A DNA stretch of 64,000 nucleotides from Tetradesmus obliquus (lineage: Eukaryota > Chlorophyta > Chlorophyceae > Sphaeropleales > Scenedesmaceae), in the NCBI GenBank assembly GCA_030272155.1, contig CP126204.1, positions 2,657,501-2,721,500 of the forward strand, read 5' to 3'. Positions 1 through 64,000 of the stretch are shown here, in pieces. The notes under the pieces were generated by a model. It saw only the letters and a list, made by a program, of their open reading frames with translations. It was not told the DNA's origin and ran no database searches. A program made the position numbers and the translations under genes. The stretch's first letter is position 1. Every line of letters starts with the position of its first letter.

Positions 1-398
1 TTGACGACCACAGGCTCCGAAGCACCATTCATCGTGGTGCCCTTGGGCTTGGCATCCACCTCGGTCAGGGCAGGGAGCCCGTAGACAGGGCGCTCAACAG
101 GTTGGGGAACGCTGACGTTGAAGCCCATGGGCATGGGCGCGTACCCACCACCACCACCAGCGCTGCTCAAGGAGATGTTGTTCTTCACAATTGTGCTCTT
201 GGTGATGGCGCGCAGCATAGCCCTGTGCGCCTGCACATTCTGGACGATGGAGGAGGCCTTGGGCTTGGCCTTGGTGGCCTTGGCCTTGGCCTTGGGCTTG
301 GTGCGGCCTTGCGCACCGTTGGGCTTCGTCCCAACATTTGCCTTAGGCTTGGGCTTGGGCTTCGTCCCAACATTACTGGGGGGCTTGCTGGGGGGCAT
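1..398 (-). CDS. Basic Lys/Pro/Ala-rich protein, partial (PLV-like element)
   Basis: An ATG at 398 opens a frame that runs off the left edge of the window. The first ~55 residues are rich in Lys, Pro and Ala, with alternating PK/AK dipeptides and a repeated NVGTKP segment, so the N terminus is strongly basic and probably disordered. A Gly run followed by PMPMGF comes later. The start overlaps the end of the upstream minus-strand ORF by 26 bp in another frame, as in compact viral gene clusters. A basic tail could bind DNA inside a particle, but no domain is recognised and the protein is incomplete here. Confidence 0.5.
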   Translation of the reverse strand, partial: MPPSKPPSNVGTKPKPKPKANVGTKPNGAQGRTKPKAKAKATKAKPKASSIVQNVQAHRAMLRAITKSTIVKNNISLSSAGGGGGYAPMPMGFNVSVPQPVERPVYGLPALTEVDAKPKGTTMNGASEPVVV

Positions 399-1188
399 TG
401 TGCTTTAAGACCGTGTTGATTTTTTTGAGATCCAGCAGCTCGGCAGTGTTCTTGTTCAACAGGCTCATCTGGTCCTCAAACACGTCAGCCACCTCTGCAA
501 TGGTGACGGTGCAGTGCCAGAGCTCGGCACAGGTGGGGATCAGCCCCAGCTCAGCGTCACTGATCCACACCCGAATGCTGTCGATCAGGCTGGAGTGGTA
601 GAACACGGCGCGGTCACCGCTCAGGTCTTCAAACGGATAGGGGATCTCATCATTCACAGGCAGAGTGCACAGGACCTGGGTGTTGGTCTTCAGCACCCCA
701 TCCCTCCACACGTGCGTGTTGCTGGACAGGCTGGAGTGTACGATGACGTAGTCCAACAGACCCAGCTGGGGCGCCTGCACAGAGCTGGAGCCAGCAGTCA
801 GGGTCCTGACACTACGAGGCAGGCCCAGCAGGTCGGCACAGGAGTTGGGCGCAGAGACGTCCAGCTGGCCAGCGGTCTGAAAGATGAAACGGTTGTCCAC
901 ATGGCTCCACTTGGTCACACAGCCAACACTGCTCAGCTGGTAACAGATGTCTTGCGCAGTGGACTTGCCCGGCCACAGGTAGTACTGAACATTGTTCCAC
1001 CTGAACGTGTTGTTGGCAGCCGAGATGTTGGGGATGAAGCTGGGCATCACGATCTTGCTGATCCACACCTTCCAGCTGGTCTTGTGGCTGGAGTTCACCT
1101 TGTGCAAGAGCATGGGCGGCAGGTGCAGGTCCACAGAGGCAGTGCTGCTGCTAATCAACAGGTGGTGCGTCTGCAGGGGGCGCTGCAT
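373..1188 (-). CDS. Putative virion-associated protein (PLV-like element)
   Basis: This 271-aa ORF starts at the ATG at 1188. Residues ~55-130 show an aromatic FRWNN patch, a YYLWPGKSTAQDICYQL stretch, an Ile/Phe-rich strand and then a LLGLP motif. That order resembles PLV and virophage structural accessory proteins, which have an asparagine-rich beta strand, an 'I-P-x-G-x-Y-x-x-x-D-L' segment, short strands and an 'LLGF' end. The C terminus is helical and Lys-rich. It follows the Cys-rich ORF by only a few bases. Structural role is inferred from pattern only; a fibre or minor capsid function is possible. Confidence 0.5.
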   Translation of the reverse strand: MQRPLQTHHLLISSSTASVDLHLPPMLLHKVNSSHKTSWKVWISKIVMPSFIPNISAANNTFRWNNVQYYLWPGKSTAQDICYQLSSVGCVTKWSHVDNRFIFQTAGQLDVSAPNSCADLLGLPRSVRTLTAGSSSVQAPQLGLLDYVIVHSSLSSNTHVWRDGVLKTNTQVLCTLPVNDEIPYPFEDLSGDRAVFYHSSLIDSIRVWISDAELGLIPTCAELWHCTVTIAEVADVFEDQMSLLNKNTAELLDLKKINTVLKHNAPQQAPQ

Positions 1189-1192
1189 CACG

Positions 1193-1381
1193 TTACCTAA
1201 ACTCCAGCAGGAAAGGGCCAGGAAGGATGCGCAGCATGCCAGGCTCTACAGTGGATCGGTGGATCCTGTAGCGCGCACACTTGGCGCAACCGCACTCGGT
1301 CCAGTCAGCGTGAGGCGGGCGACGACGGGGCTTCTCCTGTAGGGGCGACTCAGGTAGGGTCGACTCGGGCATTTGACACAT
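1193..1381 (-). CDS. Small Cys-rich basic protein (PLV-like element)
   Basis: The ORF is 62 aa from the ATG at 1381. An upstream in-frame GTG at 1417 would give 74 aa and overlap the membrane-protein ORF. It contains an Arg/Pro-rich centre and a C-G-C-A-K-C cluster that could bind a metal. It is wedged between two larger minus-strand ORFs with gaps of 4 and 17 bp. No family recognised. Confidence 0.4.
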   Translation of the reverse strand: MCQMPESTLPESPLQEKPRRRPPHADWTECGCAKCARYRIHRSTVEPGMLRILPGPFLLEFR

Positions 1382-1398
1382 CTCAGAAGCCAAACAAA

Positions 1399-2064
1399 CT
1401 ACACATGTGGCACGCACACGTCCACCCGCTGGCCATCATCCAATAGCTTGGGGTCGCGGTCAATCTGGCGCAGGATGGTGGCAATGCCATCCCTGTAGTC
1501 GGCAGCACCATAGCTCACGCCATCCTGGAAGGCAGTGCGACCCCCACGCACATAGTTCAGGAAGCGCTCAATGCCCCACCGGTCAATGCCAGCCTTGATG
1601 ACGCGCACAGCCACAGGCAGGTTGCTGACCTGGTTCAAAGACCAGGGGTCCACAGAGGGATCCACCTGGCGCACCAGGTCAATGGACAGATTGAACAGAG
1701 AAACATTGGCAGCATCACCATCACGATCCTTGGTGGCGTCCCTGTCATCAGAAGACATGGTGGTGGTCTCCTGCATGGCCATGGCCACCATCAGGGCAGT
1801 CAGGTGGGGAGGCACGCCAGCATTCTTGCAGACCATGACCAGGCGCTGCTTGTTGTAGCGAAGGATGAAGCCGTACTCGTTGATGGCGTAGGGCAGGGAG
1901 GCAGGGCTGTTGGGCAGGCACTCACTCCAGTAGCGGGTCATCTTGACTGGACCAGAGAGTTTATCTGGCTGCATGGAACTTGAGGCTAGCCAGAGGAGCC
2001 ATACCAGCAACCCAGCAACAACAGCCAACATGCCAACCAAGTGCCACTTATGCGGAGGCGTCAT
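1399..2064 (-). CDS. Membrane-anchored protein, possible lysozyme-like domain (PLV-like element)
   Basis: The 221-aa ORF starts at the ATG at 2064. Residues ~8-28 form one hydrophobic transmembrane segment, so the protein is a type II anchored or signal-anchored protein. The rest is soluble. The stretch around residues 80-125 (a Met/Ala-rich helix ending in a QET motif, then an Asp-rich loop, then NLSIDLV) resembles the helix-loop pattern around the catalytic Glu of lysozyme-like proteins, but the match is weak. The 5' end overlaps the divergent zinc-finger ORF by 35 bp. Confidence 0.45.
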   Translation of the reverse strand: MTPPHKWHLVGMLAVVAGLLVWLLWLASSSMQPDKLSGPVKMTRYWSECLPNSPASLPYAINEYGFILRYNKQRLVMVCKNAGVPPHLTALMVAMAMQETTTMSSDDRDATKDRDGDAANVSLFNLSIDLVRQVDPSVDPWSLNQVSNLPVAVRVIKAGIDRWGIERFLNYVRGGRTAFQDGVSYGAADYRDGIATILRQIDRDPKLLDDGQRVDVCVPHV

Positions 2065-2293
2065 TTACGTACCCAGGACCATGAAGAACAAGAGGAAAGC
2101 AATCGCATGCATGGCCAATAAACAAGAAGCCTGCAGCTTCCCAGCACACCCAGAGTGCGCCATCAGGCAGATGGACAAACTGAAGAAGAGAGACAGGCAG
2201 GGGATACTGGGGTTCATAGAGCTCAGCGAAGCGGGCCTGCTGAGGCCAGAGGATTCCGACGTGTGTGCGCCTTACGGAAAATCAGGAAAATGA
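2030..2293 (+). CDS. Small zinc-finger protein (PLV-like element)
   Basis: The 87-aa ORF starts at the ATG at 2030; an upstream in-frame start at 1943 is possible but would lie entirely opposite the membrane-protein ORF. Cys5, Cys8, Cys27, Cys35, His40 and Cys43 form a plausible Cys/His metal-binding set similar in spacing to RING/PHD-type or virus-specific fingers. A Lys/Arg-rich helix follows. It is divergent from the other four ORFs and may be an early or regulatory gene of the element. Function is not established. Confidence 0.5.
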   Translation: MPTKCHLCGGVIYVPRTMKNKRKAIACMANKQEACSFPAHPECAIRQMDKLKKRDRQGILGFIELSEAGLLRPEDSDVCAPYGKSGK

Positions 2294-2830
2294 ACACGTG
2301 ATCACGCATGACTGAGCGAATCTCAACCGATCCCACGTGACCCACGGGGGCCACGGGAGAGGGACCCTCGGGCCTCTGGGGCCACCTCTTGGCTGACAGG
2401 TTTTCAAAGTAAATTTCTCTAACATATGAAATGTCCGGCACTACCATTACTACTACATAGGGACTATGTGCCAGCAACAGACAAAAACCCCAGCTGTTGC
2501 TGCTGCTGCTGCTGCTGCTACAGCTGTCAAGCGCCTTCCAGTGGCTGGGCCCCATCGGATGAGGCCTCAGTGTGTCTTCAAGTGCTTAATGTGCTTCAGG
2601 TACAGCTGCAGGGCATCAGACAGCAAGGATCTTCAAAAACAGTACAATCACGTCATATGTTCTGTAGTTCTTGACCCGGCAGTCACCGGCCGAATACCGC
2701 AGGTGGTAGAGCCTGCTGCTGCTATTGAACATGCACCAAGTCACATCCCCAGCACTATGCTCGGCAGTCACATGATGTGCGTGCGATTGGCATTGGCAGA
2801 ATAAACCATATTGGGGTGTGTTGTCACACT
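2294..2830. other. Intergenic stretch between the PLV-like block and the lipase gene
   Basis: No gene is supported. The stretch holds a GC-rich segment at about 2330-2390, a (TGC)7 run at 2498-2519 and, towards 2830, the presumed 3' untranslated region of the lipase. The right boundary of the virus-like element could not be located here. Confidence 0.5.
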
Positions 2831-5800
2831 CTAAACCGCCAGTGCCTGCGTAATGTGTTCCCTCACGTCCAGAGAGTGCATAATAGTCATGTAAGCCATA
2901 CCTTCATCAGCATCAGCCTCGCGCCCCTTGTGGAGCGGAAACTGCAACGATTTCCTCACCTCCAGAGAGTGCATGGGCCCGCCCCAGTCTCCGCCTTCCT
3001 TGCTGTCAAACACACCCACGGGCGGCGCTGGGTTGTCTGCCCACTTGGTTTTGAACGTCTTGCGCAGCTCCCTCGCGTACCGAAGCTTCTCCCGCAGGCT
3101 CATTGCTGCAGTGGGTGCCAGCATCCCGTCTGCAGCCGCCTGTGACTGCTGCTCCAGATCTATGATGTAGTCCTCAAACGTCTCGTAGCCCTCGCTCTCG
3201 ACAGCTACCTCTTGATAGCGCAACAGCTTGTGGGAGCTGCCTGACCAGGCTGTGCTTGCAGCCGCTGCAGCATCGCCTGCTGCTGCAGGTGCCAAGCCGC
3301 TGCCGTCCCCACCACCAGCAGCAAAGGGCTTTGGGAGGTATGCGGCAATCAACTGCCCGAGCTTCGTGAAGGCAGCACCGCACTCACCTGGCCCTGGCGA
3401 GCAACAAAGCAAGTGAAGGTTACTGATGTCAGCCACTTACCATGTCAACAAACGTCTGTGGGGTGAGCCAGTGCCAGCTACCAGCCGGCATACAGCACAG
3501 TGCACATGTCTGTTCGCTGCATATCCCTTGTATGCAATGCTTAGGTCAATAGCAAGCATGCAACGAGCAGCAGCTGAAGTGCATGGACCTGCCAGCTGCC
3601 TCCAGTGATCAACAGCTGCCAGTGTTAGCCCTCTGGCCCTGGCAGCTCAACCACAGCAGTGCGTTGCCATAGCAGGCTGCTGCAGCGGCAGTCCTGCAGC
3701 TGCTGCTGCTGCTTTGATGGCCCTGCCATCAGCCGGTTGTGTGCCTGCTGCTCTGGGGAAAGAAGGGTTTTAGTTACATGGGGGTCCTGGCACCATTCAC
3801 AACAGGATGAACTCATGGTCTGACACCAGAAAATGAAAGTGTGTACACTATAAAGCGCTGCTTTAATGAGCACCCACCTGGAGCAAACATGGGCACAGGG
3901 TCCTGCAGGTTCTTCACCTGCACTGCCGAGTAGCCCAGTTTGTCATGGAAGTAGCTGCACAGCTCAGCGTCGCCAACGCGCGGCGCAGCAAATGTGTAGG
4001 TCTGCAGGGGCCGTTGCGTGTAATCTGTGTGCACAGCTTGGTACTTTTCACCGTATTTGATGGCGATGTGAGCTGCAGCAATCGTTGCCAATGCTCCTCC
4101 AAGGCTGTGGCCGGTGGTGATGACCCTTGGCGGGTACTGGCTGTGGCTGGCTCTGTACTTCTCCATGGCTGCCTCAATCACCTGCACACAGTAATGCAAG
4201 CCGTACTGCTCAGTTCCTCCAGTATAGCACTGCTACACTGAGGCCTCAGAGCACCTGTTTGTTCTCACCATAGGTGCTATAGCATTCGCCCTTCCTGTCC
4301 ACTACTGCTGCGGTACCACAGCTATAATTCTTGCAGAGTGCGCTTGCATGAACTGTAGTAACACAAGCAGCACCTGGTTTTGGTGCTACTGCATGGCACG
4401 ATGATTACCTCAATGGGTGTCTTGTCTGCGGGGTCTGGAGCAACGTACAGCAGGTTGTGGAAGCCTTGGTGCACACAACCAGTTTCGTACACATCTTTGG
4501 CCGCCACGCCGCCGAGGAGATTGTTCACCCTGCGTCAGACAGCACGCGTGCTTTAGGAATGTGAGCTCCCCACACAAGCTAACCATGAGCGTATATGCTG
4601 CTTGAGCAAGCTGCTGCTGCCACTGCTGCTGGTGCTGCTTGGTTGGAACATGCACTGCGGCTATGTTGTTGTACTACAACATCTATGAATTGTTCATAAC
4701 CTTTGAGCACGCGGCAGTTTGAAGCTGTCAGCAACACTGTGTCTCAACCTCTCGCCAGTTGGCCTCACCAGTCCGGGGTGACAGACGTGCCACGGAAAGC
4801 GATGACTAGCTCCGGCAGCTTGCCATTTTCTGTTGCCACATCTGCATCAGCATGTTGTATCCGCGTCAATGGCGACAGACATGTGCACAGGTGGCTATGT
4901 GTGTGCCTGCACACAGTGTCATGTGTTACCAGCCCACAGGATGTGCATTGATGCACCCATGCATGCACCCTTGTCTCACCAGCAACGGCATCCGCCTGGG
5001 GGCAGCTCAGTGATTATCAAGCCCTGCCGTGATTTCAGCTGTGCAGCGCTTGTTATATTGTGATGTGTTGCAAGGAACAGCAGCACATGCAAACTGCTGT
5101 CTCAATCCACGCGCATTTGATGCCCGCCGTCGTCAAGCACCTGCTGCTGAGACAGAAATTCCCCGACTACATGCAGCAGCATAACCATCATCATGCACGG
5201 TACTGCTCACCTTTGCCCTCACAAATGTAGCCCAGAAATGACGGCTGCGGCAATCCGGCCGGGCCAAGCAGGCCATCATCCACCTTCACAGGATGCGCAA
5301 AAACATTCTTAGCGCCCACGTACCCAAACACGTTGGCGAGGCGCTTGCAGTCAGCAGGAGCTGCGCCCCTGCAGCAAGTGTCAAAGTATTCAGCAGTGCA
5401 GTTATCAGCTCTTGTAAAAGCACACATTTGCGATGCAGGTCCTTCAGCAAGGCACTGGCATGCTGTGATACCCTCAAAGTGCTGCTGCGTTCAGCAGCAG
5501 CAACATGGCAGGCATGCATGCCATATGCCATGCACGGCACGCGCAGCTGCCGCCAGCATGCAATGCGTGCTGCACCTGCAAGCATCTCAGTTGCCAGCGC
5601 ATCCAGCGTCTTACATGCTTATGCAAGCATTGAGAGCACATCGCGGGTGGTCACCGAGGTCAAAGTACCTGAACTCCTCTTCATCGATGTTCGCAGCCTG
5701 CCCCTGGCCTTGACGGTCCTGGAACTTGCCAAACAGGACATACGCAGCCTTGGCATGCTGGCCATACCGCTCCAGGGCATCCACTACAGCATCAGGAAGG

Positions 5801-6276
5801 GATCCTGCAGGCCAGTTTGGCAGCAGCCCAGCAGTCAGCTGTGCATAATCATTGATGCCAGCGACTGTGTTCATAGTGTGGCACAGCAGGTGTGGCTAGT
5901 TTCTGTGCAGTGCTTTTGCATGTTGGGTGAAGTGCTGTGCAAGTTGCATACAGCGAGTATTCTGAAGGCGCAGCTCCTCGTGCTATGCAGTGGTGTGCAC
6001 AGTGACACAGCAACGCATGCAATTGACAAGCACAGCGCTGCCGTACTACAGCTGCTAAGCAACTGATCACCCGCAGAGAATTCTGATGGGTGAACCATTG
6101 ACATGTGTAAAACCCCCCTCCCCCCTAAAACAGCTGATGCTGGCTAAAAAAATCGCGTCAGGTGCCACAAGAATGTTACCTGCATCCTTTCCAGCAGCAG
6201 CGGCATCAGCTGCTGCTGCTGCTAGTGGTGATGTGGTGGTGCTGGCACTGCTGCCCATCGCCTGCGGTAGAAACAT
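2831..6276 (-). CDS. Class 3 lipase, plant phospholipase A1-like, seven exons
   Basis: Exons (minus strand, 5' to 3'): 6180-6276, 5669-5864, 5211-5368, 4769-4841, 4409-4529, 3878-4181, 2831-3393. All six introns are GT-AG and every junction keeps frame, giving 503 aa. The order of motifs is that of plant DAD1-type lipases, which cut acyl chains from glycerolipids: a helical N-terminal part, an F-R-G-T-S oxyanion motif at 166-170, a G-H-S-L-G-G nucleophile elbow with Ser241, and N-L-Q-D-P-V-P with the likely catalytic Asp309. His371 (in SSHKLL) is a candidate third triad member but is less certain. The C-terminal exon has an Ala/Gly-rich linker and two H-S-L-(E/D)-V segments resembling the family's tail. 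The start at 6276 is the first in-frame ATG in exon 1; an upstream exon cannot be excluded. The first ~32 residues are Ala/Ser/Thr-rich, compatible with a targeting peptide. An alternative exon is possible at 3625-3752. Confidence 0.82.
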
Positions 6277-6696
6277 CTCGCTGCGTGAGGGGCTGTTTGG
6301 TGAGTCTGGCTGCGGCACGGATGACCGCTGCAGGCCTTGTGAGCGAGCATATCAGCGTCTGGAGCTTTGTCAGTCTTGAGCTGAAGCTGTACACGTTGCT
6401 TGAAGCTTGACGCTCACTAAAAAGGTTAAACGTGGTTTATAATCATTTTATCGCCCTTTCAAGTGTGCTAGATAGCACGGTACACGCACAATATGTGTTT
6501 CGGAAGGTCACCGACCAACGTGACACGGTGTCACCAGAAGGACCTCCGGTACCAAAGATTGGGCCAGTAGAACGCATGGTAGTTGATGCGAAATCTGAGT
6601 TGTTCATCGTCAAGAGTTAATTTGCCGAGAACAGTTCCAAATCTTCTGCAACAAGTTCGCAGCTTTCTTGTGCTCCGAAAGCCGTACAAGTACAAT
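6277..6696. promoter_or_regulatory. Left half of a probable divergent promoter region
   Basis: This is the sequence upstream of the minus-strand lipase. It ends with AAT at 6694-6696, immediately before the repeat array. The matching AAT is at 58060-58062, just before the plus-strand protease, so in an array-free chromosome these two flanks would be joined and form a short divergent intergenic region. A 62-codon plus-strand ORF (6432-6620) has no recognisable similarity and is not called. Confidence 0.4.
6694..6696. repeat. Left AAT, candidate 3-bp target-site duplication
   Basis: AAT directly precedes the first base (CAGCT...) of the outermost left M element. It matches AAT after the outermost right M. 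Internal M-core junctions (TCT before M, AGA after M) show no such direct repeat, which fits insertion of the block as one unit. Confidence 0.5.
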
Positions 6697-7419
6697 CAGC
6701 TAGGTATGGTACAAACGTAGCATCTGCATTTTGCAACAAATCAACACAGCTTGCAAGCAGACAGCCATGCTGGCATAGCAACCTGCTGTATGTGGCAGGC
6801 ACAGTAAGGCACAGCTGCCAGTGCTGCTGCTTTGGTTTGCTTGCATCCCAGTTGCACAGCAGGGCCCTCACCTGCCAGCAGCAGCAGCTCCAAACTGCTA
6901 GTGATTTTGAGCTCCAGAATTCGCCTTGATCACACAGCATGGATGTTTGCAGGAAACTGTGTAGAATACTAGTACTCAACAAACTCTGTGCAGCCACACT
7001 AGCTGCACGCGCGCAGCAGCTGCCGGTGGGCCTGAAGCGGTGTTGCGCAGTATGTAACAGATATGACAGTTGAAACTGTATGTGCAGCGCACAGCGCCAA
7101 GCAGCAGAGCGCAACAGCAGCGGCAGGGCACTTGGCACACCAGAACTGCAGTGCCTGATCAGCCAGCAAGGGAAGCCCAGAAGTATTACAATACACATCA
7201 AAACATGTTGCAGGCAGCAGCACCCACAGCAACACTCTACAGCGCAAGTTAACATATGTAACAGCCGAGTCGGGGCACTTCAGGGCAACGTGTTTTCAGC
7301 ACTTTTCTTGCAGCACACTGTGCCACTGCTAACAGCTCAAATTGATTTAGATTCGTCGTTGAAAGCTTGACATTTATATGTAGGCCACTTGTTCGCTACG
7401 TTTGTACCATGCCCAGCTG
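6697..7419. repeat. M element copy 1 (723 bp, terminal inverted repeats)
   Basis: M starts CAGCTAGGTATGG and ends with the inverse of CAGCTGGGCATGG. The ~25-bp terminal inverted repeats share the 16-bp inner part ATGGTACAAACGTAGC and differ at two positions. M carries no convincing coding region, so by itself it looks like a non-autonomous, MITE-like transposon. Its internal sequence is CAG/CTG-rich. Its own mobility is suggested by the unit in which it is cleanly absent (19537-19539). Because it flanks each core as a direct repeat it also acts as the homology that can expand or contract the array. Confidence 0.75.
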
Positions 7420-7527
7420 AGACCGGTCAAACTCCATGATGCTGCATGCTGTTGTTTGACCTGACCAGTTACTTCTGTTCACACTGCTGCTAGAAGCACA
7501 GCTAACATATCCATATGTTTTGGATTC

Positions 7528-9731
7528 ATGCCTGCAGGGGGGCTGTCCATGGTGCGCAGGCACCCTTCGGGATGGAAGAGCAACCGCAGTACCACGGCCA
7601 TGAGGGTGGCGGCGGTGGTGTGTGTGATAATGGCTTTGACCACCGCTGACGAAAAGATTACCCCCGCATACTATTACAGAGAGCAGTACCCTGACTACGC
7701 CAAGGAGGTACACGGGGACCTGAACCGGTTCTGCAGACTTCATCACAAGAACTTCACAGCAAACGGCACAGTGGCTACACCCAAGCATGGCGGCAGGCCC
7801 TCAAATGTCCCACATGCTGTCGCCTTCCATGCCAGCACAATATTCAAGGCTGGCAAGGTGGTAAAGGCCTACCCATCTGCAGATTCAAAGAGAAAGGTTG
7901 ATGTGCACGTGTGGTGGACTTCAATCGAAGTCGCATGTCAGGAAAATGACACACTGCGCCAGCTGTGCACTGACTACAACATCACACCCAAGAGACTGCT
8001 GAAGTACATGAAATGGGCTGACCCCGACCTGGTGCGCAGGAGAATAGATGTGAAGCTGGACTTGACAAAGATACAGAAACAAAGGCGAAAGGCAGCAGCT
8101 GCGGCGCTGTGGCAGAAGTACCAAAGTGACCCCGACATGCTGCAGCGCATATATTTCATTGATGAGTGCAAATTCTGGATGTCAGACCTGGCAGGCGGCT
8201 CCGTCAAGGTCTATTGTGATGCACACGATGAAAACGTGCATGCTGTGCTGCCATGCAAATGGATGCGCAAGGGCAAGGACGCAGAGCCGGTCAAGTTGCA
8301 CTTTGTCTGCGCTGTCAACGCTGTGCACGGGCCCGTCTACTGCAAGTTTGTCACCGGCACAACAGACAACAAGGACCATGCTGGCAACCTCAATGTACCG
8401 TACATGGTGAGTGTGCGCTGCTACTGCGCAGGCGCCTGCCATTGAAAGACATGCCAGCCCTGCTGTACTATGTAGTAACAGTCCCGCAGTGCTTTTTTTA
8501 GTGCTGTAGTGAAGCTGCAGCGCTGCCCGTCCTCTGCTGTGAACATAACAGCAGAGTAACTTGGTGACAGTACAATGACACCACCTGCAGCAGCAAGCTG
8601 GAAACCAATGTGCAAGGATTGGTGCATGTCACATTTGCGCGTGCTCACGCGCAGCACACTGCCCCCTGGCTGCAGCCAGTTGTCATATGCTGCAGCGCAG
8701 AACTCAAAGTCGCGCTCCAGCACCTGCTGCCTGCTGCTGCTGTAATAACCCTTGTCATGACATGAGCCATCAGCTTGAATCAGCATGTTGTGCTGTGCAT
8801 GGAGGAAATCAATCCGCCCATCCCACCAGTCCACTGCTACCTGAGCACACATACTGCTGCTGATGCCTAACCAGTACAGCATGCGCACCAGCTGCTCCTC
8901 GCTTGTGTGCATGTAGCCCATGCATGTGCCAACCATATCAGCCAGCACACATGCACACATCTTGCACTGAAGCGCTGCTGCTGTGGCGACTGCACGCGGC
9001 GCGCAGAACTTGAAGTGCTGCACACATGGCAAGCAACCAGTCAAGCCCCAGAACAATCTCTGCCCCCTCATAGACTTGGTGATGTATCTGACCTTGTCTG
9101 CACTGAGCCTGATGTAGCAGCGTCCCATCGCATCCATCCACACCGCTGCGTTGCGCTCCTGCGCTGCTAACAAGGCTGCGCGCTGCCAATCCGGCAATTC
9201 TTGCACCTGCAGTTGAAGGACAAACCAACCCAGCAGGCCAAGAGCATGACTCAGCTGGAGTTTGTTCACTGCATGATGGAGATCAAAGACATAGCCAACC
9301 AACAGCAGGCGCAGCGCGGCACTACGCCGCTGTACATCTTTGACAACCCAAGTGTTCACCTGGGGAAGGATGGCCTACAGATGTTAGTTGCAGGCGGCAT
9401 CAATGAAGATCAACTGCTGCACATTGCACCCTACTCCCCAGATTTCAACAAGCCCATTGAACATGCATTTGGCAGCCTCAAAGCAGCCTTCCGCAACTAC
9501 TTGTATAACAGCTGCCAGCTGGGTGGTGCTGATGTGAAGCCGCGAGACCTGCAGCACGGCCTGAACAACACCTTCATGAAGATCACAGCTGCATCTGTCA
9601 TGGCTGATGTATTGAAGCTGCCAGATTTGTGGAATATGGTGCGCAGTCGTAAGATGAGTCTTTGTGTGTGCCGAGACGGGAAGCAGCGCAGCGGCACTGC
9701 TGGTGACTACCCCAGGAAGGACCAACGCTGA
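7528..9731 (+). CDS. IS630/Tc1/mariner-type DDE transposase, two exons (core 1)
   Basis: Exons are 7528-8406 and 9213-9731. The intron is GT-AG (ATG|GTGAGT ... CACCTGCAG|TTG) and splits in phase 0, giving about 465 aa. It would cut and join transposon ends in the nucleus. Motifs in order: a helix-turn-helix-like region around residues 140-158 (TDYNITPKRL), the first catalytic Asp in YFIDECKFW (D212, E213), the second in YIFDNPSVH (D337, N338), then PYSPDFNKPIEHAF with the likely catalytic E376. The D-N-x-x-H and P-Y-S-P-x-x-N-x-I-E signatures are those of the DDE_3 fold. D337 and E376 are 38 residues apart; the first interval is longer than usual. The true start may be later (an acceptor-like CTGCAG follows the ATG, and a Met lies at residue 36), and a strong donor-like GTAAGA at 9648 could give a different C terminus. 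All three acidic residues are present, so it may be active. Confidence 0.8.
8421..9137 (-). CDS. PD-(D/E)XK nuclease-like protein nested antisense in the transposase intron (core 1)
   Basis: The first in-frame ATG is at 9137 and the stop is at 8421, so the 238-aa ORF lies wholly inside the 806-bp transposase intron (8407-9212) on the other strand. The frame stays open upstream to 9359 (312 codons, GTG first), and an acceptor-like CAACTGCAG before 9208 allows an N-terminal extension by splicing. Numbering from the ATG: two C-x2-C knuckles (C35/C38 and C58/C61) suggest a zinc site. A segment RIDFLHAQHNMLIQADGSCH (D110, Q121, D123, H127) and a later RDFEF (R142, D143) and VLRV follow. This is the layout of small restriction-endonuclease-fold proteins (D-F-x-n-E-x-D-G-x-x-H, R-D, V-x-R), with Gln in place of the usual Glu. 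A DNA-cutting role, perhaps helping transposon or intron spread, is inferred only. Codon use and motif order argue against a chance ORF. Confidence 0.5.
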   Translation of the reverse strand: MDAMGRCYIRLSADKVRYITKSMRGQRLFWGLTGCLPCVQHFKFCAPRAVATAAALQCKMCACVLADMVGTCMGYMHTSEEQLVRMLYWLGISSSMCAQVAVDWWDGRIDFLHAQHNMLIQADGSCHDKGYYSSSRQQVLERDFEFCAAAYDNWLQPGGSVLRVSTRKCDMHQSLHIGFQLAAAGGVIVLSPSYSAVMFTAEDGQRCSFTTALKKALRDCYYIVQQGWHVFQWQAPAQ

Positions 9732-10976
9732 GTCTGCTGTTGTGCTGCTGCATGGCATGTTGTGCATGTGGCTGTCAGCTGCATGCAAGATGGCTGGCAG
9801 CAGTGCACAGGCTGACTTTCAGAGAGCCCTTGAGCTCACCTGTTTGAAGGCACCTGCGCTTGCCGCCGTCCTGCATGTTCGCACCGCCCGGGGCTTGGGA
9901 GGTGCTGGCACCATGCTGCTGTAGGGTGGTTACTTCCTGGTGTTCACCTGAGAGCGAGTGTGGGAAGGAAATGGCATGTTCAGAAGCTTATTGTATGAGT
10001 AAACTATATGTGGATGTTGAGCTTTGGTGCTCAGACTTGTCAGGAGTGGTTTCTGCTTTGAACGACTGCTGCCAGGCAGCAAGGCACTTGGTGGCCATTT
10101 CACATACAGGCATTTGCAGTCATGCTGAATTGCCGATTGTAATGGTAAAATGCTTGGTATAATTCAATTACGCTCGTAGCTCTGGAACATGGCTCCTGCT
10201 GCTGTCACTCGCGTTGGTTGTGACAACTGTTGGCCTGCCAAGCGATATGCACGGAGCCTGCAAGAAACATTGCGGTTGATTTTTTTCGATATTTGAAGAT
10301 TGCTTTAAGCATGGCGTGAGCCGAAATAAGCTGCGGTATGGTGAAGAACTTCAAGACGGAATGTGTTGTGAAACAAGCCTGCTCCAGGCCACACAGCTTC
10401 CACGCTGCTCACTTATCAACGTCGACACATTATGTAACTTACCTTTGGTTGAGGTAGAAAACCAACTGCGAAGGGCCCTCGCAAGCCCACCGTGCAGGTG
10501 AGCCTGACGGGTCAACACGGATGTCCAGAGCACTGCAGCTCGATCGTGTTGCTGCAGCACCTGCAAACAATTGGTATTGAACATTAAAAGACGTTAAAAA
10601 CAGCGCTGTGCCGAAAGCCTTCGCCAATAAATTTGGTGGCAGCAGTGAGGCACCTGCTGGCACATGCTGCTGCTGTCACGCCCACCAACGACTGCAGTTG
10701 AAAAACACATGCCACCGTGATTCAAAATACACATAGCTGTAACGTTTCCTGCTGTTTGCTGCTGCTGCTGCTCCTGCCCAGGCAGATATCATGTATTGCA
10801 AACAGCACTACTGCCGCAGTAAAATCAGCTGCATACCCAGCAGCAGCAGGAGCACATCAGCCATAGCATAAAAAGGTAGGTGTGCACTTCAGGCACCAAG
10901 TCCAGGAACAGCAACAGAAGGGATGCAGTGCAGGCTAAGAACTGCTGCAGCAAAGGCTGGCATGCATTTACAGTCT
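9732..10976. other. Downstream part of the core (core 1 as the example)
   Basis: Apart from the antisense RAP-like pieces, this 1.2-kb stretch shows no convincing gene. A TGTAA, the usual green-algal polyadenylation signal, lies at 10138-10142 about 400 bp after the transposase stop. A CTG run lies at 10757-10771 and a mirrored CAG run at 10839-10849. The same content recurs at each core. Confidence 0.4.
10164..10560 (-). pseudogene. Antisense two-exon RAP-domain-like fragment (core 1; repeated in all cores)
   Basis: Two minus-strand pieces, 10443-10560 and 10164-10257, are bounded by strong splice signals (acceptor TTGTTTGCAG, donor AAAG|GTAAGT, acceptor TTTCTTGCAG) and join in frame to a TGA. 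The first piece reads ALDIRVDPSGSPARWACEG then PSQLVFYLNQ. This is close to the RAP pattern (V-D-I-A ... A-x-E-x-D-G-P-S-H-F-x-x-N) found at the ends of organelle RNA-binding OPR proteins that are plentiful in green algae. Some key residues differ and no upstream exon or helical repeats were found, so it is probably a captured or decayed host gene piece rather than a working gene. Equivalent positions: 14444-14840, 18724-19120, 22284-22680, 26564-26960, 30844-31240, 35124-35520, 39404-39800, 43684-44080, 47964-48360, 52244-52640, 56524-56920. Confidence 0.35.
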
Positions 10977-11699
10977 CAGCTAGGTATGGTACAAACGTAG
11001 CATCTGCATTTTGCAACAAATCAACACAGCTTGCAAGCAGACAGCCATGCTGGCATAGCAACCTGCTGTATGTGGCAGGCACAGTAAGGCACAGCTGCCA
11101 GTGCTGCTGCTTTGGTTTGCTTGCATCCCAGTTGCACAGCAGGGCCCTCACCTGCCAGCAGCAGCAGCTCCAAACTGCTAGTGATTTTGAGCTCCAGAAT
11201 TCGCCTTGATCACACAGCATGGATGTTTGCAGGAAACTGTGTAGAATACTAGTACTCAACAAACTCTGTGCAGCCACACTAGCTGCACGCGCGCAGCAGC
11301 TGCCGGTGGGCCTGAAGCGGTGTTGCGCAGTATGTAACAGATATGACAGTTGAAACTGTATGTGCAGCGCACAGCGCCAAGCAGCAGAGCGCAACAGCAG
11401 CGGCAGGGCACTTGGCACACCAGAACTGCAGTGCCTGATCAGCCAGCAAGGGAAGCCCAGAAGTATTACAATACACATCAAAACATGTTGCAGGCAGCAG
11501 CACCCACAGCAACACTCTACAGCGCAAGTTAACATATGTAACAGCCGAGTCGGGGCACTTCAGGGCAACGTGTTTTCAGCACTTTTCTTGCAGCACACTG
11601 TGCCACTGCTAACAGCTCAAATTGATTTAGATTCGTCGTTGAAAGCTTGACATTTATATGTAGGCCACTTGTTCGCTACGTTTGTACCATGCCCAGCTG
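10977..11699. repeat. M element copy 2
   Basis: It lies between cores 1 and 2, with flanks TCT and AGA. Confidence 0.75.
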
Positions 11700-11807
11700 A
11701 GACCGGTCAAACTCCATGATGCTGCATGCTGTTGTTTGACCTGACCAGTTACTTCTGTTCACACTGCTGCTAGAAGCACAGCTAACATATCCATATGTTT
11801 TGGATTC

Positions 11808-14011
11808 ATGCCTGCAGGGGGGCTGTCCATGGTGCGCAGGCACCCTTCGGGATGGAAGAGCAACCGCAGTACCACAGCCATGAGGGTGGCGGCGGTGGTG
11901 TGTGTGATAATGGCTTTGACCACCGCTGACGAAAAGATTACCCCCGCATACTATTACAGAGAGCAGTACCCTGACTACGCCAAGGAGGTACACGGGGACC
12001 TGAACCGGTTCTGCAGACTTCATCACAAGAACTTCACAGCAAACGGCACAGTGGCTACACCCAAGCATGGCGGCAGGCCCTCAAATGTCCCACATGCTGT
12101 CGCCTTCCATGCCAGCACAATATTCAAGGCTGGCAAGGTGGTAAAGGCCTACCCATCTGCAGATTCAAAGAGAAAGGTTGATGTGCACGTGTGGTGGACT
12201 TCAATCGAAGTCGCATGTCAGGAAAATGACACACTGCGCCAGCTGTGCACTGACTACAACATCACACCCAAGAGACTGCTGAAGTACATGAAATGGGCTG
12301 ACCCCGACCTGGTGCGCAGGAGAATAGATGTGAAGCTGGACTTGACAAAGATACAGAAACAAAGGCGAAAGGCAGCAGCTGCGGCGCTGTGGCAGAAGTA
12401 CCAAAGTGACCCCGACATGCTGCAGCGCATATATTTCATTGATGAGTGCAAATTCTGGATGTCAGACCTGGCAGGCGGCTCCGTCAAGGTCTATTGTGAT
12501 GCACACGATGAAAACGTGCATGCTGTGCTGCCATGCAAATGGATGCGCAAGGGCAAGGACGCAGAGCCGGTCAAGTTGCACTTTGTCTGCGCTGTCAACG
12601 CTGTGCACGGGCCCGTCTACGGCAAGTTTGTCACCGGCACAACAGACAACAAGGACCATGCTGGCAACCTCAATGTACCGTACATGGTGAGTGTGCGCTG
12701 CTACTGCGCAGGCGCCTGCCATTGAAAGACATGCCAGCCCTGCTGTACTATGTAGTAACAGTCCCGCAGTGCTTTTTTTAGTGCTGTAGTGAAGCTGCAG
12801 CGCTGCCCGTCCTCTGCTGTGAACATAACAGCAGAGTAACTTGGTGACAGTACAATGACACCACCTGCAGCAGCAAGCTGGAAACCAATGTGCAAGGATT
12901 GGTGCATGTCACATTTGCGCGTGCTCACGCGCAGCACACTGCCCCCTGGCTGCAGCCAGTTGTCATATGCTGCAGCGCAGAACTCAAAGTCGCGCTCCAG
13001 CACCTGCTGCCTGCTGCTGCTGTAATAACCCTTGTCATGACATGAGCCATCAGCTTGAATCAGCATGTTGTGCTGTGCATGGAGGAAATCAATCCGCCCA
13101 TCCCACCAGTCCACTGCTACCTGAGCACACATACTGCTGCTGATGCCTAACCAGTACAGCATGCGCACCAGCTGCTCCTCGCTTGTGTGCATGTAGCCCA
13201 TGCATGTGCCAACCATATCAGCCAGCACACATGCACACATCTTGCACTGAAGCGCTGCTGCTGTGGCGACTGCACGCGGCGCGCAGAACTTGAAGTGCTG
13301 CACACATGGCAAGCAACCAGTCAAGCCCCAGAACAATCTCTGCCCCCTCATAGACTTGGTGATGTATCTGACCTTGTCTGCACTGAGCCTGATGTAGCAG
13401 CGTCCCATCGCATCCATCCACACCGCTGCGTTGCGCTCCTGCGCTGCTAACAAGGCTGCGCGCTGCCAATCCGGCAATTCTTGCACCTGCAGTTGAAGGA
13501 CAAACCAACCCAGCAGGCCAAGAGCATGACTCAGCTGGAGTTTGTTCACTGCATGATGGAGATCAAAGACATAGCCAACCAACAGCAGGCGCAGCGCGGC
13601 ACTACGCCGCTGTACATCTTTGACAACCCAAGTGTTCACCTGGGGAAGGATGGCCTACAGATGTTAGTTGCAGGCGGCATCAATGAAGATCAACTGCTGC
13701 ACATTGCACCCTACTCCCCAGATTTCAACAAGCCCATTGAACATGCATTTGGCAGCCTCAAAGCAGCCTTCCGCAACTACTTGTATAACAGCTGCCAGCT
13801 GGGTGGTGCTGATGTGAAGCCGCGAGACCTGCAGCACGGCCTGAACAACACCTTCATGAAGATCACAGCTGCATCTGTCATGGCTGATGTATTGAAGCTG
13901 CCAGATTTGTGGAATATGGTGCGCAGTCGTAAGATGAGTCTTTGTGTGTGCCGAGACGGGAAGCAGCGCAGCGGCACTGCTGGTGACTACCCCAGGAAGG
14001 ACCAACGCTGA
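11808..14011 (+). CDS. DDE transposase, core 2 (variant B)
   Basis: Exons are 11808-12686 and 13493-14011. It differs from core 1 by a silent change at 11876 and by T-to-G at 12621, which replaces Cys272 with Gly between the first and second catalytic Asp. The catalytic residues are unchanged. Confidence 0.8.
12701..13417 (-). CDS. Nested nuclease-like ORF, core 2
   Basis: Same 238-aa product as core 1; neither variant B substitution falls in it. Confidence 0.5.
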   Translation of the reverse strand: MDAMGRCYIRLSADKVRYITKSMRGQRLFWGLTGCLPCVQHFKFCAPRAVATAAALQCKMCACVLADMVGTCMGYMHTSEEQLVRMLYWLGISSSMCAQVAVDWWDGRIDFLHAQHNMLIQADGSCHDKGYYSSSRQQVLERDFEFCAAAYDNWLQPGGSVLRVSTRKCDMHQSLHIGFQLAAAGGVIVLSPSYSAVMFTAEDGQRCSFTTALKKALRDCYYIVQQGWHVFQWQAPAQ

Positions 14012-15256
14012 GTCTGCTGTTGTGCTGCTGCATGGCATGTTGTGCATGTGGCTGTCAGCTGCATGCAAGATGGCTGGCAGCAGTGCACAGGCTGACTTTC
14101 AGAGAGCCCTTGAGCTCACCTGTTTGAAGGCACCTGCGCTTGCCGCCGTCCTGCATGTTCGCACCGCCCGGGGCTTGGGAGGTGCTGGCACCATGCTGCT
14201 GTAGGGTGGTTACTTCCTGGTGTTCACCTGAGAGCGAGTGTGGGAAGGAAATGGCATGTTCAGAAGCTTATTGTATGAGTAAACTATATGTGGATGTTGA
14301 GCTTTGGTGCTCAGACTTGTCAGGAGTGGTTTCTGCTTTGAACGACTGCTGCCAGGCAGCAAGGCACTTGGTGGCCATTTCACATACAGGCATTTGCAGT
14401 CATGCTGAATTGCCGATTGTAATGGTAAAATGCTTGGTATAATTCAATTACGCTCGTAGCTCTGGAACATGGCTCCTGCTGCTGTCACTCGCGTTGGTTG
14501 TGACAACTGTTGGCCTGCCAAGCGATATGCACGGAGCCTGCAAGAAACATTGCGGTTGATTTTTTTCGATATTTGAAGATTGCTTTAAGCATGGCGTGAG
14601 CCGAAATAAGCTGCGGTATGGTGAAGAACTTCAAGACGGAATGTGTTGTGAAACAAGCCTGCTCCAGGCCACACAGCTTCCACGCTGCTCACTTATCAAC
14701 GTCGACACATTATGTAACTTACCTTTGGTTGAGGTAGAAAACCAACTGCGAAGGGCCCTCGCAAGCCCACCGTGCAGGTGAGCCTGACGGGTCAACACGG
14801 ATGTCCAGAGCACTGCAGCTCGATCGTGTTGCTGCAGCACCTGCAAACAATTGGTATTGAACATTAAAAGACGTTAAAAACAGCGCTGTGCCGAAAGCCT
14901 TCGCCAATAAATTTGGTGGCAGCAGTGAGGCACCTGCTGGCACATGCTGCTGCTGTCACGCCCACCAACGACTGCAGTTGAAAAACACATGCCACCGTGA
15001 TTCAAAATACACATAGCTGTAACGTTTCCTGCTGTTTGCTGCTGCTGCTGCTCCTGCCCAGGCAGATATCATGTATTGCAAACAGCACTACTGCCGCAGT
15101 AAAATCAGCTGCATACCCAGCAGCAGCAGGAGCACATCAGCCATAGCATAAAAAGGTAGGTGTGCACTTCAGGCACCAAGTCCAGGAACAGCAACAGAAG
15201 GGATGCAGTGCAGGCTAAGAACTGCTGCAGCAAAGGCTGGCATGCATTTACAGTCT

Positions 15257-15979
15257 CAGCTAGGTATGGTACAAACGTAGCATCTGCATTTTGCAACAAA
15301 TCAACACAGCTTGCAAGCAGACAGCCATGCTGGCATAGCAACCTGCTGTATGTGGCAGGCACAGTAAGGCACAGCTGCCAGTGCTGCTGCTTTGGTTTGC
15401 TTGCATCCCAGTTGCACAGCAGGGCCCTCACCTGCCAGCAGCAGCAGCTCCAAACTGCTAGTGATTTTGAGCTCCAGAATTCGCCTTGATCACACAGCAT
15501 GGATGTTTGCAGGAAACTGTGTAGAATACTAGTACTCAACAAACTCTGTGCAGCCACACTAGCTGCACGCGCGCAGCAGCTGCCGGTGGGCCTGAAGCGG
15601 TGTTGCGCAGTATGTAACAGATATGACAGTTGAAACTGTATGTGCAGCGCACAGCGCCAAGCAGCAGAGCGCAACAGCAGCGGCAGGGCACTTGGCACAC
15701 CAGAACTGCAGTGCCTGATCAGCCAGCAAGGGAAGCCCAGAAGTATTACAATACACATCAAAACATGTTGCAGGCAGCAGCACCCACAGCAACACTCTAC
15801 AGCGCAAGTTAACATATGTAACAGCCGAGTCGGGGCACTTCAGGGCAACGTGTTTTCAGCACTTTTCTTGCAGCACACTGTGCCACTGCTAACAGCTCAA
15901 ATTGATTTAGATTCGTCGTTGAAAGCTTGACATTTATATGTAGGCCACTTGTTCGCTACGTTTGTACCATGCCCAGCTG
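15257..15979. repeat. M element copy 3
   Basis: It lies between cores 2 and 3. Confidence 0.75.
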
Positions 15980-16087
15980 AGACCGGTCAAACTCCATGAT
16001 GCTGCATGCTGTTGTTTGACCTGACCAGTTACTTCTGTTCACACTGCTGCTAGAAGCACAGCTAACATATCCATATGTTTTGGATTC

Positions 16088-18291
16088 ATGCCTGCAGGGG
16101 GGCTGTCCATGGTGCGCAGGCACCCTTCGGGATGGAAGAGCAACCGCAGTACCACGGCCATGAGGGTGGCGGCGGTGGTGTGTGTGATAATGGCTTTGAC
16201 CACCGCTGACGAAAAGATTACCCCCGCATACTATTACAGAGAGCAGTACCCTGACTACGCCAAGGAGGTACACGGGGACCTGAACCGGTTCTGCAGACTT
16301 CATCACAAGAACTTCACAGCAAACGGCACAGTGGCTACACCCAAGCATGGCGGCAGGCCCTCAAATGTCCCACATGCTGTCGCCTTCCATGCCAGCACAA
16401 TATTCAAGGCTGGCAAGGTGGTAAAGGCCTACCCATCTGCAGATTCAAAGAGAAAGGTTGATGTGCACGTGTGGTGGACTTCAATCGAAGTCGCATGTCA
16501 GGAAAATGACACACTGCGCCAGCTGTGCACTGACTACAACATCACACCCAAGAGACTGCTGAAGTACATGAAATGGGCTGACCCCGACCTGGTGCGCAGG
16601 AGAATAGATGTGAAGCTGGACTTGACAAAGATACAGAAACAAAGGCGAAAGGCAGCAGCTGCGGCGCTGTGGCAGAAGTACCAAAGTGACCCCGACATGC
16701 TGCAGCGCATATATTTCATTGATGAGTGCAAATTCTGGATGTCAGACCTGGCAGGCGGCTCCGTCAAGGTCTATTGTGATGCACACGATGAAAACGTGCA
16801 TGCTGTGCTGCCATGCAAATGGATGCGCAAGGGCAAGGACGCAGAGCCGGTCAAGTTGCACTTTGTCTGCGCTGTCAACGCTGTGCACGGGCCCGTCTAC
16901 TGCAAGTTTGTCACCGGCACAACAGACAACAAGGACCATGCTGGCAACCTCAATGTACCGTACATGGTGAGTGTGCGCTGCTACTGCGCAGGCGCCTGCC
17001 ATTGAAAGACATGCCAGCCCTGCTGTACTATGTAGTAACAGTCCCGCAGTGCTTTTTTTAGTGCTGTAGTGAAGCTGCAGCGCTGCCCGTCCTCTGCTGT
17101 GAACATAACAGCAGAGTAACTTGGTGACAGTACAATGACACCACCTGCAGCAGCAAGCTGGAAACCAATGTGCAAGGATTGGTGCATGTCACATTTGCGC
17201 GTGCTCACGCGCAGCACACTGCCCCCTGGCTGCAGCCAGTTGTCATATGCTGCAGCGCAGAACTCAAAGTCGCGCTCCAGCACCTGCTGCCTGCTGCTGC
17301 TGTAATAACCCTTGTCATGACATGAGCCATCAGCTTGAATCAGCATGTTGTGCTGTGCATGGAGGAAATCAATCCGCCCATCCCACCAGTCCACTGCTAC
17401 CTGAGCACACATACTGCTGCTGATGCCTAACCAGTACAGCATGCGCACCAGCTGCTCCTCGCTTGTGTGCATGTAGCCCATGCATGTGCCAACCATATCA
17501 GCCAGCACACATGCACACATCTTGCACTGAAGCGCTGCTGCTGTGGCGACTGCACGCGGCGCGCAGAACTTGAAGTGCTGCACACATGGCAAGCAACCAG
17601 TCAAGCCCCAGAACAATCTCTGCCCCCTCATAGACTTGGTGATGTATCTGACCTTGTCTGCACTGAGCCTGATGTAGCAGCGTCCCATCGCATCCATCCA
17701 CACCGCTGCGTTGCGCTCCTGCGCTGCTAACAAGGCTGCGCGCTGCCAATCCGGCAATTCTTGCACCTGCAGTTGAAGGACAAACCAACCCAGCAGGCCA
17801 AGAGCATGACTCAGCTGGAGTTTGTTCACTGCATGATGGAGATCAAAGACATAGCCAACCAACAGCAGGCGCAGCGCGGCACTACGCCGCTGTACATCTT
17901 TGACAACCCAAGTGTTCACCTGGGGAAGGATGGCCTACAGATGTTAGTTGCAGGCGGCATCAATGAAGATCAACTGCTGCACATTGCACCCTACTCCCCA
18001 GATTTCAACAAGCCCATTGAACATGCATTTGGCAGCCTCAAAGCAGCCTTCCGCAACTACTTGTATAACAGCTGCCAGCTGGGTGGTGCTGATGTGAAGC
18101 CGCGAGACCTGCAGCACGGCCTGAACAACACCTTCATGAAGATCACAGCTGCATCTGTCATGGCTGATGTATTGAAGCTGCCAGATTTGTGGAATATGGT
18201 GCGCAGTCGTAAGATGAGTCTTTGTGTGTGCCGAGACGGGAAGCAGCGCAGCGGCACTGCTGGTGACTACCCCAGGAAGGACCAACGCTGA
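16088..18291 (+). CDS. DDE transposase, core 3
   Basis: Exons are 16088-16966 and 17773-18291. The protein is identical to that of core 1. Confidence 0.8.
16981..17697 (-). CDS. Nested nuclease-like ORF, core 3
   Basis: Same product as core 1, inside intron 16967-17772. Confidence 0.5.
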   Translation of the reverse strand: MDAMGRCYIRLSADKVRYITKSMRGQRLFWGLTGCLPCVQHFKFCAPRAVATAAALQCKMCACVLADMVGTCMGYMHTSEEQLVRMLYWLGISSSMCAQVAVDWWDGRIDFLHAQHNMLIQADGSCHDKGYYSSSRQQVLERDFEFCAAAYDNWLQPGGSVLRVSTRKCDMHQSLHIGFQLAAAGGVIVLSPSYSAVMFTAEDGQRCSFTTALKKALRDCYYIVQQGWHVFQWQAPAQ

Positions 18292-19536
18292 GTCTGCTGT
18301 TGTGCTGCTGCATGGCATGTTGTGCATGTGGCTGTCAGCTGCATGCAAGATGGCTGGCAGCAGTGCACAGGCTGACTTTCAGAGAGCCCTTGAGCTCACC
18401 TGTTTGAAGGCACCTGCGCTTGCCGCCGTCCTGCATGTTCGCACCGCCCGGGGCTTGGGAGGTGCTGGCACCATGCTGCTGTAGGGTGGTTACTTCCTGG
18501 TGTTCACCTGAGAGCGAGTGTGGGAAGGAAATGGCATGTTCAGAAGCTTATTGTATGAGTAAACTATATGTGGATGTTGAGCTTTGGTGCTCAGACTTGT
18601 CAGGAGTGGTTTCTGCTTTGAACGACTGCTGCCAGGCAGCAAGGCACTTGGTGGCCATTTCACATACAGGCATTTGCAGTCATGCTGAATTGCCGATTGT
18701 AATGGTAAAATGCTTGGTATAATTCAATTACGCTCGTAGCTCTGGAACATGGCTCCTGCTGCTGTCACTCGCGTTGGTTGTGACAACTGTTGGCCTGCCA
18801 AGCGATATGCACGGAGCCTGCAAGAAACATTGCGGTTGATTTTTTTCGATATTTGAAGATTGCTTTAAGCATGGCGTGAGCCGAAATAAGCTGCGGTATG
18901 GTGAAGAACTTCAAGACGGAATGTGTTGTGAAACAAGCCTGCTCCAGGCCACACAGCTTCCACGCTGCTCACTTATCAACGTCGACACATTATGTAACTT
19001 ACCTTTGGTTGAGGTAGAAAACCAACTGCGAAGGGCCCTCGCAAGCCCACCGTGCAGGTGAGCCTGACGGGTCAACACGGATGTCCAGAGCACTGCAGCT
19101 CGATCGTGTTGCTGCAGCACCTGCAAACAATTGGTATTGAACATTAAAAGACGTTAAAAACAGCGCTGTGCCGAAAGCCTTCGCCAATAAATTTGGTGGC
19201 AGCAGTGAGGCACCTGCTGGCACATGCTGCTGCTGTCACGCCCACCAACGACTGCAGTTGAAAAACACATGCCACCGTGATTCAAAATACACATAGCTGT
19301 AACGTTTCCTGCTGTTTGCTGCTGCTGCTGCTCCTGCCCAGGCAGATATCATGTATTGCAAACAGCACTACTGCCGCAGTAAAATCAGCTGCATACCCAG
19401 CAGCAGCAGGAGCACATCAGCCATAGCATAAAAAGGTAGGTGTGCACTTCAGGCACCAAGTCCAGGAACAGCAACAGAAGGGATGCAGTGCAGGCTAAGA
19501 ACTGCTGCAGCAAAGGCTGGCATGCATTTACAGTCT

Positions 19537-19539
19537 CTG
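19537..19539. other. CTG remnant at a vacant M site
   Basis: Cores 3 and 4 abut here with only CTG between the usual flanks (…CAGTCT and AGACCGG…). Exactly 720 of the 723 bp of M are absent, and CTG equals the terminal three bases of the M right end. Tc1/mariner-type excision commonly leaves 2-3 terminal bases of the transposon, so this is best read as an excision footprint. Confidence 0.7.
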
Positions 19540-19647
19540 AGACCGGTCAAACTCCATGATGCTGCATGCTGTTGTTTGACCTGACCAGTTACTTCTGTTC
19601 ACACTGCTGCTAGAAGCACAGCTAACATATCCATATGTTTTGGATTC

Positions 19648-21851
19648 ATGCCTGCAGGGGGGCTGTCCATGGTGCGCAGGCACCCTTCGGGATGGAAGAG
19701 CAACCGCAGTACCACGGCCATGAGGGTGGCGGCGGTGGTGTGTGTGATAATGGCTTTGACCACCGCTGACGAAAAGATTACCCCCGCATACTATTACAGA
19801 GAGCAGTACCCTGACTACGCCAAGGAGGTACACGGGGACCTGAACCGGTTCTGCAGACTTCATCACAAGAACTTCACAGCAAACGGCACAGTGGCTACAC
19901 CCAAGCATGGCGGCAGGCCCTCAAATGTCCCACATGCTGTCGCCTTCCATGCCAGCACAATATTCAAGGCTGGCAAGGTGGTAAAGGCCTACCCATCTGC
20001 AGATTCAAAGAGAAAGGTTGATGTGCACGTGTGGTGGACTTCAATCGAAGTCGCATGTCAGGAAAATGACACACTGCGCCAGCTGTGCACTGACTACAAC
20101 ATCACACCCAAGAGACTGCTGAAGTACATGAAATGGGCTGACCCCGACCTGGTGCGCAGGAGAATAGATGTGAAGCTGGACTTGACAAAGATACAGAAAC
20201 AAAGGCGAAAGGCAGCAGCTGCGGCGCTGTGGCAGAAGTACCAAAGTGACCCCGACATGCTGCAGCGCATATATTTCATTGATGAGTGCAAATTCTGGAT
20301 GTCAGACCTGGCAGGCGGCTCCGTCAAGGTCTATTGTGATGCACACGATGAAAACGTGCATGCTGTGCTGCCATGCAAATGGATGCGCAAGGGCAAGGAC
20401 GCAGAGCCGGTCAAGTTGCACTTTGTCTGCGCTGTCAACGCTGTGCACGGGCCCGTCTACTGCAAGTTTGTCACCGGCACAACAGACAACAAGGACCATG
20501 CTGGCAACCTCAATGTACCGTACATGGTGAGTGTGCGCTGCTACTGCGCAGGCGCCTGCCATTGAAAGACATGCCAGCCCTGCTGTACTATGTAGTAACA
20601 GTCCCGCAGTGCTTTTTTTAGTGCTGTAGTGAAGCTGCAGCGCTGCCCGTCCTCTGCTGTGAACATAACAGCAGAGTAACTTGGTGACAGTACAATGACA
20701 CCACCTGCAGCAGCAAGCTGGAAACCAATGTGCAAGGATTGGTGCATGTCACATTTGCGCGTGCTCACGCGCAGCACACTGCCCCCTGGCTGCAGCCAGT
20801 TGTCATATGCTGCAGCGCAGAACTCAAAGTCGCGCTCCAGCACCTGCTGCCTGCTGCTGCTGTAATAACCCTTGTCATGACATGAGCCATCAGCTTGAAT
20901 CAGCATGTTGTGCTGTGCATGGAGGAAATCAATCCGCCCATCCCACCAGTCCACTGCTACCTGAGCACACATACTGCTGCTGATGCCTAACCAGTACAGC
21001 ATGCGCACCAGCTGCTCCTCGCTTGTGTGCATGTAGCCCATGCATGTGCCAACCATATCAGCCAGCACACATGCACACATCTTGCACTGAAGCGCTGCTG
21101 CTGTGGCGACTGCACGCGGCGCGCAGAACTTGAAGTGCTGCACACATGGCAAGCAACCAGTCAAGCCCCAGAACAATCTCTGCCCCCTCATAGACTTGGT
21201 GATGTATCTGACCTTGTCTGCACTGAGCCTGATGTAGCAGCGTCCCATCGCATCCATCCACACCGCTGCGTTGCGCTCCTGCGCTGCTAACAAGGCTGCG
21301 CGCTGCCAATCCGGCAATTCTTGCACCTGCAGTTGAAGGACAAACCAACCCAGCAGGCCAAGAGCATGACTCAGCTGGAGTTTGTTCACTGCATGATGGA
21401 GATCAAAGACATAGCCAACCAACAGCAGGCGCAGCGCGGCACTACGCCGCTGTACATCTTTGACAACCCAAGTGTTCACCTGGGGAAGGATGGCCTACAG
21501 ATGTTAGTTGCAGGCGGCATCAATGAAGATCAACTGCTGCACATTGCACCCTACTCCCCAGATTTCAACAAGCCCATTGAACATGCATTTGGCAGCCTCA
21601 AAGCAGCCTTCCGCAACTACTTGTATAACAGCTGCCAGCTGGGTGGTGCTGATGTGAAGCCGCGAGACCTGCAGCACGGCCTGAACAACACCTTCATGAA
21701 GATCACAGCTGCATCTGTCATGGCTGATGTATTGAAGCTGCCAGATTTGTGGAATATGGTGCGCAGTCGTAAGATGAGTCTTTGTGTGTGCCGAGACGGG
21801 AAGCAGCGCAGCGGCACTGCTGGTGACTACCCCAGGAAGGACCAACGCTGA
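19648..21851 (+). CDS. DDE transposase, core 4 (no M upstream)
   Basis: Exons are 19648-20526 and 21333-21851. The coding sequence matches core 1, but the M element that normally ends 108 bp upstream of the ATG is absent, so any promoter activity supplied by M is missing here. Confidence 0.8.
20541..21257 (-). CDS. Nested nuclease-like ORF, core 4
   Basis: Same product as core 1, inside intron 20527-21332. Confidence 0.5.
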   Translation of the reverse strand: MDAMGRCYIRLSADKVRYITKSMRGQRLFWGLTGCLPCVQHFKFCAPRAVATAAALQCKMCACVLADMVGTCMGYMHTSEEQLVRMLYWLGISSSMCAQVAVDWWDGRIDFLHAQHNMLIQADGSCHDKGYYSSSRQQVLERDFEFCAAAYDNWLQPGGSVLRVSTRKCDMHQSLHIGFQLAAAGGVIVLSPSYSAVMFTAEDGQRCSFTTALKKALRDCYYIVQQGWHVFQWQAPAQ

Positions 21852-23096
21852 GTCTGCTGTTGTGCTGCTGCATGGCATGTTGTGCATGTGGCTGTCAGCT
21901 GCATGCAAGATGGCTGGCAGCAGTGCACAGGCTGACTTTCAGAGAGCCCTTGAGCTCACCTGTTTGAAGGCACCTGCGCTTGCCGCCGTCCTGCATGTTC
22001 GCACCGCCCGGGGCTTGGGAGGTGCTGGCACCATGCTGCTGTAGGGTGGTTACTTCCTGGTGTTCACCTGAGAGCGAGTGTGGGAAGGAAATGGCATGTT
22101 CAGAAGCTTATTGTATGAGTAAACTATATGTGGATGTTGAGCTTTGGTGCTCAGACTTGTCAGGAGTGGTTTCTGCTTTGAACGACTGCTGCCAGGCAGC
22201 AAGGCACTTGGTGGCCATTTCACATACAGGCATTTGCAGTCATGCTGAATTGCCGATTGTAATGGTAAAATGCTTGGTATAATTCAATTACGCTCGTAGC
22301 TCTGGAACATGGCTCCTGCTGCTGTCACTCGCGTTGGTTGTGACAACTGTTGGCCTGCCAAGCGATATGCACGGAGCCTGCAAGAAACATTGCGGTTGAT
22401 TTTTTTCGATATTTGAAGATTGCTTTAAGCATGGCGTGAGCCGAAATAAGCTGCGGTATGGTGAAGAACTTCAAGACGGAATGTGTTGTGAAACAAGCCT
22501 GCTCCAGGCCACACAGCTTCCACGCTGCTCACTTATCAACGTCGACACATTATGTAACTTACCTTTGGTTGAGGTAGAAAACCAACTGCGAAGGGCCCTC
22601 GCAAGCCCACCGTGCAGGTGAGCCTGACGGGTCAACACGGATGTCCAGAGCACTGCAGCTCGATCGTGTTGCTGCAGCACCTGCAAACAATTGGTATTGA
22701 ACATTAAAAGACGTTAAAAACAGCGCTGTGCCGAAAGCCTTCGCCAATAAATTTGGTGGCAGCAGTGAGGCACCTGCTGGCACATGCTGCTGCTGTCACG
22801 CCCACCAACGACTGCAGTTGAAAAACACATGCCACCGTGATTCAAAATACACATAGCTGTAACGTTTCCTGCTGTTTGCTGCTGCTGCTGCTCCTGCCCA
22901 GGCAGATATCATGTATTGCAAACAGCACTACTGCCGCAGTAAAATCAGCTGCATACCCAGCAGCAGCAGGAGCACATCAGCCATAGCATAAAAAGGTAGG
23001 TGTGCACTTCAGGCACCAAGTCCAGGAACAGCAACAGAAGGGATGCAGTGCAGGCTAAGAACTGCTGCAGCAAAGGCTGGCATGCATTTACAGTCT

Positions 23097-23819
23097 CAGC
23101 TAGGTATGGTACAAACGTAGCATCTGCATTTTGCAACAAATCAACACAGCTTGCAAGCAGACAGCCATGCTGGCATAGCAACCTGCTGTATGTGGCAGGC
23201 ACAGTAAGGCACAGCTGCCAGTGCTGCTGCTTTGGTTTGCTTGCATCCCAGTTGCACAGCAGGGCCCTCACCTGCCAGCAGCAGCAGCTCCAAACTGCTA
23301 GTGATTTTGAGCTCCAGAATTCGCCTTGATCACACAGCATGGATGTTTGCAGGAAACTGTGTAGAATACTAGTACTCAACAAACTCTGTGCAGCCACACT
23401 AGCTGCACGCGCGCAGCAGCTGCCGGTGGGCCTGAAGCGGTGTTGCGCAGTATGTAACAGATATGACAGTTGAAACTGTATGTGCAGCGCACAGCGCCAA
23501 GCAGCAGAGCGCAACAGCAGCGGCAGGGCACTTGGCACACCAGAACTGCAGTGCCTGATCAGCCAGCAAGGGAAGCCCAGAAGTATTACAATACACATCA
23601 AAACATGTTGCAGGCAGCAGCACCCACAGCAACACTCTACAGCGCAAGTTAACATATGTAACAGCCGAGTCGGGGCACTTCAGGGCAACGTGTTTTCAGC
23701 ACTTTTCTTGCAGCACACTGTGCCACTGCTAACAGCTCAAATTGATTTAGATTCGTCGTTGAAAGCTTGACATTTATATGTAGGCCACTTGTTCGCTACG
23801 TTTGTACCATGCCCAGCTG
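23097..23819. repeat. M element copy 4
   Basis: It lies between cores 4 and 5 and restores the 4,280-bp period after the vacant site. Confidence 0.75.
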
Positions 23820-23927
23820 AGACCGGTCAAACTCCATGATGCTGCATGCTGTTGTTTGACCTGACCAGTTACTTCTGTTCACACTGCTGCTAGAAGCACA
23901 GCTAACATATCCATATGTTTTGGATTC

Positions 23928-26131
23928 ATGCCTGCAGGGGGGCTGTCCATGGTGCGCAGGCACCCTTCGGGATGGAAGAGCAACCGCAGTACCACGGCCA
24001 TGAGGGTGGCGGCGGTGGTGTGTGTGATAATGGCTTTGACCACCGCTGACGAAAAGATTACCCCCGCATACTATTACAGAGAGCAGTACCCTGACTACGC
24101 CAAGGAGGTACACGGGGACCTGAACCGGTTCTGCAGACTTCATCACAAGAACTTCACAGCAAACGGCACAGTGGCTACACCCAAGCATGGCGGCAGGCCC
24201 TCAAATGTCCCACATGCTGTCGCCTTCCATGCCAGCACAATATTCAAGGCTGGCAAGGTGGTAAAGGCCTACCCATCTGCAGATTCAAAGAGAAAGGTTG
24301 ATGTGCACGTGTGGTGGACTTCAATCGAAGTCGCATGTCAGGAAAATGACACACTGCGCCAGCTGTGCACTGACTACAACATCACACCCAAGAGACTGCT
24401 GAAGTACATGAAATGGGCTGACCCCGACCTGGTGCGCAGGAGAATAGATGTGAAGCTGGACTTGACAAAGATACAGAAACAAAGGCGAAAGGCAGCAGCT
24501 GCGGCGCTGTGGCAGAAGTACCAAAGTGACCCCGACATGCTGCAGCGCATATATTTCATTGATGAGTGCAAATTCTGGATGTCAGACCTGGCAGGCGGCT
24601 CCGTCAAGGTCTATTGTGATGCACACGATGAAAACGTGCATGCTGTGCTGCCATGCAAATGGATGCGCAAGGGCAAGGACGCAGAGCCGGTCAAGTTGCA
24701 CTTTGTCTGCGCTGTCAACGCTGTGCACGGGCCCGTCTACTGCAAGTTTGTCACCGGCACAACAGACAACAAGGACCATGCTGGCAACCTCAATGTACCG
24801 TACATGGTGAGTGTGCGCTGCTACTGCGCAGGCGCCTGCCATTGAAAGACATGCCAGCCCTGCTGTACTATGTAGTAACAGTCCCGCAGTGCTTTTTTTA
24901 GTGCTGTAGTGAAGCTGCAGCGCTGCCCGTCCTCTGCTGTGAACATAACAGCAGAGTAACTTGGTGACAGTACAATGACACCACCTGCAGCAGCAAGCTG
25001 GAAACCAATGTGCAAGGATTGGTGCATGTCACATTTGCGCGTGCTCACGCGCAGCACACTGCCCCCTGGCTGCAGCCAGTTGTCATATGCTGCAGCGCAG
25101 AACTCAAAGTCGCGCTCCAGCACCTGCTGCCTGCTGCTGCTGTAATAACCCTTGTCATGACATGAGCCATCAGCTTGAATCAGCATGTTGTGCTGTGCAT
25201 GGAGGAAATCAATCCGCCCATCCCACCAGTCCACTGCTACCTGAGCACACATACTGCTGCTGATGCCTAACCAGTACAGCATGCGCACCAGCTGCTCCTC
25301 GCTTGTGTGCATGTAGCCCATGCATGTGCCAACCATATCAGCCAGCACACATGCACACATCTTGCACTGAAGCGCTGCTGCTGTGGCGACTGCACGCGGC
25401 GCGCAGAACTTGAAGTGCTGCACACATGGCAAGCAACCAGTCAAGCCCCAGAACAATCTCTGCCCCCTCATAGACTTGGTGATGTATCTGACCTTGTCTG
25501 CACTGAGCCTGATGTAGCAGCGTCCCATCGCATCCATCCACACCGCTGCGTTGCGCTCCTGCGCTGCTAACAAGGCTGCGCGCTGCCAATCCGGCAATTC
25601 TTGCACCTGCAGTTGAAGGACAAACCAACCCAGCAGGCCAAGAGCATGACTCAGCTGGAGTTTGTTCACTGCATGATGGAGATCAAAGACATAGCCAACC
25701 AACAGCAGGCGCAGCGCGGCACTACGCCGCTGTACATCTTTGACAACCCAAGTGTTCACCTGGGGAAGGATGGCCTACAGATGTTAGTTGCAGGCGGCAT
25801 CAATGAAGATCAACTGCTGCACATTGCACCCTACTCCCCAGATTTCAACAAGCCCATTGAACATGCATTTGGCAGCCTCAAAGCAGCCTTCCGCAACTAC
25901 TTGTATAACAGCTGCCAGCTGGGTGGTGCTGATGTGAAGCCGCGAGACCTGCAGCACGGCCTGAACAACACCTTCATGAAGATCACAGCTGCATCTGTCA
26001 TGGCTGATGTATTGAAGCTGCCAGATTTGTGGAATATGGTGCGCAGTCGTAAGATGAGTCTTTGTGTGTGCCGAGACGGGAAGCAGCGCAGCGGCACTGC
26101 TGGTGACTACCCCAGGAAGGACCAACGCTGA
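23928..26131 (+). CDS. DDE transposase, core 5
   Basis: Exons are 23928-24806 and 25613-26131; same product as core 1. Confidence 0.8.
24821..25537 (-). CDS. Nested nuclease-like ORF, core 5
   Basis: Same product as core 1, inside intron 24807-25612. Confidence 0.5.
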   Translation of the reverse strand: MDAMGRCYIRLSADKVRYITKSMRGQRLFWGLTGCLPCVQHFKFCAPRAVATAAALQCKMCACVLADMVGTCMGYMHTSEEQLVRMLYWLGISSSMCAQVAVDWWDGRIDFLHAQHNMLIQADGSCHDKGYYSSSRQQVLERDFEFCAAAYDNWLQPGGSVLRVSTRKCDMHQSLHIGFQLAAAGGVIVLSPSYSAVMFTAEDGQRCSFTTALKKALRDCYYIVQQGWHVFQWQAPAQ

Positions 26132-27376
26132 GTCTGCTGTTGTGCTGCTGCATGGCATGTTGTGCATGTGGCTGTCAGCTGCATGCAAGATGGCTGGCAG
26201 CAGTGCACAGGCTGACTTTCAGAGAGCCCTTGAGCTCACCTGTTTGAAGGCACCTGCGCTTGCCGCCGTCCTGCATGTTCGCACCGCCCGGGGCTTGGGA
26301 GGTGCTGGCACCATGCTGCTGTAGGGTGGTTACTTCCTGGTGTTCACCTGAGAGCGAGTGTGGGAAGGAAATGGCATGTTCAGAAGCTTATTGTATGAGT
26401 AAACTATATGTGGATGTTGAGCTTTGGTGCTCAGACTTGTCAGGAGTGGTTTCTGCTTTGAACGACTGCTGCCAGGCAGCAAGGCACTTGGTGGCCATTT
26501 CACATACAGGCATTTGCAGTCATGCTGAATTGCCGATTGTAATGGTAAAATGCTTGGTATAATTCAATTACGCTCGTAGCTCTGGAACATGGCTCCTGCT
26601 GCTGTCACTCGCGTTGGTTGTGACAACTGTTGGCCTGCCAAGCGATATGCACGGAGCCTGCAAGAAACATTGCGGTTGATTTTTTTCGATATTTGAAGAT
26701 TGCTTTAAGCATGGCGTGAGCCGAAATAAGCTGCGGTATGGTGAAGAACTTCAAGACGGAATGTGTTGTGAAACAAGCCTGCTCCAGGCCACACAGCTTC
26801 CACGCTGCTCACTTATCAACGTCGACACATTATGTAACTTACCTTTGGTTGAGGTAGAAAACCAACTGCGAAGGGCCCTCGCAAGCCCACCGTGCAGGTG
26901 AGCCTGACGGGTCAACACGGATGTCCAGAGCACTGCAGCTCGATCGTGTTGCTGCAGCACCTGCAAACAATTGGTATTGAACATTAAAAGACGTTAAAAA
27001 CAGCGCTGTGCCGAAAGCCTTCGCCAATAAATTTGGTGGCAGCAGTGAGGCACCTGCTGGCACATGCTGCTGCTGTCACGCCCACCAACGACTGCAGTTG
27101 AAAAACACATGCCACCGTGATTCAAAATACACATAGCTGTAACGTTTCCTGCTGTTTGCTGCTGCTGCTGCTCCTGCCCAGGCAGATATCATGTATTGCA
27201 AACAGCACTACTGCCGCAGTAAAATCAGCTGCATACCCAGCAGCAGCAGGAGCACATCAGCCATAGCATAAAAAGGTAGGTGTGCACTTCAGGCACCAAG
27301 TCCAGGAACAGCAACAGAAGGGATGCAGTGCAGGCTAAGAACTGCTGCAGCAAAGGCTGGCATGCATTTACAGTCT

Positions 27377-28099
27377 CAGCTAGGTATGGTACAAACGTAG
27401 CATCTGCATTTTGCAACAAATCAACACAGCTTGCAAGCAGACAGCCATGCTGGCATAGCAACCTGCTGTATGTGGCAGGCACAGTAAGGCACAGCTGCCA
27501 GTGCTGCTGCTTTGGTTTGCTTGCATCCCAGTTGCACAGCAGGGCCCTCACCTGCCAGCAGCAGCAGCTCCAAACTGCTAGTGATTTTGAGCTCCAGAAT
27601 TCGCCTTGATCACACAGCATGGATGTTTGCAGGAAACTGTGTAGAATACTAGTACTCAACAAACTCTGTGCAGCCACACTAGCTGCACGCGCGCAGCAGC
27701 TGCCGGTGGGCCTGAAGCGGTGTTGCGCAGTATGTAACAGATATGACAGTTGAAACTGTATGTGCAGCGCACAGCGCCAAGCAGCAGAGCGCAACAGCAG
27801 CGGCAGGGCACTTGGCACACCAGAACTGCAGTGCCTGATCAGCCAGCAAGGGAAGCCCAGAAGTATTACAATACACATCAAAACATGTTGCAGGCAGCAG
27901 CACCCACAGCAACACTCTACAGCGCAAGTTAACATATGTAACAGCCGAGTCGGGGCACTTCAGGGCAACGTGTTTTCAGCACTTTTCTTGCAGCACACTG
28001 TGCCACTGCTAACAGCTCAAATTGATTTAGATTCGTCGTTGAAAGCTTGACATTTATATGTAGGCCACTTGTTCGCTACGTTTGTACCATGCCCAGCTG
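27377..28099. repeat. M element copy 5
   Basis: It lies between cores 5 and 6. Confidence 0.75.
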
Positions 28100-28207
28100 A
28101 GACCGGTCAAACTCCATGATGCTGCATGCTGTTGTTTGACCTGACCAGTTACTTCTGTTCACACTGCTGCTAGAAGCACAGCTAACATATCCATATGTTT
28201 TGGATTC

Positions 28208-30411
28208 ATGCCTGCAGGGGGGCTGTCCATGGTGCGCAGGCACCCTTCGGGATGGAAGAGCAACCGCAGTACCACGGCCATGAGGGTGGCGGCGGTGGTG
28301 TGTGTGATAATGGCTTTGACCACCGCTGACGAAAAGATTACCCCCGCATACTATTACAGAGAGCAGTACCCTGACTACGCCAAGGAGGTACACGGGGACC
28401 TGAACCGGTTCTGCAGACTTCATCACAAGAACTTCACAGCAAACGGCACAGTGGCTACACCCAAGCATGGCGGCAGGCCCTCAAATGTCCCACATGCTGT
28501 CGCCTTCCATGCCAGCACAATATTCAAGGCTGGCAAGGTGGTAAAGGCCTACCCATCTGCAGATTCAAAGAGAAAGGTTGATGTGCACGTGTGGTGGACT
28601 TCAATCGAAGTCGCATGTCAGGAAAATGACACACTGCGCCAGCTGTGCACTGACTACAACATCACACCCAAGAGACTGCTGAAGTACATGAAATGGGCTG
28701 ACCCCGACCTGGTGCGCAGGAGAATAGATGTGAAGCTGGACTTGACAAAGATACAGAAACAAAGGCGAAAGGCAGCAGCTGCGGCGCTGTGGCAGAAGTA
28801 CCAAAGTGACCCCGACATGCTGCAGCGCATATATTTCATTGATGAGTGCAAATTCTGGATGTCAGACCTGGCAGGCGGCTCCGTCAAGGTCTATTGTGAT
28901 GCACACGATGAAAACGTGCATGCTGTGCTGCCATGCAAATGGATGCGCAAGGGCAAGGACGCAGAGCCGGTCAAGTTGCACTTTGTCTGCGCTGTCAACG
29001 CTGTGCACGGGCCCGTCTACTGCAAGTTTGTCACCGGCACAACAGACAACAAGGACCATGCTGGCAACCTCAATGTACCGTACATGGTGAGTGTGCGCTG
29101 CTACTGCGCAGGCGCCTGCCATTGAAAGACATGCCAGCCCTGCTGTACTATGTAGTAACAGTCCCGCAGTGCTTTTTTTAGTGCTGTAGTGAAGCTGCAG
29201 CGCTGCCCGTCCTCTGCTGTGAACATAACAGCAGAGTAACTTGGTGACAGTACAATGACACCACCTGCAGCAGCAAGCTGGAAACCAATGTGCAAGGATT
29301 GGTGCATGTCACATTTGCGCGTGCTCACGCGCAGCACACTGCCCCCTGGCTGCAGCCAGTTGTCATATGCTGCAGCGCAGAACTCAAAGTCGCGCTCCAG
29401 CACCTGCTGCCTGCTGCTGCTGTAATAACCCTTGTCATGACATGAGCCATCAGCTTGAATCAGCATGTTGTGCTGTGCATGGAGGAAATCAATCCGCCCA
29501 TCCCACCAGTCCACTGCTACCTGAGCACACATACTGCTGCTGATGCCTAACCAGTACAGCATGCGCACCAGCTGCTCCTCGCTTGTGTGCATGTAGCCCA
29601 TGCATGTGCCAACCATATCAGCCAGCACACATGCACACATCTTGCACTGAAGCGCTGCTGCTGTGGCGACTGCACGCGGCGCGCAGAACTTGAAGTGCTG
29701 CACACATGGCAAGCAACCAGTCAAGCCCCAGAACAATCTCTGCCCCCTCATAGACTTGGTGATGTATCTGACCTTGTCTGCACTGAGCCTGATGTAGCAG
29801 CGTCCCATCGCATCCATCCACACCGCTGCGTTGCGCTCCTGCGCTGCTAACAAGGCTGCGCGCTGCCAATCCGGCAATTCTTGCACCTGCAGTTGAAGGA
29901 CAAACCAACCCAGCAGGCCAAGAGCATGACTCAGCTGGAGTTTGTTCACTGCATGATGGAGATCAAAGACATAGCCAACCAACAGCAGGCGCAGCGCGGC
30001 ACTACGCCGCTGTACATCTTTGACAACCCAAGTGTTCACCTGGGGAAGGATGGCCTACAGATGTTAGTTGCAGGCGGCATCAATGAAGATCAACTGCTGC
30101 ACATTGCACCCTACTCCCCAGATTTCAACAAGCCCATTGAACATGCATTTGGCAGCCTCAAAGCAGCCTTCCGCAACTACTTGTATAACAGCTGCCAGCT
30201 GGGTGGTGCTGATGTGAAGCCGCGAGACCTGCAGCACGGCCTGAACAACACCTTCATGAAGATCACAGCTGCATCTGTCATGGCTGATGTATTGAAGCTG
30301 CCAGATTTGTGGAATATGGTGCGCAGTCGTAAGATGAGTCTTTGTGTGTGCCGAGACGGGAAGCAGCGCAGCGGCACTGCTGGTGACTACCCCAGGAAGG
30401 ACCAACGCTGA
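28208..30411 (+). CDS. DDE transposase, core 6
   Basis: Exons are 28208-29086 and 29893-30411; same product as core 1. Confidence 0.8.
29101..29817 (-). CDS. Nested nuclease-like ORF, core 6
   Basis: Same product as core 1, inside intron 29087-29892. Confidence 0.5.
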   Translation of the reverse strand: MDAMGRCYIRLSADKVRYITKSMRGQRLFWGLTGCLPCVQHFKFCAPRAVATAAALQCKMCACVLADMVGTCMGYMHTSEEQLVRMLYWLGISSSMCAQVAVDWWDGRIDFLHAQHNMLIQADGSCHDKGYYSSSRQQVLERDFEFCAAAYDNWLQPGGSVLRVSTRKCDMHQSLHIGFQLAAAGGVIVLSPSYSAVMFTAEDGQRCSFTTALKKALRDCYYIVQQGWHVFQWQAPAQ

Positions 30412-31656
30412 GTCTGCTGTTGTGCTGCTGCATGGCATGTTGTGCATGTGGCTGTCAGCTGCATGCAAGATGGCTGGCAGCAGTGCACAGGCTGACTTTC
30501 AGAGAGCCCTTGAGCTCACCTGTTTGAAGGCACCTGCGCTTGCCGCCGTCCTGCATGTTCGCACCGCCCGGGGCTTGGGAGGTGCTGGCACCATGCTGCT
30601 GTAGGGTGGTTACTTCCTGGTGTTCACCTGAGAGCGAGTGTGGGAAGGAAATGGCATGTTCAGAAGCTTATTGTATGAGTAAACTATATGTGGATGTTGA
30701 GCTTTGGTGCTCAGACTTGTCAGGAGTGGTTTCTGCTTTGAACGACTGCTGCCAGGCAGCAAGGCACTTGGTGGCCATTTCACATACAGGCATTTGCAGT
30801 CATGCTGAATTGCCGATTGTAATGGTAAAATGCTTGGTATAATTCAATTACGCTCGTAGCTCTGGAACATGGCTCCTGCTGCTGTCACTCGCGTTGGTTG
30901 TGACAACTGTTGGCCTGCCAAGCGATATGCACGGAGCCTGCAAGAAACATTGCGGTTGATTTTTTTCGATATTTGAAGATTGCTTTAAGCATGGCGTGAG
31001 CCGAAATAAGCTGCGGTATGGTGAAGAACTTCAAGACGGAATGTGTTGTGAAACAAGCCTGCTCCAGGCCACACAGCTTCCACGCTGCTCACTTATCAAC
31101 GTCGACACATTATGTAACTTACCTTTGGTTGAGGTAGAAAACCAACTGCGAAGGGCCCTCGCAAGCCCACCGTGCAGGTGAGCCTGACGGGTCAACACGG
31201 ATGTCCAGAGCACTGCAGCTCGATCGTGTTGCTGCAGCACCTGCAAACAATTGGTATTGAACATTAAAAGACGTTAAAAACAGCGCTGTGCCGAAAGCCT
31301 TCGCCAATAAATTTGGTGGCAGCAGTGAGGCACCTGCTGGCACATGCTGCTGCTGTCACGCCCACCAACGACTGCAGTTGAAAAACACATGCCACCGTGA
31401 TTCAAAATACACATAGCTGTAACGTTTCCTGCTGTTTGCTGCTGCTGCTGCTCCTGCCCAGGCAGATATCATGTATTGCAAACAGCACTACTGCCGCAGT
31501 AAAATCAGCTGCATACCCAGCAGCAGCAGGAGCACATCAGCCATAGCATAAAAAGGTAGGTGTGCACTTCAGGCACCAAGTCCAGGAACAGCAACAGAAG
31601 GGATGCAGTGCAGGCTAAGAACTGCTGCAGCAAAGGCTGGCATGCATTTACAGTCT

Positions 31657-32379
31657 CAGCTAGGTATGGTACAAACGTAGCATCTGCATTTTGCAACAAA
31701 TCAACACAGCTTGCAAGCAGACAGCCATGCTGGCATAGCAACCTGCTGTATGTGGCAGGCACAGTAAGGCACAGCTGCCAGTGCTGCTGCTTTGGTTTGC
31801 TTGCATCCCAGTTGCACAGCAGGGCCCTCACCTGCCAGCAGCAGCAGCTCCAAACTGCTAGTGATTTTGAGCTCCAGAATTCGCCTTGATCACACAGCAT
31901 GGATGTTTGCAGGAAACTGTGTAGAATACTAGTACTCAACAAACTCTGTGCAGCCACACTAGCTGCACGCGCGCAGCAGCTGCCGGTGGGCCTGAAGCGG
32001 TGTTGCGCAGTATGTAACAGATATGACAGTTGAAACTGTATGTGCAGCGCACAGCGCCAAGCAGCAGAGCGCAACAGCAGCGGCAGGGCACTTGGCACAC
32101 CAGAACTGCAGTGCCTGATCAGCCAGCAAGGGAAGCCCAGAAGTATTACAATACACATCAAAACATGTTGCAGGCAGCAGCACCCACAGCAACACTCTAC
32201 AGCGCAAGTTAACATATGTAACAGCCGAGTCGGGGCACTTCAGGGCAACGTGTTTTCAGCACTTTTCTTGCAGCACACTGTGCCACTGCTAACAGCTCAA
32301 ATTGATTTAGATTCGTCGTTGAAAGCTTGACATTTATATGTAGGCCACTTGTTCGCTACGTTTGTACCATGCCCAGCTG
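31657..32379. repeat. M element copy 6
   Basis: It lies between cores 6 and 7. Confidence 0.75.
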
Positions 32380-32487
32380 AGACCGGTCAAACTCCATGAT
32401 GCTGCATGCTGTTGTTTGACCTGACCAGTTACTTCTGTTCACACTGCTGCTAGAAGCACAGCTAACATATCCATATGTTTTGGATTC

Positions 32488-34691
32488 ATGCCTGCAGGGG
32501 GGCTGTCCATGGTGCGCAGGCACCCTTCGGGATGGAAGAGCAACCGCAGTACCACGGCCATGAGGGTGGCGGCGGTGGTGTGTGTGATAATGGCTTTGAC
32601 CACCGCTGACGAAAAGATTACCCCCGCATACTATTACAGAGAGCAGTACCCTGACTACGCCAAGGAGGTACACGGGGACCTGAACCGGTTCTGCAGACTT
32701 CATCACAAGAACTTCACAGCAAACGGCACAGTGGCTACACCCAAGCATGGCGGCAGGCCCTCAAATGTCCCACATGCTGTCGCCTTCCATGCCAGCACAA
32801 TATTCAAGGCTGGCAAGGTGGTAAAGGCCTACCCATCTGCAGATTCAAAGAGAAAGGTTGATGTGCACGTGTGGTGGACTTCAATCGAAGTCGCATGTCA
32901 GGAAAATGACACACTGCGCCAGCTGTGCACTGACTACAACATCACACCCAAGAGACTGCTGAAGTACATGAAATGGGCTGACCCCGACCTGGTGCGCAGG
33001 AGAATAGATGTGAAGCTGGACTTGACAAAGATACAGAAACAAAGGCGAAAGGCAGCAGCTGCGGCGCTGTGGCAGAAGTACCAAAGTGACCCCGACATGC
33101 TGCAGCGCATATATTTCATTGATGAGTGCAAATTCTGGATGTCAGACCTGGCAGGCGGCTCCGTCAAGGTCTATTGTGATGCACACGATGAAAACGTGCA
33201 TGCTGTGCTGCCATGCAAATGGATGCGCAAGGGCAAGGACGCAGAGCCGGTCAAGTTGCACTTTGTCTGCGCTGTCAACGCTGTGCACGGGCCCGTCTAC
33301 TGCAAGTTTGTCACCGGCACAACAGACAACAAGGACCATGCTGGCAACCTCAATGTACCGTACATGGTGAGTGTGCGCTGCTACTGCGCAGGCGCCTGCC
33401 ATTGAAAGACATGCCAGCCCTGCTGTACTATGTAGTAACAGTCCCGCAGTGCTTTTTTTAGTGCTGTAGTGAAGCTGCAGCGCTGCCCGTCCTCTGCTGT
33501 GAACATAACAGCAGAGTAACTTGGTGACAGTACAATGACACCACCTGCAGCAGCAAGCTGGAAACCAATGTGCAAGGATTGGTGCATGTCACATTTGCGC
33601 GTGCTCACGCGCAGCACACTGCCCCCTGGCTGCAGCCAGTTGTCATATGCTGCAGCGCAGAACTCAAAGTCGCGCTCCAGCACCTGCTGCCTGCTGCTGC
33701 TGTAATAACCCTTGTCATGACATGAGCCATCAGCTTGAATCAGCATGTTGTGCTGTGCATGGAGGAAATCAATCCGCCCATCCCACCAGTCCACTGCTAC
33801 CTGAGCACACATACTGCTGCTGATGCCTAACCAGTACAGCATGCGCACCAGCTGCTCCTCGCTTGTGTGCATGTAGCCCATGCATGTGCCAACCATATCA
33901 GCCAGCACACATGCACACATCTTGCACTGAAGCGCTGCTGCTGTGGCGACTGCACGCGGCGCGCAGAACTTGAAGTGCTGCACACATGGCAAGCAACCAG
34001 TCAAGCCCCAGAACAATCTCTGCCCCCTCATAGACTTGGTGATGTATCTGACCTTGTCTGCACTGAGCCTGATGTAGCAGCGTCCCATCGCATCCATCCA
34101 CACCGCTGCGTTGCGCTCCTGCGCTGCTAACAAGGCTGCGCGCTGCCAATCCGGCAATTCTTGCACCTGCAGTTGAAGGACAAACCAACCCAGCAGGCCA
34201 AGAGCATGACTCAGCTGGAGTTTGTTCACTGCATGATGGAGATCAAAGACATAGCCAACCAACAGCAGGCGCAGCGCGGCACTACGCCGCTGTACATCTT
34301 TGACAACCCAAGTGTTCACCTGGGGAAGGATGGCCTACAGATGTTAGTTGCAGGCGGCATCAATGAAGATCAACTGCTGCACATTGCACCCTACTCCCCA
34401 GATTTCAACAAGCCCATTGAACATGCATTTGGCAGCCTCAAAGCAGCCTTCCGCAACTACTTGTATAACAGCTGCCAGCTGGGTGGTGCTGATGTGAAGC
34501 CGCGAGACCTGCAGCACGGCCTGAACAACACCTTCATGAAGATCACAGCTGCATCTGTCATGGCTGATGTATTGAAGCTGCCAGATTTGTGGAATATGGT
34601 GCGCAGTCGTAAGATGAGTCTTTGTGTGTGCCGAGACGGGAAGCAGCGCAGCGGCACTGCTGGTGACTACCCCAGGAAGGACCAACGCTGA
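32488..34691 (+). CDS. DDE transposase, core 7
   Basis: Exons are 32488-33366 and 34173-34691; same product as core 1. Confidence 0.8.
33381..34097 (-). CDS. Nested nuclease-like ORF, core 7
   Basis: Same product as core 1, inside intron 33367-34172. Confidence 0.5.
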   Translation of the reverse strand: MDAMGRCYIRLSADKVRYITKSMRGQRLFWGLTGCLPCVQHFKFCAPRAVATAAALQCKMCACVLADMVGTCMGYMHTSEEQLVRMLYWLGISSSMCAQVAVDWWDGRIDFLHAQHNMLIQADGSCHDKGYYSSSRQQVLERDFEFCAAAYDNWLQPGGSVLRVSTRKCDMHQSLHIGFQLAAAGGVIVLSPSYSAVMFTAEDGQRCSFTTALKKALRDCYYIVQQGWHVFQWQAPAQ

Positions 34692-35936
34692 GTCTGCTGT
34701 TGTGCTGCTGCATGGCATGTTGTGCATGTGGCTGTCAGCTGCATGCAAGATGGCTGGCAGCAGTGCACAGGCTGACTTTCAGAGAGCCCTTGAGCTCACC
34801 TGTTTGAAGGCACCTGCGCTTGCCGCCGTCCTGCATGTTCGCACCGCCCGGGGCTTGGGAGGTGCTGGCACCATGCTGCTGTAGGGTGGTTACTTCCTGG
34901 TGTTCACCTGAGAGCGAGTGTGGGAAGGAAATGGCATGTTCAGAAGCTTATTGTATGAGTAAACTATATGTGGATGTTGAGCTTTGGTGCTCAGACTTGT
35001 CAGGAGTGGTTTCTGCTTTGAACGACTGCTGCCAGGCAGCAAGGCACTTGGTGGCCATTTCACATACAGGCATTTGCAGTCATGCTGAATTGCCGATTGT
35101 AATGGTAAAATGCTTGGTATAATTCAATTACGCTCGTAGCTCTGGAACATGGCTCCTGCTGCTGTCACTCGCGTTGGTTGTGACAACTGTTGGCCTGCCA
35201 AGCGATATGCACGGAGCCTGCAAGAAACATTGCGGTTGATTTTTTTCGATATTTGAAGATTGCTTTAAGCATGGCGTGAGCCGAAATAAGCTGCGGTATG
35301 GTGAAGAACTTCAAGACGGAATGTGTTGTGAAACAAGCCTGCTCCAGGCCACACAGCTTCCACGCTGCTCACTTATCAACGTCGACACATTATGTAACTT
35401 ACCTTTGGTTGAGGTAGAAAACCAACTGCGAAGGGCCCTCGCAAGCCCACCGTGCAGGTGAGCCTGACGGGTCAACACGGATGTCCAGAGCACTGCAGCT
35501 CGATCGTGTTGCTGCAGCACCTGCAAACAATTGGTATTGAACATTAAAAGACGTTAAAAACAGCGCTGTGCCGAAAGCCTTCGCCAATAAATTTGGTGGC
35601 AGCAGTGAGGCACCTGCTGGCACATGCTGCTGCTGTCACGCCCACCAACGACTGCAGTTGAAAAACACATGCCACCGTGATTCAAAATACACATAGCTGT
35701 AACGTTTCCTGCTGTTTGCTGCTGCTGCTGCTCCTGCCCAGGCAGATATCATGTATTGCAAACAGCACTACTGCCGCAGTAAAATCAGCTGCATACCCAG
35801 CAGCAGCAGGAGCACATCAGCCATAGCATAAAAAGGTAGGTGTGCACTTCAGGCACCAAGTCCAGGAACAGCAACAGAAGGGATGCAGTGCAGGCTAAGA
35901 ACTGCTGCAGCAAAGGCTGGCATGCATTTACAGTCT

Positions 35937-36659
35937 CAGCTAGGTATGGTACAAACGTAGCATCTGCATTTTGCAACAAATCAACACAGCTTGCAAGCAG
36001 ACAGCCATGCTGGCATAGCAACCTGCTGTATGTGGCAGGCACAGTAAGGCACAGCTGCCAGTGCTGCTGCTTTGGTTTGCTTGCATCCCAGTTGCACAGC
36101 AGGGCCCTCACCTGCCAGCAGCAGCAGCTCCAAACTGCTAGTGATTTTGAGCTCCAGAATTCGCCTTGATCACACAGCATGGATGTTTGCAGGAAACTGT
36201 GTAGAATACTAGTACTCAACAAACTCTGTGCAGCCACACTAGCTGCACGCGCGCAGCAGCTGCCGGTGGGCCTGAAGCGGTGTTGCGCAGTATGTAACAG
36301 ATATGACAGTTGAAACTGTATGTGCAGCGCACAGCGCCAAGCAGCAGAGCGCAACAGCAGCGGCAGGGCACTTGGCACACCAGAACTGCAGTGCCTGATC
36401 AGCCAGCAAGGGAAGCCCAGAAGTATTACAATACACATCAAAACATGTTGCAGGCAGCAGCACCCACAGCAACACTCTACAGCGCAAGTTAACATATGTA
36501 ACAGCCGAGTCGGGGCACTTCAGGGCAACGTGTTTTCAGCACTTTTCTTGCAGCACACTGTGCCACTGCTAACAGCTCAAATTGATTTAGATTCGTCGTT
36601 GAAAGCTTGACATTTATATGTAGGCCACTTGTTCGCTACGTTTGTACCATGCCCAGCTG
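35937..36659. repeat. M element copy 7
   Basis: It lies between cores 7 and 8. Confidence 0.75.
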
Positions 36660-36767
36660 AGACCGGTCAAACTCCATGATGCTGCATGCTGTTGTTTGAC
36701 CTGACCAGTTACTTCTGTTCACACTGCTGCTAGAAGCACAGCTAACATATCCATATGTTTTGGATTC

Positions 36768-38971
36768 ATGCCTGCAGGGGGGCTGTCCATGGTGCGCAGG
36801 CACCCTTCGGGATGGAAGAGCAACCGCAGTACCACGGCCATGAGGGTGGCGGCGGTGGTGTGTGTGATAATGGCTTTGACCACCGCTGACGAAAAGATTA
36901 CCCCCGCATACTATTACAGAGAGCAGTACCCTGACTACGCCAAGGAGGTACACGGGGACCTGAACCGGTTCTGCAGACTTCATCACAAGAACTTCACAGC
37001 AAACGGCACAGTGGCTACACCCAAGCATGGCGGCAGGCCCTCAAATGTCCCACATGCTGTCGCCTTCCATGCCAGCACAATATTCAAGGCTGGCAAGGTG
37101 GTAAAGGCCTACCCATCTGCAGATTCAAAGAGAAAGGTTGATGTGCACGTGTGGTGGACTTCAATCGAAGTCGCATGTCAGGAAAATGACACACTGCGCC
37201 AGCTGTGCACTGACTACAACATCACACCCAAGAGACTGCTGAAGTACATGAAATGGGCTGACCCCGACCTGGTGCGCAGGAGAATAGATGTGAAGCTGGA
37301 CTTGACAAAGATACAGAAACAAAGGCGAAAGGCAGCAGCTGCGGCGCTGTGGCAGAAGTACCAAAGTGACCCCGACATGCTGCAGCGCATATATTTCATT
37401 GATGAGTGCAAATTCTGGATGTCAGACCTGGCAGGCGGCTCCGTCAAGGTCTATTGTGATGCACACGATGAAAACGTGCATGCTGTGCTGCCATGCAAAT
37501 GGATGCGCAAGGGCAAGGACGCAGAGCCGGTCAAGTTGCACTTTGTCTGCGCTGTCAACGCTGTGCACGGGCCCGTCTACTGCAAGTTTGTCACCGGCAC
37601 AACAGACAACAAGGACCATGCTGGCAACCTCAATGTACCGTACATGGTGAGTGTGCGCTGCTACTGCGCAGGCGCCTGCCATTGAAAGACATGCCAGCCC
37701 TGCTGTACTATGTAGTAACAGTCCCGCAGTGCTTTTTTTAGTGCTGTAGTGAAGCTGCAGCGCTGCCCGTCCTCTGCTGTGAACATAACAGCAGAGTAAC
37801 TTGGTGACAGTACAATGACACCACCTGCAGCAGCAAGCTGGAAACCAATGTGCAAGGATTGGTGCATGTCACATTTGCGCGTGCTCACGCGCAGCACACT
37901 GCCCCCTGGCTGCAGCCAGTTGTCATATGCTGCAGCGCAGAACTCAAAGTCGCGCTCCAGCACCTGCTGCCTGCTGCTGCTGTAATAACCCTTGTCATGA
38001 CATGAGCCATCAGCTTGAATCAGCATGTTGTGCTGTGCATGGAGGAAATCAATCCGCCCATCCCACCAGTCCACTGCTACCTGAGCACACATACTGCTGC
38101 TGATGCCTAACCAGTACAGCATGCGCACCAGCTGCTCCTCGCTTGTGTGCATGTAGCCCATGCATGTGCCAACCATATCAGCCAGCACACATGCACACAT
38201 CTTGCACTGAAGCGCTGCTGCTGTGGCGACTGCACGCGGCGCGCAGAACTTGAAGTGCTGCACACATGGCAAGCAACCAGTCAAGCCCCAGAACAATCTC
38301 TGCCCCCTCATAGACTTGGTGATGTATCTGACCTTGTCTGCACTGAGCCTGATGTAGCAGCGTCCCATCGCATCCATCCACACCGCTGCGTTGCGCTCCT
38401 GCGCTGCTAACAAGGCTGCGCGCTGCCAATCCGGCAATTCTTGCACCTGCAGTTGAAGGACAAACCAACCCAGCAGGCCAAGAGCATGACTCAGCTGGAG
38501 TTTGTTCACTGCATGATGGAGATCAAAGACATAGCCAACCAACAGCAGGCGCAGCGCGGCACTACGCCGCTGTACATCTTTGACAACCCAAGTGTTCACC
38601 TGGGGAAGGATGGCCTACAGATGTTAGTTGCAGGCGGCATCAATGAAGATCAACTGCTGCACATTGCACCCTACTCCCCAGATTTCAACAAGCCCATTGA
38701 ACATGCATTTGGCAGCCTCAAAGCAGCCTTCCGCAACTACTTGTATAACAGCTGCCAGCTGGGTGGTGCTGATGTGAAGCCGCGAGACCTGCAGCACGGC
38801 CTGAACAACACCTTCATGAAGATCACAGCTGCATCTGTCATGGCTGATGTATTGAAGCTGCCAGATTTGTGGAATATGGTGCGCAGTCGTAAGATGAGTC
38901 TTTGTGTGTGCCGAGACGGGAAGCAGCGCAGCGGCACTGCTGGTGACTACCCCAGGAAGGACCAACGCTGA
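36768..38971 (+). CDS. DDE transposase, core 8
   Basis: Exons are 36768-37646 and 38453-38971; same product as core 1. Confidence 0.8.
37661..38377 (-). CDS. Nested nuclease-like ORF, core 8
   Basis: Same product as core 1, inside intron 37647-38452. Confidence 0.5.
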   Translation of the reverse strand: MDAMGRCYIRLSADKVRYITKSMRGQRLFWGLTGCLPCVQHFKFCAPRAVATAAALQCKMCACVLADMVGTCMGYMHTSEEQLVRMLYWLGISSSMCAQVAVDWWDGRIDFLHAQHNMLIQADGSCHDKGYYSSSRQQVLERDFEFCAAAYDNWLQPGGSVLRVSTRKCDMHQSLHIGFQLAAAGGVIVLSPSYSAVMFTAEDGQRCSFTTALKKALRDCYYIVQQGWHVFQWQAPAQ

Positions 38972-40216
38972 GTCTGCTGTTGTGCTGCTGCATGGCATGT
39001 TGTGCATGTGGCTGTCAGCTGCATGCAAGATGGCTGGCAGCAGTGCACAGGCTGACTTTCAGAGAGCCCTTGAGCTCACCTGTTTGAAGGCACCTGCGCT
39101 TGCCGCCGTCCTGCATGTTCGCACCGCCCGGGGCTTGGGAGGTGCTGGCACCATGCTGCTGTAGGGTGGTTACTTCCTGGTGTTCACCTGAGAGCGAGTG
39201 TGGGAAGGAAATGGCATGTTCAGAAGCTTATTGTATGAGTAAACTATATGTGGATGTTGAGCTTTGGTGCTCAGACTTGTCAGGAGTGGTTTCTGCTTTG
39301 AACGACTGCTGCCAGGCAGCAAGGCACTTGGTGGCCATTTCACATACAGGCATTTGCAGTCATGCTGAATTGCCGATTGTAATGGTAAAATGCTTGGTAT
39401 AATTCAATTACGCTCGTAGCTCTGGAACATGGCTCCTGCTGCTGTCACTCGCGTTGGTTGTGACAACTGTTGGCCTGCCAAGCGATATGCACGGAGCCTG
39501 CAAGAAACATTGCGGTTGATTTTTTTCGATATTTGAAGATTGCTTTAAGCATGGCGTGAGCCGAAATAAGCTGCGGTATGGTGAAGAACTTCAAGACGGA
39601 ATGTGTTGTGAAACAAGCCTGCTCCAGGCCACACAGCTTCCACGCTGCTCACTTATCAACGTCGACACATTATGTAACTTACCTTTGGTTGAGGTAGAAA
39701 ACCAACTGCGAAGGGCCCTCGCAAGCCCACCGTGCAGGTGAGCCTGACGGGTCAACACGGATGTCCAGAGCACTGCAGCTCGATCGTGTTGCTGCAGCAC
39801 CTGCAAACAATTGGTATTGAACATTAAAAGACGTTAAAAACAGCGCTGTGCCGAAAGCCTTCGCCAATAAATTTGGTGGCAGCAGTGAGGCACCTGCTGG
39901 CACATGCTGCTGCTGTCACGCCCACCAACGACTGCAGTTGAAAAACACATGCCACCGTGATTCAAAATACACATAGCTGTAACGTTTCCTGCTGTTTGCT
40001 GCTGCTGCTGCTCCTGCCCAGGCAGATATCATGTATTGCAAACAGCACTACTGCCGCAGTAAAATCAGCTGCATACCCAGCAGCAGCAGGAGCACATCAG
40101 CCATAGCATAAAAAGGTAGGTGTGCACTTCAGGCACCAAGTCCAGGAACAGCAACAGAAGGGATGCAGTGCAGGCTAAGAACTGCTGCAGCAAAGGCTGG
40201 CATGCATTTACAGTCT

Positions 40217-40939
40217 CAGCTAGGTATGGTACAAACGTAGCATCTGCATTTTGCAACAAATCAACACAGCTTGCAAGCAGACAGCCATGCTGGCATAGCA
40301 ACCTGCTGTATGTGGCAGGCACAGTAAGGCACAGCTGCCAGTGCTGCTGCTTTGGTTTGCTTGCATCCCAGTTGCACAGCAGGGCCCTCACCTGCCAGCA
40401 GCAGCAGCTCCAAACTGCTAGTGATTTTGAGCTCCAGAATTCGCCTTGATCACACAGCATGGATGTTTGCAGGAAACTGTGTAGAATACTAGTACTCAAC
40501 AAACTCTGTGCAGCCACACTAGCTGCACGCGCGCAGCAGCTGCCGGTGGGCCTGAAGCGGTGTTGCGCAGTATGTAACAGATATGACAGTTGAAACTGTA
40601 TGTGCAGCGCACAGCGCCAAGCAGCAGAGCGCAACAGCAGCGGCAGGGCACTTGGCACACCAGAACTGCAGTGCCTGATCAGCCAGCAAGGGAAGCCCAG
40701 AAGTATTACAATACACATCAAAACATGTTGCAGGCAGCAGCACCCACAGCAACACTCTACAGCGCAAGTTAACATATGTAACAGCCGAGTCGGGGCACTT
40801 CAGGGCAACGTGTTTTCAGCACTTTTCTTGCAGCACACTGTGCCACTGCTAACAGCTCAAATTGATTTAGATTCGTCGTTGAAAGCTTGACATTTATATG
40901 TAGGCCACTTGTTCGCTACGTTTGTACCATGCCCAGCTG
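40217..40939. repeat. M element copy 8
   Basis: It lies between cores 8 and 9. Confidence 0.75.
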
Positions 40940-41047
40940 AGACCGGTCAAACTCCATGATGCTGCATGCTGTTGTTTGACCTGACCAGTTACTTCTGTTC
41001 ACACTGCTGCTAGAAGCACAGCTAACATATCCATATGTTTTGGATTC

Positions 41048-43251
41048 ATGCCTGCAGGGGGGCTGTCCATGGTGCGCAGGCACCCTTCGGGATGGAAGAG
41101 CAACCGCAGTACCACGGCCATGAGGGTGGCGGCGGTGGTGTGTGTGATAATGGCTTTGACCACCGCTGACGAAAAGATTACCCCCGCATACTATTACAGA
41201 GAGCAGTACCCTGACTACGCCAAGGAGGTACACGGGGACCTGAACCGGTTCTGCAGACTTCATCACAAGAACTTCACAGCAAACGGCACAGTGGCTACAC
41301 CCAAGCATGGCGGCAGGCCCTCAAATGTCCCACATGCTGTCGCCTTCCATGCCAGCACAATATTCAAGGCTGGCAAGGTGGTAAAGGCCTACCCATCTGC
41401 AGATTCAAAGAGAAAGGTTGATGTGCACGTGTGGTGGACTTCAATCGAAGTCGCATGTCAGGAAAATGACACACTGCGCCAGCTGTGCACTGACTACAAC
41501 ATCACACCCAAGAGACTGCTGAAGTACATGAAATGGGCTGACCCCGACCTGGTGCGCAGGAGAATAGATGTGAAGCTGGACTTGACAAAGATACAGAAAC
41601 AAAGGCGAAAGGCAGCAGCTGCGGCGCTGTGGCAGAAGTACCAAAGTGACCCCGACATGCTGCAGCGCATATATTTCATTGATGAGTGCAAATTCTGGAT
41701 GTCAGACCTGGCAGGCGGCTCCGTCAAGGTCTATTGTGATGCACACGATGAAAACGTGCATGCTGTGCTGCCATGCAAATGGATGCGCAAGGGCAAGGAC
41801 GCAGAGCCGGTCAAGTTGCACTTTGTCTGCGCTGTCAACGCTGTGCACGGGCCCGTCTACTGCAAGTTTGTCACCGGCACAACAGACAACAAGGACCATG
41901 CTGGCAACCTCAATGTACCGTACATGGTGAGTGTGCGCTGCTACTGCGCAGGCGCCTGCCATTGAAAGACATGCCAGCCCTGCTGTACTATGTAGTAACA
42001 GTCCCGCAGTGCTTTTTTTAGTGCTGTAGTGAAGCTGCAGCGCTGCCCGTCCTCTGCTGTGAACATAACAGCAGAGTAACTTGGTGACAGTACAATGACA
42101 CCACCTGCAGCAGCAAGCTGGAAACCAATGTGCAAGGATTGGTGCATGTCACATTTGCGCGTGCTCACGCGCAGCACACTGCCCCCTGGCTGCAGCCAGT
42201 TGTCATATGCTGCAGCGCAGAACTCAAAGTCGCGCTCCAGCACCTGCTGCCTGCTGCTGCTGTAATAACCCTTGTCATGACATGAGCCATCAGCTTGAAT
42301 CAGCATGTTGTGCTGTGCATGGAGGAAATCAATCCGCCCATCCCACCAGTCCACTGCTACCTGAGCACACATACTGCTGCTGATGCCTAACCAGTACAGC
42401 ATGCGCACCAGCTGCTCCTCGCTTGTGTGCATGTAGCCCATGCATGTGCCAACCATATCAGCCAGCACACATGCACACATCTTGCACTGAAGCGCTGCTG
42501 CTGTGGCGACTGCACGCGGCGCGCAGAACTTGAAGTGCTGCACACATGGCAAGCAACCAGTCAAGCCCCAGAACAATCTCTGCCCCCTCATAGACTTGGT
42601 GATGTATCTGACCTTGTCTGCACTGAGCCTGATGTAGCAGCGTCCCATCGCATCCATCCACACCGCTGCGTTGCGCTCCTGCGCTGCTAACAAGGCTGCG
42701 CGCTGCCAATCCGGCAATTCTTGCACCTGCAGTTGAAGGACAAACCAACCCAGCAGGCCAAGAGCATGACTCAGCTGGAGTTTGTTCACTGCATGATGGA
42801 GATCAAAGACATAGCCAACCAACAGCAGGCGCAGCGCGGCACTACGCCGCTGTACATCTTTGACAACCCAAGTGTTCACCTGGGGAAGGATGGCCTACAG
42901 ATGTTAGTTGCAGGCGGCATCAATGAAGATCAACTGCTGCACATTGCACCCTACTCCCCAGATTTCAACAAGCCCATTGAACATGCATTTGGCAGCCTCA
43001 AAGCAGCCTTCCGCAACTACTTGTATAACAGCTGCCAGCTGGGTGGTGCTGATGTGAAGCCGCGAGACCTGCAGCACGGCCTGAACAACACCTTCATGAA
43101 GATCACAGCTGCATCTGTCATGGCTGATGTATTGAAGCTGCCAGATTTGTGGAATATGGTGCGCAGTCGTAAGATGAGTCTTTGTGTGTGCCGAGACGGG
43201 AAGCAGCGCAGCGGCACTGCTGGTGACTACCCCAGGAAGGACCAACGCTGA
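41048..43251 (+). CDS. DDE transposase, core 9
   Basis: Exons are 41048-41926 and 42733-43251; same product as core 1. Confidence 0.8.
41941..42657 (-). CDS. Nested nuclease-like ORF, core 9
   Basis: Same product as core 1, inside intron 41927-42732. Confidence 0.5.
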   Translation of the reverse strand: MDAMGRCYIRLSADKVRYITKSMRGQRLFWGLTGCLPCVQHFKFCAPRAVATAAALQCKMCACVLADMVGTCMGYMHTSEEQLVRMLYWLGISSSMCAQVAVDWWDGRIDFLHAQHNMLIQADGSCHDKGYYSSSRQQVLERDFEFCAAAYDNWLQPGGSVLRVSTRKCDMHQSLHIGFQLAAAGGVIVLSPSYSAVMFTAEDGQRCSFTTALKKALRDCYYIVQQGWHVFQWQAPAQ

Positions 43252-44496
43252 GTCTGCTGTTGTGCTGCTGCATGGCATGTTGTGCATGTGGCTGTCAGCT
43301 GCATGCAAGATGGCTGGCAGCAGTGCACAGGCTGACTTTCAGAGAGCCCTTGAGCTCACCTGTTTGAAGGCACCTGCGCTTGCCGCCGTCCTGCATGTTC
43401 GCACCGCCCGGGGCTTGGGAGGTGCTGGCACCATGCTGCTGTAGGGTGGTTACTTCCTGGTGTTCACCTGAGAGCGAGTGTGGGAAGGAAATGGCATGTT
43501 CAGAAGCTTATTGTATGAGTAAACTATATGTGGATGTTGAGCTTTGGTGCTCAGACTTGTCAGGAGTGGTTTCTGCTTTGAACGACTGCTGCCAGGCAGC
43601 AAGGCACTTGGTGGCCATTTCACATACAGGCATTTGCAGTCATGCTGAATTGCCGATTGTAATGGTAAAATGCTTGGTATAATTCAATTACGCTCGTAGC
43701 TCTGGAACATGGCTCCTGCTGCTGTCACTCGCGTTGGTTGTGACAACTGTTGGCCTGCCAAGCGATATGCACGGAGCCTGCAAGAAACATTGCGGTTGAT
43801 TTTTTTCGATATTTGAAGATTGCTTTAAGCATGGCGTGAGCCGAAATAAGCTGCGGTATGGTGAAGAACTTCAAGACGGAATGTGTTGTGAAACAAGCCT
43901 GCTCCAGGCCACACAGCTTCCACGCTGCTCACTTATCAACGTCGACACATTATGTAACTTACCTTTGGTTGAGGTAGAAAACCAACTGCGAAGGGCCCTC
44001 GCAAGCCCACCGTGCAGGTGAGCCTGACGGGTCAACACGGATGTCCAGAGCACTGCAGCTCGATCGTGTTGCTGCAGCACCTGCAAACAATTGGTATTGA
44101 ACATTAAAAGACGTTAAAAACAGCGCTGTGCCGAAAGCCTTCGCCAATAAATTTGGTGGCAGCAGTGAGGCACCTGCTGGCACATGCTGCTGCTGTCACG
44201 CCCACCAACGACTGCAGTTGAAAAACACATGCCACCGTGATTCAAAATACACATAGCTGTAACGTTTCCTGCTGTTTGCTGCTGCTGCTGCTCCTGCCCA
44301 GGCAGATATCATGTATTGCAAACAGCACTACTGCCGCAGTAAAATCAGCTGCATACCCAGCAGCAGCAGGAGCACATCAGCCATAGCATAAAAAGGTAGG
44401 TGTGCACTTCAGGCACCAAGTCCAGGAACAGCAACAGAAGGGATGCAGTGCAGGCTAAGAACTGCTGCAGCAAAGGCTGGCATGCATTTACAGTCT

Positions 44497-45219
44497 CAGC
44501 TAGGTATGGTACAAACGTAGCATCTGCATTTTGCAACAAATCAACACAGCTTGCAAGCAGACAGCCATGCTGGCATAGCAACCTGCTGTATGTGGCAGGC
44601 ACAGTAAGGCACAGCTGCCAGTGCTGCTGCTTTGGTTTGCTTGCATCCCAGTTGCACAGCAGGGCCCTCACCTGCCAGCAGCAGCAGCTCCAAACTGCTA
44701 GTGATTTTGAGCTCCAGAATTCGCCTTGATCACACAGCATGGATGTTTGCAGGAAACTGTGTAGAATACTAGTACTCAACAAACTCTGTGCAGCCACACT
44801 AGCTGCACGCGCGCAGCAGCTGCCGGTGGGCCTGAAGCGGTGTTGCGCAGTATGTAACAGATATGACAGTTGAAACTGTATGTGCAGCGCACAGCGCCAA
44901 GCAGCAGAGCGCAACAGCAGCGGCAGGGCACTTGGCACACCAGAACTGCAGTGCCTGATCAGCCAGCAAGGGAAGCCCAGAAGTATTACAATACACATCA
45001 AAACATGTTGCAGGCAGCAGCACCCACAGCAACACTCTACAGCGCAAGTTAACATATGTAACAGCCGAGTCGGGGCACTTCAGGGCAACGTGTTTTCAGC
45101 ACTTTTCTTGCAGCACACTGTGCCACTGCTAACAGCTCAAATTGATTTAGATTCGTCGTTGAAAGCTTGACATTTATATGTAGGCCACTTGTTCGCTACG
45201 TTTGTACCATGCCCAGCTG
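44497..45219. repeat. M element copy 9
   Basis: It lies between cores 9 and 10. Confidence 0.75.
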
Positions 45220-45327
45220 AGACCGGTCAAACTCCATGATGCTGCATGCTGTTGTTTGACCTGACCAGTTACTTCTGTTCACACTGCTGCTAGAAGCACA
45301 GCTAACATATCCATATGTTTTGGATTC

Positions 45328-47531
45328 ATGCCTGCAGGGGGGCTGTCCATGGTGCGCAGGCACCCTTCGGGATGGAAGAGCAACCGCAGTACCACGGCCA
45401 TGAGGGTGGCGGCGGTGGTGTGTGTGATAATGGCTTTGACCACCGCTGACGAAAAGATTACCCCCGCATACTATTACAGAGAGCAGTACCCTGACTACGC
45501 CAAGGAGGTACACGGGGACCTGAACCGGTTCTGCAGACTTCATCACAAGAACTTCACAGCAAACGGCACAGTGGCTACACCCAAGCATGGCGGCAGGCCC
45601 TCAAATGTCCCACATGCTGTCGCCTTCCATGCCAGCACAATATTCAAGGCTGGCAAGGTGGTAAAGGCCTACCCATCTGCAGATTCAAAGAGAAAGGTTG
45701 ATGTGCACGTGTGGTGGACTTCAATCGAAGTCGCATGTCAGGAAAATGACACACTGCGCCAGCTGTGCACTGACTACAACATCACACCCAAGAGACTGCT
45801 GAAGTACATGAAATGGGCTGACCCCGACCTGGTGCGCAGGAGAATAGATGTGAAGCTGGACTTGACAAAGATACAGAAACAAAGGCGAAAGGCAGCAGCT
45901 GCGGCGCTGTGGCAGAAGTACCAAAGTGACCCCGACATGCTGCAGCGCATATATTTCATTGATGAGTGCAAATTCTGGATGTCAGACCTGGCAGGCGGCT
46001 CCGTCAAGGTCTATTGTGATGCACACGATGAAAACGTGCATGCTGTGCTGCCATGCAAATGGATGCGCAAGGGCAAGGACGCAGAGCCGGTCAAGTTGCA
46101 CTTTGTCTGCGCTGTCAACGCTGTGCACGGGCCCGTCTACTGCAAGTTTGTCACCGGCACAACAGACAACAAGGACCATGCTGGCAACCTCAATGTACCG
46201 TACATGGTGAGTGTGCGCTGCTACTGCGCAGGCGCCTGCCATTGAAAGACATGCCAGCCCTGCTGTACTATGTAGTAACAGTCCCGCAGTGCTTTTTTTA
46301 GTGCTGTAGTGAAGCTGCAGCGCTGCCCGTCCTCTGCTGTGAACATAACAGCAGAGTAACTTGGTGACAGTACAATGACACCACCTGCAGCAGCAAGCTG
46401 GAAACCAATGTGCAAGGATTGGTGCATGTCACATTTGCGCGTGCTCACGCGCAGCACACTGCCCCCTGGCTGCAGCCAGTTGTCATATGCTGCAGCGCAG
46501 AACTCAAAGTCGCGCTCCAGCACCTGCTGCCTGCTGCTGCTGTAATAACCCTTGTCATGACATGAGCCATCAGCTTGAATCAGCATGTTGTGCTGTGCAT
46601 GGAGGAAATCAATCCGCCCATCCCACCAGTCCACTGCTACCTGAGCACACATACTGCTGCTGATGCCTAACCAGTACAGCATGCGCACCAGCTGCTCCTC
46701 GCTTGTGTGCATGTAGCCCATGCATGTGCCAACCATATCAGCCAGCACACATGCACACATCTTGCACTGAAGCGCTGCTGCTGTGGCGACTGCACGCGGC
46801 GCGCAGAACTTGAAGTGCTGCACACATGGCAAGCAACCAGTCAAGCCCCAGAACAATCTCTGCCCCCTCATAGACTTGGTGATGTATCTGACCTTGTCTG
46901 CACTGAGCCTGATGTAGCAGCGTCCCATCGCATCCATCCACACCGCTGCGTTGCGCTCCTGCGCTGCTAACAAGGCTGCGCGCTGCCAATCCGGCAATTC
47001 TTGCACCTGCAGTTGAAGGACAAACCAACCCAGCAGGCCAAGAGCATGACTCAGCTGGAGTTTGTTCACTGCATGATGGAGATCAAAGACATAGCCAACC
47101 AACAGCAGGCGCAGCGCGGCACTACGCCGCTGTACATCTTTGACAACCCAAGTGTTCACCTGGGGAAGGATGGCCTACAGATGTTAGTTGCAGGCGGCAT
47201 CAATGAAGATCAACTGCTGCACATTGCACCCTACTCCCCAGATTTCAACAAGCCCATTGAACATGCATTTGGCAGCCTCAAAGCAGCCTTCCGCAACTAC
47301 TTGTATAACAGCTGCCAGCTGGGTGGTGCTGATGTGAAGCCGCGAGACCTGCAGCACGGCCTGAACAACACCTTCATGAAGATCACAGCTGCATCTGTCA
47401 TGGCTGATGTATTGAAGCTGCCAGATTTGTGGAATATGGTGCGCAGTCGTAAGATGAGTCTTTGTGTGTGCCGAGACGGGAAGCAGCGCAGCGGCACTGC
47501 TGGTGACTACCCCAGGAAGGACCAACGCTGA
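45328..47531 (+). CDS. DDE transposase, core 10
   Basis: Exons are 45328-46206 and 47013-47531; same product as core 1. Confidence 0.8.
46221..46937 (-). CDS. Nested nuclease-like ORF, core 10
   Basis: Same product as core 1, inside intron 46207-47012. Confidence 0.5.
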   Translation of the reverse strand: MDAMGRCYIRLSADKVRYITKSMRGQRLFWGLTGCLPCVQHFKFCAPRAVATAAALQCKMCACVLADMVGTCMGYMHTSEEQLVRMLYWLGISSSMCAQVAVDWWDGRIDFLHAQHNMLIQADGSCHDKGYYSSSRQQVLERDFEFCAAAYDNWLQPGGSVLRVSTRKCDMHQSLHIGFQLAAAGGVIVLSPSYSAVMFTAEDGQRCSFTTALKKALRDCYYIVQQGWHVFQWQAPAQ

Positions 47532-48776
47532 GTCTGCTGTTGTGCTGCTGCATGGCATGTTGTGCATGTGGCTGTCAGCTGCATGCAAGATGGCTGGCAG
47601 CAGTGCACAGGCTGACTTTCAGAGAGCCCTTGAGCTCACCTGTTTGAAGGCACCTGCGCTTGCCGCCGTCCTGCATGTTCGCACCGCCCGGGGCTTGGGA
47701 GGTGCTGGCACCATGCTGCTGTAGGGTGGTTACTTCCTGGTGTTCACCTGAGAGCGAGTGTGGGAAGGAAATGGCATGTTCAGAAGCTTATTGTATGAGT
47801 AAACTATATGTGGATGTTGAGCTTTGGTGCTCAGACTTGTCAGGAGTGGTTTCTGCTTTGAACGACTGCTGCCAGGCAGCAAGGCACTTGGTGGCCATTT
47901 CACATACAGGCATTTGCAGTCATGCTGAATTGCCGATTGTAATGGTAAAATGCTTGGTATAATTCAATTACGCTCGTAGCTCTGGAACATGGCTCCTGCT
48001 GCTGTCACTCGCGTTGGTTGTGACAACTGTTGGCCTGCCAAGCGATATGCACGGAGCCTGCAAGAAACATTGCGGTTGATTTTTTTCGATATTTGAAGAT
48101 TGCTTTAAGCATGGCGTGAGCCGAAATAAGCTGCGGTATGGTGAAGAACTTCAAGACGGAATGTGTTGTGAAACAAGCCTGCTCCAGGCCACACAGCTTC
48201 CACGCTGCTCACTTATCAACGTCGACACATTATGTAACTTACCTTTGGTTGAGGTAGAAAACCAACTGCGAAGGGCCCTCGCAAGCCCACCGTGCAGGTG
48301 AGCCTGACGGGTCAACACGGATGTCCAGAGCACTGCAGCTCGATCGTGTTGCTGCAGCACCTGCAAACAATTGGTATTGAACATTAAAAGACGTTAAAAA
48401 CAGCGCTGTGCCGAAAGCCTTCGCCAATAAATTTGGTGGCAGCAGTGAGGCACCTGCTGGCACATGCTGCTGCTGTCACGCCCACCAACGACTGCAGTTG
48501 AAAAACACATGCCACCGTGATTCAAAATACACATAGCTGTAACGTTTCCTGCTGTTTGCTGCTGCTGCTGCTCCTGCCCAGGCAGATATCATGTATTGCA
48601 AACAGCACTACTGCCGCAGTAAAATCAGCTGCATACCCAGCAGCAGCAGGAGCACATCAGCCATAGCATAAAAAGGTAGGTGTGCACTTCAGGCACCAAG
48701 TCCAGGAACAGCAACAGAAGGGATGCAGTGCAGGCTAAGAACTGCTGCAGCAAAGGCTGGCATGCATTTACAGTCT

Positions 48777-49499
48777 CAGCTAGGTATGGTACAAACGTAG
48801 CATCTGCATTTTGCAACAAATCAACACAGCTTGCAAGCAGACAGCCATGCTGGCATAGCAACCTGCTGTATGTGGCAGGCACAGTAAGGCACAGCTGCCA
48901 GTGCTGCTGCTTTGGTTTGCTTGCATCCCAGTTGCACAGCAGGGCCCTCACCTGCCAGCAGCAGCAGCTCCAAACTGCTAGTGATTTTGAGCTCCAGAAT
49001 TCGCCTTGATCACACAGCATGGATGTTTGCAGGAAACTGTGTAGAATACTAGTACTCAACAAACTCTGTGCAGCCACACTAGCTGCACGCGCGCAGCAGC
49101 TGCCGGTGGGCCTGAAGCGGTGTTGCGCAGTATGTAACAGATATGACAGTTGAAACTGTATGTGCAGCGCACAGCGCCAAGCAGCAGAGCGCAACAGCAG
49201 CGGCAGGGCACTTGGCACACCAGAACTGCAGTGCCTGATCAGCCAGCAAGGGAAGCCCAGAAGTATTACAATACACATCAAAACATGTTGCAGGCAGCAG
49301 CACCCACAGCAACACTCTACAGCGCAAGTTAACATATGTAACAGCCGAGTCGGGGCACTTCAGGGCAACGTGTTTTCAGCACTTTTCTTGCAGCACACTG
49401 TGCCACTGCTAACAGCTCAAATTGATTTAGATTCGTCGTTGAAAGCTTGACATTTATATGTAGGCCACTTGTTCGCTACGTTTGTACCATGCCCAGCTG
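48777..49499. repeat. M element copy 10
   Basis: It lies between cores 10 and 11. Confidence 0.75.
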
Positions 49500-49607
49500 A
49501 GACCGGTCAAACTCCATGATGCTGCATGCTGTTGTTTGACCTGACCAGTTACTTCTGTTCACACTGCTGCTAGAAGCACAGCTAACATATCCATATGTTT
49601 TGGATTC

Positions 49608-51811
49608 ATGCCTGCAGGGGGGCTGTCCATGGTGCGCAGGCACCCTTCGGGATGGAAGAGCAACCGCAGTACCACGGCCATGAGGGTGGCGGCGGTGGTG
49701 TGTGTGATAATGGCTTTGACCACCGCTGACGAAAAGATTACCCCCGCATACTATTACAGAGAGCAGTACCCTGACTACGCCAAGGAGGTACACGGGGACC
49801 TGAACCGGTTCTGCAGACTTCATCACAAGAACTTCACAGCAAACGGCACAGTGGCTACACCCAAGCATGGCGGCAGGCCCTCAAATGTCCCACATGCTGT
49901 CGCCTTCCATGCCAGCACAATATTCAAGGCTGGCAAGGTGGTAAAGGCCTACCCATCTGCAGATTCAAAGAGAAAGGTTGATGTGCACGTGTGGTGGACT
50001 TCAATCGAAGTCGCATGTCAGGAAAATGACACACTGCGCCAGCTGTGCACTGACTACAACATCACACCCAAGAGACTGCTGAAGTACATGAAATGGGCTG
50101 ACCCCGACCTGGTGCGCAGGAGAATAGATGTGAAGCTGGACTTGACAAAGATACAGAAACAAAGGCGAAAGGCAGCAGCTGCGGCGCTGTGGCAGAAGTA
50201 CCAAAGTGACCCCGACATGCTGCAGCGCATATATTTCATTGATGAGTGCAAATTCTGGATGTCAGACCTGGCAGGCGGCTCCGTCAAGGTCTATTGTGAT
50301 GCACACGATGAAAACGTGCATGCTGTGCTGCCATGCAAATGGATGCGCAAGGGCAAGGACGCAGAGCCGGTCAAGTTGCACTTTGTCTGCGCTGTCAACG
50401 CTGTGCACGGGCCCGTCTACTGCAAGTTTGTCACCGGCACAACAGACAACAAGGACCATGCTGGCAACCTCAATGTACCGTACATGGTGAGTGTGCGCTG
50501 CTACTGCGCAGGCGCCTGCCATTGAAAGACATGCCAGCCCTGCTGTACTATGTAGTAACAGTCCCGCAGTGCTTTTTTTAGTGCTGTAGTGAAGCTGCAG
50601 CGCTGCCCGTCCTCTGCTGTGAACATAACAGCAGAGTAACTTGGTGACAGTACAATGACACCACCTGCAGCAGCAAGCTGGAAACCAATGTGCAAGGATT
50701 GGTGCATGTCACATTTGCGCGTGCTCACGCGCAGCACACTGCCCCCTGGCTGCAGCCAGTTGTCATATGCTGCAGCGCAGAACTCAAAGTCGCGCTCCAG
50801 CACCTGCTGCCTGCTGCTGCTGTAATAACCCTTGTCATGACATGAGCCATCAGCTTGAATCAGCATGTTGTGCTGTGCATGGAGGAAATCAATCCGCCCA
50901 TCCCACCAGTCCACTGCTACCTGAGCACACATACTGCTGCTGATGCCTAACCAGTACAGCATGCGCACCAGCTGCTCCTCGCTTGTGTGCATGTAGCCCA
51001 TGCATGTGCCAACCATATCAGCCAGCACACATGCACACATCTTGCACTGAAGCGCTGCTGCTGTGGCGACTGCACGCGGCGCGCAGAACTTGAAGTGCTG
51101 CACACATGGCAAGCAACCAGTCAAGCCCCAGAACAATCTCTGCCCCCTCATAGACTTGGTGATGTATCTGACCTTGTCTGCACTGAGCCTGATGTAGCAG
51201 CGTCCCATCGCATCCATCCACACCGCTGCGTTGCGCTCCTGCGCTGCTAACAAGGCTGCGCGCTGCCAATCCGGCAATTCTTGCACCTGCAGTTGAAGGA
51301 CAAACCAACCCAGCAGGCCAAGAGCATGACTCAGCTGGAGTTTGTTCACTGCATGATGGAGATCAAAGACATAGCCAACCAACAGCAGGCGCAGCGCGGC
51401 ACTACGCCGCTGTACATCTTTGACAACCCAAGTGTTCACCTGGGGAAGGATGGCCTACAGATGTTAGTTGCAGGCGGCATCAATGAAGATCAACTGCTGC
51501 ACATTGCACCCTACTCCCCAGATTTCAACAAGCCCATTGAACATGCATTTGGCAGCCTCAAAGCAGCCTTCCGCAACTACTTGTATAACAGCTGCCAGCT
51601 GGGTGGTGCTGATGTGAAGCCGCGAGACCTGCAGCACGGCCTGAACAACACCTTCATGAAGATCACAGCTGCATCTGTCATGGCTGATGTATTGAAGCTG
51701 CCAGATTTGTGGAATATGGTGCGCAGTCGTAAGATGAGTCTTTGTGTGTGCCGAGACGGGAAGCAGCGCAGCGGCACTGCTGGTGACTACCCCAGGAAGG
51801 ACCAACGCTGA
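49608..51811 (+). CDS. DDE transposase, core 11
   Basis: Exons are 49608-50486 and 51293-51811; same product as core 1. Confidence 0.8.
50501..51217 (-). CDS. Nested nuclease-like ORF, core 11
   Basis: Same product as core 1, inside intron 50487-51292. Confidence 0.5.
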   Translation of the reverse strand: MDAMGRCYIRLSADKVRYITKSMRGQRLFWGLTGCLPCVQHFKFCAPRAVATAAALQCKMCACVLADMVGTCMGYMHTSEEQLVRMLYWLGISSSMCAQVAVDWWDGRIDFLHAQHNMLIQADGSCHDKGYYSSSRQQVLERDFEFCAAAYDNWLQPGGSVLRVSTRKCDMHQSLHIGFQLAAAGGVIVLSPSYSAVMFTAEDGQRCSFTTALKKALRDCYYIVQQGWHVFQWQAPAQ

Positions 51812-53056
51812 GTCTGCTGTTGTGCTGCTGCATGGCATGTTGTGCATGTGGCTGTCAGCTGCATGCAAGATGGCTGGCAGCAGTGCACAGGCTGACTTTC
51901 AGAGAGCCCTTGAGCTCACCTGTTTGAAGGCACCTGCGCTTGCCGCCGTCCTGCATGTTCGCACCGCCCGGGGCTTGGGAGGTGCTGGCACCATGCTGCT
52001 GTAGGGTGGTTACTTCCTGGTGTTCACCTGAGAGCGAGTGTGGGAAGGAAATGGCATGTTCAGAAGCTTATTGTATGAGTAAACTATATGTGGATGTTGA
52101 GCTTTGGTGCTCAGACTTGTCAGGAGTGGTTTCTGCTTTGAACGACTGCTGCCAGGCAGCAAGGCACTTGGTGGCCATTTCACATACAGGCATTTGCAGT
52201 CATGCTGAATTGCCGATTGTAATGGTAAAATGCTTGGTATAATTCAATTACGCTCGTAGCTCTGGAACATGGCTCCTGCTGCTGTCACTCGCGTTGGTTG
52301 TGACAACTGTTGGCCTGCCAAGCGATATGCACGGAGCCTGCAAGAAACATTGCGGTTGATTTTTTTCGATATTTGAAGATTGCTTTAAGCATGGCGTGAG
52401 CCGAAATAAGCTGCGGTATGGTGAAGAACTTCAAGACGGAATGTGTTGTGAAACAAGCCTGCTCCAGGCCACACAGCTTCCACGCTGCTCACTTATCAAC
52501 GTCGACACATTATGTAACTTACCTTTGGTTGAGGTAGAAAACCAACTGCGAAGGGCCCTCGCAAGCCCACCGTGCAGGTGAGCCTGACGGGTCAACACGG
52601 ATGTCCAGAGCACTGCAGCTCGATCGTGTTGCTGCAGCACCTGCAAACAATTGGTATTGAACATTAAAAGACGTTAAAAACAGCGCTGTGCCGAAAGCCT
52701 TCGCCAATAAATTTGGTGGCAGCAGTGAGGCACCTGCTGGCACATGCTGCTGCTGTCACGCCCACCAACGACTGCAGTTGAAAAACACATGCCACCGTGA
52801 TTCAAAATACACATAGCTGTAACGTTTCCTGCTGTTTGCTGCTGCTGCTGCTCCTGCCCAGGCAGATATCATGTATTGCAAACAGCACTACTGCCGCAGT
52901 AAAATCAGCTGCATACCCAGCAGCAGCAGGAGCACATCAGCCATAGCATAAAAAGGTAGGTGTGCACTTCAGGCACCAAGTCCAGGAACAGCAACAGAAG
53001 GGATGCAGTGCAGGCTAAGAACTGCTGCAGCAAAGGCTGGCATGCATTTACAGTCT

Positions 53057-53779
53057 CAGCTAGGTATGGTACAAACGTAGCATCTGCATTTTGCAACAAA
53101 TCAACACAGCTTGCAAGCAGACAGCCATGCTGGCATAGCAACCTGCTGTATGTGGCAGGCACAGTAAGGCACAGCTGCCAGTGCTGCTGCTTTGGTTTGC
53201 TTGCATCCCAGTTGCACAGCAGGGCCCTCACCTGCCAGCAGCAGCAGCTCCAAACTGCTAGTGATTTTGAGCTCCAGAATTCGCCTTGATCACACAGCAT
53301 GGATGTTTGCAGGAAACTGTGTAGAATACTAGTACTCAACAAACTCTGTGCAGCCACACTAGCTGCACGCGCGCAGCAGCTGCCGGTGGGCCTGAAGCGG
53401 TGTTGCGCAGTATGTAACAGATATGACAGTTGAAACTGTATGTGCAGCGCACAGCGCCAAGCAGCAGAGCGCAACAGCAGCGGCAGGGCACTTGGCACAC
53501 CAGAACTGCAGTGCCTGATCAGCCAGCAAGGGAAGCCCAGAAGTATTACAATACACATCAAAACATGTTGCAGGCAGCAGCACCCACAGCAACACTCTAC
53601 AGCGCAAGTTAACATATGTAACAGCCGAGTCGGGGCACTTCAGGGCAACGTGTTTTCAGCACTTTTCTTGCAGCACACTGTGCCACTGCTAACAGCTCAA
53701 ATTGATTTAGATTCGTCGTTGAAAGCTTGACATTTATATGTAGGCCACTTGTTCGCTACGTTTGTACCATGCCCAGCTG
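53057..53779. repeat. M element copy 11
   Basis: It lies between cores 11 and 12. Confidence 0.75.
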
Positions 53780-53887
53780 AGACCGGTCAAACTCCATGAT
53801 GCTGCATGCTGTTGTTTGACCTGACCAGTTACTTCTGTTCACACTGCTGCTAGAAGCACAGCTAACATATCCATATGTTTTGGATTC

Positions 53888-56091
53888 ATGCCTGCAGGGG
53901 GGCTGTCCATGGTGCGCAGGCACCCTTCGGGATGGAAGAGCAACCGCAGTACCACAGCCATGAGGGTGGCGGCGGTGGTGTGTGTGATAATGGCTTTGAC
54001 CACCGCTGACGAAAAGATTACCCCCGCATACTATTACAGAGAGCAGTACCCTGACTACGCCAAGGAGGTACACGGGGACCTGAACCGGTTCTGCAGACTT
54101 CATCACAAGAACTTCACAGCAAACGGCACAGTGGCTACACCCAAGCATGGCGGCAGGCCCTCAAATGTCCCACATGCTGTCGCCTTCCATGCCAGCACAA
54201 TATTCAAGGCTGGCAAGGTGGTAAAGGCCTACCCATCTGCAGATTCAAAGAGAAAGGTTGATGTGCACGTGTGGTGGACTTCAATCGAAGTCGCATGTCA
54301 GGAAAATGACACACTGCGCCAGCTGTGCACTGACTACAACATCACACCCAAGAGACTGCTGAAGTACATGAAATGGGCTGACCCCGACCTGGTGCGCAGG
54401 AGAATAGATGTGAAGCTGGACTTGACAAAGATACAGAAACAAAGGCGAAAGGCAGCAGCTGCGGCGCTGTGGCAGAAGTACCAAAGTGACCCCGACATGC
54501 TGCAGCGCATATATTTCATTGATGAGTGCAAATTCTGGATGTCAGACCTGGCAGGCGGCTCCGTCAAGGTCTATTGTGATGCACACGATGAAAACGTGCA
54601 TGCTGTGCTGCCATGCAAATGGATGCGCAAGGGCAAGGACGCAGAGCCGGTCAAGTTGCACTTTGTCTGCGCTGTCAACGCTGTGCACGGGCCCGTCTAC
54701 GGCAAGTTTGTCACCGGCACAACAGACAACAAGGACCATGCTGGCAACCTCAATGTACCGTACATGGTGAGTGTGCGCTGCTACTGCGCAGGCGCCTGCC
54801 ATTGAAAGACATGCCAGCCCTGCTGTACTATGTAGTAACAGTCCCGCAGTGCTTTTTTTAGTGCTGTAGTGAAGCTGCAGCGCTGCCCGTCCTCTGCTGT
54901 GAACATAACAGCAGAGTAACTTGGTGACAGTACAATGACACCACCTGCAGCAGCAAGCTGGAAACCAATGTGCAAGGATTGGTGCATGTCACATTTGCGC
55001 GTGCTCACGCGCAGCACACTGCCCCCTGGCTGCAGCCAGTTGTCATATGCTGCAGCGCAGAACTCAAAGTCGCGCTCCAGCACCTGCTGCCTGCTGCTGC
55101 TGTAATAACCCTTGTCATGACATGAGCCATCAGCTTGAATCAGCATGTTGTGCTGTGCATGGAGGAAATCAATCCGCCCATCCCACCAGTCCACTGCTAC
55201 CTGAGCACACATACTGCTGCTGATGCCTAACCAGTACAGCATGCGCACCAGCTGCTCCTCGCTTGTGTGCATGTAGCCCATGCATGTGCCAACCATATCA
55301 GCCAGCACACATGCACACATCTTGCACTGAAGCGCTGCTGCTGTGGCGACTGCACGCGGCGCGCAGAACTTGAAGTGCTGCACACATGGCAAGCAACCAG
55401 TCAAGCCCCAGAACAATCTCTGCCCCCTCATAGACTTGGTGATGTATCTGACCTTGTCTGCACTGAGCCTGATGTAGCAGCGTCCCATCGCATCCATCCA
55501 CACCGCTGCGTTGCGCTCCTGCGCTGCTAACAAGGCTGCGCGCTGCCAATCCGGCAATTCTTGCACCTGCAGTTGAAGGACAAACCAACCCAGCAGGCCA
55601 AGAGCATGACTCAGCTGGAGTTTGTTCACTGCATGATGGAGATCAAAGACATAGCCAACCAACAGCAGGCGCAGCGCGGCACTACGCCGCTGTACATCTT
55701 TGACAACCCAAGTGTTCACCTGGGGAAGGATGGCCTACAGATGTTAGTTGCAGGCGGCATCAATGAAGATCAACTGCTGCACATTGCACCCTACTCCCCA
55801 GATTTCAACAAGCCCATTGAACATGCATTTGGCAGCCTCAAAGCAGCCTTCCGCAACTACTTGTATAACAGCTGCCAGCTGGGTGGTGCTGATGTGAAGC
55901 CGCGAGACCTGCAGCACGGCCTGAACAACACCTTCATGAAGATCACAGCTGCATCTGTCATGGCTGATGTATTGAAGCTGCCAGATTTGTGGAATATGGT
56001 GCGCAGTCGTAAGATGAGTCTTTGTGTGTGCCGAGACGGGAAGCAGCGCAGCGGCACTGCTGGTGACTACCCCAGGAAGGACCAACGCTGA
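53888..56091 (+). CDS. DDE transposase, core 12 (variant B)
   Basis: Exons are 53888-54766 and 55573-56091. It carries the same two changes as core 2 (silent at 53956, Cys272Gly through 54701). Confidence 0.8.
54781..55497 (-). CDS. Nested nuclease-like ORF, core 12
   Basis: Same product as core 1, inside intron 54767-55572. Confidence 0.5.
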   Translation of the reverse strand: MDAMGRCYIRLSADKVRYITKSMRGQRLFWGLTGCLPCVQHFKFCAPRAVATAAALQCKMCACVLADMVGTCMGYMHTSEEQLVRMLYWLGISSSMCAQVAVDWWDGRIDFLHAQHNMLIQADGSCHDKGYYSSSRQQVLERDFEFCAAAYDNWLQPGGSVLRVSTRKCDMHQSLHIGFQLAAAGGVIVLSPSYSAVMFTAEDGQRCSFTTALKKALRDCYYIVQQGWHVFQWQAPAQ

Positions 56092-57336
56092 GTCTGCTGT
56101 TGTGCTGCTGCATGGCATGTTGTGCATGTGGCTGTCAGCTGCATGCAAGATGGCTGGCAGCAGTGCACAGGCTGACTTTCAGAGAGCCCTTGAGCTCACC
56201 TGTTTGAAGGCACCTGCGCTTGCCGCCGTCCTGCATGTTCGCACCGCCCGGGGCTTGGGAGGTGCTGGCACCATGCTGCTGTAGGGTGGTTACTTCCTGG
56301 TGTTCACCTGAGAGCGAGTGTGGGAAGGAAATGGCATGTTCAGAAGCTTATTGTATGAGTAAACTATATGTGGATGTTGAGCTTTGGTGCTCAGACTTGT
56401 CAGGAGTGGTTTCTGCTTTGAACGACTGCTGCCAGGCAGCAAGGCACTTGGTGGCCATTTCACATACAGGCATTTGCAGTCATGCTGAATTGCCGATTGT
56501 AATGGTAAAATGCTTGGTATAATTCAATTACGCTCGTAGCTCTGGAACATGGCTCCTGCTGCTGTCACTCGCGTTGGTTGTGACAACTGTTGGCCTGCCA
56601 AGCGATATGCACGGAGCCTGCAAGAAACATTGCGGTTGATTTTTTTCGATATTTGAAGATTGCTTTAAGCATGGCGTGAGCCGAAATAAGCTGCGGTATG
56701 GTGAAGAACTTCAAGACGGAATGTGTTGTGAAACAAGCCTGCTCCAGGCCACACAGCTTCCACGCTGCTCACTTATCAACGTCGACACATTATGTAACTT
56801 ACCTTTGGTTGAGGTAGAAAACCAACTGCGAAGGGCCCTCGCAAGCCCACCGTGCAGGTGAGCCTGACGGGTCAACACGGATGTCCAGAGCACTGCAGCT
56901 CGATCGTGTTGCTGCAGCACCTGCAAACAATTGGTATTGAACATTAAAAGACGTTAAAAACAGCGCTGTGCCGAAAGCCTTCGCCAATAAATTTGGTGGC
57001 AGCAGTGAGGCACCTGCTGGCACATGCTGCTGCTGTCACGCCCACCAACGACTGCAGTTGAAAAACACATGCCACCGTGATTCAAAATACACATAGCTGT
57101 AACGTTTCCTGCTGTTTGCTGCTGCTGCTGCTCCTGCCCAGGCAGATATCATGTATTGCAAACAGCACTACTGCCGCAGTAAAATCAGCTGCATACCCAG
57201 CAGCAGCAGGAGCACATCAGCCATAGCATAAAAAGGTAGGTGTGCACTTCAGGCACCAAGTCCAGGAACAGCAACAGAAGGGATGCAGTGCAGGCTAAGA
57301 ACTGCTGCAGCAAAGGCTGGCATGCATTTACAGTCT

Positions 57337-58059
57337 CAGCTAGGTATGGTACAAACGTAGCATCTGCATTTTGCAACAAATCAACACAGCTTGCAAGCAG
57401 ACAGCCATGCTGGCATAGCAACCTGCTGTATGTGGCAGGCACAGTAAGGCACAGCTGCCAGTGCTGCTGCTTTGGTTTGCTTGCATCCCAGTTGCACAGC
57501 AGGGCCCTCACCTGCCAGCAGCAGCAGCTCCAAACTGCTAGTGATTTTGAGCTCCAGAATTCGCCTTGATCACACAGCATGGATGTTTGCAGGAAACTGT
57601 GTAGAATACTAGTACTCAACAAACTCTGTGCAGCCACACTAGCTGCACGCGCGCAGCAGCTGCCGGTGGGCCTGAAGCGGTGTTGCGCAGTATGTAACAG
57701 ATATGACAGTTGAAACTGTATGTGCAGCGCACAGCGCCAAGCAGCAGAGCGCAACAGCAGCGGCAGGGCACTTGGCACACCAGAACTGCAGTGCCTGATC
57801 AGCCAGCAAGGGAAGCCCAGAAGTATTACAATACACATCAAAACATGTTGCAGGCAGCAGCACCCACAGCAACACTCTACAGCGCAAGTTAACATATGTA
57901 ACAGCCGAGTCGGGGCACTTCAGGGCAACGTGTTTTCAGCACTTTTCTTGCAGCACACTGTGCCACTGCTAACAGCTCAAATTGATTTAGATTCGTCGTT
58001 GAAAGCTTGACATTTATATGTAGGCCACTTGTTCGCTACGTTTGTACCATGCCCAGCTG
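57337..58059. repeat. M element copy 12 (right end of array)
   Basis: This copy closes the array. After its last base the sequence leaves the repeat (AATACAGG instead of AGACCGG). Confidence 0.75.
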
Positions 58060-58062
58060 AAT
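58060..58062. repeat. Right AAT, candidate 3-bp target-site duplication
   Basis: AAT directly follows the last base (...AGCTG) of the outermost right M element and matches the left flank. A three-base match would occur by chance in about 1 of 64 cases. Confidence 0.5.
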
Positions 58063-58165
58063 ACAGGCTCCAGTTGGCGCCATGATGCTTCGTCATCCTA
58101 GTTCCCTGTGCAGCACGCGCCTTGACCGGCAGTGCTGGCGCAGCAGCAACCGTACTGTCTACATC

Positions 58166-58196
<31 letters not shown>

Positions 58197-58325
58197 CCTC
58201 GGGAAGCCGTGAGAGGCGCTTCATAGCCCTCACCGACCTTGATGTTCCATCTGTTGTAGACCGTGTGAAGCAAGCAGAATGTTGATTTCATAGAACCTGG
58301 AGAGCGCTCTGACAGCGGCCGTGTC
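58063..58325 (+). other. 5' region of the protease gene next to the array
   Basis: A plus-strand ORF at 58082-58285 (67 codons with a (GCA)n-encoded Ala run at 58166-58194, ending RRFIALTDLDVPSVVDRVKQAEC) looks like an N-terminal exon of the protease, but it is in a different frame from the next exon and no good intron joins them. The following frame is open from 58269. The start of the gene is therefore unresolved. The array border lies only 22 bp before the ATG at 58082. Confidence 0.35.
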
Positions 58326-58784
58326 ATGAGCATGATGGACAAGCGCACACAGCTTGATGGTTCTGTTGATTGGGTCGAGCCGGATGTCGATGGGCAGAAG
58401 CCAGAGATGGAGCCGGAACGGCGAGCCGGCTATGGCAGGCCAGGGGACCAGGGTCTCTTGATGGGCATCATCCCAGCGCGGCTGATTGAGGTTTGGCAAT
58501 TCCTGACGGGCAAAGCAACCAAGGCTGAGTACGGTACGTCAACAGACAGCCAACCCCTTGAGCTTTTGAACAGCACAACCCTAGAGACCACTGGTGGTGC
58601 CAGCAGCTTGCTGTTGCTGCAAGGCAGCCACGAAGCTCTGGACGAGCTGAAAAGGAGCGGCGTCATCAAAGCATCAGCCGAAGATCTGCCTATATGTCTC
58701 ATTGAGCCAGTGAAAGACAACAGCAGCGGCAGCAGCAGCAGCAGTGCCCAGCTGCCTGTAAGTACTTTTGCAACACTGAAAGAT

Positions 58785-58853
<69 letters not shown>

Positions 58854-60519
58854 TCTCAGCTGCCTCTGTTTCTTATTGAACCAGTGAAAGACAGCAGCAG
58901 CATCAGCAGCAGCAGTGCCCAATTGCCACAAGATGAAGCTGCAGCCCACGTGACGTGGGGGGTGGCGGCAGTCAAGGCGCTGCAGACACAGCTAACTGGT
59001 GCGGGCGTCAAGGTGAGCACGCTGCTTGGCAGATAATGGAACACGGGTGTGGCAATCTAAACCTTGTATGACACCATAGTAGCAGAGCGGCACGCATGGC
59101 AGGTGCATACAGCTCCCAAGAGGTAGGAGGCTACGTGGCTCAACTGGATGCGCCAGTCGCCTACATGCTTCTTTAGCGTTGAGCACATGGGTCAGCTGTC
59201 TGTGATGCGCATAATGATGCAGCTGTGTGTCTGTGCTTCTGCTGCCCTGGCCTCAGGTGGCCATGCTAGACACTGGCCTGGACATGGAGTACACGAGACA
59301 CCCTGCCTTTCAAGGCATCAATGTGAAAGGCAGAAACTTCACCACAAACGATGTGGGTGACTCAGCGCATTGCAAAGGCAACAATGCGTGGTTGCTGGTT
59401 GCTTTTGTGCTCACTGTTACCTGTGTGCTGCTGGCGCTCACACCTGAAAAACTTTGGACGTACAACAATAAAAGAGCTTTTACGTCTGAGACACAAGCCA
59501 GCTGTTTGGCAATCCATGTCACTCATGTGTATGTGATATCACTGATGCAGTTTTGTACTGCAGCAACAGCAGCAGCAGCAGCAGCAGCAGCGGCAGCGGC
59601 GGCAGCAGCAGCAGCAGCTACATATCACTGCAACGGCTCTTCATGCTGCCGGTCCTGCTGGTTCCGCTTGTTGCCTGTGCAGGAGACCGACTGGCATGAC
59701 GTGCGAGGGCATGGCACGCACTGCCTTGGCACCATTCTGGGCAGGGATGTTGAAGGCGTGCGCATAGGCGTCGCGCCCGGCATCACAGATGTGATAATAG
59801 GCAAAGTTATACCTGACAAGGGCAGCGGCAGCTGCGAGCAGCTGGTGCACGTCATCTGGTGGGCATGGTTTGAGCAAGGCGCCCACATCATCAGCATCAG
59901 CTTGGCTTATGACCTGCCCGCCAAAGCAGCTGCGCTGGCGGCTGCCGAAAACAAGACCATGGAGCAGGCCTACATCGAGGCGCAAAAAATCAGTGAGACA
60001 CACGGCAGCCTGTTTCAGTCCTTGTTTCGCATGCTGCAGGACGGGCTTGCTATGAACCACGCGCCGCCATTGATCATTGCTGCGTGCGGCAACGGCAGTA
60101 CAGTGGACGTCAAAGTGCCGGTGCAGCTGCCTGCAGCTGCAGATGGTGTCGTTTCAGTTGGGGCAGTCAACAAGTCACCGCAGGGTTACGTGGTAGCGCC
60201 CTGTTCCAATGTGGGCGCAAGTGTGTGCGCACCAGGCGTGATGGTGTTTTCCGCAGCAGCAGACGGTGCCGCACCGCTGGCAGCGTCAGGTGTGCTGCTG
60301 CGGCCAGAGTCAGGCACAAGCATGGCAGCACCACACGTGGCAGGTGTTGCAGCGCTGTGGTGGCAGCACCTGAGAGGCGATTATGGGCTAAACACTGCTG
60401 CTGAAGTCCGCTGGCAGCTGCAGGGCCGTGCAAGCACTCAAGGCTTTGCACCTGGTGTTGCTCCAGCAGAGCTGACCCGAGCAGTAGGGAGAGGGCTGGT
60501 GCAGGCACCACCTGTATGA
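58326..60519 (+). CDS. Subtilisin-family (S8) serine protease
   Basis: Exons are 58326-59012, 59257-59352 and 59683-60519, with GT-AG introns and phase 0 joins, giving 539 aa if the poly-Ser segment is kept. It is an endopeptidase with the full subtilase set: Asp234 in VAMLDTGLD, His271 in RGHGTHCLGT, Asn398 in AACGNGS (oxyanion hole) and Ser474 in SGTSMAAPHVAG. The fragment WGVAAVKA...GAGVK just before exon 2 is the usual lead-in to the catalytic domain. The N-terminal ~200 residues resemble a propeptide-like region followed by a Ser-rich linker with two LIEPVKD repeats. Within exon 1, 58758-58859 has good donor and acceptor sites (CCT|GTAAGT ... TCTCAG|CTG), is 102 bp, lacks stops and encodes mostly Ser, so it can be spliced out or kept without changing frame (505 aa if removed). 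No transmembrane segment or signal peptide is seen in this model; the start is uncertain. Confidence 0.8.
58785..58850 (+). repeat. (AGC)22 microsatellite coding poly-Ser
   Basis: Twenty-two uninterrupted AGC units lie inside the optional 102-bp intron of the protease. The tract is expected to vary in length between strains. Confidence 0.9.
59559..59618 (+). repeat. CAG-type repeat in the second protease intron
   Basis: An imperfect run of CAG/CGG triplets lies in intron 59353-59682. It stays open in the protease frame, so retention of this 330-bp intron (divisible by three) would also not shift the frame. Confidence 0.8.
60367..60515 (+). repeat. Source segment of the duplicated protease 3' end
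   Basis: This end of the protease coding region (LRGDYGLNTAAEVRWQL to GLVQAP) recurs in altered form at 60750-60940. Confidence 0.6.
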
Positions 60520-60749
60520 CTGCTACGCGTCAGCTGCTCGGCCTTCCTGAGCGTTGTGCAGCTGGCTAGCCACGCAACAGGCACGTGGGGTATGAAGAGT
60601 GCTGCCAGCGGTGCAGGTAACAGATTACATGCGTGCACGTGCGGGTGAGCAGGCTTGGCCTTGAGTGGCATGCACATGCAGGTTCAGTCTGCACCTGCAC
60701 CTGCTGGCAGCTTCAAAGCTGCTGCTGCAGCCGGCAGCAGCAGCAGCAG

Positions 60750-60940
60750 CACCTGAGAGGCACCTAAGAGGCGATGATGGGCTAGGCACTGCCTGTGAAG
60801 TGCGTCGGCAGTTGCTGAAGCACTCAAGCCGTTTGAGGCTCAAGGTTTTGCCCCTGGTGTTGCTGCACGAGTGCTGACTGAAGCAGTGGGTGACGGGCTG
60901 GTGCAGGCACCGGTGACGGGCTGGTGCAGGCACCGTCTGA
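60750..60940 (+). pseudogene. Decayed partial duplicate of the protease 3' end
   Basis: The sequence repeats the final part of the upstream protease in the same order (CACCTGAGAGG..., GGCGATGATGGGCTA..., CTCAAGG-TTTTGC-CCTGGTGTTGCT, GGGCTGGTGCAGGCACC) with many substitutions and small gaps. The last 23 bp (60890-60912) are tandemly doubled (60913-60935). It lacks the catalytic domain and is not expected to make a product. Confidence 0.65.
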
Positions 60941-61095
60941 GTAAGGACTTCAGCTTGCGCTGCAGCAACATGCTGCATGCCATAGTACGGCGTAGACCGC
61001 ATGGCCTGACGTGCAGGCTGACGGTATCAGATCATATTCCTGCAATTGGCTGCATTGTAAGATTCCCAGCAGAGCACCACCCGTGAACTGGCTAT

Positions 61096-61130
61096 GTAAA
61101 ATGACAAATTCTAGACAAAGCCAGGATCCC
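61096..61130 (+). repeat. 35-bp direct repeat, copy 1
   Basis: It matches 62459-62493 at 33 of 35 positions; the shared inner part begins AATTCTAGACAAAGCC. It could be part of a dispersed repeat or a transposon relic. Confidence 0.7.
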
Positions 61131-62458
61131 GAAGCTGTGTGACAGCTTGTCACAGCCGGGCTGTCACAACACCAGGGAAACCCAGGTAGCTTGGGCTGTT
61201 GCGCGCTCAGAGCTACCAGGTTGTACCAGTGAGATGGAACGTGCAGCTGTGCGCCTGGTGCTGATGTTGCAGAGCTCATAATGCAATGGGTGCATGCCTG
61301 GTGCAGGCTCCGCCGCAAAGTACTTATGGGCTTTCATGCATTTCTGATGGGGTTTCATGTACCATCTCATTGCATACATGATGCAGCGTTATAAGTCCAG
61401 GTCGGCCTTGTATTGTCGCGCCCCATTAGGGTGTTGACCGATTGTATCTGGTGTGTGCATCTCATTGTTGTGGCTATCATTGCAGTCCTGGCACATGCCC
61501 CATCTGCACGTGTTTCAGGGTATGATATGACGTGTACTGCTGAGCTGGACAGTGAATCCAAGCCGGGTACATAGTCGAGAGCGGCATCGATTGCGATGTC
61601 TTCAGTTTCGCCCACGTTGTGCATTGAGCATATCTGCACATCGGGTAACAAGCCGAGCATCAGCCGAGCAGGCTCACTGTTGCGATCATGTAGACCAGGC
61701 TGCATGGTTGGGCGCAGATCTGAGACCACCGTAATTTCCAGTGATGCAGATAGTCAGCGAGTAGCTGCCAGCATGCGGCATCATGAAGATGTCGAGTAAG
61801 CAGCGAACTCTACCTTTCCACTGTCGGGCAGCCATTAGGCGCAGCAAGCCGTAGCGCCGCAGCCGACTCACTTCTAGTGTGCCTTAACAGAGCTGATTAA
61901 TTTGAGCTCTTGTGTGCGAGCAGCACACATTGCAGTGAATTGCAGCCAATAGTATTGCATGACATGCACCACCGATCTTATACGACGGCGATCTCATATG
62001 TCACGTCAGTATCGTGATATTACATAAGTCTTTTGGCTAGATGGAGGGTGTCCCTGTGTGTTGCAGCTGGTGCACAAGGCGCGTGAAATATTCACAGATT
62101 GAAGTTGGGTGTACTTGTGTAGCAGCTAATCGCGACTGCTACTGTAGCGAGTTGCATGCTGTACATCACCAGTTCAGCATGTATGCAATGCGTACCATGC
62201 TAACAGCGCTGCTGACAGAAGAAAAAACAGCGCTGCTGACAGCGCACCTGTGGTACATCCAAACATGCGCAATCACACATATGCGCTGAAATTTTGCAGC
62301 TGCAGTGATCATGCAGTGCATAGGGCAGACGCTGCCAGGGGCCGGGCCTTGAGCTTGGAATGATTGCAATCATCCCCAGCCCGCGGCTGGCAGCGGCCCG
62401 CCGGGTGCAGGCCGCACTGCCGCTTTGCTAGCAGCTTTGTGCCTGCCAGAGAAGGAGT

Positions 62459-62493
62459 GTAAACTGACGAATTCTAGACAAAGCCAGGATCCC
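62459..62493 (+). repeat. 35-bp direct repeat, copy 2
   Basis: Second copy of the repeat at 61096-61130, about 1.36 kb away. Flanking sequence beyond the 35 bp is not conserved. Confidence 0.7.
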
Positions 62494-62826
62494 AAAGGAC
62501 GCTGGTCATGCACAGCTGCGCACCTTCAAGCAATGCTGTGTGTATAGCGCACAGCTGCCAGCACGAGCTTTGTTGTGGCCAGGGAGGCTCTTGCCAGCAG
62601 CACTGCTCCTGCAACTTGCCTCCCAGCCCTGCAATGTTGCTGATGCGAGGCGCACTTCCAACTTGGTGCTGAGCAGCAGCCTGCTGAGCAGAATCCAAAC
62701 CCATCAACACTCAGCTATGAAAGCACAGCTATAAAAAACTCTGCAATCTCCATGTTCACAGCAGTCGACTTGGCTTGAGCTGAGCGTTGGGTGCTCCGCC
62801 CTGCGCGCCTCAATCAAGTGCGAGTC

Positions 62827-62827
<1 letters not shown>

Positions 62828-62869
<42 letters not shown>
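62828..62869 (+). repeat. (CTG)14 microsatellite
   Basis: Fourteen uninterrupted CTG units are followed by an interrupted continuation. It is one of several CAG/CTG tracts in the window. Confidence 0.9.
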
Positions 62870-62872
<3 letters not shown>

Positions 62873-63438
62873 CTGTTGCTGCAGAGCTGCTGCTGCTGGT
62901 GGTAGGGGGATGTACAGGATGTATCAGGCATGCATGGTGCCGCTGTTGGTCCTCATTGTCTGTGAAGAGCTTGATAAAGCTAGACGCTGAAGTTGAACAC
63001 ACGATCTTTGAGTTCTTCTGTGTGCCTTCCCTCGAAACTGCATCTCATTCCGCATCACAACGCAAACTCTGGACCATCAAAAGCTCTCAGCAAAGGCTGA
63101 TCTAAGAGAAACACCTTCGAAGAAACAACTGTGAGTTGTAGTTTCACGCACAAGCAGGGTCCTGCTCACGGTGATTCTTAGAAGCGATATCAAATCCGCA
63201 CGTGCGTCCTTGCATGGGGGCGTCAACAGAGTGACGTCCGCTGTACCTGCTGATCATGCCTATTTAGTCTCTTGCAATTTTTTTGTTCCAGCCCAACACT
63301 TACCAGCATCTTCGTATGACAACGACGCAGTGACACCCACAGGCAGTGACACCTATATCAAGCTCCTTCGCCGCGAGTTCGCACGTTTCAGCCGCTTATT
63401 TTATTCTTCATCAGCGTACCTGCCGTCTTGAATACAGA

Positions 63439-64000
63439 ATGAAGGCCCCTGTGGTCGCCATCGTGCTGGTGGCACTCCTCGGAGTAGCCACGGCGTAAGT
63501 GCACCTCTTAGCTATTCGTTGTATACTGTTATAATTTTACGTTGCTGCTAAGAGGATGTTCGAGCTGCATGGACGTAACTCGTGCCGGAACATGACTGGG
63601 AGGACCGAGTCGCCCGAGGTCTCTAGGAGCGTCTGCAGATCGGCAACCAATGCGCAGAGATCGTAACGATCTGGATGTTTATGCTCTTTGCAGGGGTACT
63701 TTCGCGGCAGCGCCCTCCGGCCAGGCTGCCAAGCCCGCAGCAGCAGCAAAGCCTGCTGCTGCAGTGGCCCCTACCAAGCCTGCAGCCAAGCCTGCCACCA
63801 AGCCAGTCATCACCATTGCCATCACCAAGCCTGCAGCAGCTACAACCAAGGCCCCAGCTGCTGCTGCTGCTCCCGGCAAGACTGCTGCTGCAGGGGCTCA
63901 GCCCGCTCCTGCTCAGGCAGGCACTGGCGCCCGTGCCGGTATCGGCCAGTTTGCTTTCCTGGCACCTGATAGGCCACCCCTCAGGCCCAATGACTTCCAG
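63439..64000 (+). CDS. Secreted Ala/Lys/Pro-rich protein, partial
   Basis: Exon 1 (63439-63494) encodes MKAPVVAIVLVALLGVATA, a textbook signal peptide with a basic n-region, hydrophobic core and A-T-A cleavage site. It ends GC|GTAAGT. Exon 2 starts at 63694 after TTTGCAG and stays in frame to the window end. It reads AGTFAAAPSGQAAKPAAAAKP and continues with repeated A-K-P, T-K-P and poly-Ala units, then a less repetitive part (GIGQFAFLAPDRPPLRPNDFQ) before the window stops. Such Ala/Lys/Pro-rich stretches occur in algal cell-wall and extracellular matrix proteins, often as linkers before a folded domain. That domain, if any, lies beyond the window, so the function is unknown. Confidence 0.7.

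Follow-up and report, generated by a model that had tools for sequence, protein, structure and literature searches.

A uniform head-to-tail array of transposase-bearing cores and a 723-bp inverted-repeat element in Tetradesmus obliquus

Introduction

Tandem arrays derived from transposons are known, as are macrotransposons of cut-and-paste elements; an array as uniform and as oddly built as the one described here for the green alga Tetradesmus obliquus is unusual. The question raised by this locus is how a transposase gene came to be repeated head to tail between copies of a short element that carries terminal inverted repeats (TIRs). The stretch analysed, hereafter the window, comprises 64,000 nucleotides (assembly GCA_030272155.1, contig CP126204.1, positions 2,657,501 to 2,721,500 of the forward strand) and contains no N bases. 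Among the titles and beginnings of abstracts of the open-licence literature, no array of such build was found.

Array layout and number of units

The array occupies positions 6697-58059 of the window and consists of two alternating segments, a core and a TIR element designated M, arranged head-to-tail as M-core-M-core-...-M with an M at both termini. Its length is fully accounted for by the components listed below (12 x 3,557 bp of core, 12 x 723 bp of M and 3 bp, in total 51,363 bp).

6697-7419, forward strand: M copy 1, left end of the array, exact copy, TIRs CAGCT...AGCTG
7420-10976, forward strand: core 1, reference core, 3,557 bp
10977-11699, forward strand: M copy 2, exact copy
11700-15256, forward strand: core 2, variant (177 G>A, 922 T>G)
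15257-15979, forward strand: M copy 3, exact copy
15980-19536, forward strand: core 3, identical to core 1
19537-19539, forward strand: CTG in place of M between cores 3 and 4, resembling an excision scar
19540-23096, forward strand: core 4, identical to core 1
23097-23819, forward strand: M copy 4, exact copy
23820-27376, forward strand: core 5, identical to core 1
27377-28099, forward strand: M copy 5, exact copy
28100-31656, forward strand: core 6, identical to core 1
31657-32379, forward strand: M copy 6, exact copy
32380-35936, forward strand: core 7, identical to core 1
35937-36659, forward strand: M copy 7, exact copy
36660-40216, forward strand: core 8, identical to core 1
40217-40939, forward strand: M copy 8, exact copy
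40940-44496, forward strand: core 9, identical to core 1
44497-45219, forward strand: M copy 9, exact copy
45220-48776, forward strand: core 10, identical to core 1
48777-49499, forward strand: M copy 10, exact copy
49500-53056, forward strand: core 11, identical to core 1
53057-53779, forward strand: M copy 11, exact copy
53780-57336, forward strand: core 12, variant as in core 2
57337-58059, forward strand: M copy 12, right end of the array, exact copy

A preliminary description of this DNA had reported twelve cores alternating with a 723-bp TIR element at 6697-58059, and these coordinates proved exact. The strict 4,280-bp period given there holds elsewhere in the array but not between cores 3 and 4, where CTG replaces M and the spacing is 3,560 bp. 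The near absence of divergence that it noted can now be put in figures: ten of the twelve cores are identical (nine of the eleven others equal core 1), and exactly two sites vary across the cores, both of them in cores 2 and 12 and in no other, while M is identical in 12 of 12 copies. The substitution at core position 177 (G>A, ACG to ACA) is synonymous at T23, and that at position 922 (T>G, TGC to GGC) produces C272G in the transposase ORF. Unit-to-unit alignments gave 99.95-100% identity, and at such length and identity a chance origin is not at issue. The array was missed by Tandem Repeats Finder because the longest period handled by this program is 500 bp.

The array opens and closes with the same 9,283 bp of sequence (the alignment extends to 9,285 bp, with one matching flanking base on each side). 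Because variation is close to zero and the ends are identical, either the growth or homogenisation of the array is very recent or the array is partly a product of assembly. Very recent amplification or upkeep of uniformity, as proposed earlier, is supported by the presence of only two variable sites in twelve cores and none in twelve copies of M.

The count of twelve is insecure, and it is the weakest point of what can be said about the array from sequence alone. The markers along it are spaced, from left to right, by 5,179, 745, 6,916, 34,419, 745, and 3,358 bp; the count is insecure because the 34,419 bp between the M-less junction and the first variant of core 12 carry no marker and follow a perfect 4,280-bp periodicity. 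With this spacing, ordinary long reads suffice to check the array on its left side and at its right end, but not across the 34.4-kb block. It is thus conceivable, although rather unlikely in our judgment, that the locus is real but small (e.g. five to seven units) and that the number twelve was generated during assembly of unmarked repeats. Reads shorter than 34,419 bp cannot count units within the unmarked block, and identical array ends of 9,283 bp with the same variant core could mislead an assembler. On the other hand, no gap between the markers of the left part (boundary, core-2 variants, and M-less junction) is larger than 6,916 bp, and on the right the distance is 3,358 bp; provided that the assembly is collinear, these markers make cores 1, 2, 3, 4, and 12 distinct and fix a minimum of five units.

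Flanking sequence

The array is flanked on the left by an exon of a class 3 lipase (3816-4232, reverse strand, E 2.2e-18) and on the right by a subtilase gene (E 3.2e-24). Broken reading frames suggest introns, which points to eukaryotic DNA, and base composition, CAG tracts and the style of the genes hint at a green alga. Further to the left, at 373-2064 on the reverse strand, two ORFs of 221 and 272 aa with no visible introns were observed. The former scored just above the cut-off of the Pfam family Glyco_hydro_134 (29.5 bits vs 27) and the latter had no Pfam match; in viral contigs, 2 stretches matched one of two left-flank ORFs and 0 the other, none confirmed, and the structure predicted for a left-flank ORF was too poor to use (mean pLDDT 41.6). 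The right flank contains a 40-bp direct repeat (61095-61134 and 62458-62497, 92.5% identity), possibly representing the ends of another repeat element, and GCA/AGC/CTG triplet tracts at 58166-58195, 58785-58851, 59560-59618, and 62828-62898, some of them in or beside coding sequence.

The core and its transposase-like gene

Two reading frames on opposite strands are predicted in each core, given here for core 1:

7528-9731, forward strand: transposase-like gene of core 1, 465 aa, splice sites and translation predicted; also in the 11 other cores
8421-9359, reverse strand: ORF of 312 codons, antisense to the intron and to the first part of exon 2; also in the 11 other cores

The gene structure was predicted from genomic sequence rather than from RNA and comprises exon 1 (7528-8406), an intron of 806 bp with GT-AG borders (8407-9212), and exon 2 (9213-9731). 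The 465-aa protein matched Pfam DDE_3 with an E value of 5.2e-5 (23.6 bits, under the cut-off of 28.6) and the IS630 model NF033545 of NCBIfam with an E value of 2.5e-4 (20.6 bits, under the cut-off of 100). Exon 2 alone gave an E value of 4.9e-5 with DDE_3, and exon 1 alone had no match in Pfam or NCBIfam. Residues D212, D337, and E376, the last two separated by 38 residues, were picked by eye from known motifs as a candidate DD(E/D) triad. Membership of a DDE_3/IS630-like transposase family is likely though not secured.

Searches for relatives in viral contigs, genome contigs, phages, and plasmids, collections without general coverage of eukaryotes, confirmed none. In phage sequences the transposase had a single weak match (E 0.8, 43% across some 51 residues); one stretch of viral contigs matched the 465-aa protein, and genome contigs, compared with exon 2 only, gave 40 matching stretches, none of these confirmed. 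A TIR pattern had 0 matches in viral contigs. The transposase retrieved two irrelevant matches among solved structures (E 0.58 and 1.7), Rfam returned 0 matches, ARAGORN 0 genes (bacterial code), and PHROGs nothing useful.

The preliminary description spoke of near-identical transposon units and of a dozen apparently intact transposase genes. The genes bear this out, both predicted exon ORFs being open in 12 of 12 cores. As for the term transposon unit, the unit does include a transposase-bearing core but falls short of a complete element: it is M that carries the TIRs, and the core lacks strong ones of its own, none having been found among the 25 longest of 40 pairs in an inverted-repeat search of a unit. 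A piece flanked by TIRs and containing a transposase must comprise at least M-core-M. Because the transposase ORF starts 108 bp after M, its promoter may lie in M.

The antisense ORF contains a stop-free run of 263 codons across the intron, a length that was reached by 8 of 5000 intron samples drawn from a first-order Markov model. Its composition by codon position in the intron part (0.57, 0.46, 0.64) is similar to that of exon 1 (0.54, 0.42, 0.67). Three lengths of this ORF were compared with Pfam DUF559, yielding E values of 0.071, 0.093, and 0.036 (13.0-14.4 bits, under the cut-off of 20.6). It is possible that this ORF represents a nested nuclease-like gene, a suggestion offered only as a lead. 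It had no match in NCBIfam or, up to an E value of 1, among solved structures; part of it was searched in phages and plasmids with no match in either, and the one stretch of viral contigs that matched was not confirmed. The predicted structure was too poor to use (mean pLDDT 34.4).

Element M and its flanks

M is 723 bp long and has 25-bp TIRs with two mismatches, starting CAGCT; its ends read CAGCTAGGTATGGTACAAACGTAGC and the reverse complement of CAGCTGGGCATGGTACAAACGTAGC. The inner 17 bases of the TIR, with up to three mismatches allowed, occur at 24 places across the window (0.08 expected), all of them in M and two in each copy. Among the 25 longest of 40 inverted-repeat pairs, all those of 25-29 nt at 92-93% involve the ends of M, and no other pair longer than 22 nt exceeds 76%. 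M has features of MITE-like elements, namely TIRs, short length (723 bp), and no capacity to encode a transposase; the sole ORF touching it (236 aa, antisense) straddles M and the core and has no Pfam match up to an E value of 1. The idea that M might derive by internal deletion from an element with the core as its middle part was rejected, as the core lies outside the ends of M; the inverted-repeat listing shows no long similarity between M and the core either.

The sequences bordering the outermost ends are a candidate target duplication:

6694-6696, forward strand: left flank AAT, candidate 3-bp target duplication
58060-58062, forward strand: right flank AAT, candidate 3-bp target duplication

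At these outer flanks a direct repeat occurs at length 3 only (lengths 2-11 tried), with a chance of 1 in 64 for a 3-bp direct repeat. The inner flanks of M read GTCT/AGAC and give no direct repeat at lengths 2-8. A TA target duplication is absent from both the outer (AAT/AAT) and the inner (GTCT/AGAC) flanks. Both contexts read T-M-A, and an insertion between T and A without duplication is conceivable. It was also observed that GTCT/AGAC (10973-10976, 11700-11703, and equivalents) extends the repeat of M by four exact bases inside the array and not at its outer ends; with these bases, contributed by the core ends, the inverted repeat inside the array reaches 29 nt.

The M-less junction between cores 3 and 4

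The junction between cores 3 and 4 reads GTCT-CTG-AGAC. Relative to the other junctions 720 bp are missing, and the deletion ends within 3 bp of both ends of M. The CTG can be read as the last three bases of M or as its first base followed by its last two, and it looks like an excision scar of M. Such a junction would be expected if the cut fell a little inward of the element end and the broken ends were then joined; Sleeping Beauty excision is reported to leave a 3-base remnant of the element end, CAG, in this way (PMC8151067). The excision event, if such it was, postdates the presence of at least two cores with M between them. M is taken as mobile because of this excision-type scar, a single event, and we infer that it is a small non-autonomous mobile element.

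An immobile M was also considered, with the junction representing either a plain deletion or the joint by which cores were originally linked, and the 4,280-bp segment a satellite-like repeat unit. M is absent at one junction only, GTCT-CTG-AGAC gives no direct repeat, and satellites derived from transposons with such units have been reviewed (PMC6947457). We nevertheless consider an immobile M very improbable: each end of the missing 720 bp lies no more than 3 bp from an end of M, M possesses 25-bp TIRs with two mismatches, and the array begins and stops exactly at ends of M.

Proposed origin of the array

Our confidence is evenly divided on the proposal that a transposase gene became trapped among copies of a small mobile element, probably one that its product moves, and that this arrangement was recently amplified by homologous exchange or insertion of a circle. 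In such a scenario an M would have sat at a chromosomal AAT site, and elsewhere two M insertions would once have flanked the core; recombination between these two would, most likely, have yielded a core-M circle. The circle, or a multimer of it, could then have integrated into the M of the AAT site by homologous recombination, and unequal exchange or rolling-circle copying may have raised the number of units and kept them uniform. The transposase encoded in the core probably acts on the ends of M, and one M would have been excised after the array had formed, leaving CTG.

In favor of this proposal, M forms both borders of the array, and each core has M or the CTG scar next to it on either side. 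The match of the 720-bp loss to M, the DDE_3 and IS630 matches with the candidate triad, the strong inverted repeats found at the ends of M, and the two variable sites in twelve cores against none in M count on the same side. Inner flanks without direct repeats next to outer AAT/AAT would be expected because the inner copies would be recombinants of two insertions and the outer pair would belong to one. Several observations argue against it. The exact 4-base GTCT/AGAC inverted repeat could arise only by chance (1 in 256) under the two-insertion model, a plain 720-bp deletion at cores 3/4 is also conceivable, the mobility of M is deduced from one scar, and the two substitutions shared by cores 2 and 12 need an extra exchange step. 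In addition, the outer AAT match has a 1 in 64 chance with lengths 2-11 tried, the DDE_3 and IS630 scores lie under the curated cut-offs, and no TA duplication is present at the outer ends; IS630-Tc1-mariner (ITm) transposons usually duplicate TA.

The main alternative is transposition of reversed ends during replication, by which paired ends of neighbouring M copies followed by re-replication or rolling-circle copying would give tandem M-core, the whole M...M block behaving as a macrotransposon flanked by duplicated AAT. For Ac/Ds of maize, transposition of reversed ends is described as producing tandem direct duplications and composite insertions with competent ends and target duplications (PMC4270019). 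The competent-looking outer ends of M, the AAT on both sides, and the presence of M at 10 of 11 inner junctions agree with such an origin. However, the maize cases consist of few repeats with truncated ends, whereas the units of the array are all complete, no truncated M or core having been found in it, and the conjectured action of a transposase on M would again be required. We regard this route as unlikely. The GTCT/AGAC inverted repeat is explained neither by the circle model nor by reversed-ends transposition.

Comparison with known systems

The array resembles ITm elements (Sleeping Beauty, Intruder DD38E) in its weak DDE_3/IS630 signal and in inverted repeats starting CAG. The 3-base scar recalls Sleeping Beauty, whose own is CAG (PMC8151067), and the spacing of 38 residues in the second half of the candidate triad recalls the family name of Intruder, DD38E (PMC7731502), an agreement that does not establish kinship. 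In contrast to ITm elements, the transposase gene of the array lies between copies of a 723-bp TIR element and not inside one TIR pair, there is no outer TA duplication, an 806-bp intron is predicted, and the matches are under curated cut-offs.

Composite insertions of maize Ac/Ds share with the array tandem segments that a transposon separates and whose outer borders are transposon ends; their target duplication would have its counterpart in the candidate AAT of the array. Among them, bz1-m4-D6856, with three tandem repeats separated by Ds, has been reinterpreted as a product of reversed-ends transposition (PMC4270019). In maize the repeats are few, in part truncated, and made of host flanking DNA, whereas the array has up to twelve complete transposase-carrying units. 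Satellites derived from MITEs and helitrons are similar in their head-to-tail amplification, for which unequal exchange is the usual explanation (PMC6947457), but they consist of decayed monomers, while the units of the array measure 4.28 kb, carry open transposase ORFs, and are 99.95-100% identical. Mariner elements of algal viruses are reported to carry accessory endonuclease genes, so that a transposase and a second, nuclease-like gene occur in the same element (PMC3627910); they are bounded by TA and their own TIRs, whereas the second ORF of the array is antisense in a predicted intron and has a weak DUF559 match.

Biological meaning

The arrangement might be seen as an inside-out composite transposon, in which two non-autonomous M elements flank their own transposase gene, the reverse of the bacterial type, and the tandem array would be a self-amplifying store of transposase and of M substrates. 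M would probably bring the promoter, and each excision of M, as between cores 3 and 4, would silence the next gene. We hold this interpretation to be speculative and unlikely to be correct. In mice, Sleeping Beauty donor sites with multiple copies are reported to show raised transposition (PMC3271037).

If confirmed, this locus would offer a natural example of transposase genes being amplified together with their substrates at one place, with scars inside the array as a record of excision. The array could then serve to measure how cut-and-paste transposons become tandem arrays and, in addition, to test whether such arrays raise transposition.
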